54,281 bases of DNA from Faecalicoccus pleomorphus DSM 20574 (GTDB lineage: Bacteria; Bacillota_I; Bacilli_A; Erysipelotrichales; Erysipelotrichaceae): NCBI RefSeq assembly GCF_000420345.1, contig NZ_ATUT01000014.1:1-54281 (forward strand). The letters are read 5' to 3'. This document shows positions 1 to 54,281 of this stretch, piece after piece; positions within the stretch are counted from its first letter, which is position 1, and each line of letters starts with the position of its first letter. A model generated the notes under the pieces. It ran no database searches. It was not told the origin of the DNA and saw nothing but the letters and a program-made list of their open reading frames with translations. A program made the position numbers and the translations under genes.

Positions 1-2
1 AA

Positions 3-311
3 GATACGATCCGACCTAAACCGAACCAAAAAAACTATACAAGTCGGAATGGAAACAGTCTGGGCGAAGTGAATCAGCTGCATCAGGAATTCAAACAAAT
101 GATCAAGCATTATCATGGAGTCTCCATAAGACATCTTCAGCACTATTTGGATTGGCTTGTATTCCGTAAACAGATGAAATACCAAATCAGGGCGGAAGCC
201 AGAAAAACAAAAGCTTATATGTTGGCTATGAAAGGATCTGTTTCCTTTGTGACAAAAGACATATGTTCTTTTGAGTTGCCAATTAATGTGCTTACGCTCT
301 ATCAAAATTAA
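3..311 (+). CDS. IS1595-family transposase, C-terminal part
   Basis: The reading frame is open from base 3 to the TAA at 309-311, so only the last ~102 residues are in the window. The stretch LGEVNQLHQEF...HGVSIRHLQHYLDW resembles the end of the ISXO2/IS1595-type DDE transposase domain, where a conserved HGVS-RHLQ-YLDWF segment closes the RNase-H-like fold. A GTG at 69 could be taken as a start but has no ribosome site and lies inside the domain. The sequence does not tell whether the element is intact to the left or already a remnant. No terminal inverted repeat was recognised downstream. Confidence 0.7.
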   Translation, partial: DTIRPKPNQKNYTSRNGNSLGEVNQLHQEFKQMIKHYHGVSIRHLQHYLDWLVFRKQMKYQIRAEARKTKAYMLAMKGSVSFVTKDICSFELPINVLTLYQN

Positions 312-508
312 AAACATCATTTTTAATTCTCTGCATCAACTTTTTAGTTGAACTTAGCGAAATCCAATAAAATGAGCTGCATAACTCAATATTCTATACA
401 TGTATAAGGAAGAAATAATTAAAATCATTGAATAAAGGGATGTTAAAGAATCTTTGCGTAACAAATTGACATGATTTTACCATACTGTAATTGAAGGAAG
501 GTGATCTT

Positions 509-1255
509 ATGTCAAATCTTTCTCAAAATATCCGTAAATATAGAGAACAGAAATCTATGTCACAAGAAGAACTGGCGCAAAAGCTTTATGTGACAAGACA
601 GACCATATCTAACTATGAAAACGGAAAAACAGAACCAGACTTAGATAGAATTGAAGAAATGGCTGTACTGTTTGATGTGGACGTTCAGGAACTTCTACAA
701 ACAAAAAATAAGTATCCATTTCCCAAAAAGAAATTCATTCTATTGATTTTATTAGCTGCTGTTTTGGTAATTTGGATGATTATTGTATCTCATGACATAG
801 ATCAGATGAGAAAATATTATACGGTGCCATGGTCATTCTTAATTCTATGTCCGTTTGTGGCTTGTGTCTTATTATCCGGTATTGGTTATCTGATCGGTGA
901 TGTATTGACGGAAAGTCGGCTGTTGAAACGGGTATCAATGCCTTTATGGGTACATCGAGTGTTTTTGATCTTAACAAGTTTGATCTGTATAGGACTGATT
1001 ATTTCTATATTGATGTATAGTTTTTACCATGTGTTTTATATCGAACTTCAAATACAAAATACAAATCAATGGATATCGCAGGGGTTTGCGTTTTGGAATC
1101 AGGTGCGCGCAAATATCATGGTGATGTTTAGTTTTCATCCTTTATTATATGGCATTTTTCCGATATTGGGATTCATATGTTCCTACAGCAAGAAAGTTGT
1201 TTCTAAAAAAAGAAATAAGTTGTTCTGTAGAGCGTTTATATTTTATGAAATCTGA
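509..1255 (+). CDS. XRE-family HTH regulator with membrane anchor
   Basis: 248-residue protein. Residues 4-60 form a Cro/C1-type helix-turn-helix (RKYREQKSMSQEELA, then VTRQTISNYENGK), a DNA-binding domain. It is followed by about four hydrophobic segments (near residues 72-92, 106-135, 147-175 and 205-225), so the protein probably binds DNA while anchored in the membrane. The ATG at 509 follows GGAAGG at good spacing; an in-frame TTG at 491 lies upstream of that site and is not favoured. A TTGACA-like -35 sits at 466-471 but no convincing -10 follows. Ligand and target are unknown. Bases 1256-1362 downstream hold no supported gene. Confidence 0.75.
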   Translation: MSNLSQNIRKYREQKSMSQEELAQKLYVTRQTISNYENGKTEPDLDRIEEMAVLFDVDVQELLQTKNKYPFPKKKFILLILLAAVLVIWMIIVSHDIDQMRKYYTVPWSFLILCPFVACVLLSGIGYLIGDVLTESRLLKRVSMPLWVHRVFLILTSLICIGLIISILMYSFYHVFYIELQIQNTNQWISQGFAFWNQVRANIMVMFSFHPLLYGIFPILGFICSYSKKVVSKKRNKLFCRAFIFYEI

Positions 1256-1362
1256 ATATCTTGTGGAAAAGGTAGAAGTTATGATTCCTAAATATGTTAT
1301 CAGCATGGATACTATGAACTTTTCAAGAAATGAAATCTATCATATGAATATACTAGATTTTT

Positions 1363-1383
1363 TACAGGGAAAACCTGTATAAT
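1363..1383 (+). promoter_or_regulatory. -10 element overlapped by a small palindrome
   Basis: TATAAT at 1378-1383 lies 23 bases before the ATG at 1407. It overlaps a 6-bp palindrome, TACAGG (1363-1368) and CCTGTA (1374-1379). No good -35 is visible at the right distance. It may be a regulated promoter for the hydrolase gene or a chance match. Confidence 0.35.
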
Positions 1384-1406
1384 CGTTTTCGAAATGAGGG
1401 ATGAAA

Positions 1407-2111
1407 ATGAAAAAGATAGGAATCACAACTTCACAGATTATTATGATGGATCCATCTTTATGTGGATATAAAAAAATGAATGTGACCACAACATATGTAC
1501 ATGCTGTACAAAAGGCCGGTGGTCTTCCCATCATCATTCCATGTATCTGTTCTGAAGAAGAGATGAAACAATATATCGAGTTATGCGATGGTTTTGTCTT
1601 GATCGGCGGTATGGATATTGCTCCGATCTTATACGGAGAAATGCCTCATGCCAAGTGTGGTGCTTATGATTATGATGTTGATGTATCTCAGTTGGCTTTT
1701 ACCAAGCTGGCAATTGAATCAAAAAAACCGTCACTGGCGATTTGTCGAGGAATGCAGCTTGTCAATATCGCTTTAGGTGGTACTTTAATTCAGGATATTC
1801 CTTCCTTAAGTCAGGAAATCAACCATGCCTTTGATTATGATGGCAATATCGTTCATACCGCATCACTGGATAAGGATGGTGGTTTATATAAGCTGTTACA
1901 AACCGATACGATTGCGATCAACAGCCTACATCATCAGGCTGTTGGTAAATTAGGACAAGGTTTACATATAGATGCCAAAGCACCGGATGGAATCATTGAA
2001 GCTATCAGTTTACCAGATCAGCCATTATTAGGTGTACAGTGGCATCCGGAAATGATGGTGGATACCGATCCTTTGATGGCAAAGCTGTTTCGTTGGGTCA
2101 CTGAACACTAA
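1407..2111 (+). CDS. Gamma-glutamyl-gamma-aminobutyrate hydrolase-like (peptidase C26)
   Basis: 234-residue single-domain class-I glutamine-amidotransferase fold. The nucleophile elbow is SLAICRGMQ with Cys113, and the His/Glu pair is in QWHPEM (His213, Glu215), giving a complete triad. The family includes PuuD, which hydrolyses gamma-glutamyl-GABA in putrescine breakdown, and other gamma-glutamyl hydrolases; the substrate here cannot be fixed. The ATG at 1407 lies 6 bases after GAGGG; the ATG at 1401 touches that site and is less likely. It stands alone between a regulator and the purine operon, with no polyamine genes nearby. Confidence 0.85.
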   Translation: MKKIGITTSQIIMMDPSLCGYKKMNVTTTYVHAVQKAGGLPIIIPCICSEEEMKQYIELCDGFVLIGGMDIAPILYGEMPHAKCGAYDYDVDVSQLAFTKLAIESKKPSLAICRGMQLVNIALGGTLIQDIPSLSQEINHAFDYDGNIVHTASLDKDGGLYKLLQTDTIAINSLHHQAVGKLGQGLHIDAKAPDGIIEAISLPDQPLLGVQWHPEMMVDTDPLMAKLFRWVTEH

Positions 2112-2139
2112 AATGTGCAAATCTTCTTCAAAATAGTCA

Positions 2140-2168
2140 TTGTATTGTAAAGAACCTTCATGTAAAAT
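2140..2168 (+). promoter_or_regulatory. Promoter of the purine operon
   Basis: TTGTAT (2140-2145), a 17-base spacer, then TAAAAT (2163-2168) match a housekeeping-sigma promoter. Transcription would start near 2175, upstream of the leader ORF and terminator that precede purE. Confidence 0.55.
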
Positions 2169-2205
2169 AACGTTGCAGGAAGTTTGTTTTTTGGAGGTCT
2201 TACTT

Positions 2206-2262
2206 ATGGTCTTAAGAAGATTTACAAAACTGAAGAACATGGACTGTTTTAAGCGTGCCTAA
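2206..2262 (+). CDS. Leader peptide ORF upstream of purE
   Basis: An 18-codon ORF, MVLRRFTKLKNMDCFKRA, has a full GGAGG at 2193-2197, 8 bases before its ATG. Its last codons form the left arm of the terminator at 2251-2280 and its stop codon lies in the loop. A ribosome finishing this ORF would therefore cover the hairpin. This arrangement is typical of translation-coupled attenuation, though no codon run points to a particular sensed amino acid. It matches no leader known to me. The strong ribosome site and the overlap are what support it. Confidence 0.45.
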   Translation: MVLRRFTKLKNMDCFKRA

Positions 2263-2280
2263 AAAAGGTGCGCTTTTTTT
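2251..2280 (+). terminator. Intrinsic terminator/attenuator before purE
   Basis: AAGCGTGCC (2251-2259) pairs with GGTGCGCTT (2267-2275), a 9-bp stem with two G-T pairs and a 7-base loop, followed by a T run to 2280. It lies between the purine promoter and the purE start at 2302, so it can act as an attenuator. No purine-riboswitch aptamer was recognised in the leader. Confidence 0.7.
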
Positions 2281-2301
2281 AATGAAAGAGAGGACAAGAA
2301 A

Positions 2302-2790
2302 ATGGACACAAAAAGAGTTTTGATCGTGATGGGATCACGCAGTGATCTGCCGAGCATGGAAGGCTGTATGAAACAGTTGGATGATTTTGGGGTAAGCTAT
2401 ACAGTACGCGTGTTGAGTGCACACCGCACACCGAATGCCGTTATCGAATTAAGTGAACAGGCGGTAGAAAATGGAGTACAAGTGATTATTGCGGCAGCCG
2501 GAGGTGCAGCTCATTTGGCCGGTGTATTGGCAAGTTCTACGCCGTTACCGGTGATCGGTATTCCGATTCAAACCAGTACTTTAGGCGGTATGGACTCTTT
2601 GTTGTCCACAGTACAGATGCCTCAGGGGGTACCGGTGGCTACCGTTGCCATTGGGAAAGCTGGTGCTCGCAATGCGGCCATCCTTGCATGTCAGATGATG
2701 GGCTTAGCCGATAAAGATCTTCAACAGAAGATCGTGGATTTCAAAAAAGCGCAGGCTGAAAAAGTATTGGCCGATTCTGTCGTAGAGTAG
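2302..2790 (+). CDS. purE: N5-carboxyaminoimidazole ribonucleotide mutase
   Basis: 162 residues, full length for class I PurE. It moves the carboxyl group of N5-CAIR to carbon 4, giving CAIR for purine synthesis in the cytosol. Visible motifs are MGSRSD at the N-terminus, SAHRTP with the catalytic His, AGGAAHLAG and LPVIGIPI. Class I enzymes normally need PurK to make N5-CAIR; no purK is in this window. ATG follows GAGAGGA. It is the first gene of the operon, 8 bases before purL. Confidence 0.95.
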   Translation: MDTKRVLIVMGSRSDLPSMEGCMKQLDDFGVSYTVRVLSAHRTPNAVIELSEQAVENGVQVIIAAAGGAAHLAGVLASSTPLPVIGIPIQTSTLGGMDSLLSTVQMPQGVPVATVAIGKAGARNAAILACQMMGLADKDLQQKIVDFKKAQAEKVLADSVVE

Positions 2791-2798
2791 GAGGACGC

Positions 2799-5700
2799 AT
2801 GAATACACGAATTTTTGTACGAAAGAAGGAACAGTTTCAGGTTGAAAGTGAATCGCTTTGCCATGAATTAAAGACTTCTTTAGGATTAAGCGATGATTTT
2901 GGTTTGGAACAATACAATATTTATGACATTTTTGAAGCGGATGAAAATGATATTGCTCTTTTAAAGAAAAATGTCTGTAGTGAAGTTGTCACCGATGAAG
3001 TGTTGGATACTGTTGATCTGGAAGGAAAGACGTATTTGGCTTATGAATATCTTCCGGGACAATACGATCAAAGAGCCGATAGTGCCATGCAGTGTTTGAT
3101 GTTGCTCAACAATAAACAAAGCGTGCGTATTCATTCGGGAACATTACTGGTATTCTCTGGAACGATAGATGAAGCACAGTTGGAAAAGATTACGCAGTAT
3201 ATCGTGAACCCGGTAGAAGCTCGTGTTAAAGATCTTTCGGTTTTAGAAGATGATCAGGATGTAGAAGTCGCCGATGTACCGGTATTGGAAGGATTTACTT
3301 CGTTGTCTAAAGAAGAATTGGAAGTCCTTCGTCAAAAAGAAGGCTTGGCGATGAGTTTTGATGATATCGAACATGTACAAAATTATTTCCGAAATGAAGA
3401 AAAACGTGACTGTACGATGACCGAATTAAAAGTGTTGGATACGTATTGGTCGGATCATTGTCGTCATACGACCTTTGAAACGGTATTGGATTCTGTTGAT
3501 TTTAAATGTTCGACTTTAAAAGAACAGATTCAAGCTTCCTATGAACGATATTTAAAGTTGCGTGAAAAGGTTCATGGCAATAAAAAGGAACAAACCTTGA
3601 TGGATATGGCCACGATTGCCGGTAAATATCTTCGCAAGGAAGGCAAACTGGATGATCTGGAAGTCAGTGACGAAATCAATGCCTGCTCGGTTGAAATCAA
3701 GGTTGATGTCAACGGACAAAAGGAAGACTGGCTGTTGATGTTTAAAAACGAAACACACAATCATCCTACAGAAATTGAACCATTTGGCGGGGCTTCTACC
3801 TGTATCGGTGGTGCCATTCGAGATCCATTATCGGGTCGAAGCTATGTATATCAGGCTATGCGTATTACCGGTGCCGGAGATATTACCAAACCGATCGAAG
3901 AAACGATGGAGCATAAGCTTCCGCAGTCCAAAATTTCAAAAACGGCAGCCCATGGTTATTCCAGCTATGGAAACCAGATTGGACTTGCCACTACCTTTGT
4001 CGAAGAAGTCTTTGATGAAGGCTATGTCGCCAAACGTATGGAAGTCGGTGCCGTTGTCGGTGCGGCTCCTAAAAGTCATGTGAAACGAGAAAAACCACTG
4101 CCTGGCGATATCATCGTGTTGATCGGTGGTGCAACCGGTCGTGATGGAATCGGCGGCGCTACCGGATCCAGTAAAGAACATAATGAAACATCCTTGGAGA
4201 AATGCAGCAGTGAAGTTCAAAAGGGAAATGCCCTGATCGAGCGTAAACTGCAGCGTTTATTCAGAAATCCAAATTGTACAAGGCTGATCAAAAAGGCCAA
4301 TGACTTTGGGGCCGGTGGTGTCAGTGTGGCTGTGGGTGAATTAGCCGATGGTCTGGATATCAATCTGGATGCGGTACCGGTTAAATATCAGGGCTTAGAC
4401 GGAACGGAACTGGCGATCAGTGAATCACAGGAGCGTATGGCTTGTTGTATTGCGGCCAGTGATTTTGAAGCCTTCCAAAAAGAAGCCGAAAAAGAAAATC
4501 TGGAAGCCATCAAAGTGGCCGATGTTACGGATACCAATCGTCTGGTGATGCATTTTAGAGGCAAAACCATTGTCGATATGTCCAGAGCTTTCTTAGATAC
4601 CAACGGTGTTCGCCAACATCAAAACGTAGAAGTTGTGGAAAGTACCTATGATGAAAAACCATTTGCACCAACACATTCTAACTTGATCGATACGCTGCAG
4701 GATCCCAATGTGGCCTGCCAGATCGGTTTAAGTGAAATGTTTGATGCCTCGATCGGAAAATCAACCGTTCTGATGCCATTTGGTGGTTTTTATCAGCTGA
4801 CACCGGAAGAAGGAAGCGTACAGAAACTGCCGGTCTTTGGCATGACGCATACTTGTTCTTTGATGACCTATGGCTATGATCCAAAATTAAGCAAATATTC
4901 ACCATACTTAGGAGCCAGCTATTCCGTTGTGGAAGCTTTGGCTCGCATGACCGCTTTGGGTGCCGATTATAAAACGTGTCGTTTATCCAATCAGGAATAC
5001 TTTGAGCATTTAGGAAAAGATCCTGAAAAATGGGGCAATCCGATGCAGGCTTTATTAGGATTGATCGATGCCCAGCTTGCTTTTGAAACACCAAGTATCG
5101 GTGGTAAGGACAGTATGTCCGGTACCTATAAAGATATTCACGTACCGCCGACATTGATCACCTTTGCGGTTACGTCCGAAAAAACAGAAAATATTATTTC
5201 AGCCAGCTTTAAAAAGCCGGGTAACTATGTCTATTTGATCAAACATGATCCAAAAGAAGACCATACACCAAATTATGAACAGTTAAAGGATAACTTTGAA
5301 GCAGTTCGTAAAATGATGCGGGAAGGTAAGATCGTTGCGGCGAGTGCCGTTAAATTTGGCGGTATCGGTTATGCGATTGCCAAGATGGCTTTTGGAAATA
5401 AACTCGGTGTTGCCATTGAAAGCAATGAAGATCTGTACGGCTTTAACATCGGATCTTTGATCGTAGAAACAACCGAAACGATTCAGGATCCACACTTTAC
5501 TTTATTGGGAATTACCAATGAAGAAAAACGCATTGTGTTAAATGGCGAAAGTGTAACAATCGATGAGGCTTTAGAAGCTTGGATGAAGCGTTATAACGAA
5601 GTGTATCCGGTTCGTGTCGATTTAGGAAAAGAAGTATTGGATACACCACTCACCGAAGCAAAAGTACCACAATCTAAAGTGGTTGTAGAAAAACCGGTCG

Positions 5701-6491
5701 TGGTTATTCCAATTTTCCCGGGACAGAACTGTGAATACGATACAACACAGAAATTTGAAAGAGCTGGAGCCGAGGTTCATCAAGTCGTTATCAATAATCT
5801 TACGGTAGAAAACCTGCAAAGAAGTATTGATACCTTAGCAGATGAAATTTCCAAGGCACAGATTTTAATGATCGTCGGCGGCTTCTCCAGTGGAGATGAA
5901 CCGGATGGTTCGGGTAAATTTATTGCCAATGCCTTGCGAAATCCAAAGATTTGGAAAGCTATTTGCACGATGCGAGAAAACGATGGATTGATTCTGGGAA
6001 TCTGTAACGGATTCCAGGCTTTGATCAAAGCAGGTCTGCTTCCATACGGTGATATTGAAAAACTGGATGCATCCAATCCAACTTTATTTAGAAATAATAT
6101 CAACCGTCACGTTTCTCATATTGCCAGAACGCGCATTACTTCAAATAAATCACCGTGGTTAGCTTCTATGAAACCGGGTGAAATTCACAGTGTGGCCATG
6201 AGTCATGGCGAAGGAAAGTTTGTGGCTTCTGCCGATGTGATTGAAAAACTGGTACAGAATGGTCAGGTGGCTACGCAATATGTCAATGAAAAAGGACAGC
6301 CGACCATGGATGGTTTAGATAATATCAATGGTTCTACGATGGCTATTGAGGGCATCTTGAGTGAAGATGGAAAGATCTTTGGTAAGATGGGACATAGCGA
6401 ACGTTATGAACCGGGTCTGTTCCAAAATATTGCGGGAAACAAAGACCAGAATATATTTGAAAACGGTGTGCGTTACTTTACGCATAAATAG
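2799..6491 (+). CDS. purL: Phosphoribosylformylglycinamidine synthase, single-chain
   Basis: 1230 residues. It converts FGAR, glutamine and ATP to FGAM. It is the one-chain form (clade II of many Clostridia and Erysipelotrichia), fusing a PurS-like N-terminus, two AIRS-type synthase halves (motifs DTYWSDHCRHTTFE and NETHNHPTEIEPFGGA) and a C-terminal glutaminase. In the glutaminase, FPGQNCEYDT opens the domain, the nucleophile is Cys1069 in LGICNGFQ, and MSHGEGKF carries His and Glu. The glutaminase is intact, in contrast to the neighbouring PurF. GGAGG precedes the ATG. No purS or purQ is expected. Confidence 0.95.
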   Translation: MNTRIFVRKKEQFQVESESLCHELKTSLGLSDDFGLEQYNIYDIFEADENDIALLKKNVCSEVVTDEVLDTVDLEGKTYLAYEYLPGQYDQRADSAMQCLMLLNNKQSVRIHSGTLLVFSGTIDEAQLEKITQYIVNPVEARVKDLSVLEDDQDVEVADVPVLEGFTSLSKEELEVLRQKEGLAMSFDDIEHVQNYFRNEEKRDCTMTELKVLDTYWSDHCRHTTFETVLDSVDFKCSTLKEQIQASYERYLKLREKVHGNKKEQTLMDMATIAGKYLRKEGKLDDLEVSDEINACSVEIKVDVNGQKEDWLLMFKNETHNHPTEIEPFGGASTCIGGAIRDPLSGRSYVYQAMRITGAGDITKPIEETMEHKLPQSKISKTAAHGYSSYGNQIGLATTFVEEVFDEGYVAKRMEVGAVVGAAPKSHVKREKPLPGDIIVLIGGATGRDGIGGATGSSKEHNETSLEKCSSEVQKGNALIERKLQRLFRNPNCTRLIKKANDFGAGGVSVAVGELADGLDINLDAVPVKYQGLDGTELAISESQERMACCIAASDFEAFQKEAEKENLEAIKVADVTDTNRLVMHFRGKTIVDMSRAFLDTNGVRQHQNVEVVESTYDEKPFAPTHSNLIDTLQDPNVACQIGLSEMFDASIGKSTVLMPFGGFYQLTPEEGSVQKLPVFGMTHTCSLMTYGYDPKLSKYSPYLGASYSVVEALARMTALGADYKTCRLSNQEYFEHLGKDPEKWGNPMQALLGLIDAQLAFETPSIGGKDSMSGTYKDIHVPPTLITFAVTSEKTENIISASFKKPGNYVYLIKHDPKEDHTPNYEQLKDNFEAVRKMMREGKIVAASAVKFGGIGYAIAKMAFGNKLGVAIESNEDLYGFNIGSLIVETTETIQDPHFTLLGITNEEKRIVLNGESVTIDEALEAWMKRYNEVYPVRVDLGKEVLDTPLTEAKVPQSKVVVEKPVVVIPIFPGQNCEYDTTQKFERAGAEVHQVVINNLTVENLQRSIDTLADEISKAQILMIVGGFSSGDEPDGSGKFIANALRNPKIWKAICTMRENDGLILGICNGFQALIKAGLLPYGDIEKLDASNPTLFRNNINRHVSHIARTRITSNKSPWLASMKPGEIHSVAMSHGEGKFVASADVIEKLVQNGQVATQYVNEKGQPTMDGLDNINGSTMAIEGILSEDGKIFGKMGHSERYEPGLFQNIAGNKDQNIFENGVRYFTHK

Positions 6492-6499
6492 GATCGTCT

Positions 6500-7879
6500 A
6501 TGAAACAGACAAATGTGATTCAAGATTCTTCGGGAATCTTAGGGATCTTTGGCAGTGAGAATGCGGCCAACAGTGCGTATTATGGTCTTCATGCGATGCA
6601 GCATCGAGGACAGGATGGTGTCGGCATTGCGGTATCTAATGGAGAAACCGTTTCCTGTATCAAGGGATTAGGGCTGTTATCGGAAACGATATCCAGCGCT
6701 TCCCTACAGGATTTAAAAGGTTCGATTGCCATAGGACAGGTTCGTATGGCGACAACCGGTGATTCTCAGCTGGAAAATGTGCAGCCGATCATGGTTCGGG
6801 CCCATCAGGGACATTTTGCGATCGTCACCAGTGGCATGATCACCAATGCGATCACACTAAGAAATCAGCTGGAGGAAGAAGGATTGATCTTTCAGGGAAC
6901 CAGTGATGCGGAACTGATCGCCCATTTGATTCAGATTCATCCGGGTAAATTTGTCGATAAGATTCGCGGTGTAGTGCAGATGATCGAAGGGGCGTATAAC
7001 TTTATGATTGCCACAAGGGATTCTTTGTACGTGATGCGAGATCCCTATGGCATTCATCCCTTAAGTATGGGAAAAAGCGAACAAGGCTCGATCTTCAGCA
7101 GTGAAACCTGTTCCTTTGGTATCTTAGGCGCTCATTTTGAACGGGAAGTCAATCCCGGCGAACTGCTCTGTCTTTGTCCGGATAAAGTGGAATCCATACA
7201 ACTGGTTCCAGCCCACAAGCAAACAACATGTGCCATGGAGTATGTGTATTTCTCTCGTCCTGACAGTATTGTCAATACACAGACGGTACATGAAGTGCGT
7301 ACCCGTTGTGGAGAAGCCTTGGCAAGACAGGAGGATGTACAGGCAGATATGGTTATCGGTGTACCGGATACCGCTACCTCGGCAGCTGTAGCCTTTGCAC
7401 GTATATCAGGGATGCCGTACGAGATCGGCCTGATGAAAAACCGGTATATCGGTTCGACCTTCATTCGACCGACCAAGCAGCAGCGCCAGGAAGGAATGCG
7501 CGTTCGTTTAAATGCGATCTCTTCGGTCTTGAAAGGAAAACGTGTGATCCTGGTCGATGACAGTATCGTTAAAGGATCAACGGCCAAGCGCCTTTCGGTA
7601 TTGTTGAAGGAGGCCGGTGCCAAGGAAGTGCATTTACGTATCGCATCGCCTAAGATCAGCTATCCTTGTCTGTATGGAACAGAACGTACAAGACAGGAAG
7701 AACTGGCAGCCTATAATTATACCGAAGAAGAAATGTGTGCTTTGTTTCAAGTGGAATCCATTCGATTTTTAAGTCTGGAGGACTTTAAAAAATGTATTCC
7801 CGATACAAGCTGTTTAGCTTGTTTTAACGGAAATTATTCCGCAAAGCTTTGCGATTATATAAAAGAGATAAAGGAGTAA
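6500..7879 (+). CDS. purF: Amidophosphoribosyltransferase PurF with degenerate glutaminase site
   Basis: 459 residues, aligned end to end with Bacillus PurF, which makes phosphoribosylamine from PRPP and glutamine, the first committed purine step. The phosphoribosyltransferase half is intact (VILVDDSIVKGST PRPP loop). The four Fe-S ligand cysteines of the Bacillus type are kept (TTCAMEY, YPCLYG, SCLACF). The glutaminase half is altered. The N-terminal nucleophile Cys of the usual ECGVFGI is Ser in SSGILGI (bases near 6527-6547). The HNGNL oxyanion segment is TSGMI, and GHVRYAT is GQVRMAT. Arg of HRGQ and Asp of SDAE remain. It may use free ammonia, rely on another amidotransferase, or be replaced by a second PurF elsewhere. 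Confidence 0.88.
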   Translation: MKQTNVIQDSSGILGIFGSENAANSAYYGLHAMQHRGQDGVGIAVSNGETVSCIKGLGLLSETISSASLQDLKGSIAIGQVRMATTGDSQLENVQPIMVRAHQGHFAIVTSGMITNAITLRNQLEEEGLIFQGTSDAELIAHLIQIHPGKFVDKIRGVVQMIEGAYNFMIATRDSLYVMRDPYGIHPLSMGKSEQGSIFSSETCSFGILGAHFEREVNPGELLCLCPDKVESIQLVPAHKQTTCAMEYVYFSRPDSIVNTQTVHEVRTRCGEALARQEDVQADMVIGVPDTATSAAVAFARISGMPYEIGLMKNRYIGSTFIRPTKQQRQEGMRVRLNAISSVLKGKRVILVDDSIVKGSTAKRLSVLLKEAGAKEVHLRIASPKISYPCLYGTERTRQEELAAYNYTEEEMCALFQVESIRFLSLEDFKKCIPDTSCLACFNGNYSAKLCDYIKEIKE

Positions 7880-7882
7880 CGT

Positions 7883-8914
7883 ATGGCAGAACAATATAAA
7901 GAAGCGGGTGTCAATTTAGAGGCCGGATACGAAAGTGTTCGTCGTATCCAATCTCATGTAGCCCGTACCAAAGTCAAAGGCGCCATTGATTCATTGGGTG
8001 CTTTTGGCGGTATGTTTGATTTGAGTGTTTACAATTTAAAAGAACCGGTACTGGTATCTGGTACCGATGGCGTTGGTACAAAACTGATGTTGGCATTTGA
8101 AATGGATAAGCACGATACGATCGGAATCGATGCGGTAGCCATGTGTGTTAATGATGTGTTGGTGCAGGGAGCCAAACCTATCTATTTCTTAGACTATATT
8201 GCGGTCGGACAAAATAAGCCAGAAGTCATTGAGCAGATTGTTAAGGGTGTGGCCGATGGCTGTGTACAGTCTGCTTGTGCTTTGATTGGTGGCGAAACTG
8301 CAGAAATGCCAGATATGTACGATGTAGATCACTATGATTTGGCTGGTTTCTGTGTCGGGGTTGTCGATAAAAGTAAACTAAAAGATTCCCGGAATTTAAA
8401 AGTGGGCGATGTATTGATCGGCTTGCCAAGTACTGGTGTACATTCCAACGGATTCTCTTTGGTGCGTAAGGTCTTGTTCAAGGATAATCATCTGGATGCA
8501 CATGCGACTTATGAGGAATTGGATGGTCAGGTGTTAGGTGATGTACTTTTGACACCGACTAAGATCTATGTCAAAGCTGTATCGTCTTTATTTGATCAGG
8601 TGGATATTCATGCGATGAGTCATATTACCGGCGGCGGTTTCTATGAAAATGTACCGAGAATGTTAAAAGAGGGAATGGGTGTTCGTATTGATACCAAGGC
8701 TTTCCCACGACCGAAGATCTTTGATTTCATCCAGCAAAAAGGAAAAATCGAAAATCAGGAAATGTACAATGTCTTTAATATGGGTATTGGTTTTGTGATG
8801 GCGGTCGATCCAAAAGATGTACAAAAGGTGCAGGATGCTTTACAGGCCATTGGTGAAACCAGCTATGTGATCGGCGAAGTCACGGACAGTGGCGAGGTTG
8901 ATGTACAATGGTAA
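7883..8914 (+). CDS. purM: Phosphoribosylformylglycinamidine cyclo-ligase
   Basis: 343 residues, normal length. It closes the imidazole ring of FGAM to AIR using ATP. The AIR synthase signature is clear: GTDGVGTK, a [13 protein letters not shown] stretch and a [11 protein letters not shown] motif. AAGGAG lies just before the ATG, 3 bases after the purF stop. The last codons overlap the purN start by 7 bases, indicating translational coupling. Confidence 0.95.
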
Positions 8915-9489
8915 ACATTGCGGTTTTTGCCAGTGGATCGGGAACGAATTTTGAAACTATTCTTCAACATATCGAGGATGGTTCGCTTCCGGTGCAATGC
9001 CAATGTCTGATTGTGGATAAAGAACAGGCATATGCTCGTACACGTGCCAAACAACATCAGATCGAGGACTACTATTTTAATCCGAAAAGCTATCCAAACA
9101 AAGAAGCGTATGAAAAGGATATTCTAAAAGTACTAAAAGATAAAAATGTGGATTTGATCGTATTAAGCGGTTATATGCGCTTTATCGGCAAGGTACTTTT
9201 AGAAGCCTATCCGAAAGCAATCATCAATCTGCATCCGGCCTATTTACCAGAATTTCCAGGGGCTCACAGCATTCAGGATGCCTTTGAGGCCGGTGTATCT
9301 CAAACCGGTGTCACGGTGCATTATGTAGATGAAGGCGTCGATACTGGGCCGATCATTCGCCAGGAGCGTATACCGATCGATCCAAATTGGAACCTGGAAA
9401 CATTGGAAGAGCATGTACATGCCATGGAATATGACTTGTTCTGGCAGGTCATCAAAAGTGTTGCCGAAGAAATGGAGGGAAAGAAATGA
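8908..9489 (+). CDS. purN: Phosphoribosylglycinamide formyltransferase
   Basis: 193 residues. It transfers the formyl group from 10-formyl-tetrahydrofolate to [13 protein letters not shown] binds the phosphate; the catalytic Asn and His are in [16 protein letters not shown] and the Asp in [11 protein letters not shown]. Its start overlaps purM by 7 bases and its stop overlaps the purH start as ATGA, so the three are tightly coupled. Confidence 0.94.
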
Positions 9490-11018
9490 AAAGAGCATTG
9501 GTCAGCGTGTCTGATAAGACAGGCTTAGTAGAATTTGTAAAAGGATTAGTGGATTGTGGTTATGAGATCATCTCGACCGGAGGAACCAAAAAAGCATTGG
9601 AAGAAGCAGGATTAAATCCAATCGGTATCAGTGATGTAACCGGTTTTCCGGAAATTATGGATGGACGTGTAAAAACATTGCATCCAAAAGTGCATGGAGC
9701 TTTACTTTGTGTACGTGATAATCCCGAACACGTCAAACAGTTACAGGAATTAGGCATCGAATATATCGATCTTGTTTGTGTAAACTTATATCCATTTAAA
9801 GAAACCGTACAAAAGAAAGGTGTAACCCACGAAGAAATCATCGAAAACATTGATATCGGTGGGCCAAGCATGTTACGAAGTGCTTCAAAAAATTATAAGA
9901 GCATCACGGTTGTCTGTGATCCAAAAGATTATGATAAAGTCTTAAAAGAAATTCAGGAAAATGGAGATACATGTCCGGTAACTCGTGAATTTCTGGCAGC
10001 TAAAGTGTTCCGTCACACGGCTCGTTATGATGCGATGATTGCCGATTATCTGACCAAGAAAACCGGCGAGGAATTCCCGGAAAGTTTAACCATTACTTTT
10101 GATAAGGTACAGGATCTTCGCTATGGAGAAAACCCACATCAGAAAGCAGCTTTCTATAAAGGTATGAATCCGCAGTACTCTTTGGCCAATGCGACACAGC
10201 TTCATGGTAAAGAACTTTCCTACAACAATATCCAGGATGGCAATGCGGCTATTGAAATCCTTAAGGATTTTGAAGGTCAGTGTGCTGCCGTTGGTTTAAA
10301 ACACATGAATCCATGTGGTGTAGGTATCGGTGAAAATATCGAAGCGGCCTGGGATAAAGCGTATGAAGCCGATCCTGTCAGCATCTTCGGTGGTATTGTT
10401 GCTTTAAACGATACGGTGGAAAAAGGTTTGGCGGAAAAATTATCCAAGATCTTTTTGGAGATCATCATCGCACCGGACTTTACACCGGAAGCTTTGGAAA
10501 TCTTAACGCGTAAAAAGAATATTCGTTTAATGAAGCTGGATACGACATTGTCTGTGAATACGTCTTTGAAATATACGAATGTCAATGATGGCTTGCTGGT
10601 ACAGGAAATGGATATGCATCAGATCAAGGAAGAAGATCTGCGTTGTGTGACAAACCGAAAACCAACACCGGAAGAAATTAAGCAGTTGTTGTTTGGATGG
10701 AAAGTTGTCAAGCATGTGAAGTCGAATGCGATCGTATTGGTTAAAGATGATATGACGATTGGTGTCGGTGCTGGCCAGATGAATCGTGTCGGTTCTGCCA
10801 AAATTGCGATCGAAGAAGCCGGAGAAAAAGCCAAAGGTTCGGTTATGGCCAGTGATGCGTTCTTCCCGATGCCGGATACGGTCGAAGAAGCCATCAAAGC
10901 CGGTGTAACAGCAATCATTCAGCCAGGTGGATCGATTCGTGATCAGGACAGCATTGATGTCTGCAACGAACATGGCATTGCGATGGTTTATACCGGAATC
11001 CGTCATTTTAAGCACTAA
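9486..11018 (+). CDS. purH: Bifunctional AICAR formyltransferase / IMP cyclohydrolase
   Basis: 510 residues, the usual length for the fused enzyme that makes the last two steps to IMP. The N-terminal cyclohydrolase domain (about 1-190) shows [10 protein letters not shown] and the [12 protein letters not shown] motif. The C-terminal AICAR formyltransferase domain has [24 protein letters not shown] and KHMNPCGVG. It is the last gene of the operon; a terminator follows 11 bases after the stop. Confidence 0.95.
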
Positions 11019-11029
11019 GATCAGTTAAG

Positions 11030-11057
11030 AAGCGAAGGCGTTGTTTCTTCGCTTTTT
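11030..11057 (+). terminator. Terminator of the purine operon
   Basis: AAGCGAAG (11030-11037) pairs perfectly with CTTCGCTT (11047-11054) around a 9-base loop, followed by T's. Confidence 0.85.
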
Positions 11058-11126
11058 GTATGGAAAAAGATTGAAAGACGGATTCAATATTGTTACAAAT
11101 GGGGCAGAAAGCAGGTATTTGTATGT

Positions 11127-11219
11127 ATGAAGTCAAAGAATCGGATTGGAAAATATTTAGGAAAAGAGCTCAGTGATGAACTGCAGGAATATATCAATTT
11201 CTTTATATACGGAAGGTAG
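11127..11219 (+). pseudogene. Possible small, frameshifted ORF
   Basis: Two overlapping frames are open here. One starts at 11123 with YEVKESDWKIFRK and stops after 17 codons. The other runs from 11127 for 30 codons and ends KELSDELQEYINFFIYGR. The first start resembles small clostridial proteins beginning with a T/KESDWK-FR motif, and the second frame would continue it after a shift near 11160. It may be a decayed short gene. The ribosome site is weak and the assignment is uncertain. Confidence 0.2.
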
Positions 11220-11241
11220 CACAACAGCTATCTTCTTTTTT
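11213..11241 (+). terminator. Intrinsic terminator before nrdA
   Basis: AAGGTAGC (11213-11220) pairs with GCTATCTT (11227-11234), with one G-T pair and a 6-base loop, followed by C and a T6 run. It lies on the stop codon of the small ORF, which suggests that a short transcript ends here. Confidence 0.65.
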
Positions 11242-11319
11242 ATATTCTCTCCATGGTCAAATCAATAGAGCAAAGCCTATATTTCTGTTATGGTAATACG
11301 GCAAGGAGACTCTAATTGT

Positions 11320-13827
11320 ATGAATATTATTAAACGTGATAAAACCATTCAACCTTTTAATGTAGAAAAAATTAAAATTGCCATCAAAAAAGCATTTGCC
11401 TCTTTACATTCTGAGATTGATGAGGCGGTATTGGATCAAATCGTGATTGAAATACAAGATGAATTTCAGTCTCGCAACCAGACACCGACAGTTGAAGAAG
11501 TACAGGATTTAGTTGAAAGAGAGTTGATGAAACACTCTTTTTATGATGAAGCGAAGGCTTATATCTTATATCGATCCCAGCGCGCCAGACTTCGTGAACA
11601 GATCGCTCAGTTTGAAAAACTTGTTTATAATCCGGCTGTGCCAAAGATCTTGATGCAGGTGGAACGTGAATTTGGCTATGATCTATCGACTTTATATCAG
11701 AAGTTTAAGACTTTTTATAAAGCAGAGGATTCGCAAAAAGAAACAGAAAAAATGTTGGTTCGTGCCTGTGTAGAACTGATTTCCATGGAACAGCCGCAAT
11801 GGGAAATGATCGCAGCTCGTTTTCAAAGTGAATTCCTTCATCAGGAAATCAAGGCTCGCATGTTAAAGTATGGTGTACATTCTTTTGCGGAAAAGATCGC
11901 TTATTTGGAAAAAGAAGGTTTATACGGTGATTATATTCGTCAGGCTTATAGTGATTCAGATATTGATGAATTAGAAGCGTATATCAAAGAAGAAAGAAAT
12001 GATTTGTTTACCTATTCAGGTTTAGATTTATTGATCAATCGTTATTTGATTCGCTCTCACAGTGGTGAGATTTTAGAAAGTGTACAGGAGATGTTCATGG
12101 GGATTGCGATGCATCTGGCTTTACCGGAACAAGATCGTGTATTCTGGGCTAAACAAATCTATGATATTTTAAGTGAATTGAAAGTAACGATGGCAACTCC
12201 AACGATGTCCAATGCACGTAAGCCGTTTCATCAGATGTCAAGCTGTTTCATTGATACCGTACCAGATTCTTTAGATGGGATCTATAAATCTATTGATAAT
12301 TTTGCACAAGTTTCTAAACATGGTGGAGGAATGGGTCTATATTTTGGTAAGGTTCGTGCGAATGGCAGTGATATTCGTGGCTTTAAAGGTGCTGCCGGCG
12401 GTGTCATTCGCTGGATCAAGCTGGTCAATGATACTGCTATTGCCGTTGATCAGCTAGGTGTTCGTCAGGGGGCAGTAGCTGTCTATCTGGATGCCTGGCA
12501 TAAAGATTTACCAGAGTTTTTACAGCTTCGTACCAACAATGGTGATGATCGTATGAAAGCACATGATGTTTTTCCGGCCATATGTTATCCAGATCTTTTC
12601 TGGCGCATGGTCAAAGAAGATTTGGATGGCACATGGTATCTGATGTGCCCGCATGAAGTTTATACCATCAAAGGTTATCATTTGGAAGATTCTTATGGAA
12701 AAGAATGGGAAGAGAAATACTGGGATTGTGTGCAGGATGATCGCATTCATAAGCGCACGATCAATATCAAAGACTTAGTGCGTCTGATCTTAAAATCTTG
12801 TGTGGAAACAGGAACACCGTTTACCTTTAATCGGGATATCGTCAATCGTGCCAATCCAAATCCGCATCAGGGGATGATCTATTGTTCAAACTTATGTACG
12901 GAAATTGCGCAGAATATGAAACCGATCCATCATTTGCCTAACGAAGTGGTTCAAGTCGATGGACAGGATGTTGTCGTAGAACGTTATGTACCGGGTGATT
13001 TTGTCGTCTGTAACCTGGCAAGCTTAACGCTAGGAAAAATCGATGTCAAAAACGATAAGGAGTTGGAACATATCGTATCGGTTGTAATTCGTGCTTTGGA
13101 TAATGTCATCGATTTGAATTATTATCCGATTCCTTATGCGAAACTGACCAACCATAAAGTACGTCCGATTGGTTTAGGAACCAGTGGATATCATCATATG
13201 TTAGTCAAGAACGGCTTCCGTTTTGAAAGTGAAGAGCATCTGGAATTTGTCGATCAGCTCTATGAAAAAATCAATTATTACGCGATTCGTACGAGCATGG
13301 AACTGGCAAAGGAAAAAGGGAAATACGAAATTTTTGAAGGAAGTGACTGGGATACCGGTGCTTATTTCACAAAACGAGGTTATATATCGGAGGCATGGAA
13401 ACACTTGCAGGATGAAGTTCATCAAAACGGAATGCGTAATGGTTATTTATTAGCCATTGCTCCAACGAGCTCGACATCCATCATTGCGGGAACCAGTGCG
13501 TGTTGTGATCCGATTATGAACAAATTCTTCTTAGAGGAAAAGAAAGGTTCCATGATTGCCCGTGTGGCACCGGATTTAAACCAGCAGACTTTCTGGTTGT
13601 ATAAGAATGCGCATTTGATTGATCAGACATGGTTGGTTAAGGCGGCCGGTGTTCGTCAGCGTCATATTGATCAGGCACAATCGGTAAACTTGTATATCAC
13701 AACAGAATTTACAATGCGTAAGCTTTTGAACTTGTTTATACAGGCATGGGAAGAAAATGTGAAAACATTGTATTATGTGCGCTCTAAATCGCTGGAAGTC
13801 GAAGAGTGTGAGAGCTGCAGTGCATAG
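11320..13827 (+). CDS. nrdA: Ribonucleoside-diphosphate reductase class Ia, alpha subunit
   Basis: 835 residues. It reduces ribonucleotides to deoxyribonucleotides with a radical relayed from NrdB. Residues ~1-90 are an ATP-cone (IIKRDKTIQPFNVEKI) for allosteric control. Active-site elements are SSCFIDTVPDSLDG (first redox Cys), NLCTEI (thiyl Cys and Glu) and the glycyl-free finger loop region TSSTSIIAGTSACCDP. The C-terminal CESC pair is the shuttle dithiol. The ATG at 11320 follows AAGGAG by 11 bases; an ATG at 11290 would add ten residues but sits before that site. nrdB follows after 8 bases. No NrdR box was found upstream. Confidence 0.93.
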   Translation: MNIIKRDKTIQPFNVEKIKIAIKKAFASLHSEIDEAVLDQIVIEIQDEFQSRNQTPTVEEVQDLVERELMKHSFYDEAKAYILYRSQRARLREQIAQFEKLVYNPAVPKILMQVEREFGYDLSTLYQKFKTFYKAEDSQKETEKMLVRACVELISMEQPQWEMIAARFQSEFLHQEIKARMLKYGVHSFAEKIAYLEKEGLYGDYIRQAYSDSDIDELEAYIKEERNDLFTYSGLDLLINRYLIRSHSGEILESVQEMFMGIAMHLALPEQDRVFWAKQIYDILSELKVTMATPTMSNARKPFHQMSSCFIDTVPDSLDGIYKSIDNFAQVSKHGGGMGLYFGKVRANGSDIRGFKGAAGGVIRWIKLVNDTAIAVDQLGVRQGAVAVYLDAWHKDLPEFLQLRTNNGDDRMKAHDVFPAICYPDLFWRMVKEDLDGTWYLMCPHEVYTIKGYHLEDSYGKEWEEKYWDCVQDDRIHKRTINIKDLVRLILKSCVETGTPFTFNRDIVNRANPNPHQGMIYCSNLCTEIAQNMKPIHHLPNEVVQVDGQDVVVERYVPGDFVVCNLASLTLGKIDVKNDKELEHIVSVVIRALDNVIDLNYYPIPYAKLTNHKVRPIGLGTSGYHHMLVKNGFRFESEEHLEFVDQLYEKINYYAIRTSMELAKEKGKYEIFEGSDWDTGAYFTKRGYISEAWKHLQDEVHQNGMRNGYLLAIAPTSSTSIIAGTSACCDPIMNKFFLEEKKGSMIARVAPDLNQQTFWLYKNAHLIDQTWLVKAAGVRQRHIDQAQSVNLYITTEFTMRKLLNLFIQAWEENVKTLYYVRSKSLEVEECESCSA

Positions 13828-13835
13828 GAGGTCAT

Positions 13836-14879
13836 ATGGAACAATTACAGAAAAAGGCATTATTTAATGAAAATGGCGATATTGAGGTTACAAAGCGTCG
13901 TATGATCAATGGAAATACGACAAATTTAAATGACTTCAACAATATGAAATACAGTTGGGTATCGCAATGGTATCGTCAGGCGATGAACAACTTCTGGATT
14001 CCGGAAGAAATTAACTTATCACAGGATGTCAAAGATTATCGTTCATTAAAACCGGCCGAAAAGACAGCCTACGATAAGATCCTTTCTTTTTTGGTCTTCC
14101 TGGACTCCTTACAGACAGCAAACCTTCCCAATGTTGGTGAATACATCACGGCCAATGAGGTCAATTTGTGCTTGTCTATTCAACAGTTTCAGGAAGCCGT
14201 GCATTCTCAAAGCTATTCATATATGTTAGATTCTATCTGTTCTCCACAGGAACGAGATGATATTCTTTATCAGTGGAAATACGATGAAATCTTATTGAAT
14301 CGAAATAAATTTATCGGTGATTTATACAATGCGTTTCAAGAACATAAAGATCCTTTCCATTTTATGCAGATGATCATGGCAAATTATATCTTGGAAGGAA
14401 TTTATTTCTATTCCGGATTTATGTTCTTCTATAATTTGGGACGTATGGGAAAAATGCCGGGAAGTGCGAATGAGATTCGTTACATCAATCGAGATGAAAA
14501 TACACATTTATGGCTGTTCCGTTCGATCATCTTAGAACTTCAAAAGGAAGAGCCGGAATTGTTTACACCGGAGCGTGTTGAAGTGTATCGTGCCATGTTG
14601 AAAAAAGGTGTGGAAGAAGAGATCAAATGGGGCAAATACGTCATTGGTAATGATATTGAAGGTTTGACTATGGAAATGGTAGAAGACTACATTCACTATC
14701 TGGGAAATTTCAGAGCACATAGTTTAGGCTTTGAACGCTTGTATGAAGGCTATGACAGTGAACCGGAAAGTATGAGCTGGGTATCGATGTATTCCAATGC
14801 AAATATGATCAAGACTGATTTCTTTGAGGCAAAAAGTACAGCCTATGCCAAGAGCAGTGCGATTGTCGATGATTTATAA
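13836..14879 (+). CDS. nrdB: Ribonucleoside-diphosphate reductase class Ia, beta subunit
   Basis: 347 residues, four-helix ferritin-like radical subunit. All di-metal ligands are visible: Asp90, Glu120, His123, Glu187, Glu221 and His224. The radical tyrosine is Tyr127 in EAVHSQSYSYM, four residues after His123 as in the canonical enzyme, so this is not a Tyr-less variant. AGGAGG precedes the ATG. Oxygen-dependent class Ia enzymes are also found in gut anaerobes that tolerate traces of oxygen. A terminator follows. Confidence 0.94.
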   Translation: MEQLQKKALFNENGDIEVTKRRMINGNTTNLNDFNNMKYSWVSQWYRQAMNNFWIPEEINLSQDVKDYRSLKPAEKTAYDKILSFLVFLDSLQTANLPNVGEYITANEVNLCLSIQQFQEAVHSQSYSYMLDSICSPQERDDILYQWKYDEILLNRNKFIGDLYNAFQEHKDPFHFMQMIMANYILEGIYFYSGFMFFYNLGRMGKMPGSANEIRYINRDENTHLWLFRSIILELQKEEPELFTPERVEVYRAMLKKGVEEEIKWGKYVIGNDIEGLTMEMVEDYIHYLGNFRAHSLGFERLYEGYDSEPESMSWVSMYSNANMIKTDFFEAKSTAYAKSSAIVDDL

Positions 14880-14886
14880 AATCTGA

Positions 14887-14916
14887 GGGGTTGAAGCTTT
14901 ATTTCAACCTCTTTTA
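14887..14916 (+). terminator. Terminator of nrdAB
   Basis: GGGGTTGAA (14887-14895) pairs with TTCAACCTC (14903-14911), with one G-T pair and a 7-base loop, followed by TTTT. Confidence 0.8.
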
Positions 14917-14924
14917 CTTTTTAG

Positions 14925-14953
14925 TTGAGATTCCCTTCAAATCGAGGTATATT
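14925..14953 (+). promoter_or_regulatory. Promoter of tRNA-Pro
   Basis: TTGAGA (14925-14930), a 17-base spacer and TATATT (14948-14953), 19 bases before the tRNA 5' end. Confidence 0.6.
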
Positions 14954-14972
14954 ATTAAGGTATCGATCTTAT

Positions 14973-15049
<77 letters not shown>

Positions 15050-15058
15050 TGAAATAAC

Positions 15059-15082
15059 AGTCGTCTGAGGACGGCTTTTTTT
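15059..15082 (+). terminator. Terminator after tRNA-Pro
   Basis: AGTCGTC (15059-15065) pairs with GACGGCT (15070-15076), with one G-T pair and loop TGAG, followed by a T run. Confidence 0.85.
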
Positions 15083-15101
15083 GTAAAAGGTAAGGAACAT
15101 A

Positions 15102-15752
15102 ATGAAAAAAGGAGCAATCTTTGATATGGATGGCTTGCTGTTTGATACAGAAAAGCTATTTGATATCGCATGGCATAGAGTGGCAGATAAACATGGTCTG
15201 ACATTGACACAAGAGTTTTTTAACACATCACGTGGAACCAGCGGGGATGTAATGTTAAGAAATCTTAAAAGTTATTTTCCAACAAAGGATCCAAAAATTC
15301 TATTGAATGAGTTGTTTGAAAATACTACAGAGTTGACCAGGCATCAGGTGCCACTTAAAAAAGGTGTTTTAGAAATATTATCATTCTTTAAAGAAAATGG
15401 ATTAAAAATCTCAGTTGCCAGCAGTTCTCCATTATCAATGATACAAAATAATTTACAGGTCTCAAAAACGGAATGTTATTTTGATGTGGTCACTAGTGGA
15501 CAGGAAGTAGAACATGCCAAACCATCACCGGAAGTATTTTTATTGGCAGCTAAACGAATGGGAGTCGATGCCAGGGATTGTTACGTATTTGAAGACGGGA
15601 TACATGGGGTCCATGCCGGAGTGAATGCAGGATGTACAACGATCATGATACCGGATATGTTAAAACCAACGCAGGAAATATTAAATATGCCGGTGCATAT
15701 TTATAAAGATTTGTTAGAGGCCAAAGCAGCGATTGAAACAGGAATTCTATAA
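15102..15752 (+). CDS. HAD-superfamily phosphatase / beta-phosphoglucomutase-like
   Basis: 216 residues. HAD motif I is FDMDGLLFD (Asp8 nucleophile, Asp10), motif II is VASSSP, the motif III Lys is in KPSPEVF and motif IV is VFEDGIHGV. An alpha-helical C1 cap follows motif I. This is the subfamily I layout of sugar-phosphate phosphatases and beta-phosphoglucomutase, but the substrate cannot be fixed. GTAAGGA precedes the ATG. It sits alone between tRNA-Pro and a small regulator. Confidence 0.85.
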
Positions 15753-15801
15753 ATGCATAGAAAACGGGCTCAACTGTATATTTTCATTGATAGACAATAA
15801 G

Positions 15802-15838
15802 AAATCCTCCATCTACAATAGAAGCAGATGGAGGATTT
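15802..15838 (+). promoter_or_regulatory. 13-bp perfect hairpin enclosing the next gene's ribosome site
   Basis: AAATCCTCCATCT (15802-15814) pairs perfectly with AGATGGAGGATTT (15826-15838) around an 11-base loop. The right arm contains GGAGG (15830-15834), the ribosome site of the HTH gene starting at 15842, so the folded RNA would hide it. It may also stop read-through from the HAD gene, although only four T's follow. Confidence 0.7.
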
Positions 15839-15841
15839 TAT

Positions 15842-16291
15842 ATGAGTTTGGGAAACAATTTATATAACGCAAGACGAAAAAAAGGATTATCACAAGAAAC
15901 AGTCGCGGAGATTTTAGGTATTTCTCGACAGACAGTATCTAAATGGGAAACCGATGAAACACTGCCGAATGTTTTTCAGGCGAAAGAAATGGCACGACTA
16001 TATGAATTGAGCTTAGATGATTTGATGGAATATGATACAGATGTGCAGGAAATCGAAAAGGTCATCCAGAATACCAGTGAAGAAACGCAAAAAAAGATCG
16101 ATTGGACCAAAATGTGGTCTAAACAGTATCCGGTTTTAGGAATCTATGCAGATGTAGTGGATGTAGAGCGATATGCTGATGGCTTACAGGAGTTATTGGA
16201 TGATTTAAAGAAACGATATGATTATAATCAACTGGATGCGATGTTGGTTTTAAAAGACATATTGGGTAAAACATGGAATCAGAATAAATAA
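15842..16291 (+). CDS. XRE-family HTH transcriptional regulator
   Basis: 149 residues. Residues 4-60 are a Cro/C1 helix-turn-helix (ARRKKGLSQETVAEILG, then SRQTVSKWETDE). The remainder is acidic and helical with no recognised ligand domain or membrane segment. Its GGAGG is 7 bases before the ATG and is sequestered in the hairpin described at 15802-15838, so translation is likely conditional. Target genes are unknown. Confidence 0.85.
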   Translation: MSLGNNLYNARRKKGLSQETVAEILGISRQTVSKWETDETLPNVFQAKEMARLYELSLDDLMEYDTDVQEIEKVIQNTSEETQKKIDWTKMWSKQYPVLGIYADVVDVERYADGLQELLDDLKKRYDYNQLDAMLVLKDILGKTWNQNK

Positions 16292-16708
16292 TTTAAATGA
16301 AAAAAATAAAACTTCTATGTAAAGTTTTATACATAGAAGTTTAGGATCGATAATTATATTTACTATCAAGATCAAAGTATATTCACGTCATTTAACTGTT
16401 TTGGAACATCAATGTCAAAAATCACTTAGCTGTGGGCAGGAATCCCTGGCTAAGCTTTTTTTATCAAATTATTCCAGTGTTTATGAATTCTCTGCGGAAC
16501 GTAGAATGGTTATCCGCTTGCTCCCGCCTTGCTATATTGTTGTAGGTACTATGGCGAAGTTTGAAACTTTAGTATGTTTCTATTGTGAAATTAAAGGTTT
16601 AAAATGATAGGATTTCTGTTGAGTGTAAAAAAATGATTTTTTATGGTTTTGGTAAGAAATAGGTCACTTTTATCCGATAAAGTTGTACATAACAGGAAGG
16701 TGATCGAA
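16292..16708 (+). other. Intergenic stretch with two hairpins
   Basis: Between the HTH gene and the YhcG-like gene. AAACTTCTATGTA (16309-16321) pairs with TACATAGAAGTTT (16330-16342), a perfect 13-bp hairpin that can end the upstream transcript. A second terminator-like hairpin is at 16425-16462. The open frame at 16401-16607 overlaps that hairpin, lacks a ribosome site and is not accepted as a gene. Nothing else was recognised. Confidence 0.5.
16425..16462 (+). terminator. Terminator-like hairpin without an upstream gene
   Basis: CTTAGC (16425-16430) pairs with GCTAAG (16449-16454), extended inside by GGG/CCC, and is followed by C and T7. The nearest upstream gene already has its own hairpin at 16309-16342. 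This may be the end of a small RNA or a second terminator. Confidence 0.5.
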
Positions 16709-17803
16709 ATGAACAAAAACGTAGAAACAAGAAACAGCTTAATTGAGTTTACGAAAACAGATGATATTGTTTCAGATATGAAACATATTATTGATACTTC
16801 TCAAAAGAATGCTTATCAGGCCATAAATACGGCCTTGGTCTATCGCAATTGGTTAATGGGGTACCGTATTTCTGAAGAAATATTGAAAGGAGATAAACGA
16901 GCAGAATATGGTGGGCAAGTTATAAAAAAGCTTTCAAAAGAATTGACAAGGATTTATGGAAAAGGGTTTACCAAAACAAATCTATATAGTTTTTATAAAT
17001 TTTATACTATGTTTCCAGAGATTTTCCACTCACTGCGTGGAAAATTTAATTCTTTTTTAAGTTGGACGCACTACCGAGTATTAATTCAGGTGGAAGATAA
17101 AAATGCCAGAGAATGGTATGCTCGCGAAGCATTTATGGAAACTTGGAGTGTTAGAACTTTACAGCGAAATGTTTCGTCTCAGTATTATTACCGCATGTTG
17201 AAAACGCAGAGAAAAGATCACGTAAAAAAAGAAATGGAGGCATTAACGGCTGAGTATCAAAAAGATCAACTGGAATTTATTAAAAATCCAGTTGTGGCAG
17301 AATTTCTGGGTTTGTCTTCCAATGCTGATTTTACAGAGGCAGATCTGGAGAAGGGGATCATTACCAATATCCAGAATTTTTTGATGGAGCTAGGTAAAGG
17401 GTATGCCTTTGTCGCAAGGCAACAACATATACAGACTGAAAAACAGGATTACTTTATCGATCTTGTTTTCTATAATTACTATTTAAAATGTTTTGTGTTG
17501 ATTGATTTAAAATCCAGCAAGATCACCCATCAAGATGTTGGTCAAATGGATATGTATGTTCGAATGTATGATGAATTAAAACGTTCTTCGGATGATAATC
17601 CAACCATCGGTATTATCTTGTGTTCGGATACAGATGAAGATATTGCGCTTTATTCCGTTTTGAAAGAAAATGAACATTTATTTGCGACAAAATATAAGCT
17701 GTATCTTCCAACTCAGGAAGAATTGAAAGCTGAAATAGAAAAGCAAAAAACGTTGTTTTTGCTGCAAAAGACAGAAAACGGACAAAAGAGGCTAAACATC
17801 TAA
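16709..17803 (+). CDS. YhcG-like PD-(D/E)XK nuclease family protein (DUF1016)
   Basis: 364 residues. The N-terminal helical DUF1016 domain is clear (YRNWLMGYRISEEIL, YGKGFTKTNLYSFYKFY, LSWTHYRVLIQV, REWYAREA). The C-terminal domain is a PD-(D/E)XK-type fold: YFIDLVFYN gives the Asp and FVLIDLKS the D-x-K, with Asp where relatives often have Glu. The biochemical role of YhcG-type proteins is poorly defined; they often accompany restriction or phage-defence loci, but none is adjacent here. The ATG at 709 of this kilobase follows GGAAGG; the frame is open further upstream. Its stop overlaps the hypE stop on the other strand. Confidence 0.82.
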   Translation: MNKNVETRNSLIEFTKTDDIVSDMKHIIDTSQKNAYQAINTALVYRNWLMGYRISEEILKGDKRAEYGGQVIKKLSKELTRIYGKGFTKTNLYSFYKFYTMFPEIFHSLRGKFNSFLSWTHYRVLIQVEDKNAREWYAREAFMETWSVRTLQRNVSSQYYYRMLKTQRKDHVKKEMEALTAEYQKDQLEFIKNPVVAEFLGLSSNADFTEADLEKGIITNIQNFLMELGKGYAFVARQQHIQTEKQDYFIDLVFYNYYLKCFVLIDLKSSKITHQDVGQMDMYVRMYDELKRSSDDNPTIGIILCSDTDEDIALYSVLKENEHLFATKYKLYLPTQEELKAEIEKQKTLFLLQKTENGQKRLNI

Positions 17804-18777
17804 CAGATTCTGGGTAAAGGTTGACCGGACAGCTTATGAAGTTGGCGTGTTGCTCCAATCTTTGTTTTTAAATATAGTTTTTGCGGATGTTCTTTGGTAA
17901 TTTTGCCGATAATTTTGGCACCATCTTTTAATTGCTCACAAAGTTGTTTGGCATCATTTTCATTCATGATACAAAGCATACGTCCTTCACAAGCTAAATA
18001 TAAAGGATCAAAACCTAAAAGGTCACAAAGTGTTTGTACATTTGGATCGACAGGAAGTAAAGCTTCATAAAGTTCCATTCCAAAGTCTGATTTTTCTATC
18101 AGTTCAATGCATGTGGTCGCGACACCGCCTCTGGTTGGATCACGCAGGATTCTAAGACTATCATATGCCATGGCTTTCATAGCTTTTTCTTTTAAACAGG
18201 CACAATCGGAAAGCAACTCTCCCTGTAAATGAATATCTTCACGGGCCATGAAAATACTGGCACCATGGCATCCCATAGCACCGGATAAGACAATGACATC
18301 GTTTTCCTGATATTGGTAGGAGGTTTGTCTTTGAAGAATTCCAATACCAGCTGTGTTGATATAGATTTGATTTCCTTTTTGTCTTTCAATGACCTTAGTA
18401 TCACCGGTTACGATCGAAACATCTGCGTTTTTCGCGGTCTGCTGCATGGAATGTAGGATCGTTTTTAAGTCATCGATATGAAAACCTTCTTCAACGATCA
18501 AAGAACAGGACAAATATTTAGGGATTCCTCCGGCCATGCAAAGATCGTTGATTGTGCCGCAAACGGCCAATTTTCCGATGTCACCGCCGGGAAACTTCCA
18601 TGGATCGACTACAAAGCTGTCGGTGGAAAAAACTAGTTTGTTTTGTGGATCCGGCAAGATGGCCCCATCTTTTAATTCAGTCAGATGTTGATTTTTAAAG
18701 GTTGGTACGATCAGTTCATCAATCAAATCGGAAGTTAGTTGTCCTCCGCTTCCATGATCCATCAAAATATCGTTCAT
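17800..18777 (-). CDS. hypE: Hydrogenase maturation protein HypE
   Basis: 325 residues, PurM-like ATPase fold. HypE dehydrates the carbamoyl group placed on its C-terminal Cys to a thiocyanate, the source of the CN ligands of the [NiFe] centre. The chain ends PRIC, so the essential terminal Cys325 is present. HGSGG at the N-terminus and TRGGVAT in the middle match the family. Its start overlaps the hypD stop as ATGA. The stop codon overlaps, on the opposite strand, the stop of the YhcG-like gene. Confidence 0.95.
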   Translation of the reverse strand: MNDILMDHGSGGQLTSDLIDELIVPTFKNQHLTELKDGAILPDPQNKLVFSTDSFVVDPWKFPGGDIGKLAVCGTINDLCMAGGIPKYLSCSLIVEEGFHIDDLKTILHSMQQTAKNADVSIVTGDTKVIERQKGNQIYINTAGIGILQRQTSYQYQENDVIVLSGAMGCHGASIFMAREDIHLQGELLSDCACLKEKAMKAMAYDSLRILRDPTRGGVATTCIELIEKSDFGMELYEALLPVDPNVQTLCDLLGFDPLYLACEGRMLCIMNENDAKQLCEQLKDGAKIIGKITKEHPQKLYLKTKIGATRQLHKLSGQPLPRIC

Positions 18778-19805
18778 AATAGATCCTCGCTTTCATATAA
18801 ATAACTGGCAGCGCATGCCCCTTCACTGGATACCATGCAAGGGCCAATCGGTGTTTGTGGCTTGCAGACAGTTTTAAATAAGGGGCATTGTTTTGGCTCT
18901 TTTTGTCCGCATAAAATAGAGGCACATTGACAGCCTTTGGGTTCCGTATTCGTTAAAGGGGGTAAATTAAATCGTTTCCAGGCATCCCAGGTTTCATATT
19001 CTTTTTTTAACTGTAAACCGCTTTTTGAGATGTTTCCCAAACCTCTCCAAAGACTATCCTGTGGTTCAAAGACTATCTGAATGATCGCTTGTGCTGTTTG
19101 GTTTCCTTGAGGTTTTACGATACGTCCATATGTGTTTTGAATGGCAGGTTTGTCCTGGTTCAACATTTGAATCAACAGTTCAATTGAATATAAGATGTCT
19201 TCGGGATCAAAGCCGCTGATAACACCGGGGCGATGATATTGGTTTGGCAAAAAGGAAAATCCTTGTTCACCGATAATGGCGGCGACATGTCCCGGACAAA
19301 GAAATCCATCGATTAGTGTGTTTTCTTGTTCTAACAAAGTGCATATGGCAGGCTTTGTCTGTTTTAAAAGACTCAAAAAGAAAAAGTTTTGAATGTTTTG
19401 TCGTTGGGCTTCTAAAATCGCAATGGCACTTCCAGGTGCAGTTGTTTCAAAGCCGACACCTAAAAAAATCACATTCTTAGACGGATTTTCTTTGGCCAGT
19501 GTTAAGGCATCCATGCAGGATAGACAAATTTTGACCTGTGGCAATCCTTGAAGAGATGAATATTTATTTCCGGGAATGCGTAAAAGATCACCATAGCTGC
19601 AAAGAAGGGTATTTGGTCTTTGTGCCAGATCATAAGCTAAGTCGATCAGAGATGAAGGAGTCACACATACCGGACAGCCCGGGCCACTGATCAGTTTTAC
19701 ATCATCCGGAAGCAGACTTTTTAGACCCGATCGGGCAATGGACATGGTATGCGTTCCGCAGATTTCCATCAACTGGATAGGGCGTTTTGGTTTACTGAAA
19801 TGCAT
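18774..19805 (-). CDS. hypD: Hydrogenase maturation protein HypD
   Basis: 343 residues. HypD is the Fe-S scaffold that, with HypC, holds the Fe(CN)2CO unit. Cys16 in EICGTHTM and Cys44/Cys47 in GPGCPVCVTP are the conserved functional residues, and Cys-rich segments near the C-terminus can hold the [4Fe-4S] cluster. The ATG at 19805 follows AGGAG by 7 bases. The frame is open upstream to 19955, but that part lies inside hypC. It overlaps the hypC end by 14 bases. Confidence 0.95.
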   Translation of the reverse strand: MHFSKPKRPIQLMEICGTHTMSIARSGLKSLLPDDVKLISGPGCPVCVTPSSLIDLAYDLAQRPNTLLCSYGDLLRIPGNKYSSLQGLPQVKICLSCMDALTLAKENPSKNVIFLGVGFETTAPGSAIAILEAQRQNIQNFFFLSLLKQTKPAICTLLEQENTLIDGFLCPGHVAAIIGEQGFSFLPNQYHRPGVISGFDPEDILYSIELLIQMLNQDKPAIQNTYGRIVKPQGNQTAQAIIQIVFEPQDSLWRGLGNISKSGLQLKKEYETWDAWKRFNLPPLTNTEPKGCQCASILCGQKEPKQCPLFKTVCKPQTPIGPCMVSSEGACAASYLYESEDLL

Positions 19806-20013
19806 TGAATATCTCCTGATATAAATCTCTTGTCTTTTGGGCTTCCTGGGAATCGACTTTTTCAATCGCAAAGCCGGCATGGACCATGACTTCATCACCG
19901 ATTTGTACATCGGGTATAAAATCGATTCGTATAGTTTGCGAAATTCCGTGAGCACCGGCTATGGCGGTGTTTCCTTCGATTTTTTCAATGGTTAAAGGAA
20001 TAGCAAGGCACAT
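19792..20013 (-). CDS. hypC: Hydrogenase maturation chaperone HypC
   Basis: 73 residues, standard HypC size. It begins MCLAIPL; Cys2 is needed to bind HypD and the large-subunit precursor, which fixes the start at 20013 rather than the upstream in-frame Met. The conserved VMVHAGFAIEKVD segment with its His follows. It lies 4 bases after hypF and overlaps hypD. Confidence 0.95.
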   Translation of the reverse strand: MCLAIPLTIEKIEGNTAIAGAHGISQTIRIDFIPDVQIGDEVMVHAGFAIEKVDSQEAQKTRDLYQEIFNAFQ

Positions 20014-20017
20014 GTTA

Positions 20018-22201
20018 TCACATCCTTTTTTGTGCAATGGCTAATTGTCCTAAGGCAATACCTTCATCGTTACAACTGACTTGCGTATGCCAATAGACTG
20101 TATATTGAAGTTCCTGCAGACGATAAACGATTTCTTTCAACAAGTATTGGTTTTGAAAACATCCGCCACTTAATACGATGGGTAGATGCTTAGGATTTAA
20201 ATGTAGCGTTTGATCGATGGTCATTTCAATGATTGTATTCATCATTTTGGCTGCTTGTATCTCTGGTGCTTTTGTTTCCGTTACAGCGTGATGGATCATT
20301 TCTGACCAGTCAAAGAATCGAATATTATTTTCTTCATAGAAACAAAGTGGATACGATTCCGTTGTTGCGGCGGCCATAGATTCTAATAATACAGGGGCCT
20401 GTCCATCGTAATCCTGTGCTTTTGTATGCGTAATCAGAGCATAGAAACCATCAAAAAGGCGGCCCATACCACTGGTTTGAATGCTTTTGGGCAGCATTTG
20501 TTTTAGAATCTTTTGTTTGCCGGTTTCAAAAATGGGGATTTCACAGTTGGATTCTATGGAGAGTGCCAGGGCGATTCTTCCGATTTCATGAATGGCTTTG
20601 TCGCCGCCTAATAAAGGAATCTGTTTGATGGATCCAACACGTTTAAAATCAGCATAATCACCAACTAAAAATTCAGATCCCCAGACCGTATGATCCTTTC
20701 CGAATCCGGTTCCATCAAAGATGATGCCGAAACAAGTTTCATCTAAGTTATTTTCCATCATACAGGAAGCCATGTGCGCATGGTGATGCTGCACCTGTAT
20801 CAACGGAAGAGAAAGATTTTTGGCAAACCGTGTCGTTGTATAGTCCGGATGTAAATCGCAAACGATTTGTCGGGCTTCTAAATCAAACAATCTTTGATAG
20901 GTACATAATGCTTGTTTGTAATGATTGAAGGTTTCTACTGTTTCCAAATTTCCAATATAAGGGCTTAAAAACACATAGTGGTCTTTTCCCCAGGCAAAGC
21001 TTCCTTTTTGATGAGCACCTAGAGCCAGTATTCCGGTTACATCGGTTTTACTGCTTAGTGGTGTAGGAACATAACCTCGACTTCGGCGTATAAAGTAAGG
21101 TTTTCCCTGAAAGTTTCGCAACAAGGAATCATCACAGCGATTTTCAATAGTGCGATCATGAAGTAAGAAGGAGTCTGCGATGTGTTTTAAGTCTTCCAAA
21201 GCCTCGTTGTTATCGATCAAAACCGGTGTATTGCTTAGATTGGCACTGGTCATGACTAATGCATCCATTTTTTCCATCAGTAAAATATGCAAAGGACTGT
21301 ACGGAAGCAAAATGCCCAGATCCTTATTTTCGGATAATTCTTTATAAGCTTCTTTCTTCTTTTTTGCACATAGTACAATCGGTCTTTGGCAAGATGTCAA
21401 AAGCTGTTCTTCATCGACTGAAACCCTGACAAATTCCTTGGCGGTATTGATATCTTTGACCATGATGGCAAATGGCTTTGTTTCTCGATGCTTGCGTTGT
21501 CGTAAGCGAAGAACGGCTTTTGGATTACGGGCATCACAGGCTAAATGAATACCGCCGATGCCTTTGATGGCTACGATCTTTCCTTCTTTTAAATCCTGAA
21601 TGGCATTTTCTAAAGGATCACCTTTTTTCTGTTCTCCTTGATAAAAAAGGGTAGGGCCGCAATTGGCACAGGCATTAGGTTGTGCGTGATAGCGGCGATC
21701 TTGTATGTCTTCGTATTCCTGCTGACACAAAGAGCACATCGTAAAATCTTTCATTGTTGTATTCTTTCGATCATACGGAATGTCTTTAACGATCGTATAG
21801 CGAGGGCCGCAGTTAGTACAGTTGATGAAGGGATAGCCAAATCGCCGATTTTTAGGATTTAACATTTCGTTGATACAGTCCTGACAAGGTGCCATATCCG
21901 GAGAAATCAGCGTTTGATGGATACCGCTTTTACTTTCCTGAATCGTAAAGCTGTTCCAGGTTTCTAAAGGTTGTTTTGTTGTGTCAATCGATTCGATCTT
22001 CGAATGACAAGGCGCTTTTTGTGGCAGCTCTTTTAAGAAAGCTTGTACATCTTCTTTATGTCCTTGGATATGAAGGATAACGCCTTTGCTGTCATTATAG
22101 GCTGTACCACTTATGTGGTGTGCTTTGGCAAGTCGATGAAGGAACGGGCGAAAACCGACACCTTGTACGATTCCTTGTATCCGAATTTTAAGATGGATCA
22201 T
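20018..22201 (-). CDS. hypF: Carbamoyltransferase HypF
   Basis: 727 residues. HypF makes the carbamoyl-adenylate from carbamoyl phosphate and loads it on HypE. The domain order is complete: acylphosphatase (VQGVGFRPF, ~1-90), two zinc fingers (CQDC...CTNCGP and CSLC...CANCGP), a YrdC-like domain (~190-370) and a Kae1-like domain with HHHAHMASCM metal His residues and a GTGFG loop. The start overlaps hypB by 14 bases. Confidence 0.95.
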   Translation of the reverse strand: MIHLKIRIQGIVQGVGFRPFLHRLAKAHHISGTAYNDSKGVILHIQGHKEDVQAFLKELPQKAPCHSKIESIDTTKQPLETWNSFTIQESKSGIHQTLISPDMAPCQDCINEMLNPKNRRFGYPFINCTNCGPRYTIVKDIPYDRKNTTMKDFTMCSLCQQEYEDIQDRRYHAQPNACANCGPTLFYQGEQKKGDPLENAIQDLKEGKIVAIKGIGGIHLACDARNPKAVLRLRQRKHRETKPFAIMVKDINTAKEFVRVSVDEEQLLTSCQRPIVLCAKKKKEAYKELSENKDLGILLPYSPLHILLMEKMDALVMTSANLSNTPVLIDNNEALEDLKHIADSFLLHDRTIENRCDDSLLRNFQGKPYFIRRSRGYVPTPLSSKTDVTGILALGAHQKGSFAWGKDHYVFLSPYIGNLETVETFNHYKQALCTYQRLFDLEARQIVCDLHPDYTTTRFAKNLSLPLIQVQHHHAHMASCMMENNLDETCFGIIFDGTGFGKDHTVWGSEFLVGDYADFKRVGSIKQIPLLGGDKAIHEIGRIALALSIESNCEIPIFETGKQKILKQMLPKSIQTSGMGRLFDGFYALITHTKAQDYDGQAPVLLESMAAATTESYPLCFYEENNIRFFDWSEMIHHAVTETKAPEIQAAKMMNTIIEMTIDQTLHLNPKHLPIVLSGGCFQNQYLLKEIVYRLQELQYTVYWHTQVSCNDEGIALGQLAIAQKRM

Positions 22202-22853
22202 GAAGCAGTGTTTCGATCCTTTCTTTTACATGGTTGACTAATTCTTCAATGCCCTGTTGGGTAGTTGTGCTTACCGTAAAGAACGGTGCTTTTGGGTTAA
22301 TGGCTTTATAGTCATTTTGCACACGATTTAAATCAAAGGAAAAGTAGGGTAATACATCGATCTTATTGATGACCAGACAATCGGTATCGGTAAACATCAA
22401 CGGATATTTGACAACTTTATCATCGCCTTCTGGAACGCTTAAGATCGTAATGCGCATATTTTCTCCAATATCAAATTCAGCCGGACAGACCAGATTGCCG
22501 ATATTTTCTACAAAAAGAACATCGATTTGGTCTAAATCAAACTCCGGAAGAATTTTTTGAACGCTCATCGCTTCAATATGACAGGCGCCATCTGTGTTCA
22601 ATTCCACGCAGGGAATATTTAGATCATGTATGGTTTTGGCATCGATATCTGTTGTGATATCTCCCTCAATCACACCAATTGAATAGTCTTTTTTTAGATG
22701 TTGGATCAATATTTTTAACACACTAGTTTTACCGGCACCCGGTGATCCCATGATATTGATCAAGATTGTGTGATGTTGATGTAATGTTTCTTTGACTTGA
22801 TCGGCTACATCTTCATTCCAATCCATGATTTGATGATATACTTTGATTTCCAT
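22188..22853 (-). CDS. hypB: Hydrogenase nickel-insertion GTPase HypB
   Basis: 221 residues. It is the GTPase that drives nickel delivery to the large subunit with HypA. The P-loop GSPGAGKT is at 36-43, the GACHIEAM segment carries the Cys-His metal site and NKID is the guanine motif. It lacks the His-rich or CxxCGC N-terminal nickel-storage extension seen in some relatives. The start at 22853 follows GGTGG; upstream in-frame Met codons lie within hypA. Confidence 0.94.
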   Translation of the reverse strand: MEIKVYHQIMDWNEDVADQVKETLHQHHTILINIMGSPGAGKTSVLKILIQHLKKDYSIGVIEGDITTDIDAKTIHDLNIPCVELNTDGACHIEAMSVQKILPEFDLDQIDVLFVENIGNLVCPAEFDIGENMRITILSVPEGDDKVVKYPLMFTDTDCLVINKIDVLPYFSFDLNRVQNDYKAINPKAPFFTVSTTTQQGIEELVNHVKERIETLLHDPS

Positions 22854-22855
22854 AG

Positions 22856-23196
22856 CTATTCCACCTTTATGCTTTCTATCATACATTCCTTGCCGGATAA
22901 TCGCTTGAGATCCATGCTGTGGCAATAAGGGCATTCAATATGCCTGCGATCGATCTCGGATTCTTTATGACATTGATTACAATATACTTTTAGTCCGATT
23001 TCTTTTACTTTGATCTGCACATTTTCGGCAATTGTATCTTTAGAAATGACATCCATATACATTTGAATGCACTCTGGAACAAAGCCGCAAAACGGACCTA
23101 GAATCAATGAAATTTCGGTGACTTTTTTGCCTGATGTTCTTTGGCGATTTGTAGGACATCCTGCAGGATATGTTGGGTGATTTCCATTTCATGCAT
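22856..23196 (-). CDS. hypA: Hydrogenase nickel chaperone HypA, split by a -1 frameshift at A_AAA_AAG
   Basis: HypA delivers nickel to HypB and the large subunit. From the ATG at 23196 the frame reads MHEMEITQHILQDVLQ and on to AKK (His2 is the Ni ligand), then stops at 23104 after SPKFH. The rest of HypA (VTEISLILGPFCGF, then two CxxC zinc pairs) continues in the -1 frame to 22856. The joint is the heptamer A_AAA_AAG at 23128-23122. A -1 slip there, or one extra A, gives an uninterrupted protein of about 113 residues, exactly family length. It may be a programmed shift, transcript slippage, a recent mutation or a base-calling error. Confidence 0.8.
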
Positions 23197-23202
23197 ATCC
23201 GT

Positions 23203-23208
23203 ATTATA
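23203..23208 (-). promoter_or_regulatory. -10 element of the hyp operon
   Basis: On the minus strand TATAAT occupies 23208-23203, only 6 bases before the hypA ATG at 23196. Transcription from it would begin at about the start codon, so the message could be leaderless. G6, a possible ribosome site, lies upstream of the hexamer. No good -35 was seen. Confidence 0.4.
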
Positions 23209-23231
23209 CCCCCTAAAAAATAAAAATAGAA

Positions 23232-23260
23232 TGGAAACCCTTTTCATTTAGGCATATAAT
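23232..23260 (+). promoter_or_regulatory. Promoter of the ech operon
   Basis: TGGAAA (23232-23237), a 17-base spacer and a perfect TATAAT (23255-23260), 35 bases before the echA start codon. It is divergent from the hyp operon within a 99-base shared spacer. Confidence 0.5.
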
Positions 23261-23295
23261 GTGAATTATGAGATAGATCAGAGGGGGAATGTCGT

Positions 23296-25191
23296 TTGTA
23301 TTTGATACCTGCTTTGACACTGATACCTTTCATAGGTGCCATTCTTATTTTTTTAGATTCAAATAGTAAAAGACGAGGGTATGTCATTTATGGAACCGTA
23401 GCTTTGATGATGTTGTGCTGTTTTTTACTGGTGGGGCAATGGATTTTGCAGGGTGCAAAACCATGGCATTTGTATCCTCAGACTGGCTTCATTGATTTAT
23501 TGATGCAGGTCATAGAAGTATTTTTGATGATCTTTATTGTATATAAAAGCTTTAAGCACAAAAAGCGATGGATTTCTCTTTTAGCCATCAGTCAGACAGT
23601 CCTTACCTTATGGGTGGAACATTCTATTCCTCTTGTGGAATCGACACATACGACTGTGGATTCTTTGGCACTGTTGATGTGCATACTTTGCAGTGTGGTT
23701 GGTGGACTGATTGGAGTGTATTCGGTTGGCTACATGAAAAGTTATCATGAAAATCATCGTGGAATCATCGATCGAAGCAATACCTTTCTTGCCTTGCTGT
23801 TTGTATTTATGGCCGCCATGTTTGGACTGGTTCTTTCTTCCAATCTGATCTGGATGTATTTTTTCTGGGAAGTTACCAGTGTGATTTCTTTCTTGTTGAT
23901 AGGATACACACAGACGGATGAAGCGATTGATAATAGTTTTAAGGCATTATGGATGAATTTGCTTGGCGGAATCGGCTTTGCGGTGGCCATCTGGCTTTGT
24001 GCTATGCAGAATCACAGTGTACAGATGCAGGATATCGTTTCCGGTGGGAACACGATGATCATCGGCATGCTCTGTCTTGCCGGATTGACAAAAAGTGCAC
24101 AGTTGCCATTTTCTACATGGTTGTTTGGGGCCATGGTGGCACCGACACCTTCCAGTGCGCTTTTGCACAGTGCAACGATGGTCAAAGCCGGTGTCTATTT
24201 ATTGATTCGCCTTGCACCGGCCTTATATGGAAATCTTTGCGGAATGGTGGTTGCCTTTATCGGAGGCTTTACCTTTATTACGACCAGTATGATGGCCATC
24301 GCACAAAACGATGCCAAGAAAGTATTGGCTTTTTCAACGATTTCCAATTTAGGATTGATTGTTGCCTGTGCCGGTATCGGAGTAGAACAAACGGTGTGGG
24401 CTGCCATCTTTTTGATGATCTTTCATTCCGTTAGTAAATCCATGTTGTTTGAAAGCGTGGGGGCTACAGAAAACAGCATCGGTTCCCGCGATATTGAACA
24501 TATGCATGGCTTGATCTTACGTTTGCCAAAGCTTGCCTATATCATGGGAATCGGTATTGCCGGTATGTATCTGGCACCGTTTGGGATGTTGATTAGTAAA
24601 TGGGTGGCTCTAAAGGCTTTTGTGGATTCAGGGAATGTATTATTAGTGATCTTTATTGCCTTTGGTAGTGCTTCTACGATGTTTTACTGGACAAAATGGT
24701 TAGGAAAATTGATCGCGATGCACAAACCAAATACACCGGATCATGATGCGACACGAAAAGATGAATACTTTTCCATGGGCGTATTGGGTGTGATCATGAT
24801 TTTACTGTGTCTATTATTCCCGTTACTGGCCGGCTTTGTGGTCAATCCAATCGTTTTATCTTTGTTTGGAGCTACACAGGATGTCTTATCGATGAGTGAA
24901 TTGACCACTATGGTCATCATGGTGTGCAGCGTTTTGTTGGTGCCTTCGATGATGTTTTTGATTACACGTATGGCACCGCGTGATTATGTGCCTACTTACA
25001 TGAACGGTGTGAATGTGGGTGATAACTCTCATTTTATCGACAGCATGGGAGAATCGAAAAAACTCTATCTTTCTAACTGGTATCTGCGCTTTGAGTTTGG
25101 TAGAAGACGATTGCTTCGGCCATCACAGATCGTTGCCGCCAGTGTTTTGATTGTGACTTTTGCGATTCTTTTGGGAGGTGCAATCGGATGA
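23296..25191 (+). CDS. echA: Energy-converting hydrogenase, NuoL/MrpA-like antiporter subunit
   Basis: 631 residues with about 16 hydrophobic segments. It is the membrane subunit thought to move H+ or Na+ when the hydrogenase turns over. MVAPTPSSALLHSATMVKAG is the hallmark loop of the ND5/NuoL family. The start is a TTG at 23296, 8 bases after GAGGGGG; the nearby ATG at 23289 is in another frame that stops quickly. It is the first of six genes in the order of Methanosarcina echABCDEF. Confidence 0.9.
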   Translation: MYLIPALTLIPFIGAILIFLDSNSKRRGYVIYGTVALMMLCCFLLVGQWILQGAKPWHLYPQTGFIDLLMQVIEVFLMIFIVYKSFKHKKRWISLLAISQTVLTLWVEHSIPLVESTHTTVDSLALLMCILCSVVGGLIGVYSVGYMKSYHENHRGIIDRSNTFLALLFVFMAAMFGLVLSSNLIWMYFFWEVTSVISFLLIGYTQTDEAIDNSFKALWMNLLGGIGFAVAIWLCAMQNHSVQMQDIVSGGNTMIIGMLCLAGLTKSAQLPFSTWLFGAMVAPTPSSALLHSATMVKAGVYLLIRLAPALYGNLCGMVVAFIGGFTFITTSMMAIAQNDAKKVLAFSTISNLGLIVACAGIGVEQTVWAAIFLMIFHSVSKSMLFESVGATENSIGSRDIEHMHGLILRLPKLAYIMGIGIAGMYLAPFGMLISKWVALKAFVDSGNVLLVIFIAFGSASTMFYWTKWLGKLIAMHKPNTPDHDATRKDEYFSMGVLGVIMILLCLLFPLLAGFVVNPIVLSLFGATQDVLSMSELTTMVIMVCSVLLVPSMMFLITRMAPRDYVPTYMNGVNVGDNSHFIDSMGESKKLYLSNWYLRFEFGRRRLLRPSQIVAASVLIVTFAILLGGAIG

Positions 25192-26048
25192 ATCGATATA
25201 TATCTTTGATCTTATATCTGCTTTTGGCTCCTTTTATCGGTGCTTTTTTGGATGGCATCGATCGTAAGATCACAGCTCGTATGCAGGGGCGCAAGGGACC
25301 ATCGATCTGGCAGCCGTTTTATGATTTATATAAGTTATTCTCTAAACAGATGATTGCGGTCAACAGTGTGCAGCTGTTGTTGAATTGCAGCTATTTGATC
25401 TTTTTGGCGATTGCTGGCGGTATGGTATTTTTCGGAACCGATATTTTGATGTCGTTGTTCATCTTATCGACAGCTGATATGTTTTTGATCCTTGCGGCAA
25501 GCAGTGATTCATCGCCATTCTCCAATATTGGGGCCAGTCGTGAAATGATGCAGATGATGTCGTATGAGCCGATGACTCTTTTGATTGCGGTCGGCTTTTA
25601 TCTGGCAACCGGATCGTTTCGTGTGGATGAGATCATTGCCCAAAACAGCGCTGCTTTTTGGATGATGCCCGGATTGTTTGTTGGCTATATTTTGATCATG
25701 GCCATCAAATTAAGAAAATCACCCTTTGATCTTTCAACTTCGCATCATGCCCATCAGGAAGTTGTCAAAGGGATCACGACCGAAATGTCAGGGCCGACGC
25801 TTGCGATTATGGAAATCGGCGAGTATTACGAAAAGATGTTATTGTTGGCGGTGGTTGCTTTGTTCTTTATTCATGGTGAGCCATGGAGCTGGATCATCGG
25901 TATTCTGGCCTGCCTTGCGGTGTACTTCATCGAAATTTTGATCGATAATATCAGTGCTCGTGTAAACTGGCGAAAGCTTTTGGATATATGCTGGTTGATT
26001 ACTTTGTTGTGTGGCGGAATCAATGTTTTGATTCTGATGTTGATATAA
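25188..26048 (+). CDS. echB: Energy-converting hydrogenase, NuoH/HycD-like membrane subunit
   Basis: 286 residues, mostly transmembrane. GIDRKITARMQGRKGPS matches the conserved cytoplasmic loop of the NuoH family that contacts the peripheral arm, and KSPFDLSTSHHAHQE matches the second conserved loop. It anchors the hydrogenase domain and forms the entry to the ion path. The start overlaps the echA stop as ATGA and follows GGAGG. Confidence 0.92.
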   Translation: MNRYISLILYLLLAPFIGAFLDGIDRKITARMQGRKGPSIWQPFYDLYKLFSKQMIAVNSVQLLLNCSYLIFLAIAGGMVFFGTDILMSLFILSTADMFLILAASSDSSPFSNIGASREMMQMMSYEPMTLLIAVGFYLATGSFRVDEIIAQNSAAFWMMPGLFVGYILIMAIKLRKSPFDLSTSHHAHQEVVKGITTEMSGPTLAIMEIGEYYEKMLLLAVVALFFIHGEPWSWIIGILACLAVYFIEILIDNISARVNWRKLLDICWLITLLCGGINVLILMLI

Positions 26049-26061
26049 AGGTGGTGTCGTC

Positions 26062-26493
26062 ATGGATCGTTTAAAAAAATCGCCATGGATGTTACATTAT
26101 GATGCCAGCAGCTGTAATGGCTGCGACATTGAAGTATTAGCTTGTACGATGCCACGTTTTGACTTAGAGCGTTTTGGCATTATTAATACCGGAAATCCGT
26201 TTCATGCCGATATTTTATTGATCACTGGGGGTGTTAACCATCAAAGTGCGCAGGTGGTAAAACAAATTTATTCCCAGATGCCTAACCCAAAAGTGGTGGT
26301 GGCTGTGGGAATTTGTGCCTGCAGCGGTGGTATCTTCAAAGATTGTTACAACATATATGGCGGCGTGGATACCGTGATTCCGGTCGATGTGTATGTGCCT
26401 GGCTGTGCCGCAAGACCACAGTCCATCATCGATGGTGTCTTACAAGCAGTAGAATTATTGGAGAAGAAAAAGGAGGAAGCGCATCATGAGTGA
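26062..26493 (+). CDS. echC: Energy-converting hydrogenase small subunit (NuoB-like)
   Basis: 143 residues. It carries the [4Fe-4S] cluster next to the NiFe site. Candidate ligands are Cys18 and Cys21 (SSCNGC), Cys85 (VGICAC) and Cys115 (VPGC), the family spacing. Like NuoB, and unlike group 1 small subunits, it lacks the extra cluster domain and Tat signal. GGTGG precedes the ATG; the end overlaps echD by 8 bases. Confidence 0.93.
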   Translation: MDRLKKSPWMLHYDASSCNGCDIEVLACTMPRFDLERFGIINTGNPFHADILLITGGVNHQSAQVVKQIYSQMPNPKVVVAVGICACSGGIFKDCYNIYGGVDTVIPVDVYVPGCAARPQSIIDGVLQAVELLEKKKEEAHHE

Positions 26494-26851
26494 TCGAATC
26501 CTGAAAATTGAAAAAGGCGATCTGCTGCAGATGGCAGTGCAAAAGAAAATGGATGGATGGAGACTGGCGCAGATTTGTGCTGTTACGATCGATCAAGCGT
26601 ATGAAATGAGTTATACCTTTGTCAAAGATAAAGATATGGAAACCCTGCGAATCCATCTACAGCCTAAAGAGCCGATTATTTCTTTAACGCAGATTTACCC
26701 TTGTGCTTTCTTACAGGAAAATGAGGCGGCCGAGCTTTTTGGAGTTTTGATTGAAAACATTACGATGGATTATAAACATAAGCTATATCGTATTGATGTG
26801 AAGGCGCCTTTTGGGCCAAAGGAGGATGCATCATGGCAAAACGAAGCATAA
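26486..26851 (+). CDS. echD: Energy-converting hydrogenase, NuoC-like subunit
   Basis: 121 residues. The ISLTQIYPCAFLQENEAAELFG stretch resembles the NuoC 30-kDa motif (E-R-E-..D-hFG). It holds no cofactor and serves as a structural part of the peripheral arm. Overlaps with both neighbours (8 and 19 bases) suggest coupled synthesis. Sequence similarity is weaker than for the other subunits; position supports the call. Confidence 0.85.
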   Translation: MSDRILKIEKGDLLQMAVQKKMDGWRLAQICAVTIDQAYEMSYTFVKDKDMETLRIHLQPKEPIISLTQIYPCAFLQENEAAELFGVLIENITMDYKHKLYRIDVKAPFGPKEDASWQNEA

Positions 26852-27912
26852 TTCCTTTTGGTCCACAGCATCCGGTTCTGCCGGAGCCAATCCACTTAGA
26901 TCTCGTATTAGAAGATGAAGTGGTTGTAGAAGCCATTCCCAATATCGGATTTGTGCATCGAGGCTTGGAAAAGCTGGTAGAAACCAGAGATTTCAAACAA
27001 TATGTCTATGTGGCAGAAAGAGTCTGTGGTATCTGCAGCTTTGGTCATGGATTGGGGTATTGTGAAAGTGTAGAGCATGTCATGCATATTGATGTTCCTA
27101 AAAGAGCACGATATCTTCGCACACTTTGGATGGAATTAAGTCGCATTCACTCTCACTTGTTGTGGCTGGGGCTACTAGCCGATGCGTTGGGGTTTGAAGC
27201 TTTGTTTATGCAAAGCTGGCGATTGAGAGAAAAGGTTCTTGATATTTTTGATAACACGACAGGTGGAAGGATCATTTTCTCCGTTAATCAGATCGGAGGC
27301 GTTTTAAAAGATATCGATGCTTCCATGTTAAAGGAAATCGATACGATCTTATATGATATGGAAACGGATTTAAAACCGATCATGGATACTTTTTTAGAAG
27401 ATATGCTGGTGAATTCCAGGTTACGAGGATTGGGTGTTTTATCCAAAGAACAAGCCTATTTAGCCGGTGCTGTCGGTCCTATGGCAAGAGCCAGTGGAAT
27501 AGATTATGATTCCAGAGAAACCGGATATGCGGCCTATGCCGATTTAAACTTTGGTCCGATTACAGCTACAGAAGGCGATTGTTACGCAAGGTGTAAAGTA
27601 AGACTGGCGGAAATTTTACAGTCCTTTGAGATCCTGCATGAACTGATTTCAAAAATACCAGGTGGAGATATCAATGTACCGGTTAAAGGAAATCCAAATG
27701 GAGAATGTTTTATTCGTATTGAACAACCACGAGGGGAAGCCATTTATTATACAAAAGGAAATGGTACAAAATATCTGGATCGCTTTCGATTGCGAACACC
27801 GACAACCTCCAATATACCACCTATGTTAGATTTGTTGAAAGGGTGTCAGCTTGGGGATGTGCCGCTTTTGATTTTGACGATCGATCCTTGTATCAGCTGT
27901 ACAGAGAGGTAG
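26833..27912 (+). CDS. echE: Energy-converting [NiFe] hydrogenase large subunit (NuoD-like)
   Basis: 359 residues. All four NiFe ligands are present: Cys65 and Cys68 in ERVCGICSFGH, and Cys353 and Cys356 in DPCISCTER at the very end. The catalytic centre is therefore complete, and the protein is a hydrogenase rather than a complex I subunit. The chain ends three residues after the last ligand, so no C-terminal peptide remains to be removed; accordingly no maturation endopeptidase gene is seen. AAAGGAGG precedes the ATG. Confidence 0.95.
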   Translation: MAKRSIIPFGPQHPVLPEPIHLDLVLEDEVVVEAIPNIGFVHRGLEKLVETRDFKQYVYVAERVCGICSFGHGLGYCESVEHVMHIDVPKRARYLRTLWMELSRIHSHLLWLGLLADALGFEALFMQSWRLREKVLDIFDNTTGGRIIFSVNQIGGVLKDIDASMLKEIDTILYDMETDLKPIMDTFLEDMLVNSRLRGLGVLSKEQAYLAGAVGPMARASGIDYDSRETGYAAYADLNFGPITATEGDCYARCKVRLAEILQSFEILHELISKIPGGDINVPVKGNPNGECFIRIEQPRGEAIYYTKGNGTKYLDRFRLRTPTTSNIPPMLDLLKGCQLGDVPLLILTIDPCISCTER

Positions 27913-27915
27913 AGT

Positions 27916-28455
27916 ATGCGATCTAAAAAACTGTTTGTATTTACTCGTCAAGTTTTAAAGAATTTAACTTCTTCTCCGGTGACTGAAGCCTATCCATTTC
28001 AGGAAGCTTCTTACAGTGATCGTATGCGAGGCCATATTTCCATTGATATCGATCAATGTATTTCTTGTACCTTATGTGCACAAAACTGTCCACCTCGTGC
28101 CATACAGGTCGATCGAAAATCCGACACCTGGAGTATCGATCGATTCTTATGTGTGCAGTGCGGCAACTGTGTTCAGGTTTGTCCGAAACATTGTTTAAAA
28201 ATGGAGAAAGGGTATACAGCACCCAATACAAAAAAGACAATGGAAACCTATACACGTCCACCACAGAAAAAGAAGATCCCCCAAGCTGGTGAATCGTGTG
28301 TATTCTGCGGTCTATGTGCTAATAAGTGTCCCAGACAGGCAATTCATGTAGATCGAGAAACAAAAGAATGGCTTCTTAAAAAAGAGGATTGTGTGCATTG
28401 TGAACTTTGTGCTAAAGTGTGTCCAAAACATTGTATAGAAATGAAAGAAGAGTAA
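27916..28455 (+). CDS. echF: Energy-converting hydrogenase polyferredoxin subunit with four [4Fe-4S] motifs
   Basis: 179 residues. It passes electrons from ferredoxin to EchC. Four C-x2-C-x2-C-x3-C motifs are seen, with first cysteines at 48, 79, 128 and 159. Residues ~43-95 and ~124-176 are an internal repeat with an 80-residue period, each unit being a two-cluster ferredoxin ending VCPKHC. Typical EchF has only one such unit, so this is a tandem duplication. It is the last gene of the operon; the stop codon lies in the terminator. Confidence 0.9.
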   Translation: MRSKKLFVFTRQVLKNLTSSPVTEAYPFQEASYSDRMRGHISIDIDQCISCTLCAQNCPPRAIQVDRKSDTWSIDRFLCVQCGNCVQVCPKHCLKMEKGYTAPNTKKTMETYTRPPQKKKIPQAGESCVFCGLCANKCPRQAIHVDRETKEWLLKKEDCVHCELCAKVCPKHCIEMKEE

Positions 28456-28483
28456 TGAATGCATTGAATTTATTACTCTTTTT
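28449..28483 (+). terminator. Terminator of the ech operon
   Basis: AGAGTAATGAAT (28449-28460) pairs with ATTTATTACTCT (28468-28479), 12 bp with one G-T pair and a 7-base loop, followed by T's. It includes the echF stop codon. Confidence 0.75.
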
Positions 28484-28508
28484 GATAATGATGGGGCGGG
28501 TGTATAAT
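28481..28508 (+). promoter_or_regulatory. Promoter of azlCD
   Basis: TTTGAT (28481-28486), a 16-base spacer and TATAAT (28503-28508). The -35 lies on the T run of the ech terminator. The leader to the azlC ATG is only about 10 bases. Confidence 0.5.
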
Positions 28509-28525
28509 CGTATCCGGTGATATGT

Positions 28526-29233
28526 ATGATTCTTAATTCGTGGAAACAAGGACTTCAAGACGGTATTCCGATAGCGTTAGGCTATGTTTCCGTTTCTTTT
28601 GCGTTTGGTATGATGGCAAGTAATCAAGGCATACCGGTTTGGGCAAGCGTATTGATTTCTTTTTCTAATTTAACCAGTGCCGGACAGTTTGCCGGACTGG
28701 GGATCATTGCGGCCAACGGTTCTATGATGGAGATGGCCTTATCGCAGTTTGTCATCAATCTTCGTTATTTTTTGATGTCTTTATCTTTGACACAGAAGCT
28801 GGATGAAAAAACCAAAACTTTACAGCGAGCTGTAATAGCACATGGCATTACCGATGAGATCTTCGCACTTTCTTCCAGTAAACCCAAGAAAGTAGGATTT
28901 CTATATATGATTTCATTGATGTTTCTGCCAATTTTAGGCTGGACAGGCGGCACATTCTTAGGAGCCGCAGCCAGTACCTTATTACCGGTTATATTACGCG
29001 ATTCTCTGGGAGTCATGATCTATGGCATGTTTTTGGCGATTATTATTCCCCCGTGCAGAACTTCTAAAAATATCGGAATTGTTGTATTGATGGCAGCAGT
29101 GACAAGTTGTTTGTTTCAAGTGTTGTCCGCTTATATATCCATAGGAAGTGGATTTGTGATCATTCTTTGTACGTTGTTTGCGGCTGGGGTTGGTGCCTTT
29201 TTATTTCCAATAGATGGAGAGGAACAGAGATGA
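28526..29233 (+). CDS. azlC: AzlC-type branched-chain amino acid exporter, large subunit
   Basis: 235 residues, about 7 hydrophobic segments. The segments GIPIALGYVSVSFAFGM, SAGQFAGLGIIA and QFVINLRYFLMSLSL are typical of AzlC, which with AzlD exports branched-chain amino acids or related compounds across the membrane. ATG at 28526 follows GGTGA; an in-frame GTG at 28517 overlaps that site. It overlaps azlD as ATGA. Confidence 0.9.
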   Translation: MILNSWKQGLQDGIPIALGYVSVSFAFGMMASNQGIPVWASVLISFSNLTSAGQFAGLGIIAANGSMMEMALSQFVINLRYFLMSLSLTQKLDEKTKTLQRAVIAHGITDEIFALSSSKPKKVGFLYMISLMFLPILGWTGGTFLGAAASTLLPVILRDSLGVMIYGMFLAIIIPPCRTSKNIGIVVLMAAVTSCLFQVLSAYISIGSGFVIILCTLFAAGVGAFLFPIDGEEQR

Positions 29234-29535
29234 ATCGGTTATTGATATATATTGTGGTGATGGCTGGTGTCACCTATTTGATTCGATGCTTACCATTGAT
29301 TTTCTTTCGTAAAAAGATTCAAAATCGCTATATTCAATCTTTTTTATATTATGTACCTTACGCGGTATTAGGCTCTATGACTTTTCCTGCCATTTTTACA
29401 TCAGGAGGCGATCTTCTTCCTTCCTGCATAGGGTGTATAGTTGCATTATTCTTAGCGTACCAAAAACGAAGTTTACTGGTCGTTGCCTTAGCGGCATCTG
29501 CTGCCGTTTGTATCAGCACTATCTTTATTGGGTAG
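29230..29535 (+). CDS. azlD: AzlD-type branched-chain amino acid exporter, small subunit
   Basis: 101 residues with four predicted membrane segments. The MAGVTYLIRCLPLIFFRKK start and a YVPYAVLGSMTFPAIF segment are characteristic of AzlD, the obligate partner of AzlC. The start codon overlaps the azlC stop and follows GAGAGG. No terminator was seen before the tRNA-Leu promoter. Confidence 0.9.
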   Translation: MNRLLIYIVVMAGVTYLIRCLPLIFFRKKIQNRYIQSFLYYVPYAVLGSMTFPAIFTSGGDLLPSCIGCIVALFLAYQKRSLLVVALAASAAVCISTIFIG

Positions 29536-29568
29536 GCTCAGATTACATCCAGGCACACCAAAAAGATA

Positions 29569-29597
29569 TTGAAAAAACATAGACTTTATGCCATAAT
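29569..29597 (+). promoter_or_regulatory. Promoter of tRNA-Leu
   Basis: TTGAAA (29569-29574), a 17-base spacer and CATAAT (29592-29597), 14 bases before the tRNA. Confidence 0.55.
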
Positions 29598-29611
29598 ATT
29601 AAAGCACAAAT

Positions 29612-29697
29612 GCAGAAGTGGTGGAACGGCAGACACGCTGTCTTCAGGCGGCAGTGCGAGCAATCGCGTGAGAGTTCAAATCTCTTCTTCTGCACCA
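29612..29697 (+). tRNA. tRNA-Leu, anticodon CAG
   Basis: 86-base class II tRNA with a long variable arm. Acceptor stem GCAGAAG/CTTCTGC; anticodon stem CTGTC/GGCAG with loop TTCAGGC (anticodon CAG, reads CTG); T arm GAGAG-TTCAAAT-CTCTT; encoded CCA. It has its own promoter and terminator. Confidence 0.95.
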
Positions 29698-29705
29698 TAG
29701 TCTCT

Positions 29706-29733
29706 AAAGCCCTTTATCTAAAGGACTTTTTTT
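29706..29733 (+). terminator. Terminator after tRNA-Leu
   Basis: AAGCCCTTT and AAAGGACTT form a stem with one C-A mismatch around loop ATCT, followed by T7. Confidence 0.7.
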
Positions 29734-30274
29734 GATTTTATATGGTTTAATGTCAGTTTTACTGCCAGGTAGAACAGTTTATCTATGAACTATAGAAAAA
29801 TTATTCATGAACCATAAAGGGGCATTGATTTTACAAAAACCAGGTTACTGCAGAGTGTATCATTGTGCTTCTGGATCATATTCGTATTTACAGCGACAGC
29901 AAATAAAATGGATTTTTTATTTATGATGAGGAAGATACGGCAGACAAAACGAAAGTGGTTTGAAAAGAGGATCACTGAATTTAGATACTGATCCTCTTTT
30001 CTTTAGTGATATCCTTTTTACAAAGTTGAGGCATTATCTATTCCTTATTTATGGCTATGCTGTTCTATATAATGTGATATTAATTATGTTGGGTCACTAT
30101 TTTGCAGGTCAAGCCAAAAATAAAGGTAATCAATTTAATAATATTTAATCTTGTGAAAAAAGATTGGAAAAGATAAATTGATAAATTTTCTAACGACTTT
30201 TCATAAATAATACAAATCTGAAGATTTGTATAAGAAATTAAGGTTTCGTCTTCTTATTACTTTTTTCCGATTTT
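29734..30274. other. 540-base intergenic stretch, two hairpins, no supported gene
   Basis: AAAAGAGGATC (29963-29973) pairs perfectly with GATCCTCTTTT (29990-30000), a terminator-like hairpin with no clear gene upstream. A 39-codon ORF at 29807-29926 has no ribosome site and no recognised relative. The open frame at 29960-30148 runs through the hairpin and is not accepted. ATACAAATC (30210-30218) pairs with GATTTGTAT (30223-30231) and may end the minus-strand regulator transcript. The stretch could be a decayed gene or host a small RNA. Confidence 0.4.
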
Positions 30275-32605
30275 TTATTTGGAGATATTTTCAATTTGAG
30301 AGAATAAAGATTGATAAAGAATCTCTATGTCTCCGCTTTCAAAATGGATATCTTTGAATTGGTAGAACATGTGTAAACTATTGGCAATAACTGGAAAGAC
30401 TTCCATGTCTTCATCTCCTTCTAAGCTGAAATGTTCTTTTTTATTTAGGATCTTGTTCAATAGACAGTTTCCTTGAAATAAGAAATCAATGATCATGGAG
30501 TTTGTGATAGAAATCTTCAATTGTTTACAGAGATATTCCAAACTTAAATAGAAAAGGTTATTTGTTAACCTGGTATTTAAGGAAGGAAATATTATCTGCA
30601 TTGATTTTAAATAAGTGTTACTTTCGCGAGTGTCTTGTAAACACAAAGAATTACTTTGCACAAAATCTTGACTTATATGTGTGTTTTTTGTGATCAGTTT
30701 AGAAAAAGTGATCGAGTTCATTTTAGTGCTATCTAACTGGGTGATTAAATCTAAGAATACTGATAGAGATCCAAAAGTGAATAAAAACACAGGAACTTTT
30801 GTATAAGTAAAGATGTTACTTCCAAGTTTTGATATTAGTTGTTGGTTAGCGATCATGTAGATTCCTTTGCCACGATTTAAATGTGTAACAACATTGTAGA
30901 TTCGTGATTTGACGGCCTCGATATTTTTATTGGTGTCAAAATCCGAAAAATCCACTGAATAAAAAATTCTTTTCCTTGCGAGAATATTAAACTGATGCGC
31001 ATAATTTTCCGAAAGATGACTGGAATGTGTAATGATCAATATTGGGGTTGGTGATTCGTTTGTGATCACAAAACATTCATTGATCAATTGTGCAAAGATG
31101 TATTTTTCGCTTTCCATGAGATGGAACACTTCCGGGGAGGAATTTGATATGATTCGTAATATAGAATCAATCATATTTTGTACATTGGGTTTGATTTCCT
31201 TAGGGTAGGGGATTTTAAATTTTTGTATTGAAACACGGTTGTTGATGAATTCGCTAATGGTATTGATGATAAAATCCACTAAGAAAATATCGGTGTATAA
31301 TGTTGTATTTTTTATAATATTTTCGATTTTATCTGCTAAATCGCTCTTTTCATTCGTTAATGAGGTAGGATCCTTAAAGTTTGTTGGTGCATTCAATATG
31401 GCATACTGTAAATTATTTTCAAATTCAGAGGATAGATTAATATTGATTTGCTCATTTTCATAATTTAAAAGTTCGTTTAACTGTGTAGAAGGAGCGATAT
31501 GAATCGTGTCTGCCAACTTTGATAAATATAAAGATAATTTTGGGTCTTCTTTGGTGTATTTGATATTGTTGGGCATATAGGAATCATCTAAAACTAAAGG
31601 AATTCTAGGATTTTTTGATGTATGAAAGAAACACAGAGCGATAATTCCGTAAATGGTTTTGTTTAGTTTTTCTACATTTTCATTTTGCCCATATTGTATG
31701 AGTTTGTTGATAAACAAAGGGGTCAATTGGATCTCCTTTTTAAAAGAAGAGGCATTGGATATCAGAAAGTTGAGTATTAGCTCCAGAATTTCTATGGTGG
31801 GGCGTTCATTTAGGGGCTGTATAGTGAAGTTCTGGGAATAATAATAGTCGGATAAATCAAACAATCTATTCATATTATTATGAAAAATAATGGAAATCGC
31901 ATTAAGCTCTGTACCTTTGTTCGAGTATAGATCAATCATTTCTGTCAAAAAAGAAGAGAGTTTGATTTTCTCATAATGATCAAAGATTTCTATAAGGATC
32001 CATTTATGAACAATAGGGTCGATTGCATTTAATATATAATCTGGATTTCGTACAATCAGTGAGTAATTTGCATAAAAAATAGATACCTTCTTTTCTAAGT
32101 GTTGGTGATTTTTTGCGTATTGAAATAAGTTTTTGGCCAAATATTTTTTCCCTATTCCTGAAGGGCCGGAAAAAGAAAACAGATAGAGATTATTATTTCT
32201 CCTTGATATCATAGGCAAAATGGAAGAGATGGTTTTATATAAAGAACCATTTTTTTTAGATCCAACTACTTGCGAAAGTTCATCTTTTTTTTCTTCTTTT
32301 TCAGAATAGAGATAATTCTGCAGTGAATCATCCTGATTTAAGATGGAAGGAATCTCTACAAAAGGATAAAGATTTTCAATGATTTTCCGAGAAATATACA
32401 AAGTAGGACGACCACTGGTCTTGATTAGTTTTCCTTCCTGGAAAAGCTGGTTCAAAATACGGGAAATATTGGAGCGGTCAATATGCAAATTCAAAGACAA
32501 AATATGTGCATTGCAGCTAGAAAAATCTAGATTGTTCTCTACGATAGCTTTTGATGTGTACTCTTGAATGGTTTGAAAGATTAATTCTTTACGGGATGTA
32601 GGCAT
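30275..32605 (-). CDS. LevR/DagR-like PTS-regulated transcriptional regulator
   Basis: 776 residues. Residues 1-72 are the LevR-type winged helix ending SGRPTLYIS. Residues ~112-350 are an AAA+ module with Walker A GPSGIGKK (147-154), but Walker B is degenerate and the GAFTGA loop needed to contact sigma-54 is not seen. A PRD follows (~430-510), then an EIIA-Man-like domain with a conserved phospho-His in LIITHSSH (near 527). A C-terminal PRD-like domain has FQGNCLLNKIL, where the usual His and Arg are Gln and Lys. GGAGA precedes the ATG at 32605. Divergent position makes it the likely controller of the PTS operon, by a sigma-54-independent mode. Confidence 0.85.
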   Translation of the reverse strand: MPTSRKELIFQTIQEYTSKAIVENNLDFSSCNAHILSLNLHIDRSNISRILNQLFQEGKLIKTSGRPTLYISRKIIENLYPFVEIPSILNQDDSLQNYLYSEKEEKKDELSQVVGSKKNGSLYKTISSILPMISRRNNNLYLFSFSGPSGIGKKYLAKNLFQYAKNHQHLEKKVSIFYANYSLIVRNPDYILNAIDPIVHKWILIEIFDHYEKIKLSSFLTEMIDLYSNKGTELNAISIIFHNNMNRLFDLSDYYYSQNFTIQPLNERPTIEILELILNFLISNASSFKKEIQLTPLFINKLIQYGQNENVEKLNKTIYGIIALCFFHTSKNPRIPLVLDDSYMPNNIKYTKEDPKLSLYLSKLADTIHIAPSTQLNELLNYENEQININLSSEFENNLQYAILNAPTNFKDPTSLTNEKSDLADKIENIIKNTTLYTDIFLVDFIINTISEFINNRVSIQKFKIPYPKEIKPNVQNMIDSILRIISNSSPEVFHLMESEKYIFAQLINECFVITNESPTPILIITHSSHLSENYAHQFNILARKRIFYSVDFSDFDTNKNIEAVKSRIYNVVTHLNRGKGIYMIANQQLISKLGSNIFTYTKVPVFLFTFGSLSVFLDLITQLDSTKMNSITFSKLITKNTHISQDFVQSNSLCLQDTRESNTYLKSMQIIFPSLNTRLTNNLFYLSLEYLCKQLKISITNSMIIDFLFQGNCLLNKILNKKEHFSLEGDEDMEVFPVIANSLHMFYQFKDIHFESGDIEILYQSLFSQIENISK

Positions 32606-32672
32606 GTTTATTCTCCTTTCCAAATGGCAAGTTTACATTTTAGTAAAGATTTTAGTTTGTTTTTCACTGTTT

Positions 32673-32700
32673 ATTTTACACGAAAACATAATACTGTGAA
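32673..32700 (-). promoter_or_regulatory. Candidate promoter of the LevR-like gene
   Basis: On the minus strand TTCACA (32700-32695), a 16-base spacer and TAAAAT (32678-32673), about 68 bases before the ATG. Confidence 0.35.
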
Positions 32701-32798
32701 TACATAAATATTAATTTCGTATTTAATCCGTGTAATGTGCGCGTAATATATCCATAAAATGCTTTATTTTTGGCAGTTTAAGGATATTTATTTTGTGT

Positions 32799-32822
32799 AA
32801 CACACTATTTTTATAGTGTGTT
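32799..32822 (+). promoter_or_regulatory. Perfect 10-bp palindrome, candidate operator
   Basis: AACACACTAT (32799-32808) and ATAGTGTGTT (32813-32822) form a perfect inverted repeat with spacer TTTT, directly adjoining the -35 element at 32823. The position suits a repressor or activator site for the divergent regulator. Its T-rich follow-up is short, so a terminator role is less likely. Confidence 0.6.
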
Positions 32823-32851
32823 TTGACTTCCTTTTTTAGTGTATGTATAAA
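32823..32851 (+). promoter_or_regulatory. Promoter of the PTS/sugar-acid operon
   Basis: TTGACT (32823-32828), a 17-base spacer and TATAAA (32846-32851), a good housekeeping-sigma promoter 33 bases before the first gene. No -24/-12 sigma-54 element was found. Confidence 0.65.
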
Positions 32852-32884
32852 AGAAATAGGCAAAGAAAGGAGAGACTTTAATTC

Positions 32885-33868
32885 ATGGAAAAAGTTGCGA
32901 TTGTGAATGTGAAAAGTTTTGGAAGAGAGTTTCCAGAATTTTTAGATGAGCTAAAAGAAAAAGTTGGTTATGTGGAAAAGTTTATATTTAGCCAGGATGC
33001 TTCTCAACAAGAGTTGATCGATAAATTGAAAGATTTTCACTATATCATTTTAGGAAATGATCCAACCTTCAAAGCGGAATTCTTTGAAAGTTGTCCAAAT
33101 TTGAAATTGATTGCCCGTCATGGACTAGGTTTCAATAACGTGGATCTGGAAGCGGCCAAAAAACATAATGTATATGTAACAAAAGAAGAAAATATCATCG
33201 AACAAGATGCTGTGGCTGAACATGCCGTTTCTTTATTAAATGTAGTGGCTAAAAACATTAACATTGCCAACCAGATGGTGCATCAAGGTGAATGGGGGGT
33301 TCGCCGTGAACGTTTAATGGGGTATCAGATAAGAGGAAAAGTAACCGGTGTTATTGGATATGGAAATATCGGAAGACGATTTGGGGAAATCATGAAATAT
33401 GGTTATAAAAATCGAATTTTAGCTTATGATCCATATTTACCGTCAGAAAAAGCCGAAGAGTATGGTATCGAGTTGGTTACCTTAGAAGAGTTGATGGCCA
33501 AATCTGATTTCATTTCGATGCATTGTAACTTAACAGATGAAAATAAGAAGATGATTAACAAAGATACTCTAAAGAAAGTTAAGAAAGGGGCCATCTTGAT
33601 CAATTGTGCTCGTGGCGCTTTGGTCGACGATGAAGCAGTTTTAGAAGCAGTCGAAAGTAGAGATTTGTTTGGATACGGAGCCGATGTGTGTTCTCAGGAA
33701 CCAATTCATCCAGATAATCCGTTATTAAATCATGACCATATTGTATTAACACCGCATGTTTCTGTTTATAACTTAACTTGTACAGAAAACATGAATCGAA
33801 AAGTTATGGAAGATATTTATCTAATTATGGAAGGTAAAAAACCCAATGTCATTGTAAATGGACTATAG
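32885..33868 (+). CDS. D-isomer-specific 2-hydroxyacid dehydrogenase (first of three)
   Basis: 327 residues, NAD-dependent family that interconverts 2-keto acids and D-2-hydroxyacids (phosphoglycerate, glycerate and hydroxypyruvate types). The Rossmann motif is G158-Y-G-N-I-G163; the catalytic triad Arg243 (CARGAL), Glu272 (SQEP) and His291 (TPHVS) is complete. It is the first gene of the large operon, with AAAGGAG upstream. Its placement with an aldolase suggests it reduces a keto acid or hydroxypyruvate made in the pathway. The exact substrate is not readable. Confidence 0.88.
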   Translation: MEKVAIVNVKSFGREFPEFLDELKEKVGYVEKFIFSQDASQQELIDKLKDFHYIILGNDPTFKAEFFESCPNLKLIARHGLGFNNVDLEAAKKHNVYVTKEENIIEQDAVAEHAVSLLNVVAKNINIANQMVHQGEWGVRRERLMGYQIRGKVTGVIGYGNIGRRFGEIMKYGYKNRILAYDPYLPSEKAEEYGIELVTLEELMAKSDFISMHCNLTDENKKMINKDTLKKVKKGAILINCARGALVDDEAVLEAVESRDLFGYGADVCSQEPIHPDNPLLNHDHIVLTPHVSVYNLTCTENMNRKVMEDIYLIMEGKKPNVIVNGL

Positions 33869-33884
33869 AGAAGGAGGAGAAGAA

Positions 33885-34541
33885 ATGACAAGACAGGAAA
33901 CGATTCAAACAATTGAAAAAGAAAAGATCGTAGTGATCACTCGAAACATTTATGATGAAGACTTATTGAAGCTGGCGCAAGCTTTGTATGAAGGTGGAAT
34001 TCGTTGTTTTGAAATCACATATGATCCAGCTGATCCAAACACAATGACAAAAATATCAGAAAATATGAAAATGCTCGAAGATCATTTTCATGGAGGATTA
34101 ACTCTTGGTGTGGGAACGGTACTTAATCCAGAACAAGTAATCAATGCCAAAAATGCAGGGGCAAAGTTTATTGTTTCGCCAAATTTCAAAAAAGAAGTGG
34201 TAGAGGAAACTTTGAAACAAGGATTGGTTTCTATGCCAGGTGCTATGACGCCTACAGAAGTCTTAGCTGCCGATGAAGCAGGAGCCGATTTTATTAAGCT
34301 GTTCCCAGCAGGAACGTTAGGAATCAAATATTGTAAAGATATTTATGCTCCGATTCATCATGTGAAATATATTGCTACGGTATCGGTTACAGAAGAAACA
34401 TTTGAAGAATATTTAAAAATTGGATTTGCCGGGGCTGGAATCAGTTCACGTTTAATTGATAAGAAATTGCGTGAAGAAGGCAATTATCAGGAATTAACGA
34501 ACAGAGCTAAGAGATTTGTAGAAATTGCAAAAAAATATTAG
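33885..34541 (+). CDS. KDPG/KHG-type aldolase (first copy)
   Basis: 218 residues, class I aldolase of the Eda/DgaF family, which cleaves 2-keto-3-deoxy acids (often phosphorylated) to pyruvate and an aldehyde. Glu43 (CFEITY) and the Schiff-base Lys138 (ADFIKLFPA) are present. The phosphate-binding glycines normally seen as TGGI are TVSV here and the last loop is GAGISSRL, so the substrate may differ from KDPG. GGAGGAG lies before the ATG at 33885; the frame is open upstream into the previous gene. Confidence 0.87.
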   Translation: MTRQETIQTIEKEKIVVITRNIYDEDLLKLAQALYEGGIRCFEITYDPADPNTMTKISENMKMLEDHFHGGLTLGVGTVLNPEQVINAKNAGAKFIVSPNFKKEVVEETLKQGLVSMPGAMTPTEVLAADEAGADFIKLFPAGTLGIKYCKDIYAPIHHVKYIATVSVTEETFEEYLKIGFAGAGISSRLIDKKLREEGNYQELTNRAKRFVEIAKKY

Positions 34542-34550
34542 GAGGAAAAC

Positions 34551-35039
34551 ATGGACAATTTAAAACTAACTCGTATCGATTTTCGTTTGATACATGGACA
34601 GGTAATGACGCGTTGGGTAAAGAAATATGATATTGAATCTATCGTGGTTATTGATGACAGATCCGCTAAGAGCGCTATTTTGAAAAAAATCTTGTTGAAT
34701 GCCGCTCCAGCAGGGGTCAAGGTCGAAGTGGAAAGTATTGAGAACGCTGCAAAAAGGTGGCAGGCAGGAGAAATGCCAAAGAACAATTTGTTGATTTTAT
34801 TTAAAGATCCTGCATCCGCTGCTAAAGCCTATCAGGCAGGCGTAAAATATCCTTCTCTACAGGTCGGTGGTGTTGAAGGTGCCGGTGACAAGAAAAACAT
34901 TTGTCGAAATATTGTTATGTCACAGGAAGATATCAACGCTTTGAAACCTGTATATGAAGCTGGGGTAAACATTTTCTGTCAGCCAATTCCAGAAGATGCG
35001 GAATATCCATTTAAATCAGCTTTAGAGAAATTTGACTAG
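34551..35039 (+). CDS. PTS system mannose-family EIIB component
   Basis: 162 residues. It accepts phosphate from EIIA on His15 in RIDFRLIHGQVMTRW and passes it to the incoming sugar. AGGAGG precedes the ATG. The gene order EIIB-EIIC-EIID-EIIA is that of mannose, sorbose and glucosaminate type systems; the family is known for aldoses, ketoses and sugar acids, so specificity is not decided. Confidence 0.93.
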   Translation: MDNLKLTRIDFRLIHGQVMTRWVKKYDIESIVVIDDRSAKSAILKKILLNAAPAGVKVEVESIENAAKRWQAGEMPKNNLLILFKDPASAAKAYQAGVKYPSLQVGGVEGAGDKKNICRNIVMSQEDINALKPVYEAGVNIFCQPIPEDAEYPFKSALEKFD

Positions 35040-35135
35040 CAGCGTTTCTAAAAGAAAAGGAAGGAGGAATCAAATCAAGAAACTCTTAAAATTTAATGCT
35101 TAAGTAATTCAAATAGTAAAGGAGAGAAAAATAAT

Positions 35136-35882
35136 ATGGTACAAGCATTATTAATGGCTTTACTGGCGTTATTCAACGGAACACAGGGACCAACATTCTG
35201 GTATTTCTTCCGTGAACCAGTTATGGCCGGTTTTTGGGTAGGATTGATCTATGGTGACCCTGTAATGGGTACTATGATCGGTGCGACAATCAACGTTTCC
35301 TATTTAGGTTGGATCAGTGCTGGTGGAGCCAATGCATCTGACTTATATTGGGCAGGTTTGTTAGGAACATTTGTTGCCATCCAGGGTGGCATGGATATTC
35401 AGCAAGCTGTTGCGTTTGCCGTTCCAGTTGGTTTGTTAGGTAACTACATGCATGTTGCTTACATGACAATTGCTTCTATCTGGCCAGTACGTATGGATAA
35501 ATTGGCTGAAAAAGGAAATTGGAAGGGCATTCGTAGATTACAGTTGTTAGGTGGACCTTCCGTCGTTGTATTAGTACGTTGTATTCCAGTATTCGTGATT
35601 GCTTACTTTGGTAGTGAATATATTCAAATCTTAATTGATAGTTTACCAACATGGGCTATGAATGGTTTGAGCGCAACCGGAAAACTTCTTCCAGCTCTAG
35701 GTATGTCAATGCTGATGAAGTTTATGTGGAAAAAGGAATTGGCAATTTTCTTCGTGCTAGGTTTTACAGTTGCAGCTTACTCTGGAATGACAGACTTGTT
35801 GCTGTATGCCATCTTAGGTACAGTACTTGCGGTTGTCCTTCTTAAACTTGGATTCCAGGCAAAACCTAAGGAGGTTGAATAA
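35136..35882 (+). CDS. PTS system mannose-family EIIC component
   Basis: 248 residues, several transmembrane helices. GTQGPTFWYFFREPVMAGF and GDPVMGTMIGATINVSYLGW are typical EIIC-Man segments. With EIID it forms the membrane channel. A 97-base spacer before it contains a GGAGG not followed by a usable start codon. GGAGAG precedes the real ATG. Confidence 0.93.
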   Translation: MVQALLMALLALFNGTQGPTFWYFFREPVMAGFWVGLIYGDPVMGTMIGATINVSYLGWISAGGANASDLYWAGLLGTFVAIQGGMDIQQAVAFAVPVGLLGNYMHVAYMTIASIWPVRMDKLAEKGNWKGIRRLQLLGGPSVVVLVRCIPVFVIAYFGSEYIQILIDSLPTWAMNGLSATGKLLPALGMSMLMKFMWKKELAIFFVLGFTVAAYSGMTDLLLYAILGTVLAVVLLKLGFQAKPKEVE

Positions 35883-35884
35883 TT

Positions 35885-36706
35885 ATGGAACAAATTCGTT
35901 TAACTAAAAAAGATGTCAATAAAGCCGTTGGCTGGTGGTGGTTCACATCCCACATGACATATAACTATCAACGTCTTCAGGCTGGACCTTTGGCCGGGAT
36001 GATGGGGCCAATCTTAAATAAACTTTATAAGGGTGATAAAGAAAAGGTTTCTGAAGGTCTAGTAAGACATATGCAATACTTCAACACAGAACCACGTTGG
36101 GGAGCTATCCTTCCTGGTATGGTTGTAGCGTTGGAAGAAGGTATGGCAAACGATGCTAGTGGTGAAATTGATGGTTCAATGATTACCGAAATCAAAACTG
36201 CTTTAATGGGTCCATTGGCTGGTATCGGTGACACGATTTGGGCTGGCCTGATCAAACCGGTAATCCTTTCCATTATATTGTCCTGGGCACAAGAAGGTAA
36301 TGTTTGGGCAGCATGGTTGTATGGTATAGGAGTTACTGCTTTAGACTTTGCGGTTACATACATTATGTTTACTCAAGGTTATAAATTAGGTATGGATTCT
36401 ATTGACAAGTTCCTTGAAGGTGGATTCATTGCGAAAGTTACTACATTCTTAGGTATTGTTGGTTTGTTCTGTCTTGGAGCCATGATTGTTAAATACGTTA
36501 CGATTTCAGCAGTTTTGACACTCGAAATGACAACGACAACTTTGGATTTTGGAGCTATTCTAAACCAGATTTTCCCATGTTCCGTTCCTCTAGCTTTAAC
36601 GTTCTTAGCTTATTGGCTGCAAGTTAAAGGCAGAAGCGTTACCACTGTATTACTGATTTTGTTCGTGATTGGTTTTGCTGGTGGTGCTATCGGATTCTTA
36701 GGATAG
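35885..36706 (+). CDS. PTS system mannose-family EIID component
   Basis: 273 residues. FTSHMTYNYQRLQAGPLAGMMGPIL near the start and MGPLAGIGDTIWAG are the EIID-Man signatures. It is the second membrane component and partners EIIC. AAGGAGG sits inside the EIIC end, coupling the two. A strong hairpin follows in the spacer to EIIA. Confidence 0.93.
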   Translation: MEQIRLTKKDVNKAVGWWWFTSHMTYNYQRLQAGPLAGMMGPILNKLYKGDKEKVSEGLVRHMQYFNTEPRWGAILPGMVVALEEGMANDASGEIDGSMITEIKTALMGPLAGIGDTIWAGLIKPVILSIILSWAQEGNVWAAWLYGIGVTALDFAVTYIMFTQGYKLGMDSIDKFLEGGFIAKVTTFLGIVGLFCLGAMIVKYVTISAVLTLEMTTTTLDFGAILNQIFPCSVPLALTFLAYWLQVKGRSVTTVLLILFVIGFAGGAIGFLG

Positions 36707-36717
36707 GACATAGAAAT

Positions 36718-36743
36718 CAGGAAAGGGGATAGCTCCTTTCCTG
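36718..36743 (+). repeat. Intercistronic hairpin between EIID and EIIA
   Basis: CAGGAAAGGGG (36718-36728) pairs with CTCCTTTCCTG (36733-36743), 11 bp with one G-T pair and loop ATAG. No T run follows, so it is more likely an mRNA processing or stability element than a terminator. Confidence 0.6.
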
Positions 36744-36766
36744 TTCATAGAGTATTTGGAGGATTT

Positions 36767-37180
36767 ATGATTCGAATTTTAATTGTGACACATGGAGAAT
36801 TGGCAAGTGCCTTAAAAACAAGTTCCAAGATGTTCTTTGGCGAAATGTCTGACAGTTTGGAAACGATTGGATTGTTTCCTACTGATAGTCCAGATAGCTT
36901 GCAGGTAAAAATCAAAGAAAAGATCAATGAGATCGATGACGGCTCTGGTGTATTGATTTTTGTGGATATTTTCGCAGGTTCTCCATTCAATAATGTGGCG
37001 ATTGTTTTAGATGAGTTAAAAGAAGACCACAAGTTACAGTGTTTTACAGGTGTCAATATGCCATTACTTATGGAAGCTTTGGCAAGTTGCCAAACGATGG
37101 ATATTGAAAGCCTTACAGACCATTTAGAAAAAGTTTCTAAAGATACGATCGTTAATTTAAGAAAAGCATTGGACATTTAA
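36767..37180 (+). CDS. PTS system mannose-family EIIA component
   Basis: 137 residues. The phosphorylated His9 is in LIVTHGELASAL; FVDIFAGSPFNNVA is the second family motif. It takes phosphate from HPr. It is encoded as a separate small protein after EIID. GGAGG precedes the ATG. Confidence 0.92.
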   Translation: MIRILIVTHGELASALKTSSKMFFGEMSDSLETIGLFPTDSPDSLQVKIKEKINEIDDGSGVLIFVDIFAGSPFNNVAIVLDELKEDHKLQCFTGVNMPLLMEALASCQTMDIESLTDHLEKVSKDTIVNLRKALDI

Positions 37181-37198
37181 TAGAAAGTTGGTGACATC

Positions 37199-37693
37199 AT
37201 GCTCTTTGGTATTCAGACAGAAGTATTTGAAGATACAAAATCACGAAAATTATTACATGTAAAGAAAAAAGATCTTTATTATCAGATCACAAAAAGCGAT
37301 GAGGCAAAAGTATTCTTGTTCTCAAAAGGCTTGATTAATGCGGTTTCCCTGGCTCTTATATTCGGTTTAATCTTACGTTGGCCAATTTGGGCTTATGTGG
37401 TTACGGCATTACTGATTTACGGATTTATTTTATATATGTTTAACGATAAAGTTTTACCAAAGATGCCTGTTGTCAACGCGAAAACAGTTGTCCGAAAAGA
37501 AGTGCCAAAAAAAGATAGAGGTTTTTCAATAGCTGGTATTGCTTACCTTGTCATCGCGTTTGGTCTTCTTTATTGCTTCTTTACTAATCAAGTTGAAAAG
37601 GGAATGATGACATATATCGTAATTGGGGCCATAGCTATTTCATTGGTTATGGGGGTTATGAACTTGTTTACTTACGGAAAAAAAACCGAATAA
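37199..37693 (+). CDS. Unknown four-helix membrane protein in the PTS operon
   Basis: 164 residues, not recognised. A 40-residue charged N-terminal part is followed by helices at about 43-59, 63-81, 110-128 and 136-157, with a basic loop between pairs two and three. It has no signal peptide and is not the DUF956/ManO protein found in some mannose PTS operons. Position directly after EIIA suggests an accessory to transport, for example assembly or regulation of the EIICD channel; this is inference only. Confidence 0.6.
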   Translation: MLFGIQTEVFEDTKSRKLLHVKKKDLYYQITKSDEAKVFLFSKGLINAVSLALIFGLILRWPIWAYVVTALLIYGFILYMFNDKVLPKMPVVNAKTVVRKEVPKKDRGFSIAGIAYLVIAFGLLYCFFTNQVEKGMMTYIVIGAIAISLVMGVMNLFTYGKKTE

Positions 37694-37707
37694 CATAGGA
37701 GAAATGT

Positions 37708-38748
37708 ATGGAAATATCAAAAGCATTGGTCGTTGAAAGCGTGAACCATTTGAAGTTTGTTGATTTGCCAAAACCGAAAATCGGTGATTTTGAAGTGTTA
37801 TTCAAAACACAATATTGTTCATTGTGTACCGTAGATCGAAGAACCTATAAAGGGACACGTAAGAAAAAACTTCCTTTCCTAGGTGGGCATGAATGCAGCG
37901 GTATCATTGAAGAAGTGGGAGATGGAGTGGTAGGTGTAAAGGCTGGAGACAAAGCCATCTTTACTTCCGGTTATTGCATGCAGTGTGAGCTCGATCGAAC
38001 AAATCGCGGTACCCAGTGTAATAAAAAAAGCGAAATGCCTCCTCGTGCTGTTTTTGATGGAACGATATTAGGTGGTGGATTAAGTGAGTACTTGGCTATA
38101 CCTGCGTGGCAAGTGATCAAAGTTCCGGATGATGTGGACCTAAAATATGCCTGTTTGACGGAACCCTTGGCTTGTTGCATACACAGTATCCGTAAATCAA
38201 GAATAAAAATTGGGGAAACTGTTTTGATCATAGGTCTTGGGGTCATGGGATATTTTCAGTTAAAACTAGCTCTTATGCAGGGAGCACGGGTTATTGTCAG
38301 CGAACCCGATCCAAAACGTCAAAAGAAAGCTTTAGAGAGTGGAGCTTGGGCAGTGTTGGATCCCACACAAGAAGACTTAGCTCAAAGAATTCATCAATTA
38401 ACCAACGGATTAGGGGCTGACGTGGTCATTAATACGATTCCTGCTTCTTCGATTTGGATGTCTTGTTTTGATATGTTGGCTCCTTATGGACGATTGATTG
38501 CGTATAGTTCTCAAGATGAGAAAAAAGGAATTCCAGTTGATTTTGGACAAATTCATGGAAAAGAATTTGAAATCATTGGGACACTGAATCCTAACTTAGA
38601 TGATAACGATGCTGCTGTAAAATTGATTAGTTATGGAATGATCGATATGGAACAGGTGATTGATGAAATTTATCCATTTGATCAGGGAAAACAAGCTTTT
38701 GATAAAGCTTGTGAACCAGGAATGTATAGAGTGCTAATTTCATATTAG
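37708..38748 (+). CDS. Zinc-dependent alcohol dehydrogenase, polyol/threonine dehydrogenase-like
   Basis: 346 residues, medium-chain dehydrogenase. Cys40 followed by TVD, GGHECSG (His61, Glu62) and Glu152 supply the catalytic zinc site; the NAD-binding GLGVMG is at 176-181. The structural zinc lobe keeps Cys90, Cys93 and Cys104, but the third cysteine of the usual four is absent. The family oxidises polyols or polyol phosphates to ketoses. The substrate is unknown. AGGAGA precedes the ATG. Confidence 0.87.
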   Translation: MEISKALVVESVNHLKFVDLPKPKIGDFEVLFKTQYCSLCTVDRRTYKGTRKKKLPFLGGHECSGIIEEVGDGVVGVKAGDKAIFTSGYCMQCELDRTNRGTQCNKKSEMPPRAVFDGTILGGGLSEYLAIPAWQVIKVPDDVDLKYACLTEPLACCIHSIRKSRIKIGETVLIIGLGVMGYFQLKLALMQGARVIVSEPDPKRQKKALESGAWAVLDPTQEDLAQRIHQLTNGLGADVVINTIPASSIWMSCFDMLAPYGRLIAYSSQDEKKGIPVDFGQIHGKEFEIIGTLNPNLDDNDAAVKLISYGMIDMEQVIDEIYPFDQGKQAFDKACEPGMYRVLISY

Positions 38749-38758
38749 GAGATTGTTT

Positions 38759-39589
38759 ATGTTAGTGACTTTAAATGAACTTTTACAAGATGCGAAAAAA
38801 GAAAACTATGCCATTCCCGCAACCAATGTGGATAATGAACATAACGTAAGAGCGGCTATACAGGCTGCAGAAAATAAGCACTCTCCTTTGATTTTGAATG
38901 TGACACCGGTTGCCAATCCGGATCTTGTCTTGTTCGGAAGTATTTGCAGGCGATTGATTGAAAAGGCCAATGTACCGATTGTTCTCAATCTGGATCATGG
39001 AAAAACATTTGAACAATGTATGTTGGGGATCCGCGCAGGATTTACCAATGTCATGATTGACCGCTCGTGGCTTCCATATGAGGAAAATGTAAAAGAAGTA
39101 AAAGAAATGGTGAAGATGTGCCATACCCTTGGTATCACTGTAGAAGCAGAGCTTGGACATGTGGGAATTGGTGAAAACTACCAACACGATGGCAATACAG
39201 CATTTACTCGTGTCGATGAGGCCATCGAGTTTATAAAAGAAACAAAAGTAGACGCTTTGGCTGTTGCGATTGGAACAGCACACGGTGTATACCAGGGAAC
39301 ACCTCATATTCATTTTGATTTACTTCATGATTTATCTAATGCGCTTCCAATTCCTTTAGTGTTACATGGAGGAAGTGGAACGGGAGATGAAAACTTGAAG
39401 CGATGTGCTCGTGAGGGAATCAATAAGATCAATTTGTCAAATGATTTAAAAAGGGCGGCAATCAATAACTTGATCGCAAAAGATCTTTCGGGTAACGAAG
39501 TCTATAATCTCTATCCGTTATTAGCAGAAGGCTTCCAAAAGAAGATCGAATATTTCATTGATTTGTTTGGATGTGCGAATCGAGTATGA
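38759..39589 (+). CDS. Class II ketose-bisphosphate aldolase (GatY/FbaA family)
   Basis: 276 residues. Zinc ligands His80, His175 (GTAHG) and His203 (LHGGSG) and the catalytic Asp79 (NLDHG) are present. The enzyme splits a ketose-1-phosphate or -1,6-bisphosphate into DHAP and an aldehyde. The ATG at 38759 follows AGGAG by 7 bases. Its stop overlaps the next start as ATGA. Confidence 0.9.
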   Translation: MLVTLNELLQDAKKENYAIPATNVDNEHNVRAAIQAAENKHSPLILNVTPVANPDLVLFGSICRRLIEKANVPIVLNLDHGKTFEQCMLGIRAGFTNVMIDRSWLPYEENVKEVKEMVKMCHTLGITVEAELGHVGIGENYQHDGNTAFTRVDEAIEFIKETKVDALAVAIGTAHGVYQGTPHIHFDLLHDLSNALPIPLVLHGGSGTGDENLKRCAREGINKINLSNDLKRAAINNLIAKDLSGNEVYNLYPLLAEGFQKKIEYFIDLFGCANRV

Positions 39590-40416
39590 TCAAATACATT
39601 TTTGTTGATTTGGATGGTACATTTTTGGATTCAAACAAACAAGTTTCCAAAGATTGTGTTCAATTTATTAAAGATTTGAAAAAACAGTATGATGTTCATT
39701 TTGGGATTGCATCTGGACGTGCACTAACTTCTTTGCTTCCTTTGGTACAGAAACAAGAGCTCGATGAAATCATAGATGTCATTGTTGCAAACAATGGAGC
39801 TGAAATTTTGGACTGGGAATCAAAAAAAATCATAAATCTTCCCTTTGTCCAAAAAGAAGAGATTCAAATAATCTTAAACACGTTTCAAAACTGGAAGGGT
39901 CTTACGATTTGTTTCCATAATAAAAATAAGTTATTTGCTTCAAGAACAACAGAACGAATTCTTGGCATACAACGATTTAATAATGAAGAATACTTGTCAA
40001 ATCCTTTGAAAAACAACTCCTACCTGTCAACTCCTAGAGTAATGTTGATTTTAGATAAACCCGTTGATGAAGAGTATGTTAAGAAAATTCGTACCGTTAG
40101 TTTTGAGGGACTAACGAGTTGTCGTTCAGAAAATGATGTATATGAATTTATGAATAAAGAAACATCGAAGGCCAATGGTATTAAACAATATGTGACACAA
40201 AGAGATTCTTCTTTAGACGAAGTTATGGTGTTTGGCGATAGTGACAATGACATTGAAATGCTGAAAGAATGTAAGCTGGGTATCGCAATGAAAAATGCCC
40301 GGCCAATGATTCAGAATGTGAGTGATGATATCACATATAAAACCAATGATGAAGAAGGAGTAATGGATTACTTGCTCCATCATATAGACTTATTTGAAAG
40401 AGTAATAGAGGGATAA
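39586..40416 (+). CDS. Cof-type HAD hydrolase
   Basis: 276 residues, HAD subfamily IIB with a large C2 cap. Motif I is FVDLDGTFLD, and motif IV is FGDSDNDIEML; the ending GIAMKNA is typical of the Cof/YidA group. Such enzymes dephosphorylate sugar phosphates or phosphonate-like esters. In this operon it could release a phosphorylated dead-end. Its start overlaps the aldolase stop. Confidence 0.87.
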   Translation: MIKYIFVDLDGTFLDSNKQVSKDCVQFIKDLKKQYDVHFGIASGRALTSLLPLVQKQELDEIIDVIVANNGAEILDWESKKIINLPFVQKEEIQIILNTFQNWKGLTICFHNKNKLFASRTTERILGIQRFNNEEYLSNPLKNNSYLSTPRVMLILDKPVDEEYVKKIRTVSFEGLTSCRSENDVYEFMNKETSKANGIKQYVTQRDSSLDEVMVFGDSDNDIEMLKECKLGIAMKNARPMIQNVSDDITYKTNDEEGVMDYLLHHIDLFERVIEG

Positions 40417-40417
40417 A

Positions 40418-41200
40418 ATGGAAAATACAATTCGTGAAGCTTTTGAGAAAAAAGATATGGTTCTTTCAACTCGAATCAACAGTACTTGGCCTGTGATTAC
40501 AGAAATCGTAGGGTCCTCTGGAATCTACGACTATATCGAATTTTTGGCTGAATACGCACCTTTTGATCATTATGATCTGGAAGTGCTTGCGATGGCTTGT
40601 GAATTACACAATATTGGATCTTTGATTAAGGTAGACTATGCTAATCGAATTTATGTAGCTCAAAAAGCTTTGGCTTCCGGATTCCAGGGTGTTTTATTTA
40701 CCGACCATACAAAGGCGGATGAAGTAAAGGAAACAATCCGAGGAATTCGAGCTGCCACTCCTGAACTGGGTGGAAAGTTAGGCTATGTGAGCCGCAGATG
40801 GATTCGCAATGCGACATTTTCTTCGCAACAAGAATATGCCAAAGAAGTTTCTAAAACCGTGATTGGCTTTATGATCGAAAAAAAAGAGGCGGTAGAAAAC
40901 ATTGAAGAAATCTGCAAGGTACCAGGTGTCGATTTTGTACAGTTTGGGCCAGCTGACTATTCAATGAACTGTGGCTACGCCAAGAATTCGAAAGAAGTAA
41001 AAGAAGCAGAGAAGCATGTTATTAAAACAGCTTTAAAAAATGGGGTACAGCCTCGTGTGGAAATTACACAAGCCCAACAAGCGCAACCTTATTTAGAGAT
41101 GGGGGTTACTCACTTTTCCTTAGGTACCGAAGTAAAAATCTTAAAAGAATATTGGAATAATGAAGGTTCTAAACTTTTGGATATTCTAAGGGGAAAGTGA
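40418..41200 (+). CDS. HpcH/HpaI-family aldolase (2-keto-3-deoxy-acid aldolase type)
   Basis: 260 residues, class II pyruvate aldolase barrel. GFMIEKKEAVEN supplies the metal Glu and QFGPADYSMNCG the metal Asp, in the order expected for the family of GarL, HpaI and citrate lyase beta subunits. Reactions give pyruvate plus tartronate semialdehyde or another aldehyde. A GarL-like role would fit the glycerate kinase and reductases in the same operon, but specificity is inferred. Confidence 0.82.
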   Translation: MENTIREAFEKKDMVLSTRINSTWPVITEIVGSSGIYDYIEFLAEYAPFDHYDLEVLAMACELHNIGSLIKVDYANRIYVAQKALASGFQGVLFTDHTKADEVKETIRGIRAATPELGGKLGYVSRRWIRNATFSSQQEYAKEVSKTVIGFMIEKKEAVENIEEICKVPGVDFVQFGPADYSMNCGYAKNSKEVKEAEKHVIKTALKNGVQPRVEITQAQQAQPYLEMGVTHFSLGTEVKILKEYWNNEGSKLLDILRGK

Positions 41201-41201
41201 A

Positions 41202-42362
41202 ATGAAAAATTTTGTTTATGACATACCCACAAAAGTTTATTTTGGAAAGGATCAAATTCAGTCTTTATCTGAGTTGGTTAAAAATTTAGGAAAAAAACTG
41301 TTGATTGTCTATGGCGGTGGAAGCATCAAGAAAAACGGAATTTATGATTCTGTACTTGAACAGTTAAAAAAAACGGGTGGGGAATGGTTTGAACTTTCGG
41401 GTATAGAACCAAATCCACGTATCACAACCGTAAAAAAAGGCATCCAGCTTTGTAAAGAAAAAAAGATTGATGGAGTGCTTGCTGTTGGAGGAGGTTCGGT
41501 TATCGATTGTTCTAAGGTGATTTGTGCAGGGGCCTATTACAACGGTGATCCTTGGAATCTGGTGATGAATCCTTCTTTAATTGAAAATGCTTTGCCTCTA
41601 ATTGCGATTCCAACCATGGCTGCTACGGGCAGTGAAATGGATCATATTGCCGTAATCACCAACGAAGATACAGATGAAAAGATAGGAACCCGACATCCTC
41701 TTCTTAGACCTATAGCTAGTATTTTAGATCCAACATATACATTTTCGGTATCTCCTTATCAAAGTGCAGCTGGAGTAGCCGATATCATGAGTCATATCAT
41801 GGAGTCTTATTTTTCTAAGGAACCTGGATTGATTCTGGAGAATGTTGCGATTGGGCTATTGAAAACGTGTATGGATTCTGGACTTAAGGTGTTAGAAGAC
41901 CCAGAGGATTACGAAGCACGTGCCAACTTAATGTGGGTGAGTTGTTGGGCTATCAATGACTTTCTTAAATTAGGAAGACCGGTAGCATGGAGTGTTCATC
42001 CAATCGAACACCAACTCAGTGCTGTTTACGATATTACACATGGTGTTGGATTGGCTATATTGACCCCACACTGGATGGAATACGTTCTTAATGAGAATAC
42101 GGTAGATATTTTTGAAGGTTTCTTTAGAAAACTATGGGACTGGCAAGATAAAGAATTGGATTCATATGAACTAGTCCATAAAGGAATCGAAGAATTGAAC
42201 AAATTTTATGCCAAATTGAATTTACCAATGACATTACACGAGTTGGATATTGATTCTTCTCAATTTAGTGCCATGGCAAAAAAAGCGGAAAAACAAGTTC
42301 AACAAGGATTTGTTCCTTTGAGTGAAAGTGACATAGTGAAAATTTATGAAGCAAGCTTATGA
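41202..42362 (+). CDS. Iron-containing alcohol dehydrogenase (YqhD/BdhA-like)
   Basis: 386 residues. VGGGSVIDCSK binds the cofactor. Metal ligands are the Asp and His of GVADIMSHIMESY and the two His of the HPIEHQ and DITHGVG stretch. This group reduces aldehydes with NADPH. It may detoxify or reduce aldehydes released by the aldolases. Its end overlaps the next gene by 17 bases. Confidence 0.9.
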   Translation: MKNFVYDIPTKVYFGKDQIQSLSELVKNLGKKLLIVYGGGSIKKNGIYDSVLEQLKKTGGEWFELSGIEPNPRITTVKKGIQLCKEKKIDGVLAVGGGSVIDCSKVICAGAYYNGDPWNLVMNPSLIENALPLIAIPTMAATGSEMDHIAVITNEDTDEKIGTRHPLLRPIASILDPTYTFSVSPYQSAAGVADIMSHIMESYFSKEPGLILENVAIGLLKTCMDSGLKVLEDPEDYEARANLMWVSCWAINDFLKLGRPVAWSVHPIEHQLSAVYDITHGVGLAILTPHWMEYVLNENTVDIFEGFFRKLWDWQDKELDSYELVHKGIEELNKFYAKLNLPMTLHELDIDSSQFSAMAKKAEKQVQQGFVPLSESDIVKIYEASL

Positions 42363-43311
42363 TTTAAAAATCGTTATATTGGATGGGTATACAGAAAATC
42401 CTGGTGACCTTTCATGGGCGGGCCTGAATGGCTTTGGTCAGGTGGAATACTATGATCGCACCAGTGAAGATGAAATCTTATCCCGAATTCAAAAGGCCGA
42501 TATTGTACTCACGAATAAAACGCCGCTGCGTAAGGAAAACTTGAGTCAGTGTCCTTCTTTAAAATACATCGGGGTGTTGGCAACTGGATATGATGTGGTG
42601 GACATCAGGTATTGTAAAGAGCACAACATCGTAGTAACCAATGTACCTGGCTATGGGACAAAAGCAGTTGCACAGTTTGCTATTGCGCTGTTATTGGAAG
42701 TTTGTAATCGAGTAGGATATCATGCTAAAGCGGTTCAAGAAGGAAAATGGAATGCACAACCTGACTGGTGTTTTTGGGATTATCCTTTGATTGAACTGGC
42801 GGATAAGACGATGGGAATCATTGGCTTAGGAAGAATTGGACAAAGTACAGCAAAAATTGCATCGGCATTAGGTATGAAGGTCCAATATTTTGATGAATAT
42901 GTTAATACGGATATTTATAAAAAAACTTCATTAGAAGAGTTGTTGAAGACCAGTGATGTGATTTGTTTGCACTGCCCTTTGACAAAAGATAATTACCATA
43001 TCATATCCAAAGAAAGTCTTCAGCTGATGAAGAAAAATGCCATTTTAATCAATAATTCCAGAGGAAAACTGGTAGATGAACAGGCATTGGCAAAAGCGCT
43101 GGAAAATAATGAGGTCTTTGCGGCAGCATTGGATGTGACAAATGATGAACCAATCGATAAAGATTCTCCATTATTAAAACTGGATAACTGTATCATTACA
43201 CCCCATATTTCATGGGCGGCCAGAGAGTCTAGACAAAGAATAATGGATACGACAATTGAAAATTTAAAAGCTTTTTTAGAAGGTAAAACATTAAATCGAG
43301 TAGAAGAATAG
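42346..43311 (+). CDS. D-isomer-specific 2-hydroxyacid dehydrogenase, glycerate dehydrogenase-like (second)
   Basis: 321 residues. NAD motif G160-L-G-R-I-G165; catalytic Arg239 (NSRGKL), Glu268 (NDEP) and His287 (TPHIS) are present. WCFWDYPLIEL resembles the substrate loop of hydroxypyruvate reductases (HprA-like), so D-glycerate formation from hydroxypyruvate is plausible. It starts inside the end of the alcohol dehydrogenase gene. Confidence 0.88.
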   Translation: MKQAYDLKIVILDGYTENPGDLSWAGLNGFGQVEYYDRTSEDEILSRIQKADIVLTNKTPLRKENLSQCPSLKYIGVLATGYDVVDIRYCKEHNIVVTNVPGYGTKAVAQFAIALLLEVCNRVGYHAKAVQEGKWNAQPDWCFWDYPLIELADKTMGIIGLGRIGQSTAKIASALGMKVQYFDEYVNTDIYKKTSLEELLKTSDVICLHCPLTKDNYHIISKESLQLMKKNAILINNSRGKLVDEQALAKALENNEVFAAALDVTNDEPIDKDSPLLKLDNCIITPHISWAARESRQRIMDTTIENLKAFLEGKTLNRVEE

Positions 43312-43323
43312 GAGATAAATATT

Positions 43324-43965
43324 ATGTCAAAACCAGAAGTAGAAGTAAGAATGAAAAAAACAGCAATCATGGCTGTTGTACGTGTAGAAACAGTAGAAAG
43401 AGGATTGGAAATCGCAAAAGGATGCATTGACGGTGGTGTAGATGTGATGGAAATCAGTTATACCAACGCTAATGCTGGTGATGTGATTCGTGCTATTAAG
43501 GAAACTTATGGTGACAAAGTATGTGTTGGTGCCGGAACGGTATTGGATGCAACTACCGCAAGATTAGCTATCATGAATAAAGCCGAATTCTTTGTTGCTC
43601 CTAACTTTGATCCGGCTGTTCAGGAAATGGCCAACTTGTATCAGATTCCTTATGGGCCTGGATGTACAACATATTCCGAATGCCTGAACGCATTAAAAGC
43701 TGGTGCCGCTTTCATCAAAATGTTCCCGATTTCAAATTACTATGGACCAGATTTGGCCAAAGTGTTCAAAGTGCCATGTCCTCAGATCCCTGTATTGGCA
43801 AGTGGTGGTATTAACTTAGACAATGTAAAGACTTGGGTGAAGAATGGAGCCGAAGTTTTAGGCGTTGGAGGTTTGTTGTCAAAGGGAGATTCTGCTCAGA
43901 TCGCTGAAAACGCTAGAAAACTATGTGCTTTAGTGGAAGAAGCCAGAAAAGAGATGGGTAAATAA
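43324..43965 (+). CDS. KDPG/KHG-type aldolase (second copy)
   Basis: 213 residues. Arg20, Glu43 (VMEISY) and the Schiff-base Lys132 (AAFIKMFP) are conserved, and unlike the first copy it keeps the phosphate-binding ASGGI and VGG loops. It should cleave a 2-keto-3-deoxy-phosphonate to pyruvate and a phosphorylated aldehyde. The stop shares one base with the start of the next dehydrogenase. Confidence 0.9.
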   Translation: MSKPEVEVRMKKTAIMAVVRVETVERGLEIAKGCIDGGVDVMEISYTNANAGDVIRAIKETYGDKVCVGAGTVLDATTARLAIMNKAEFFVAPNFDPAVQEMANLYQIPYGPGCTTYSECLNALKAGAAFIKMFPISNYYGPDLAKVFKVPCPQIPVLASGGINLDNVKTWVKNGAEVLGVGGLLSKGDSAQIAENARKLCALVEEARKEMGK

Positions 43966-44903
43966 TGAAAAAGATCTTAGTAACGCCTAGAGGCTATGCC
44001 AAATATGGCCAGGAAGCTAGAAAACGCCTGGAAGCTCTTGGATTTGAAATGGATATCAATGAGACAGGGAAACCATTACCTCGCGAAGTCTTTATTCAAA
44101 AGGCAAAAGAATCCACCGGCATCATCGTTGGTGTGGATGAACTGGATAAGGATCTGCTTGCCCAGTGCAAGGACTTGAAGGCCATTGTAAAGTTTGGGGT
44201 CGGAACTGACAATATTGATGTTGATTACTGCAAGGAACATGGAATACAGGTAGGAAGATGTTTGGGGACTAATTCCAATGCGGTTGCGGAATATACCATT
44301 GGTATGATGTTCAATTGTGCTCGTTTTATAGTCAGTGATGCGATGTGCGTGAAAAATGGTGGTTGGGATAAGCCAACTGGCATGGAATTGACCGGGAAAA
44401 AATTAGGAATTATCGGTTTTGGGAACATTGGTAAGCAAGTTGCCAGAATGGGGTATGGAATAGGTATGCAGATCTATGCTTATGATGCTTTTGATATTCC
44501 AGGAGAAGCTCTAAAACCATATAAGGCAAAGAAATCGAATCCAGAAGAAATCTACAAAGAGTGTGATTTTATTACGGTTCATGTACCTTTGACACCAGAA
44601 ACCGAAAATATGATTTCGGATGAAGAATTTGACAAGATGAAAGATACGGCCATTTTGATCAATGCGGCCCGTGGAGGCATCGTAGATGAAAAGGCACTTT
44701 TGAAAGCTTTGAAAGAAAAGAAGATCTTTGCGTGTGCCAGTGATGTGTTTACCAGTGAACCTCCGGCAAAGGAAGATTGGGTGCAAGAATTATTAGGAAT
44801 GGATAATTTCATTTTAACGGCGCATATTGGTTCTCGTTCAAGAGAGTCTGAGATCAATACGGTAAACCGCGCTACGGATGTAATGATTGATTTTTTAAAG
44901 TAA
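43965..44903 (+). CDS. D-isomer-specific 2-hydroxyacid dehydrogenase, phosphoglycerate dehydrogenase-like (third)
   Basis: 312 residues. NAD motif G151-F-G-N-I-G156; catalytic Arg236 (AARGGI), Glu265 (TSEP) and His287 (TAHIG) are present. It is a short form without the ACT regulatory domain of serine-pathway SerA, consistent with a catabolic role. It is the third paralog in the operon; all three keep full active sites but differ strongly outside them. Confidence 0.88.
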   Translation: MKKILVTPRGYAKYGQEARKRLEALGFEMDINETGKPLPREVFIQKAKESTGIIVGVDELDKDLLAQCKDLKAIVKFGVGTDNIDVDYCKEHGIQVGRCLGTNSNAVAEYTIGMMFNCARFIVSDAMCVKNGGWDKPTGMELTGKKLGIIGFGNIGKQVARMGYGIGMQIYAYDAFDIPGEALKPYKAKKSNPEEIYKECDFITVHVPLTPETENMISDEEFDKMKDTAILINAARGGIVDEKALLKALKEKKIFACASDVFTSEPPAKEDWVQELLGMDNFILTAHIGSRSRESEINTVNRATDVMIDFLK

Positions 44904-44921
44904 TTGGAAGGAAGTGTATAT

Positions 44922-46100
44922 ATGAAGGCAGTTATTTTAGGCGCAGGACGAATTGGTAGAGGCTTTGTGACGCAACTATTGACATTGAATAATGTGGACA
45001 TTACTTATTTTGATGCCAGCGATGCGATGGTTGAACAAATGAATCAAATAGGACATTATACGATCCATGTGTTAGGACATTCGGATCTTGATTTAGAAGT
45101 GGATCATGTGAAGGCATATCCAACTTCAGACATTGATCAGTTGGCTGCTTGTTGGAAAGAAAGTGATTTTATCTTTACGGCTTGTGGTGGAAAAAATATG
45201 CCTTCAGTAGGAAAAACCATTGGTCAGGCATTTAAAAAATTAGTTACGATCGGTGGTGTACACCTTTCTAATATTATAACTTGTGAAAACTGGATCGATC
45301 CGGCCAAAGACCTGGAAGAAGCCATCTTAAGCTGTTTGGATGAAAAAGAAGCAAAGTTATTTAAAGAAAACGTGGGTGTAGGAGAATCGGTAATCCTTTG
45401 TACGGGAACAGGGGCACCAGATCCTTCTAAAGTGATAAATCCAATTGATACGTGGGTTCAAAACTTTAAATACTTGCCAATTGATAAAGATGCTATAAAA
45501 ACAGAGATTCCAAATTGGGAATATATTGAGTTTGTAGACAACTTTGGGCATTTATTGACACAGAAATTGTACACAAATAACACAAGCTGTGGTTCGGTAG
45601 CGTATCTGGGGCATTTAAAAGGTTTGACTTATATGGCCGAAGCTGCCAATGATGTGGAAATCGAACCAATCATGGATGAAATTTATAATGAAATCAACCA
45701 AGCTTTGATTCAAGGAATGGGTATCGATGCAGAGAGTCAATACGCTTTTTCTAAACGTGCCAAGGCTAAGTATACCGATAGAGATATTGTCGATAAATTG
45801 ACGCGTATTGCTCGGGATCCTCTAAGAAAACTTCGTCCCGAAGATCGTTTGATTGGCCCAAGTAAAATTGCGTTGTCCATTGGTGTAAAACCAACTGCGA
45901 TTGCATTGGCAACGGCAGCGGCTTTATTCTATGATGAACCTGATGATGAATCCGCTATGAAGCTTCAGCAAATGCGAAAAGAACATGGTGTGGAATACAT
46001 CTTACAAAATGTTTGTCAGTTAAAACCGGAAGAAGAATTGTATCAAATGATTTTAAGCAGCATTGATGAACTAAGAGCGAAAGGATGGCTAAAAGAATAA
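44922..46100 (+). CDS. MtlD-like polyol/uronate dehydrogenase, catalytic His replaced (first copy)
   Basis: 392 residues of the mannitol dehydrogenase superfamily (MtlD, UxaB, UxuB). The NAD motif is GAGRIGRGF at 8-16; DPLRKLRPEDRLIGP and the EN of TCENW match the family. The active-site motif K-x4-N-x2-H appears as Lys215, Asn220 and Cys223 (KLYTNNTSC), so the His that relays the proton is Cys. Either the reaction changed or another residue serves. GGAAGG precedes the ATG at 44922; the upstream TTG frame is not favoured. Confidence 0.85.
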   Translation: MKAVILGAGRIGRGFVTQLLTLNNVDITYFDASDAMVEQMNQIGHYTIHVLGHSDLDLEVDHVKAYPTSDIDQLAACWKESDFIFTACGGKNMPSVGKTIGQAFKKLVTIGGVHLSNIITCENWIDPAKDLEEAILSCLDEKEAKLFKENVGVGESVILCTGTGAPDPSKVINPIDTWVQNFKYLPIDKDAIKTEIPNWEYIEFVDNFGHLLTQKLYTNNTSCGSVAYLGHLKGLTYMAEAANDVEIEPIMDEIYNEINQALIQGMGIDAESQYAFSKRAKAKYTDRDIVDKLTRIARDPLRKLRPEDRLIGPSKIALSIGVKPTAIALATAAALFYDEPDDESAMKLQQMRKEHGVEYILQNVCQLKPEEELYQMILSSIDELRAKGWLKE

Positions 46101-47239
46101 TGAAAAAGGCAGTTGTGATTGGAGCTGGTCAAACAGGGCGTGGATATTTAGTTCGTTTTCTGTTTGAAAAAAATTATGATATTACTTTGATCGATAAAAA
46201 TGAGCGGTTGATAGATTATCTCCAAGAAGATAAAGCATTCTGTATTCATTTTTATTCAAAAGATAGAACACCTTTATATGTGCATGGGCTGAAAGCGTAT
46301 TTAAGTTATTCTACGGAAGCCAAACAAGCAATTCATGATGCAGATATTATTTTTACTTCTGTTGGTGAACAAAATTTAGGCGATGTAGCCAAACAGATTC
46401 AGGAAGGCATTGCCGGGCGTGAAGATAAGGTAGTTATGTTGACGGCGGAAAATGGAATCAATCCAGGGAAAGTGCTGACCAATCATTTAAAAGATTTAGG
46501 AGTAAAAGAAAATTTTACCGTATCTATGACGGCCGTCTTCTGCTCAACGGTTGCCTTAGATAAGACAAGATTGGATATCTTGTCTATGAATGAATACTAC
46601 TTCCCGTTTGATGCGGACGCCCTTGATGAAATTGATTTTGAAGGAGCGGTTCCTATTCATGACTTTGAAAAGTTCTTAAAAAGAAAGATTTATACGTATA
46701 ACTGCTTGGCAGGTTTGATCTCTTATTGCGGATATATCAAAGACTATGAAGTCTATGGCGATGCTGCTAATGATCCCGACATTGCCGAAATGATGGATAT
46801 TCTTTTAGAAGATTTAAATCCGGCTTTACAGGATTATTTCCAGATTACAAAAGAAGATCAGGAAGAGTTTGCCCAACGCGCTATGCGTAAGATGAAAAAC
46901 AAAGATATTCTAGATTTCAATGTAAAAAATGGACGTGCCGCAAAACGTAAATTAGGACCAACAGAGAGAATCATGTCACCTATGAAAATTTTAAAAGAGC
47001 ATGACAAAGATACACGAATCATGGAATTCGTGGCGGCAGCTGCTTTGGTGTATTGGGAAGAACTCCAAGGAAATGGCAGTGAACCTGTATTAACAAAATC
47101 ACCAATCGAAACATTCTGTGATATAAATGGTCTTTCTGTAGACGATGCCATGGTGAAACGGGTGGAAAAATATTATGAGTTGATCAAGGCCAATCGCCAT
47201 AACATCTGCATGAAAGAGCTTGTCTATTCTGTGGAGTAG
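46100..47239 (+). CDS. MtlD-like polyol/uronate dehydrogenase, catalytic His replaced (second copy)
   Basis: 379 residues, paralog of the preceding gene. It shows GAGQTGRGY at the N-terminus, TAENGI, and KLGPTERIMSP corresponding to the first copy's LRPEDRLIGP. In the K-x4-N-x2-H motif Lys196 and Asn201 remain, but the His is Ala204 (KIYTYNCLA). The start shares one base with the upstream stop; an in-frame ATG at 46085 lies against a ribosome site and is less likely. The pair may work as a heteromer. Confidence 0.82.
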   Translation: MKKAVVIGAGQTGRGYLVRFLFEKNYDITLIDKNERLIDYLQEDKAFCIHFYSKDRTPLYVHGLKAYLSYSTEAKQAIHDADIIFTSVGEQNLGDVAKQIQEGIAGREDKVVMLTAENGINPGKVLTNHLKDLGVKENFTVSMTAVFCSTVALDKTRLDILSMNEYYFPFDADALDEIDFEGAVPIHDFEKFLKRKIYTYNCLAGLISYCGYIKDYEVYGDAANDPDIAEMMDILLEDLNPALQDYFQITKEDQEEFAQRAMRKMKNKDILDFNVKNGRAAKRKLGPTERIMSPMKILKEHDKDTRIMEFVAAAALVYWEELQGNGSEPVLTKSPIETFCDINGLSVDDAMVKRVEKYYELIKANRHNICMKELVYSVE

Positions 47240-47243
47240 TGAG

Positions 47244-47924
47244 ATGAGTAAACATAGAGAAATTAAAATCAGCGGTTCCTTGTCTTGTATCGATTTATTG
47301 CATATAAAAGACCAGATGGATTTGATTAATCAAACCCATCTGTCTTTTCTACATTATGATGTGGTGGATGGGAAGTTCAACGATTGTTTTGTGTTCGGAG
47401 ATTTAATTTTAGAAAAGCTTCGACCTTTGACTACAAAGCCTATCGTGGTGCATTTGGCAGTGGAAGATATCAAGCCTTATATCAAACCGATGATCAAAGC
47501 AGGTGCTGATTATCTTGCGGTGCATTATGAAACACCTTGCGATCATAAAGAAGTATTTGAAGAGATTCGCTCTTTAGGAGCTAAACCCATCTTGGCTTTT
47601 CGATGTGAAACACCCGTTCCAGAAGATTTCTTAGAATTGGTTGGCCAGGTTGAAAGTATTTTGAAATTGACGGTCAATCCGGGGTATGCCGGACAGCCTA
47701 TACAAAAACAAGCTTTAAAACATATTCAAATTATGCGCGAATACTTGGATAAGGCGAATATAAATATGGATATTGAAGCTGATGGCAATATCAATGTGCA
47801 TACAATCCCTGAAGTAGTTCAGGCGGGGGCAACGATCCTGACAGGGGGAACTTCTGGTTTATTTAATGATAAGGCAAGCATACAAGAAAATTATGATTTG
47901 ATGATGGAGGCGGCAAAGATATGA
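47244..47924 (+). CDS. Ribulose-phosphate 3-epimerase family protein (divergent copy)
   Basis: 226 residues, TIM barrel. Metal ligands are kept: His and Asp in FLHYDVVDG, His in VVHLAVE and Asp in EADGNI; the VNPGYAGQ phosphate loop is present. Motifs depart from true RPE (DVVDG for DIMDG, TVNPG preceded by LKL), so an epimerase for another ketose phosphate, such as allulose-type, is more likely. It overlaps the next gene as ATGA. Confidence 0.82.
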   Translation: MSKHREIKISGSLSCIDLLHIKDQMDLINQTHLSFLHYDVVDGKFNDCFVFGDLILEKLRPLTTKPIVVHLAVEDIKPYIKPMIKAGADYLAVHYETPCDHKEVFEEIRSLGAKPILAFRCETPVPEDFLELVGQVESILKLTVNPGYAGQPIQKQALKHIQIMREYLDKANINMDIEADGNINVHTIPEVVQAGATILTGGTSGLFNDKASIQENYDLMMEAAKI

Positions 47925-48580
47925 AGCCAATATTATGCCCTAGTATGATGTGTTGTAACTTTTCCAATTTAAAAGAGGAGATGGCTCTATTGGAAGAAGC
48001 GAAGATCGATATGTATCACTGCGATATCATGGATGGAACCTTTGTTCCTAATATGGCTTTGGGAATTTCAGATATCCAGGCGATACGCTCTTTGACAAAC
48101 AAAAAGATCGACGCACATTTGATGATTGATTCACCAGCAAATAAAGTGGATTGGTTTATAGATGCCGGTGCCGATATCATTTATCTGCATCCAGAATCTG
48201 AGATGTATGTCATCAAAACTATTCAGCACATTCATGAACGAAAAAAAGAAGCGGGCGTTGCAATCAATCCCGATATTAGCCTTGTTTCTTTGGAGGAGTT
48301 GTATCCTTTCTGTGATTATATTTTAGTGATGACAGTGAATCCGGGCTTTGCGGGACAAAGTTTTATAGAAAGTATGGATCGAAAAATTGAAAGACTGGTT
48401 CATCTGAAACAAAAATATGGTTTTCAAATTATTATGGATGGTGCTTGTTCTCCTGAAAGAATTAAAGCTTACTCTTGTTGCGGTGTAGATGGGTTTGTAT
48501 TAGGAACTAGCGCGTTGTTTAAAGAAGATAAAAAATATAAAGAACGATTGGATGAATTGAGGGGTGTTTGTGGCAGATAA
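47921..48580 (+). CDS. Ribulose-phosphate 3-epimerase family protein
   Basis: 219 residues with standard motifs: YHCDIMDGTFVPN, AHLMI, GVAINPD, VMTVNPGFAGQSF and IIMDGACS. It interconverts ketose phosphates at carbon 3, with ribulose-5-P/xylulose-5-P or D-allulose-6-P/fructose-6-P as the likely pairs. It is adjacent to a divergent paralog. The end overlaps the next gene by 11 bases. Confidence 0.88.
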   Translation: MKPILCPSMMCCNFSNLKEEMALLEEAKIDMYHCDIMDGTFVPNMALGISDIQAIRSLTNKKIDAHLMIDSPANKVDWFIDAGADIIYLHPESEMYVIKTIQHIHERKKEAGVAINPDISLVSLEELYPFCDYILVMTVNPGFAGQSFIESMDRKIERLVHLKQKYGFQIIMDGACSPERIKAYSCCGVDGFVLGTSALFKEDKKYKERLDELRGVCGR

Positions 48581-49277
48581 GAGATTGGAGATTTTAAAAC
48601 AATTCGATACACCAAGTATTACCAACGTGGTCGCAACGTATCCGGAAAAAGACTATTGTTTGGGTCTTTATGATCCCTGGCAAGAATCTTGGTACACCAA
48701 TCAGAAAGCTAAAGTGATGTATCCAGAATTAGGACCGGTGACAGGGTATGCCATAACTTGTACATATGGTTTGCCCGACCAACATTATCAACGACTTTCA
48801 TTTCCAGATGTGCTGAGAACTATTTCCGCATTAAATGAGCCTGTTGTGTTAGTTGTGAAACAGAATTTGCCAAAACGAATTAAAAATAAAAATGGTTTAC
48901 TTGGTGGGAATATGATGACAGCGCTTAAATCAGTGGGTGTCGTTGGGGTAATCTCAGATGGGCCAAGTCGGGATATTGATGAAGTAAGACCATTAGGAAT
49001 GCAATATATGCTTAGTGGCGTATGTCCAGGACATGGTAAATGGTCCATCAAGTCGATCAATACACCCGTGAAAGTGTTTGATATGGCAGTTTCTCCAGGA
49101 GAAATCATTCATATGGATGAAAATGGGGCGGTTAAATTTCCAGCTAGCGTTTTAGATGATGTGATCAAAAATGCCCAAAATCTTCGTATTATTGAAGAAA
49201 AACGGCAAGCACAAATGCGCCGAACACAAGATGTGAATAAGATTATTGACATTATGGCAGGACTTTATGATGACTAA
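48570..49277 (+). CDS. RraA-like aldolase/decarboxylase family protein
   Basis: 235 residues. GGNMMTALKSVGVVGVISDG followed by PSRDIDEV is the RraA/HMG-aldolase signature with the catalytic Arg-Asp, so it is more likely an enzyme (retro-aldol cleavage or oxaloacetate-type decarboxylation) than an RNase E inhibitor. The GTG at 48570 follows GAGGGG by 5 bases; GTG at 48564 is within that site. It overlaps both neighbours. Confidence 0.8.
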   Translation: MADKRLEILKQFDTPSITNVVATYPEKDYCLGLYDPWQESWYTNQKAKVMYPELGPVTGYAITCTYGLPDQHYQRLSFPDVLRTISALNEPVVLVVKQNLPKRIKNKNGLLGGNMMTALKSVGVVGVISDGPSRDIDEVRPLGMQYMLSGVCPGHGKWSIKSINTPVKVFDMAVSPGEIIHMDENGAVKFPASVLDDVIKNAQNLRIIEEKRQAQMRRTQDVNKIIDIMAGLYDD

Positions 49278-49533
49278 TGAACAGGTTTTAAAAATCGATG
49301 AAAATGACAATGTCGTGGTTGCTATACGGGATATTAATAAAGGGGAAACGATTGTTGTGTCTTCTTTAAAAATACAGGTACAGGATGAGATTCCCATATA
49401 TCATAAAATGGCAATTGAGGATATTTCTTTAGGAAGTCCTATTCTAAAATATGGGGAATGTATAGGCTTTGCGTATAAAGATATAAAGCAAGGGCAACAT
49501 GTTCATACACATAATTTAAGGAGCAAGAATTGA
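49270..49533 (+). CDS. UxaA-type dehydratase, small SAF-domain subunit
   Basis: 87 residues forming a SAF domain (NVVVAIRDINKGETI, LGSPILKYGECIGFAYKDIKQGQHVHTHNL). It matches the N-terminal part of altronate/galactarate dehydratases, here a separate gene as in split UxaA or SuyA proteins. ATG at 49270 is 7 bases after AGGA; ATG at 49267 is also possible. The large subunit starts 3 bases after its stop. Confidence 0.85.
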   Translation: MTNEQVLKIDENDNVVVAIRDINKGETIVVSSLKIQVQDEIPIYHKMAIEDISLGSPILKYGECIGFAYKDIKQGQHVHTHNLRSKN

Positions 49534-49536
49534 GTT

Positions 49537-50727
49537 ATGAAGATCAATGGATACAAGAGGGAATGTGATGGGATCTATGGGATTCGAAACCATGTACTGA
49601 TTTTACCAACTAGTATTTGCGCCTCGGATGTGGCGCGAATCGTATCGGAAAAGGTGGATGGGACCATCACCTTCCATAATCATCTGGGTTGTTCACAGAC
49701 AAAAATTGATACAGCTTATACAATATCTACCATGGCAGGAATGGCTGCCAATCCCAATGTGTATGGTGTTGTTGCGATTTCCTTAGGATGTGAGAACTGT
49801 CAAATGGATCGAGTGGTTACCGAGATCAAAAGTCGAACCAAAAAACCATTAGAGACATTTATTATCCAGGAAGTCCCAGGAGTTGAAAAAACCATTGAGT
49901 TAGCTACTAAGGCGGCTATAAAAATGGTGGAAGAAGCCAAGGCAATGTCTAAAACAGAGTTCGAAATCTCCAATTTAATTTTAGGAACAGAATGTGGCGG
50001 TTCGGATCCTACCAGTGGTCTTGTGTCCAACGTTTTGGTGGGCCATGTTTCCGATCGAATGGTTTCTTTAGGTGGAACTTCGATTTTATCGGAAACTACA
50101 GAATTTATTGGAGCACAGCACATTTTAAAAAAAAGGGCTCGAAATACTTCGGTAGCCACTCACATTGATGAAATTATTGAGCGATATGAAGAAAGTCAGT
50201 ACAGTGTGGGAGATGATATTCGTATGCGAAATCCTTCTCCAGGCAACCAAAGAGGTGGGATTACCACTTTGGAGGAGAAATCTTTAGGATGTATCAAAAA
50301 ATCAGGCTCTAGCATGATTCAGGATGTTTTTGATTATGCCCAGCCCATCAGTTGCAAAGGCCTTGTAATCATGGATACACCGGGGAATGATTCTATCAGT
50401 ATGATGGGAATGGTGGCAGGGGGTTGTTCCTTGATTTTGTTTACGACCGGACAAGGCACACCATTAGGCAATCCACTTGTACCAGTGATCAAAATCACCG
50501 GTAATCAGCAAACGGCAGAAAAAATGAAAGAATCAATTGACTTCGACTGTAGTGAAGGATTAAATTCAAACAATATGGATGAGCTGGAGAATGCTTTGTT
50601 CTCGCTGATTCTCGATGTGTGTAATGGAAAAAAGACCAAGTCGGAAATCTATGGAATATGTGAATGTTCAATCGTTCGGGTTTCAAAATATGTAAAAGAC
50701 GGAGTTGTTCGAAAGACTTATTTTTGA
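49537..50727 (+). CDS. UxaA/GarD-type dehydratase, large subunit
   Basis: 396 residues. GIRNHVLILPTSICASDVA, HNHLGCSQ, LGCENCQ, ECGGSDPTSGL and DTPGNDSISMMG are motifs of the UxaA/GarD catalytic domain, which dehydrates sugar acids to 2-keto-3-deoxy acids. The same fold split in two is also used by (2R)-sulfolactate sulfo-lyase SuyAB. With two pyruvate aldolases downstream in logic, sugar-acid dehydration is preferred. AGGAG lies upstream. Confidence 0.86.
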   Translation: MKINGYKRECDGIYGIRNHVLILPTSICASDVARIVSEKVDGTITFHNHLGCSQTKIDTAYTISTMAGMAANPNVYGVVAISLGCENCQMDRVVTEIKSRTKKPLETFIIQEVPGVEKTIELATKAAIKMVEEAKAMSKTEFEISNLILGTECGGSDPTSGLVSNVLVGHVSDRMVSLGGTSILSETTEFIGAQHILKKRARNTSVATHIDEIIERYEESQYSVGDDIRMRNPSPGNQRGGITTLEEKSLGCIKKSGSSMIQDVFDYAQPISCKGLVIMDTPGNDSISMMGMVAGGCSLILFTTGQGTPLGNPLVPVIKITGNQQTAEKMKESIDFDCSEGLNSNNMDELENALFSLILDVCNGKKTKSEIYGICECSIVRVSKYVKDGVVRKTYF

Positions 50728-50741
50728 GAGGGGTATCTAGT

Positions 50742-51338
50742 ATGAATCCAACTGGATTAATTTTGTTATTCTTTGTGATTCTTGTGTTTATGACGCCTTT
50801 TATAAGAAAGAGCTTAAAAAACAGGAAACAATATTGGTTTGCGCATTTATTAAACACAAAATCATACGAGGAGATGGAAAAGGGACTAAATGCATTTTCT
50901 TCCAAAGCTTTGTTTCCACGATATGAACTTGAATGTTATAGACTACAGATGTATTTAGTTCAAAATAATTCAAAAAAAGTTGATGAACAGTATCAAGTCA
51001 CAATTGAATCGGCTGTAACTAAGAAACAAAAAATAGAGATTTATACTAATGCGTTTGAACATTATGTTATGTTGGCGGATAAGTCAAAAAGTCTTGAATT
51101 GAAAAACAAGTTAAAGGAGTTCAATGATGAGTCTTTAAATGCACGATGTCAAATGTTGTATGATATTTTTGTGAATAAGAAGTCAAAATACATTGATCAA
51201 CTGGAGAAGAATTTTGATAAACTCCAAGACTCTGAGAAAATGCTATCTGCTTATTTGTTGTCGGTACAATATACGAATAAAGGGGATACAAAAAAGGCGG
51301 ATTACTATAGTAATCTTTCTAAAGATTTTTTTGAATAG
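50742..51338 (+). CDS. Unknown membrane-anchored helical-repeat protein
   Basis: 198 residues, not recognised. Residues 5-21 are one hydrophobic segment followed by basic residues, so the rest lies in the cytosol. The body is charged and helical with TPR-like pairs (FPRYELECYRLQMYLVQNN, LSAYLLSVQYTNKGDTKKADYYSNL). GAGGGG precedes the ATG at 50742. It sits inside a catabolic operon between a dehydratase and glycerate kinase; a scaffold role is possible but unproven. Its stop codon lies in a terminator. Confidence 0.6.
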   Translation: MNPTGLILLFFVILVFMTPFIRKSLKNRKQYWFAHLLNTKSYEEMEKGLNAFSSKALFPRYELECYRLQMYLVQNNSKKVDEQYQVTIESAVTKKQKIEIYTNAFEHYVMLADKSKSLELKNKLKEFNDESLNARCQMLYDIFVNKKSKYIDQLEKNFDKLQDSEKMLSAYLLSVQYTNKGDTKKADYYSNLSKDFFE

Positions 51339-51370
51339 CGGTTTTCTCTTAGGAGAGAATCGCTTTTTTT
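51337..51370 (+). terminator. Internal terminator within the operon
   Basis: AGCGGTTTTCTC (51337-51348) pairs with GAGAGAATCGCT (51353-51364), 12 bp with two G-T pairs and loop TTAG, followed by T7. It lies 12 bases before the glycerate kinase start, so the last two genes may be expressed at a lower level. Confidence 0.8.
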
Positions 51371-51382
51371 GAAGGAGAATTT

Positions 51383-52522
51383 ATGAATGTATTGATAGCG
51401 ATTGATTCCTTTAAAGGAGCGGTTTCTTCTTTAGAAGCTGGTCTTTCTTTAAAATCGGGATTATCTATTAATCCTGATTTAAAGTTACAAGTTTGTGCGG
51501 TTTCTGATGGTGGAGAAGGAAGCTTGGAAGTTTTGTCCCAAAATGGCATAGGGACTTATCAGAAAATGATGTGTAAAGATTCCTTTGGTAGAGATACTAT
51601 GGTAAATGTTTTGTTCTTTGAAGAAGAGGATAAGAAATGTTGCGCCATTGAAACGGCTTCGATGATAGGAATTCAGGGACAAAATCCGACTCCTAATACA
51701 GTGATGACCACTTCTAGTTATGGCTTAGGGCAATTGATTTGTCATTTGATGGAAAACCAAATCAGTAAAATCATTGTATTTGTCGGAGGTACGATAACTA
51801 CCGATGCCGGTCTGGGGGCATTACAGGCATTGGGCCTTTCTTTATATGATGAGAAACATGAACTTTTAGCGAATCATGCAAATCCTCTTATGGACTTTGA
51901 TCATTTTGATAAAGAGAAGCTGCAACAAATCCAAAATCATTTAAAAAAAATCGAACTTGTTGTCGGAGTGGACGTCAATGCTCCTTTGTATGGAACTTAT
52001 GGTTGTTCTCAAATGTATGCTCGGCAAAAAGGGGCTGATGAAAAACAAATCCAACAAATGGAAGGCCATTTAAGAAAGTTGGATGAACAATGTGATTTAG
52101 ATTTGATGGAACCTGGCTGCGGGGCCGGAGGAGGCTTGGCAGCTGGATTAAAAATAATTGGCGGAGATATTGTGCCAGGTTTTGATATCGTGAAACATTT
52201 CATTGATTTAACAAGTAAAGTACAATGGTCAGATCTGATCATTACTGGAGAAGGGACAATCAATGATCAAACTCTGCAAGGGAAATTGCCTTTATGTATG
52301 GCAGAAATGGCTAAAAAAGAGAAAAAATCAATCATAGCCTTGTGTGGGCAGAAAAATTATACAGACAAGTCGTTAAACGATTGGTTTGATGGTATTTTCT
52401 CGATCCAACCGAGTATTTGTTCATTACAAGAAGCTATTCAAAACACAAAAGTAAATCTAGAAGAAATCGGATTCCAATTTGGGAAACTGTTTAAGAGGAA
52501 TCATCATGAGAATCGAAGCTAA
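51383..52522 (+). CDS. Glycerate kinase (GlxK/GarK family)
   Basis: 379 residues. AIDSFKGAVSSLEAG at the start, VSDGGEGSLE, VFVGGTITTDAGLGALQALG and EPGCGAGGGLAAGL are the family motifs. It phosphorylates D-glycerate, usually at carbon 2, feeding lower glycolysis. This gives the operon a clear C3 exit and supports glycerate as an intermediate. GAAGGAG precedes the ATG. The end overlaps the next gene by 17 bases. Confidence 0.93.
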   Translation: MNVLIAIDSFKGAVSSLEAGLSLKSGLSINPDLKLQVCAVSDGGEGSLEVLSQNGIGTYQKMMCKDSFGRDTMVNVLFFEEEDKKCCAIETASMIGIQGQNPTPNTVMTTSSYGLGQLICHLMENQISKIIVFVGGTITTDAGLGALQALGLSLYDEKHELLANHANPLMDFDHFDKEKLQQIQNHLKKIELVVGVDVNAPLYGTYGCSQMYARQKGADEKQIQQMEGHLRKLDEQCDLDLMEPGCGAGGGLAAGLKIIGGDIVPGFDIVKHFIDLTSKVQWSDLIITGEGTINDQTLQGKLPLCMAEMAKKEKKSIIALCGQKNYTDKSLNDWFDGIFSIQPSICSLQEAIQNTKVNLEEIGFQFGKLFKRNHHENRS

Positions 52523-53510
52523 GGAAATGCACTCTATATTTTTTAAAATTTTAGTAAACCATGGTGTACCCAAAGAATACGCTGGCGATTGGGCGCAGAT
52601 TTTTGTGGATAATAGTTTGGTTGGTGTTTATAGCCATGGGATCAACCGTTTTAAAAAAATTATAGAATATTTAGATAAGGGTCTTATCAATATCCATGAA
52701 CAATGTACTTGCGAAGTAAAAATAGGAAATATCGAACGTTGGAATGGGCATTATGGAATTGGTCCGCTCAATGCGAAAAGAGCAGTTTTAAGAGCTTGCG
52801 AGCTTGCCAAAGAACAAGGTATCGGTATCGTTGCAGTAGGTAATAATAATCACTGGCTTCGTGGTGGATATTATGGTTCTCTGGCTGCTGATCAAGGTTG
52901 TATATGTATCTGTTGGTCTAATACTAAGCCCAATATGCAAGCTTGGGGAAGCGTGGATACCAATATTGGAAACAATCCCGTCGTGCTCGCTGTACCAGAT
53001 ATCTCTAAAGAACATATAATTTTAGATTGTGCTGTTTCTCAGTTTTCCTATGGAAAAATCGAAGAATGTATGTTGAAGAATATTGAGCTTCCAGTTCCTG
53101 GTGGCTTCGATGAAAAAGGAAAGCTTACGAGGGATCCCTCTATTATTTATCAAACCAAAAGAGTTTTACCTATGGGATATTGGAAAGGAAGCGGATTATC
53201 CATTTTATTAGACTTGATTGGCACGATATTAAGTAATGGGAATTCTGTTATGAAGATTGGAAGCTTTGAAAGAGAGATTGGACTTACACAGATTTTTATT
53301 GTGGTTGATCCTTTAAAATTTATTAGCATAGAGAAAATGAATCGAATAGTTCATGATCTTAAAAAATCATTAAAAGATTCTCATCCTATCCAAGAAGGAG
53401 AAGAAGTCTATTATCCTGGTGAATTAGAAACCAAGGCAAGAAAAGAAAATCTGAAAAAAGGCCTGCCTGTCATAGAGGCTAAATGGAAAGAAATCTTGAA
53501 TCTACTTTAA
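52506..53510 (+). CDS. Ldh_2-family oxidoreductase (YiaK/ComC/malate dehydrogenase type)
   Basis: 334 residues. VGVYSHGINRF (SHG catalytic His), VGNNNHWLRGGYYG and MGYWKGSGLSILLDL match the NAD(P)-dependent Ldh_2 family, which includes 2,3-diketogulonate, ureidoglycolate and sulfolactate dehydrogenases. It reduces a 2-keto acid to a hydroxyacid or the reverse. AGAGGA precedes the ATG at 52506. It is the last gene before a 209-base spacer without a clear terminator. Confidence 0.88.
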   Translation: MRIEAKEMHSIFFKILVNHGVPKEYAGDWAQIFVDNSLVGVYSHGINRFKKIIEYLDKGLINIHEQCTCEVKIGNIERWNGHYGIGPLNAKRAVLRACELAKEQGIGIVAVGNNNHWLRGGYYGSLAADQGCICICWSNTKPNMQAWGSVDTNIGNNPVVLAVPDISKEHIILDCAVSQFSYGKIEECMLKNIELPVPGGFDEKGKLTRDPSIIYQTKRVLPMGYWKGSGLSILLDLIGTILSNGNSVMKIGSFEREIGLTQIFIVVDPLKFISIEKMNRIVHDLKKSLKDSHPIQEGEEVYYPGELETKARKENLKKGLPVIEAKWKEILNLL

Positions 53511-53719
53511 ATGATAAAAAATGTATGGATTTTAACGAACTCCAACACAATATTTTTTTAAGCAAATTATAACGATATCTCGATGCTTAAACAAGTCGAG
53601 ACCAACTATGAAGAAGAAAAAAGAAGAGTGCTGAAGTGAAAAAGAAGAGCCAACAACGAGGTGTAATCCAATAAGGAGGATGAAGTTGTCTGGCTTATTG
53701 AAAACGAAAGGAAAAAAGA

Positions 53720-54281
53720 ATGACAGAACTTCAAAAACATGCAATTAATATTCGAAAGAATATATTAAAAATGGTGTACATCGCTCAATCTGGGCATCCG
53801 GGCGGCTCTTTATCCGGGGCCGATCTGCTGACGGATCTGTATTTCAGAGAAATGGATATCAACAAAGATAATGTGGATACGATCGAAAGGGATCGTTTTG
53901 TACTGAGCAAGGGACATGCCTCCCCGCTGCTGTATGCCGTACTGTGTGAAAAGGGATTTCTGCCGGAAGAAGAGCTGCAGGGATTCAGACAGGTGGATTC
54001 CAAACTGCAGGGCCATCCCAACATGAACTATGTGTCCGGAGTGGATATGTCTACCGGTTCTCTGGGACAGGGGATCTCGGCGGCGGTAGGTATGGCCATC
54101 GCCAATAAACATATCGACAAGAATGAACACCGAATCTATTGCCTGCTGGGTGATGGAGAAAGCGAGGAAGGACAGGTATGGGAAGCCTGTATGGCAGCCT
54201 CCCATTACAAGCTGGACAACCTCTGTGTGATGTTAGATTATAACCATCTGCAGATCGATGGCAACATCGACGATGTAATCG
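53720..54281 (+). CDS. Transketolase N-terminal subunit, cut by the window end
   Basis: 187 codons are visible. QSGHPGGSLSGADLL, RDRFVLSKGHASPLLYAVL, QGHPNM, STGSLGQGIS and GDGESEEGQVWEA form the thiamine-pyrophosphate-binding half of split transketolases, which move two-carbon units between sugar phosphates. AAAGGA precedes the ATG at 53720. The first ~20 codons are AT-rich like the operon, while the rest is far richer in G+C and uses CTG for Leu, a sharp change within the gene. The 209 bases upstream contain A/G-rich sequence and no supported gene. Confidence 0.9.
   Translation, partial: MTELQKHAINIRKNILKMVYIAQSGHPGGSLSGADLLTDLYFREMDINKDNVDTIERDRFVLSKGHASPLLYAVLCEKGFLPEEELQGFRQVDSKLQGHPNMNYVSGVDMSTGSLGQGISAAVGMAIANKHIDKNEHRIYCLLGDGESEEGQVWEACMAASHYKLDNLCVMLDYNHLQIDGNIDDVI

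Follow-up and report, generated by a model that had tools for sequence, protein, structure and literature searches.

A mannose-family PTS locus of Faecalicoccus pleomorphus DSM 20574 with KDPG-type aldolases and two MtlD-like dehydrogenases, conserved across genera

Our analysis of contig NZ_ATUT01000014.1 of Faecalicoccus pleomorphus DSM 20574 points to a catabolic operon, fed by a PTS, that serves one sugar acid or a few of its isomers, a reading to which we assign a probability of about 45%, with a polyol as the nearest alternative. A sugar acid is favored as the substrate class; the substrate itself, its site of phosphorylation and the order of the steps are what we infer. The locus marks a conserved, uncharacterized pathway for the use of a carbon source in the bacterial family to which the gut species Amedibacillus dolichus (formerly Eubacterium dolichum) belongs. 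It contains at least three re-specialized enzyme subfamilies (two MtlD-like clades, the KDPG1 clade and a His-less HpcH), which automatic annotation likely misnames as mannitol-1-phosphate dehydrogenase, KDPG aldolase and HpcH aldolase. Because a named type strain carries a compact operon of eight genes, the identity of the substrate can be tested directly.

Gene content and conservation of the locus

The window analyzed is the entire contig (54,281 bases). ORF and family profile searches identified 25 complete plus-strand genes between positions 32885 and 53510, separated mostly by gaps of -64 to +18 bases, with larger gaps of 96 (IIB-IIC), 60 (IID-IIA), 44 (before GlxK) and 209 bases (before the transketolase gene). 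ORFs, spacing and families all agree with a preliminary description of about 25 co-directional genes starting at 32885, many of them overlapping. The families and plus-strand genes listed there also held, but a HAD-type phosphatase (39571-40416) and small proteins at 37199-37693 and 50664-51338 had gone unnamed, and the divergent regulator had been overlooked. The features are as follows:

30275-32623, minus strand: divergent regulator of 782 amino acids with a DagR/LevR-type N-terminus (NCBIfam NF047795 (DagR), residues 10-196)
32799-32822, no strand: perfect palindrome AACACACTAT-TTTT-ATAGTGTGTT, a candidate operator, adjoining TTGACT-17-TATAAA
32885-33868, plus strand: DHA1, D-2-hydroxyacid dehydrogenase (PF02826/PF00389; 52% to G429)
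33858-34541, plus strand: KDPG1, KDPG-type class I aldolase with an altered distal loop (PF01081)
34551-35039, plus strand: PTS EIIB, mannose/sorbose family (PF03830)
35136-35882, plus strand: PTS EIIC, mannose/sorbose family (PF03609)
35885-36706, plus strand: PTS EIID, mannose/sorbose family (PF03613)
36767-37180, plus strand: PTS EIIA, mannose family (PF03610)
37199-37693, plus strand: small membrane protein of no family (34% homologue at the same place in G429)
37708-38748, plus strand: ZnADH, zinc polyol/alcohol dehydrogenase (PF08240/PF00107; zinc motifs present)
38753-39589, plus strand: FBA2, class II ketose-(bis)phosphate aldolase (PF01116; zinc ligand motifs present)
39571-40416, plus strand: HAD-IIB (Cof-type) phosphatase (PF08282; TIGR00099 over cut-off)
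40418-41200, plus strand: HpcH/HpaI-family lyase (PF03328; metal ligands kept, catalytic His and Arg replaced)
41202-42362, plus strand: FeADH, iron-type alcohol dehydrogenase, YqhD-like (PF00465; NF011717, 261 bits)
42346-43311, plus strand: DHA2, hydroxypyruvate/glyoxylate reductase-like (PDB matches: glycerate dehydrogenase/glyoxylate reductase)
43324-43965, plus strand: KDPG2, second KDPG-type aldolase, of another subfamily (PF01081; tree)
43965-44903, plus strand: DHA3, D-2-hydroxyacid dehydrogenase (PF02826; 67% to G429)
44904-46100, plus strand: MtlD1, MtlD-like dehydrogenase, His lost (PF01232/PF08125)
46085-47239, plus strand: MtlD2, second MtlD-like dehydrogenase, separate clade, His lost (family profile, alignment, tree)
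47220-47924, plus strand: RPE1, ribulose/allulose-phosphate 3-epimerase-like (PF00834; closest PDB entry AlsE 3ct7)
47921-48580, plus strand: RPE2, ribulose/allulose-phosphate 3-epimerase-like (PF00834)
48564-49277, plus strand: RraA-like lyase (PF03737; DGxxRD motif kept; 70% to G429)
49246-49533, plus strand: SAF domain, small part of a split UxaA/GarD-type dehydratase (PF08666)
49537-50727, plus strand: GDAH, large part of the split dehydratase (PF20629/PF04295)
50664-51338, plus strand: 224-amino-acid protein of no family (one N-terminal membrane segment, judged by eye)
51337-51364, plus strand: intrinsic-terminator-like hairpin (12 pairs and a T run; -17.7 kcal/mol, z -3.3)
51383-52522, plus strand: GlxK, glycerate kinase of the GarK/GlxK family (PF02595; TIGR00045 over cut-off)
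52479-53510, plus strand: Ldh2, Ldh_2 enzyme, 3-dehydro-L-gulonate 2-dehydrogenase model (PF02615)
53720-54280, plus strand: N-terminal half of a transketolase (PF00456; truncated by the contig end)

Since the window ends with the contig at 54281, this final gene is cut, and the gene array may continue beyond it. The strong terminator-like hairpin lies between the gene for the 224-amino-acid protein and that for glycerate kinase, so that GlxK-Ldh2 may form a separate or read-through unit.

The 782-amino-acid divergent regulator belongs to the locus, its placement being identical in every relative with the operon start on the contig. It scores 78 bits against NF047795, far below the cut-off, and a profile search matched no Pfam family. 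The word TGTGTAA, a motif picked after looking, is found nine times across six divergent regions, where 0.8 occurrences would be expected, and matches in a sigma-54 promoter search were no more frequent than chance.

All four EII components are present with their Pfam models over cut-off, which identifies a mannose-family PTS and bears out its earlier proposal as the entry route; EIIABCD fall below every substrate-specific NCBIfam cut-off.

A comparative analysis with a genome of another genus (G429) found 22 reciprocal best matches, 20 of them in the same order, and none of 200,000 shuffles did as well. This shared order is thus not due to chance, and it supports the earlier view of one catabolic locus. 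A compact version of eight genes (PTS IIABCD, a 2-hydroxyacid dehydrogenase, a KDPG-type aldolase and two MtlD-like dehydrogenases) is present in A. dolichus, a Eubacteriales MAG, G429 and a further genome (G502), and DHA, KDPG1, MtlD1 and MtlD2 form the core common to long and compact operons. In A. dolichus, MtlD2 is followed by a gene whose product is a 31% homologue of the 224-amino-acid protein.

SAF, GDAH, Ldh2 and transketolase are absent from the G429 long operon; the split dehydratase, Ldh_2 enzyme and transketolase are additions in the F. pleomorphus operon. The GDAH family was not found in the G429 and G409 genomes. Besides the split GD_AH enzyme in the window, one ILVD_EDD match of about 560 amino acids lies elsewhere in the genome (G000) and one in G429. 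In A. dolichus, a profile search for four sugar-acid dehydratase families found nothing matching ILVD_EDD, GD_AH or UxuA and nothing above the cut-off for MR_MLE; judged by these profiles, the compact core thus appears unlike an ordinary Entner-Doudoroff branch.

Active sites of the dehydrogenases, aldolases and epimerases

Active-site pockets were assessed from alignments only. The predicted model of MtlD1 (pLDDT 89) matches the MtlD structure 3h2z, and the RKLxxxxR motif of the phosphate end is kept in both MtlD-like proteins. In the K-x4-N-x2-H motif, Lys and Asn are kept and the catalytic His is replaced in all seven MtlD1 and all eight MtlD2 rows, whereas it is retained in all 22 other MtlD-family rows, E. 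coli MtlD among them. Both proteins miss the NCBIfam equivalog cut-off for mannitol-1-phosphate 5-dehydrogenase (227 bits for MtlD1 and 126 for MtlD2, against 356). MtlD1 and MtlD2 form two separate clades of old origin, and even the compact operon contains both; each tree divides into long-operon and compact-operon types, so the pair was duplicated as a unit. As ancient clades travelling together, they resemble two steps in a single route rather than redundant copies. Searches of viral contigs found no MtlD2 relatives, and plasmid searches gave generic MtlD and KDPG matches only.

The earlier interpretation of the paired paralogs as stereoisomer duplicates is not supported for most of them, and the two KDPG-type aldolases and three 2-hydroxyacid dehydrogenases likewise fall into different subfamilies each. 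The D-2-hydroxyacid dehydrogenases have the NAD fold, the Arg and His motifs (by search) and the Glu (read in the sequences) of that class.

KDPG1 belongs to the KDPG/KHG aldolase fold family, with Schiff-base Lys147, Glu52 and Arg29 in six of six rows, Thr87 also kept and a model (pLDDT 87) of the KDPG/KDPGal fold. It does not fit a specific KDPG aldolase: in the TGG loop at the C4/phosphate end, the first Gly is lost in all nine rows of its clade (seven from PTS operons), where the loop reads TVS, TVG or AAG, and KDPG1 scores 146 bits against the eda subfamily (cut-off 156). A sister pair of the clade retains this Gly, one member lying beside a KDG-kinase-like gene. One of the nearest KDPG1 relatives outside PTS operons adjoins KDG kinase-like and MR_MLE-like genes, a plain KDPG context, given which the KDPG1 product may be pyruvate rather than hydroxypyruvate. 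Asp56 of KDPG1, at the position of Arg49 in Eda, was considered as a marker of a non-pyruvate donor and dropped: the role on that side is taken by Arg29, as it is in the enzyme of Thermotoga, and KDPG1-type genes that lie outside PTS operons, one of them next to a KDG-kinase-like gene, also encode Asp56.

The HpcH protein keeps Glu154 and Asp180, but the His and Arg are replaced by Tyr46 and Lys71 in three orthologues, which sets it apart from HpcH/HpaI aldolases. RPE1 and RPE2 both carry the metal-binding HxD, H and D motifs of 3-epimerases and do not reach substrate-specific NCBIfam equivalogs. The two MtlD-family enzymes and the RPE-like epimerases would suit a polyol or ketose phosphate equally well. 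The Ldh_2 protein scores 374.7 bits against NF009750 (YiaK), above the equivalog cut-off of 316, an activity predicted from the profile.

Proposed route and alternative explanations

In the proposed sugar acid route, the compound would be phosphorylated on entry by the mannose-family EIIABCD, and MtlD1, MtlD2 and the D-2-hydroxyacid dehydrogenases would oxidize or epimerize carbinols to give a 2-oxo acid phosphate, with the RPE-like enzymes inverting C3 in the long version. Cleavage of the 2-oxo acid by a KDPG-type aldolase would then yield triose phosphate or a related aldehyde together with a C3 keto acid, which would be pyruvate or, without prior dehydration, hydroxypyruvate. DHA2 and glycerate kinase would convert hydroxypyruvate-type products to phosphoglycerate, and ZnADH, FeADH, FBA2, HpcH and RraA could serve side branches. 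Each long operon encodes three to five 2-hydroxyacid dehydrogenases, a number that suggests chemistry on 2-hydroxy and 2-oxo acids. The preliminary description already proposed aldol cleavage and C3 salvage, which are supported by the enzyme classes and by the second, operon-borne glycerate kinase of both long-operon genomes (here, the other copy lies on contig G000:C21). The presence of a dehydratase in the F. pleomorphus long operon counts against this route.

A doubtful alternative is that the PTS imports hexitols or pentitols, which MtlD1, MtlD2 and ZnADH would convert to ketose phosphates for C3 epimerization by RPE1 and RPE2 and cleavage by FBA2, while the 2-hydroxyacid dehydrogenases would act solely as an electron sink by converting pyruvate to D-lactate. 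The MtlD fold with its phosphate-end motif agrees with this, as do the allulose-6-phosphate epimerase nearest to RPE1 among solved structures, the FSA-type transaldolase that comes after the compact operon in A. dolichus, and another locus, in G547, coupling DHA-KDPG-ZnADH with galactitol-type-PTS-like genes. However, the KDPG-type aldolase, in every operon seen, would be left without a role, the His kept by the other MtlD-family proteins is missing, and the 2-hydroxyacid dehydrogenases are too many for one redox sink.

It is unlikely that the locus is a mosaic, in which a regulator-PTS core for one compound acquired GarD/GarL/GarK-like aldarate, ketose-phosphate and YiaK-like modules, so that several substrates would yield the same C3 products. 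The genes missing from the G429 long operon, the hairpin ahead of GlxK, the difference in GlxK between the two long operons (29%) and the modules on separate contigs in G502 would fit, but the twenty genes collinear across genera include ones that a mosaic would part.

A stricter, kinase-free and dehydratase-free form of the sugar acid route appears improbable: the PTS would make aldonate phosphates, which would be oxidized at C2 and sorted by the C3-epimerases, and re-specialized KDPG-type aldolases would cleave full 2-keto-aldonate phosphates into a triose phosphate and hydroxypyruvate. The redox balance would then be closed by glycerate kinase and a hydroxypyruvate reductase.

Least likely is a substrate that enters as a ready-made 3-deoxy compound, either a hexonate or a sugar (a Maillard or alkaline degradation product, KDG-like). 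Its two C2 epimers would be oxidized by MtlD-type enzymes and the 2-hydroxyacid dehydrogenase, and KDPG aldolase would directly cleave the resulting 2-keto-3-deoxy acid phosphate. This would account for a compact core with no dehydratase and for C2 oxidation paired with a KDPG-type aldolase, but plain KDPG is not an obvious substrate given the changed TGG loop, a literature search on 3-deoxyglucosone and 3-deoxyfructose found no link to a PTS operon, and the RPEs, HpcH and glycerate kinase are left unexplained.

Comparison with known systems

In agreement with an earlier statement, we found no described pathway matching this gene set in the open-licence literature. Entner-Doudoroff type aldonate pathways share a KDPG-type aldolase yielding a C3 keto acid and triose phosphate, but the present operons have no Edd-type dehydratase or sugar-acid kinase, and A. 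dolichus has none of the four dehydratase families. Hexitol PTS operons with MtlD likewise combine a PTS with an MtlD-fold dehydrogenase; here, however, the PTS is of the mannose rather than the mannitol type, the two MtlD clades are His-less, and the core has a KDPG-type aldolase and a 2-hydroxyacid dehydrogenase. With the galactarate/glucarate pathway (GarD, GarL, GarR, GarK), the window shares a GarD-type split dehydratase, an HpcH/HpaI lyase and a GarK-type glycerate kinase. In contrast to that pathway, these three all score far below the equivalog cut-offs, no GarR-type reductase gene is present, HpcH lacks the catalytic His and Arg, and the dehydratase is missing from the G429 long operon.

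The D-glucosaminate PTS operon (dga) of Salmonella has a DagR-type regulator, a mannose-family EIIABCD and a final aldolase step giving pyruvate and triose phosphate. The present locus resembles it in the DagR-type regulator region, the mannose-family EIIABCD and the aldolase end step, although its regulator matches DagR over the first 190 residues only. A profile search of the 26 genes found no PLP lyase of the glucosaminate-6-phosphate ammonia-lyase kind, and in place of that enzyme the locus carries many dehydrogenases.

Gene content, conservation and candidate control regions of the long operon

Our analysis identified 25 complete genes between 32885 and 53510, all on the + strand, closely spaced and frequently overlapping, in line with the co-directional array of about 25 genes from 32885 claimed in the preliminary description. 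A transketolase N-half lies 3' of these genes and is truncated at the contig end, the window being the entire contig. Family searches left two short operon proteins without an assignment. Nearly all operon proteins score below the NCBIfam equivalog cut-offs, the exception being the Ldh_2 enzyme, which exceeds that of the 3-dehydro-L-gulonate 2-dehydrogenase model. G+C content shows no window-wide shift setting the operon apart as foreign.

Families assigned by Pfam and NCBIfam (all within 32885-53510, + strand)
Mannose-family PTS: IIB, IIC, IID, IIA
D-2-hydroxyacid dehydrogenases: DHA1, DHA2, DHA3
KDPG-type aldolases: KDPG1, KDPG2
MtlD-like dehydrogenases: MtlD1, MtlD2
RPE-like enzymes: RPE1, RPE2
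Alcohol dehydrogenases: one zinc, one iron
Class II aldolase
HpcH/HpaI lyase
HAD phosphatase
RraA-like protein
Split dehydratase: SAF and GD_AH
Glycerate kinase
Ldh_2 enzyme

The array is more than a chance grouping. A genome of another genus in the same family (G429) holds 22 reciprocal best hits to it (25-75% identity), and the gene order, whose comparison across relatives the preliminary description had proposed, is shared for 20 of them. The G429 operon lacks SAF, GDAH, Ldh2 and the transketolase, and carries two additional 2-hydroxyacid dehydrogenases (five in total). In G502 two parts of the long operon are found on separate contigs (in the gene listing for contig C2, rows past position 14078 belong to contig C270, locus L058). 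No matches to MtlD1 or KDPG1 were found in the three same-genus genomes searched.

The divergent regulator at the head of the locus has a DagR-like N-terminus. Upstream of the first gene lies a perfect palindrome with 10-bp arms (32799-32822), unique in the window and adjoined by a TTGACT-17-TATAAA stretch; it coincides exactly with the start coordinate in the preliminary description. The word TGTGTAA, a motif picked after inspection, occurs nine times (0.8 expected) in the divergent regulator-operon regions of five of six operons. Separately, a stable hairpin that lacks a T run (36705-36768, -17.9 kcal/mol) separates the EIID gene from the EIIA gene and may set relative expression.

Compact operon and proposed route

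A compact operon, consisting of a divergent regulator and IIA, IIC, IID, DHA, IIB, KDPG1, MtlD1 and MtlD2, is carried by G409 (taken as Amedibacillus dolichus DSM 3991), a Eubacteriales MAG, G429 and G502, so that the minimum set comprises PTS, 2-hydroxyacid dehydrogenase, KDPG-type aldolase and two MtlD-like dehydrogenases. In A. dolichus the compact operon is followed by genes for a homologue of the window's 224-aa protein and for an FSA-type transaldolase. This genome (98% complete) gave no ILVD_EDD, GD_AH or UxuA match and only sub-threshold MR_MLE matches, which leaves three options for the compact form: a 3-deoxy substrate, an aldolase acting on an undehydrated 2-keto acid, or a dehydratase of another family.

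Based on gene content, conservation, subfamilies and active-site residues, we propose that the compound would be phosphorylated by the PTS on entry and that MtlD-type and 2-hydroxyacid dehydrogenases would convert it to a 2-oxo acid phosphate, with RPE-like enzymes inverting C3 in the long operon. Aldol cleavage would then yield a C3 keto acid and a triose phosphate or related aldehyde, and DHA2 and glycerate kinase would salvage glycerate. Since each long operon encodes several 2-hydroxyacid dehydrogenase subfamilies and every operon a KDPG-type aldolase, an acid is the more likely substrate than a plain alditol. Glycerate kinase is present in four of four genomes, with a second copy inside the operon in both long-operon genomes, a distribution compatible with a glycerate-type product.

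Alternative readings are an alditol route, a mosaic of modules and a 3-deoxy-sugar route. Two features favour a partly mosaic 3' end: a strong terminator-like hairpin (51337-51364) separates the 224-aa gene from glycerate kinase within the supposed single operon, and the tails of the two long operons differ.

Enzyme subfamilies and related gene sets

A tree built from 37 MtlD-family proteins places MtlD1 (7 rows) and MtlD2 (8 rows, including two from fructose-type PTS loci) apart from the 20-row E. coli MtlD clade. Each divides into long- and compact-operon types, so the two genes were duplicated together. All members retain the catalytic Lys, Asn and RKL...R motif and have replaced a His present in all 22 other rows; the predicted MtlD1 structure best matches MtlD (3h2z). 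KDPG1 retains Arg29, Glu52, Thr87 and Lys147, and its TGG loop, which lies at the distal end of the substrate, is TVS, TVG or AAG in a nine-row clade including all operon copies. The sister pair of this clade has an intact TGG loop, and one member adjoins a KDG-kinase-like gene. HpcH keeps its metal ligands, with Tyr and Lys at the positions of the HpaI catalytic His and Arg (three orthologues). Judged by these residues, MtlD1/MtlD2, KDPG1 and HpcH look re-specialised rather than decayed.

The preliminary description knew of no pathway with this gene set, and we likewise found none in the open-licence literature searched. We rate the locus as a catabolic PTS operon whose enzymes include new subfamilies.

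Several other loci were observed. In two genomes (L100, L101), genes resembling Edd-type dehydratase, KDPG-type aldolase and KDG-type kinase are grouped with an acetate-kinase-like gene and, by eye, FdrA- and DUF1116-like (oxamate carbamoyltransferase-like) genes. ABC transporters, by eye of the Afu/iron type, adjoin or lie near KDPG-aldolase loci in L104, L098 and L013; some such transporters carry sugar phosphates. A separate G502 locus (contig C36, L063) holds a split GD_AH dehydratase, an MR_MLE enzyme and a 2-hydroxyacid-dehydrogenase-like gene. At L022 (16197-18791, - strand) and L012 (15843-18454, - strand), genes for a xylose-isomerase-like TIM barrel, an MtlD2-like protein and a KDPG-type aldolase adjoin PTS genes and a regulator gene, forming a simpler cluster that is related to this one and uncharacterised.

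Among the genomes compared, G547 (L104) combines DHA, a KDPG-type aldolase and a zinc alcohol dehydrogenase with galactitol-type-PTS-like genes; G608 (L098) has KDPG1 and DHA3 with a NAL-like gene and an ABC transporter; and in G027 and G378 an MtlD2-like gene, a KDPG-type aldolase and a xylose-isomerase-like TIM barrel adjoin a PTS. One enzyme toolkit seems to be reused with differing importers.
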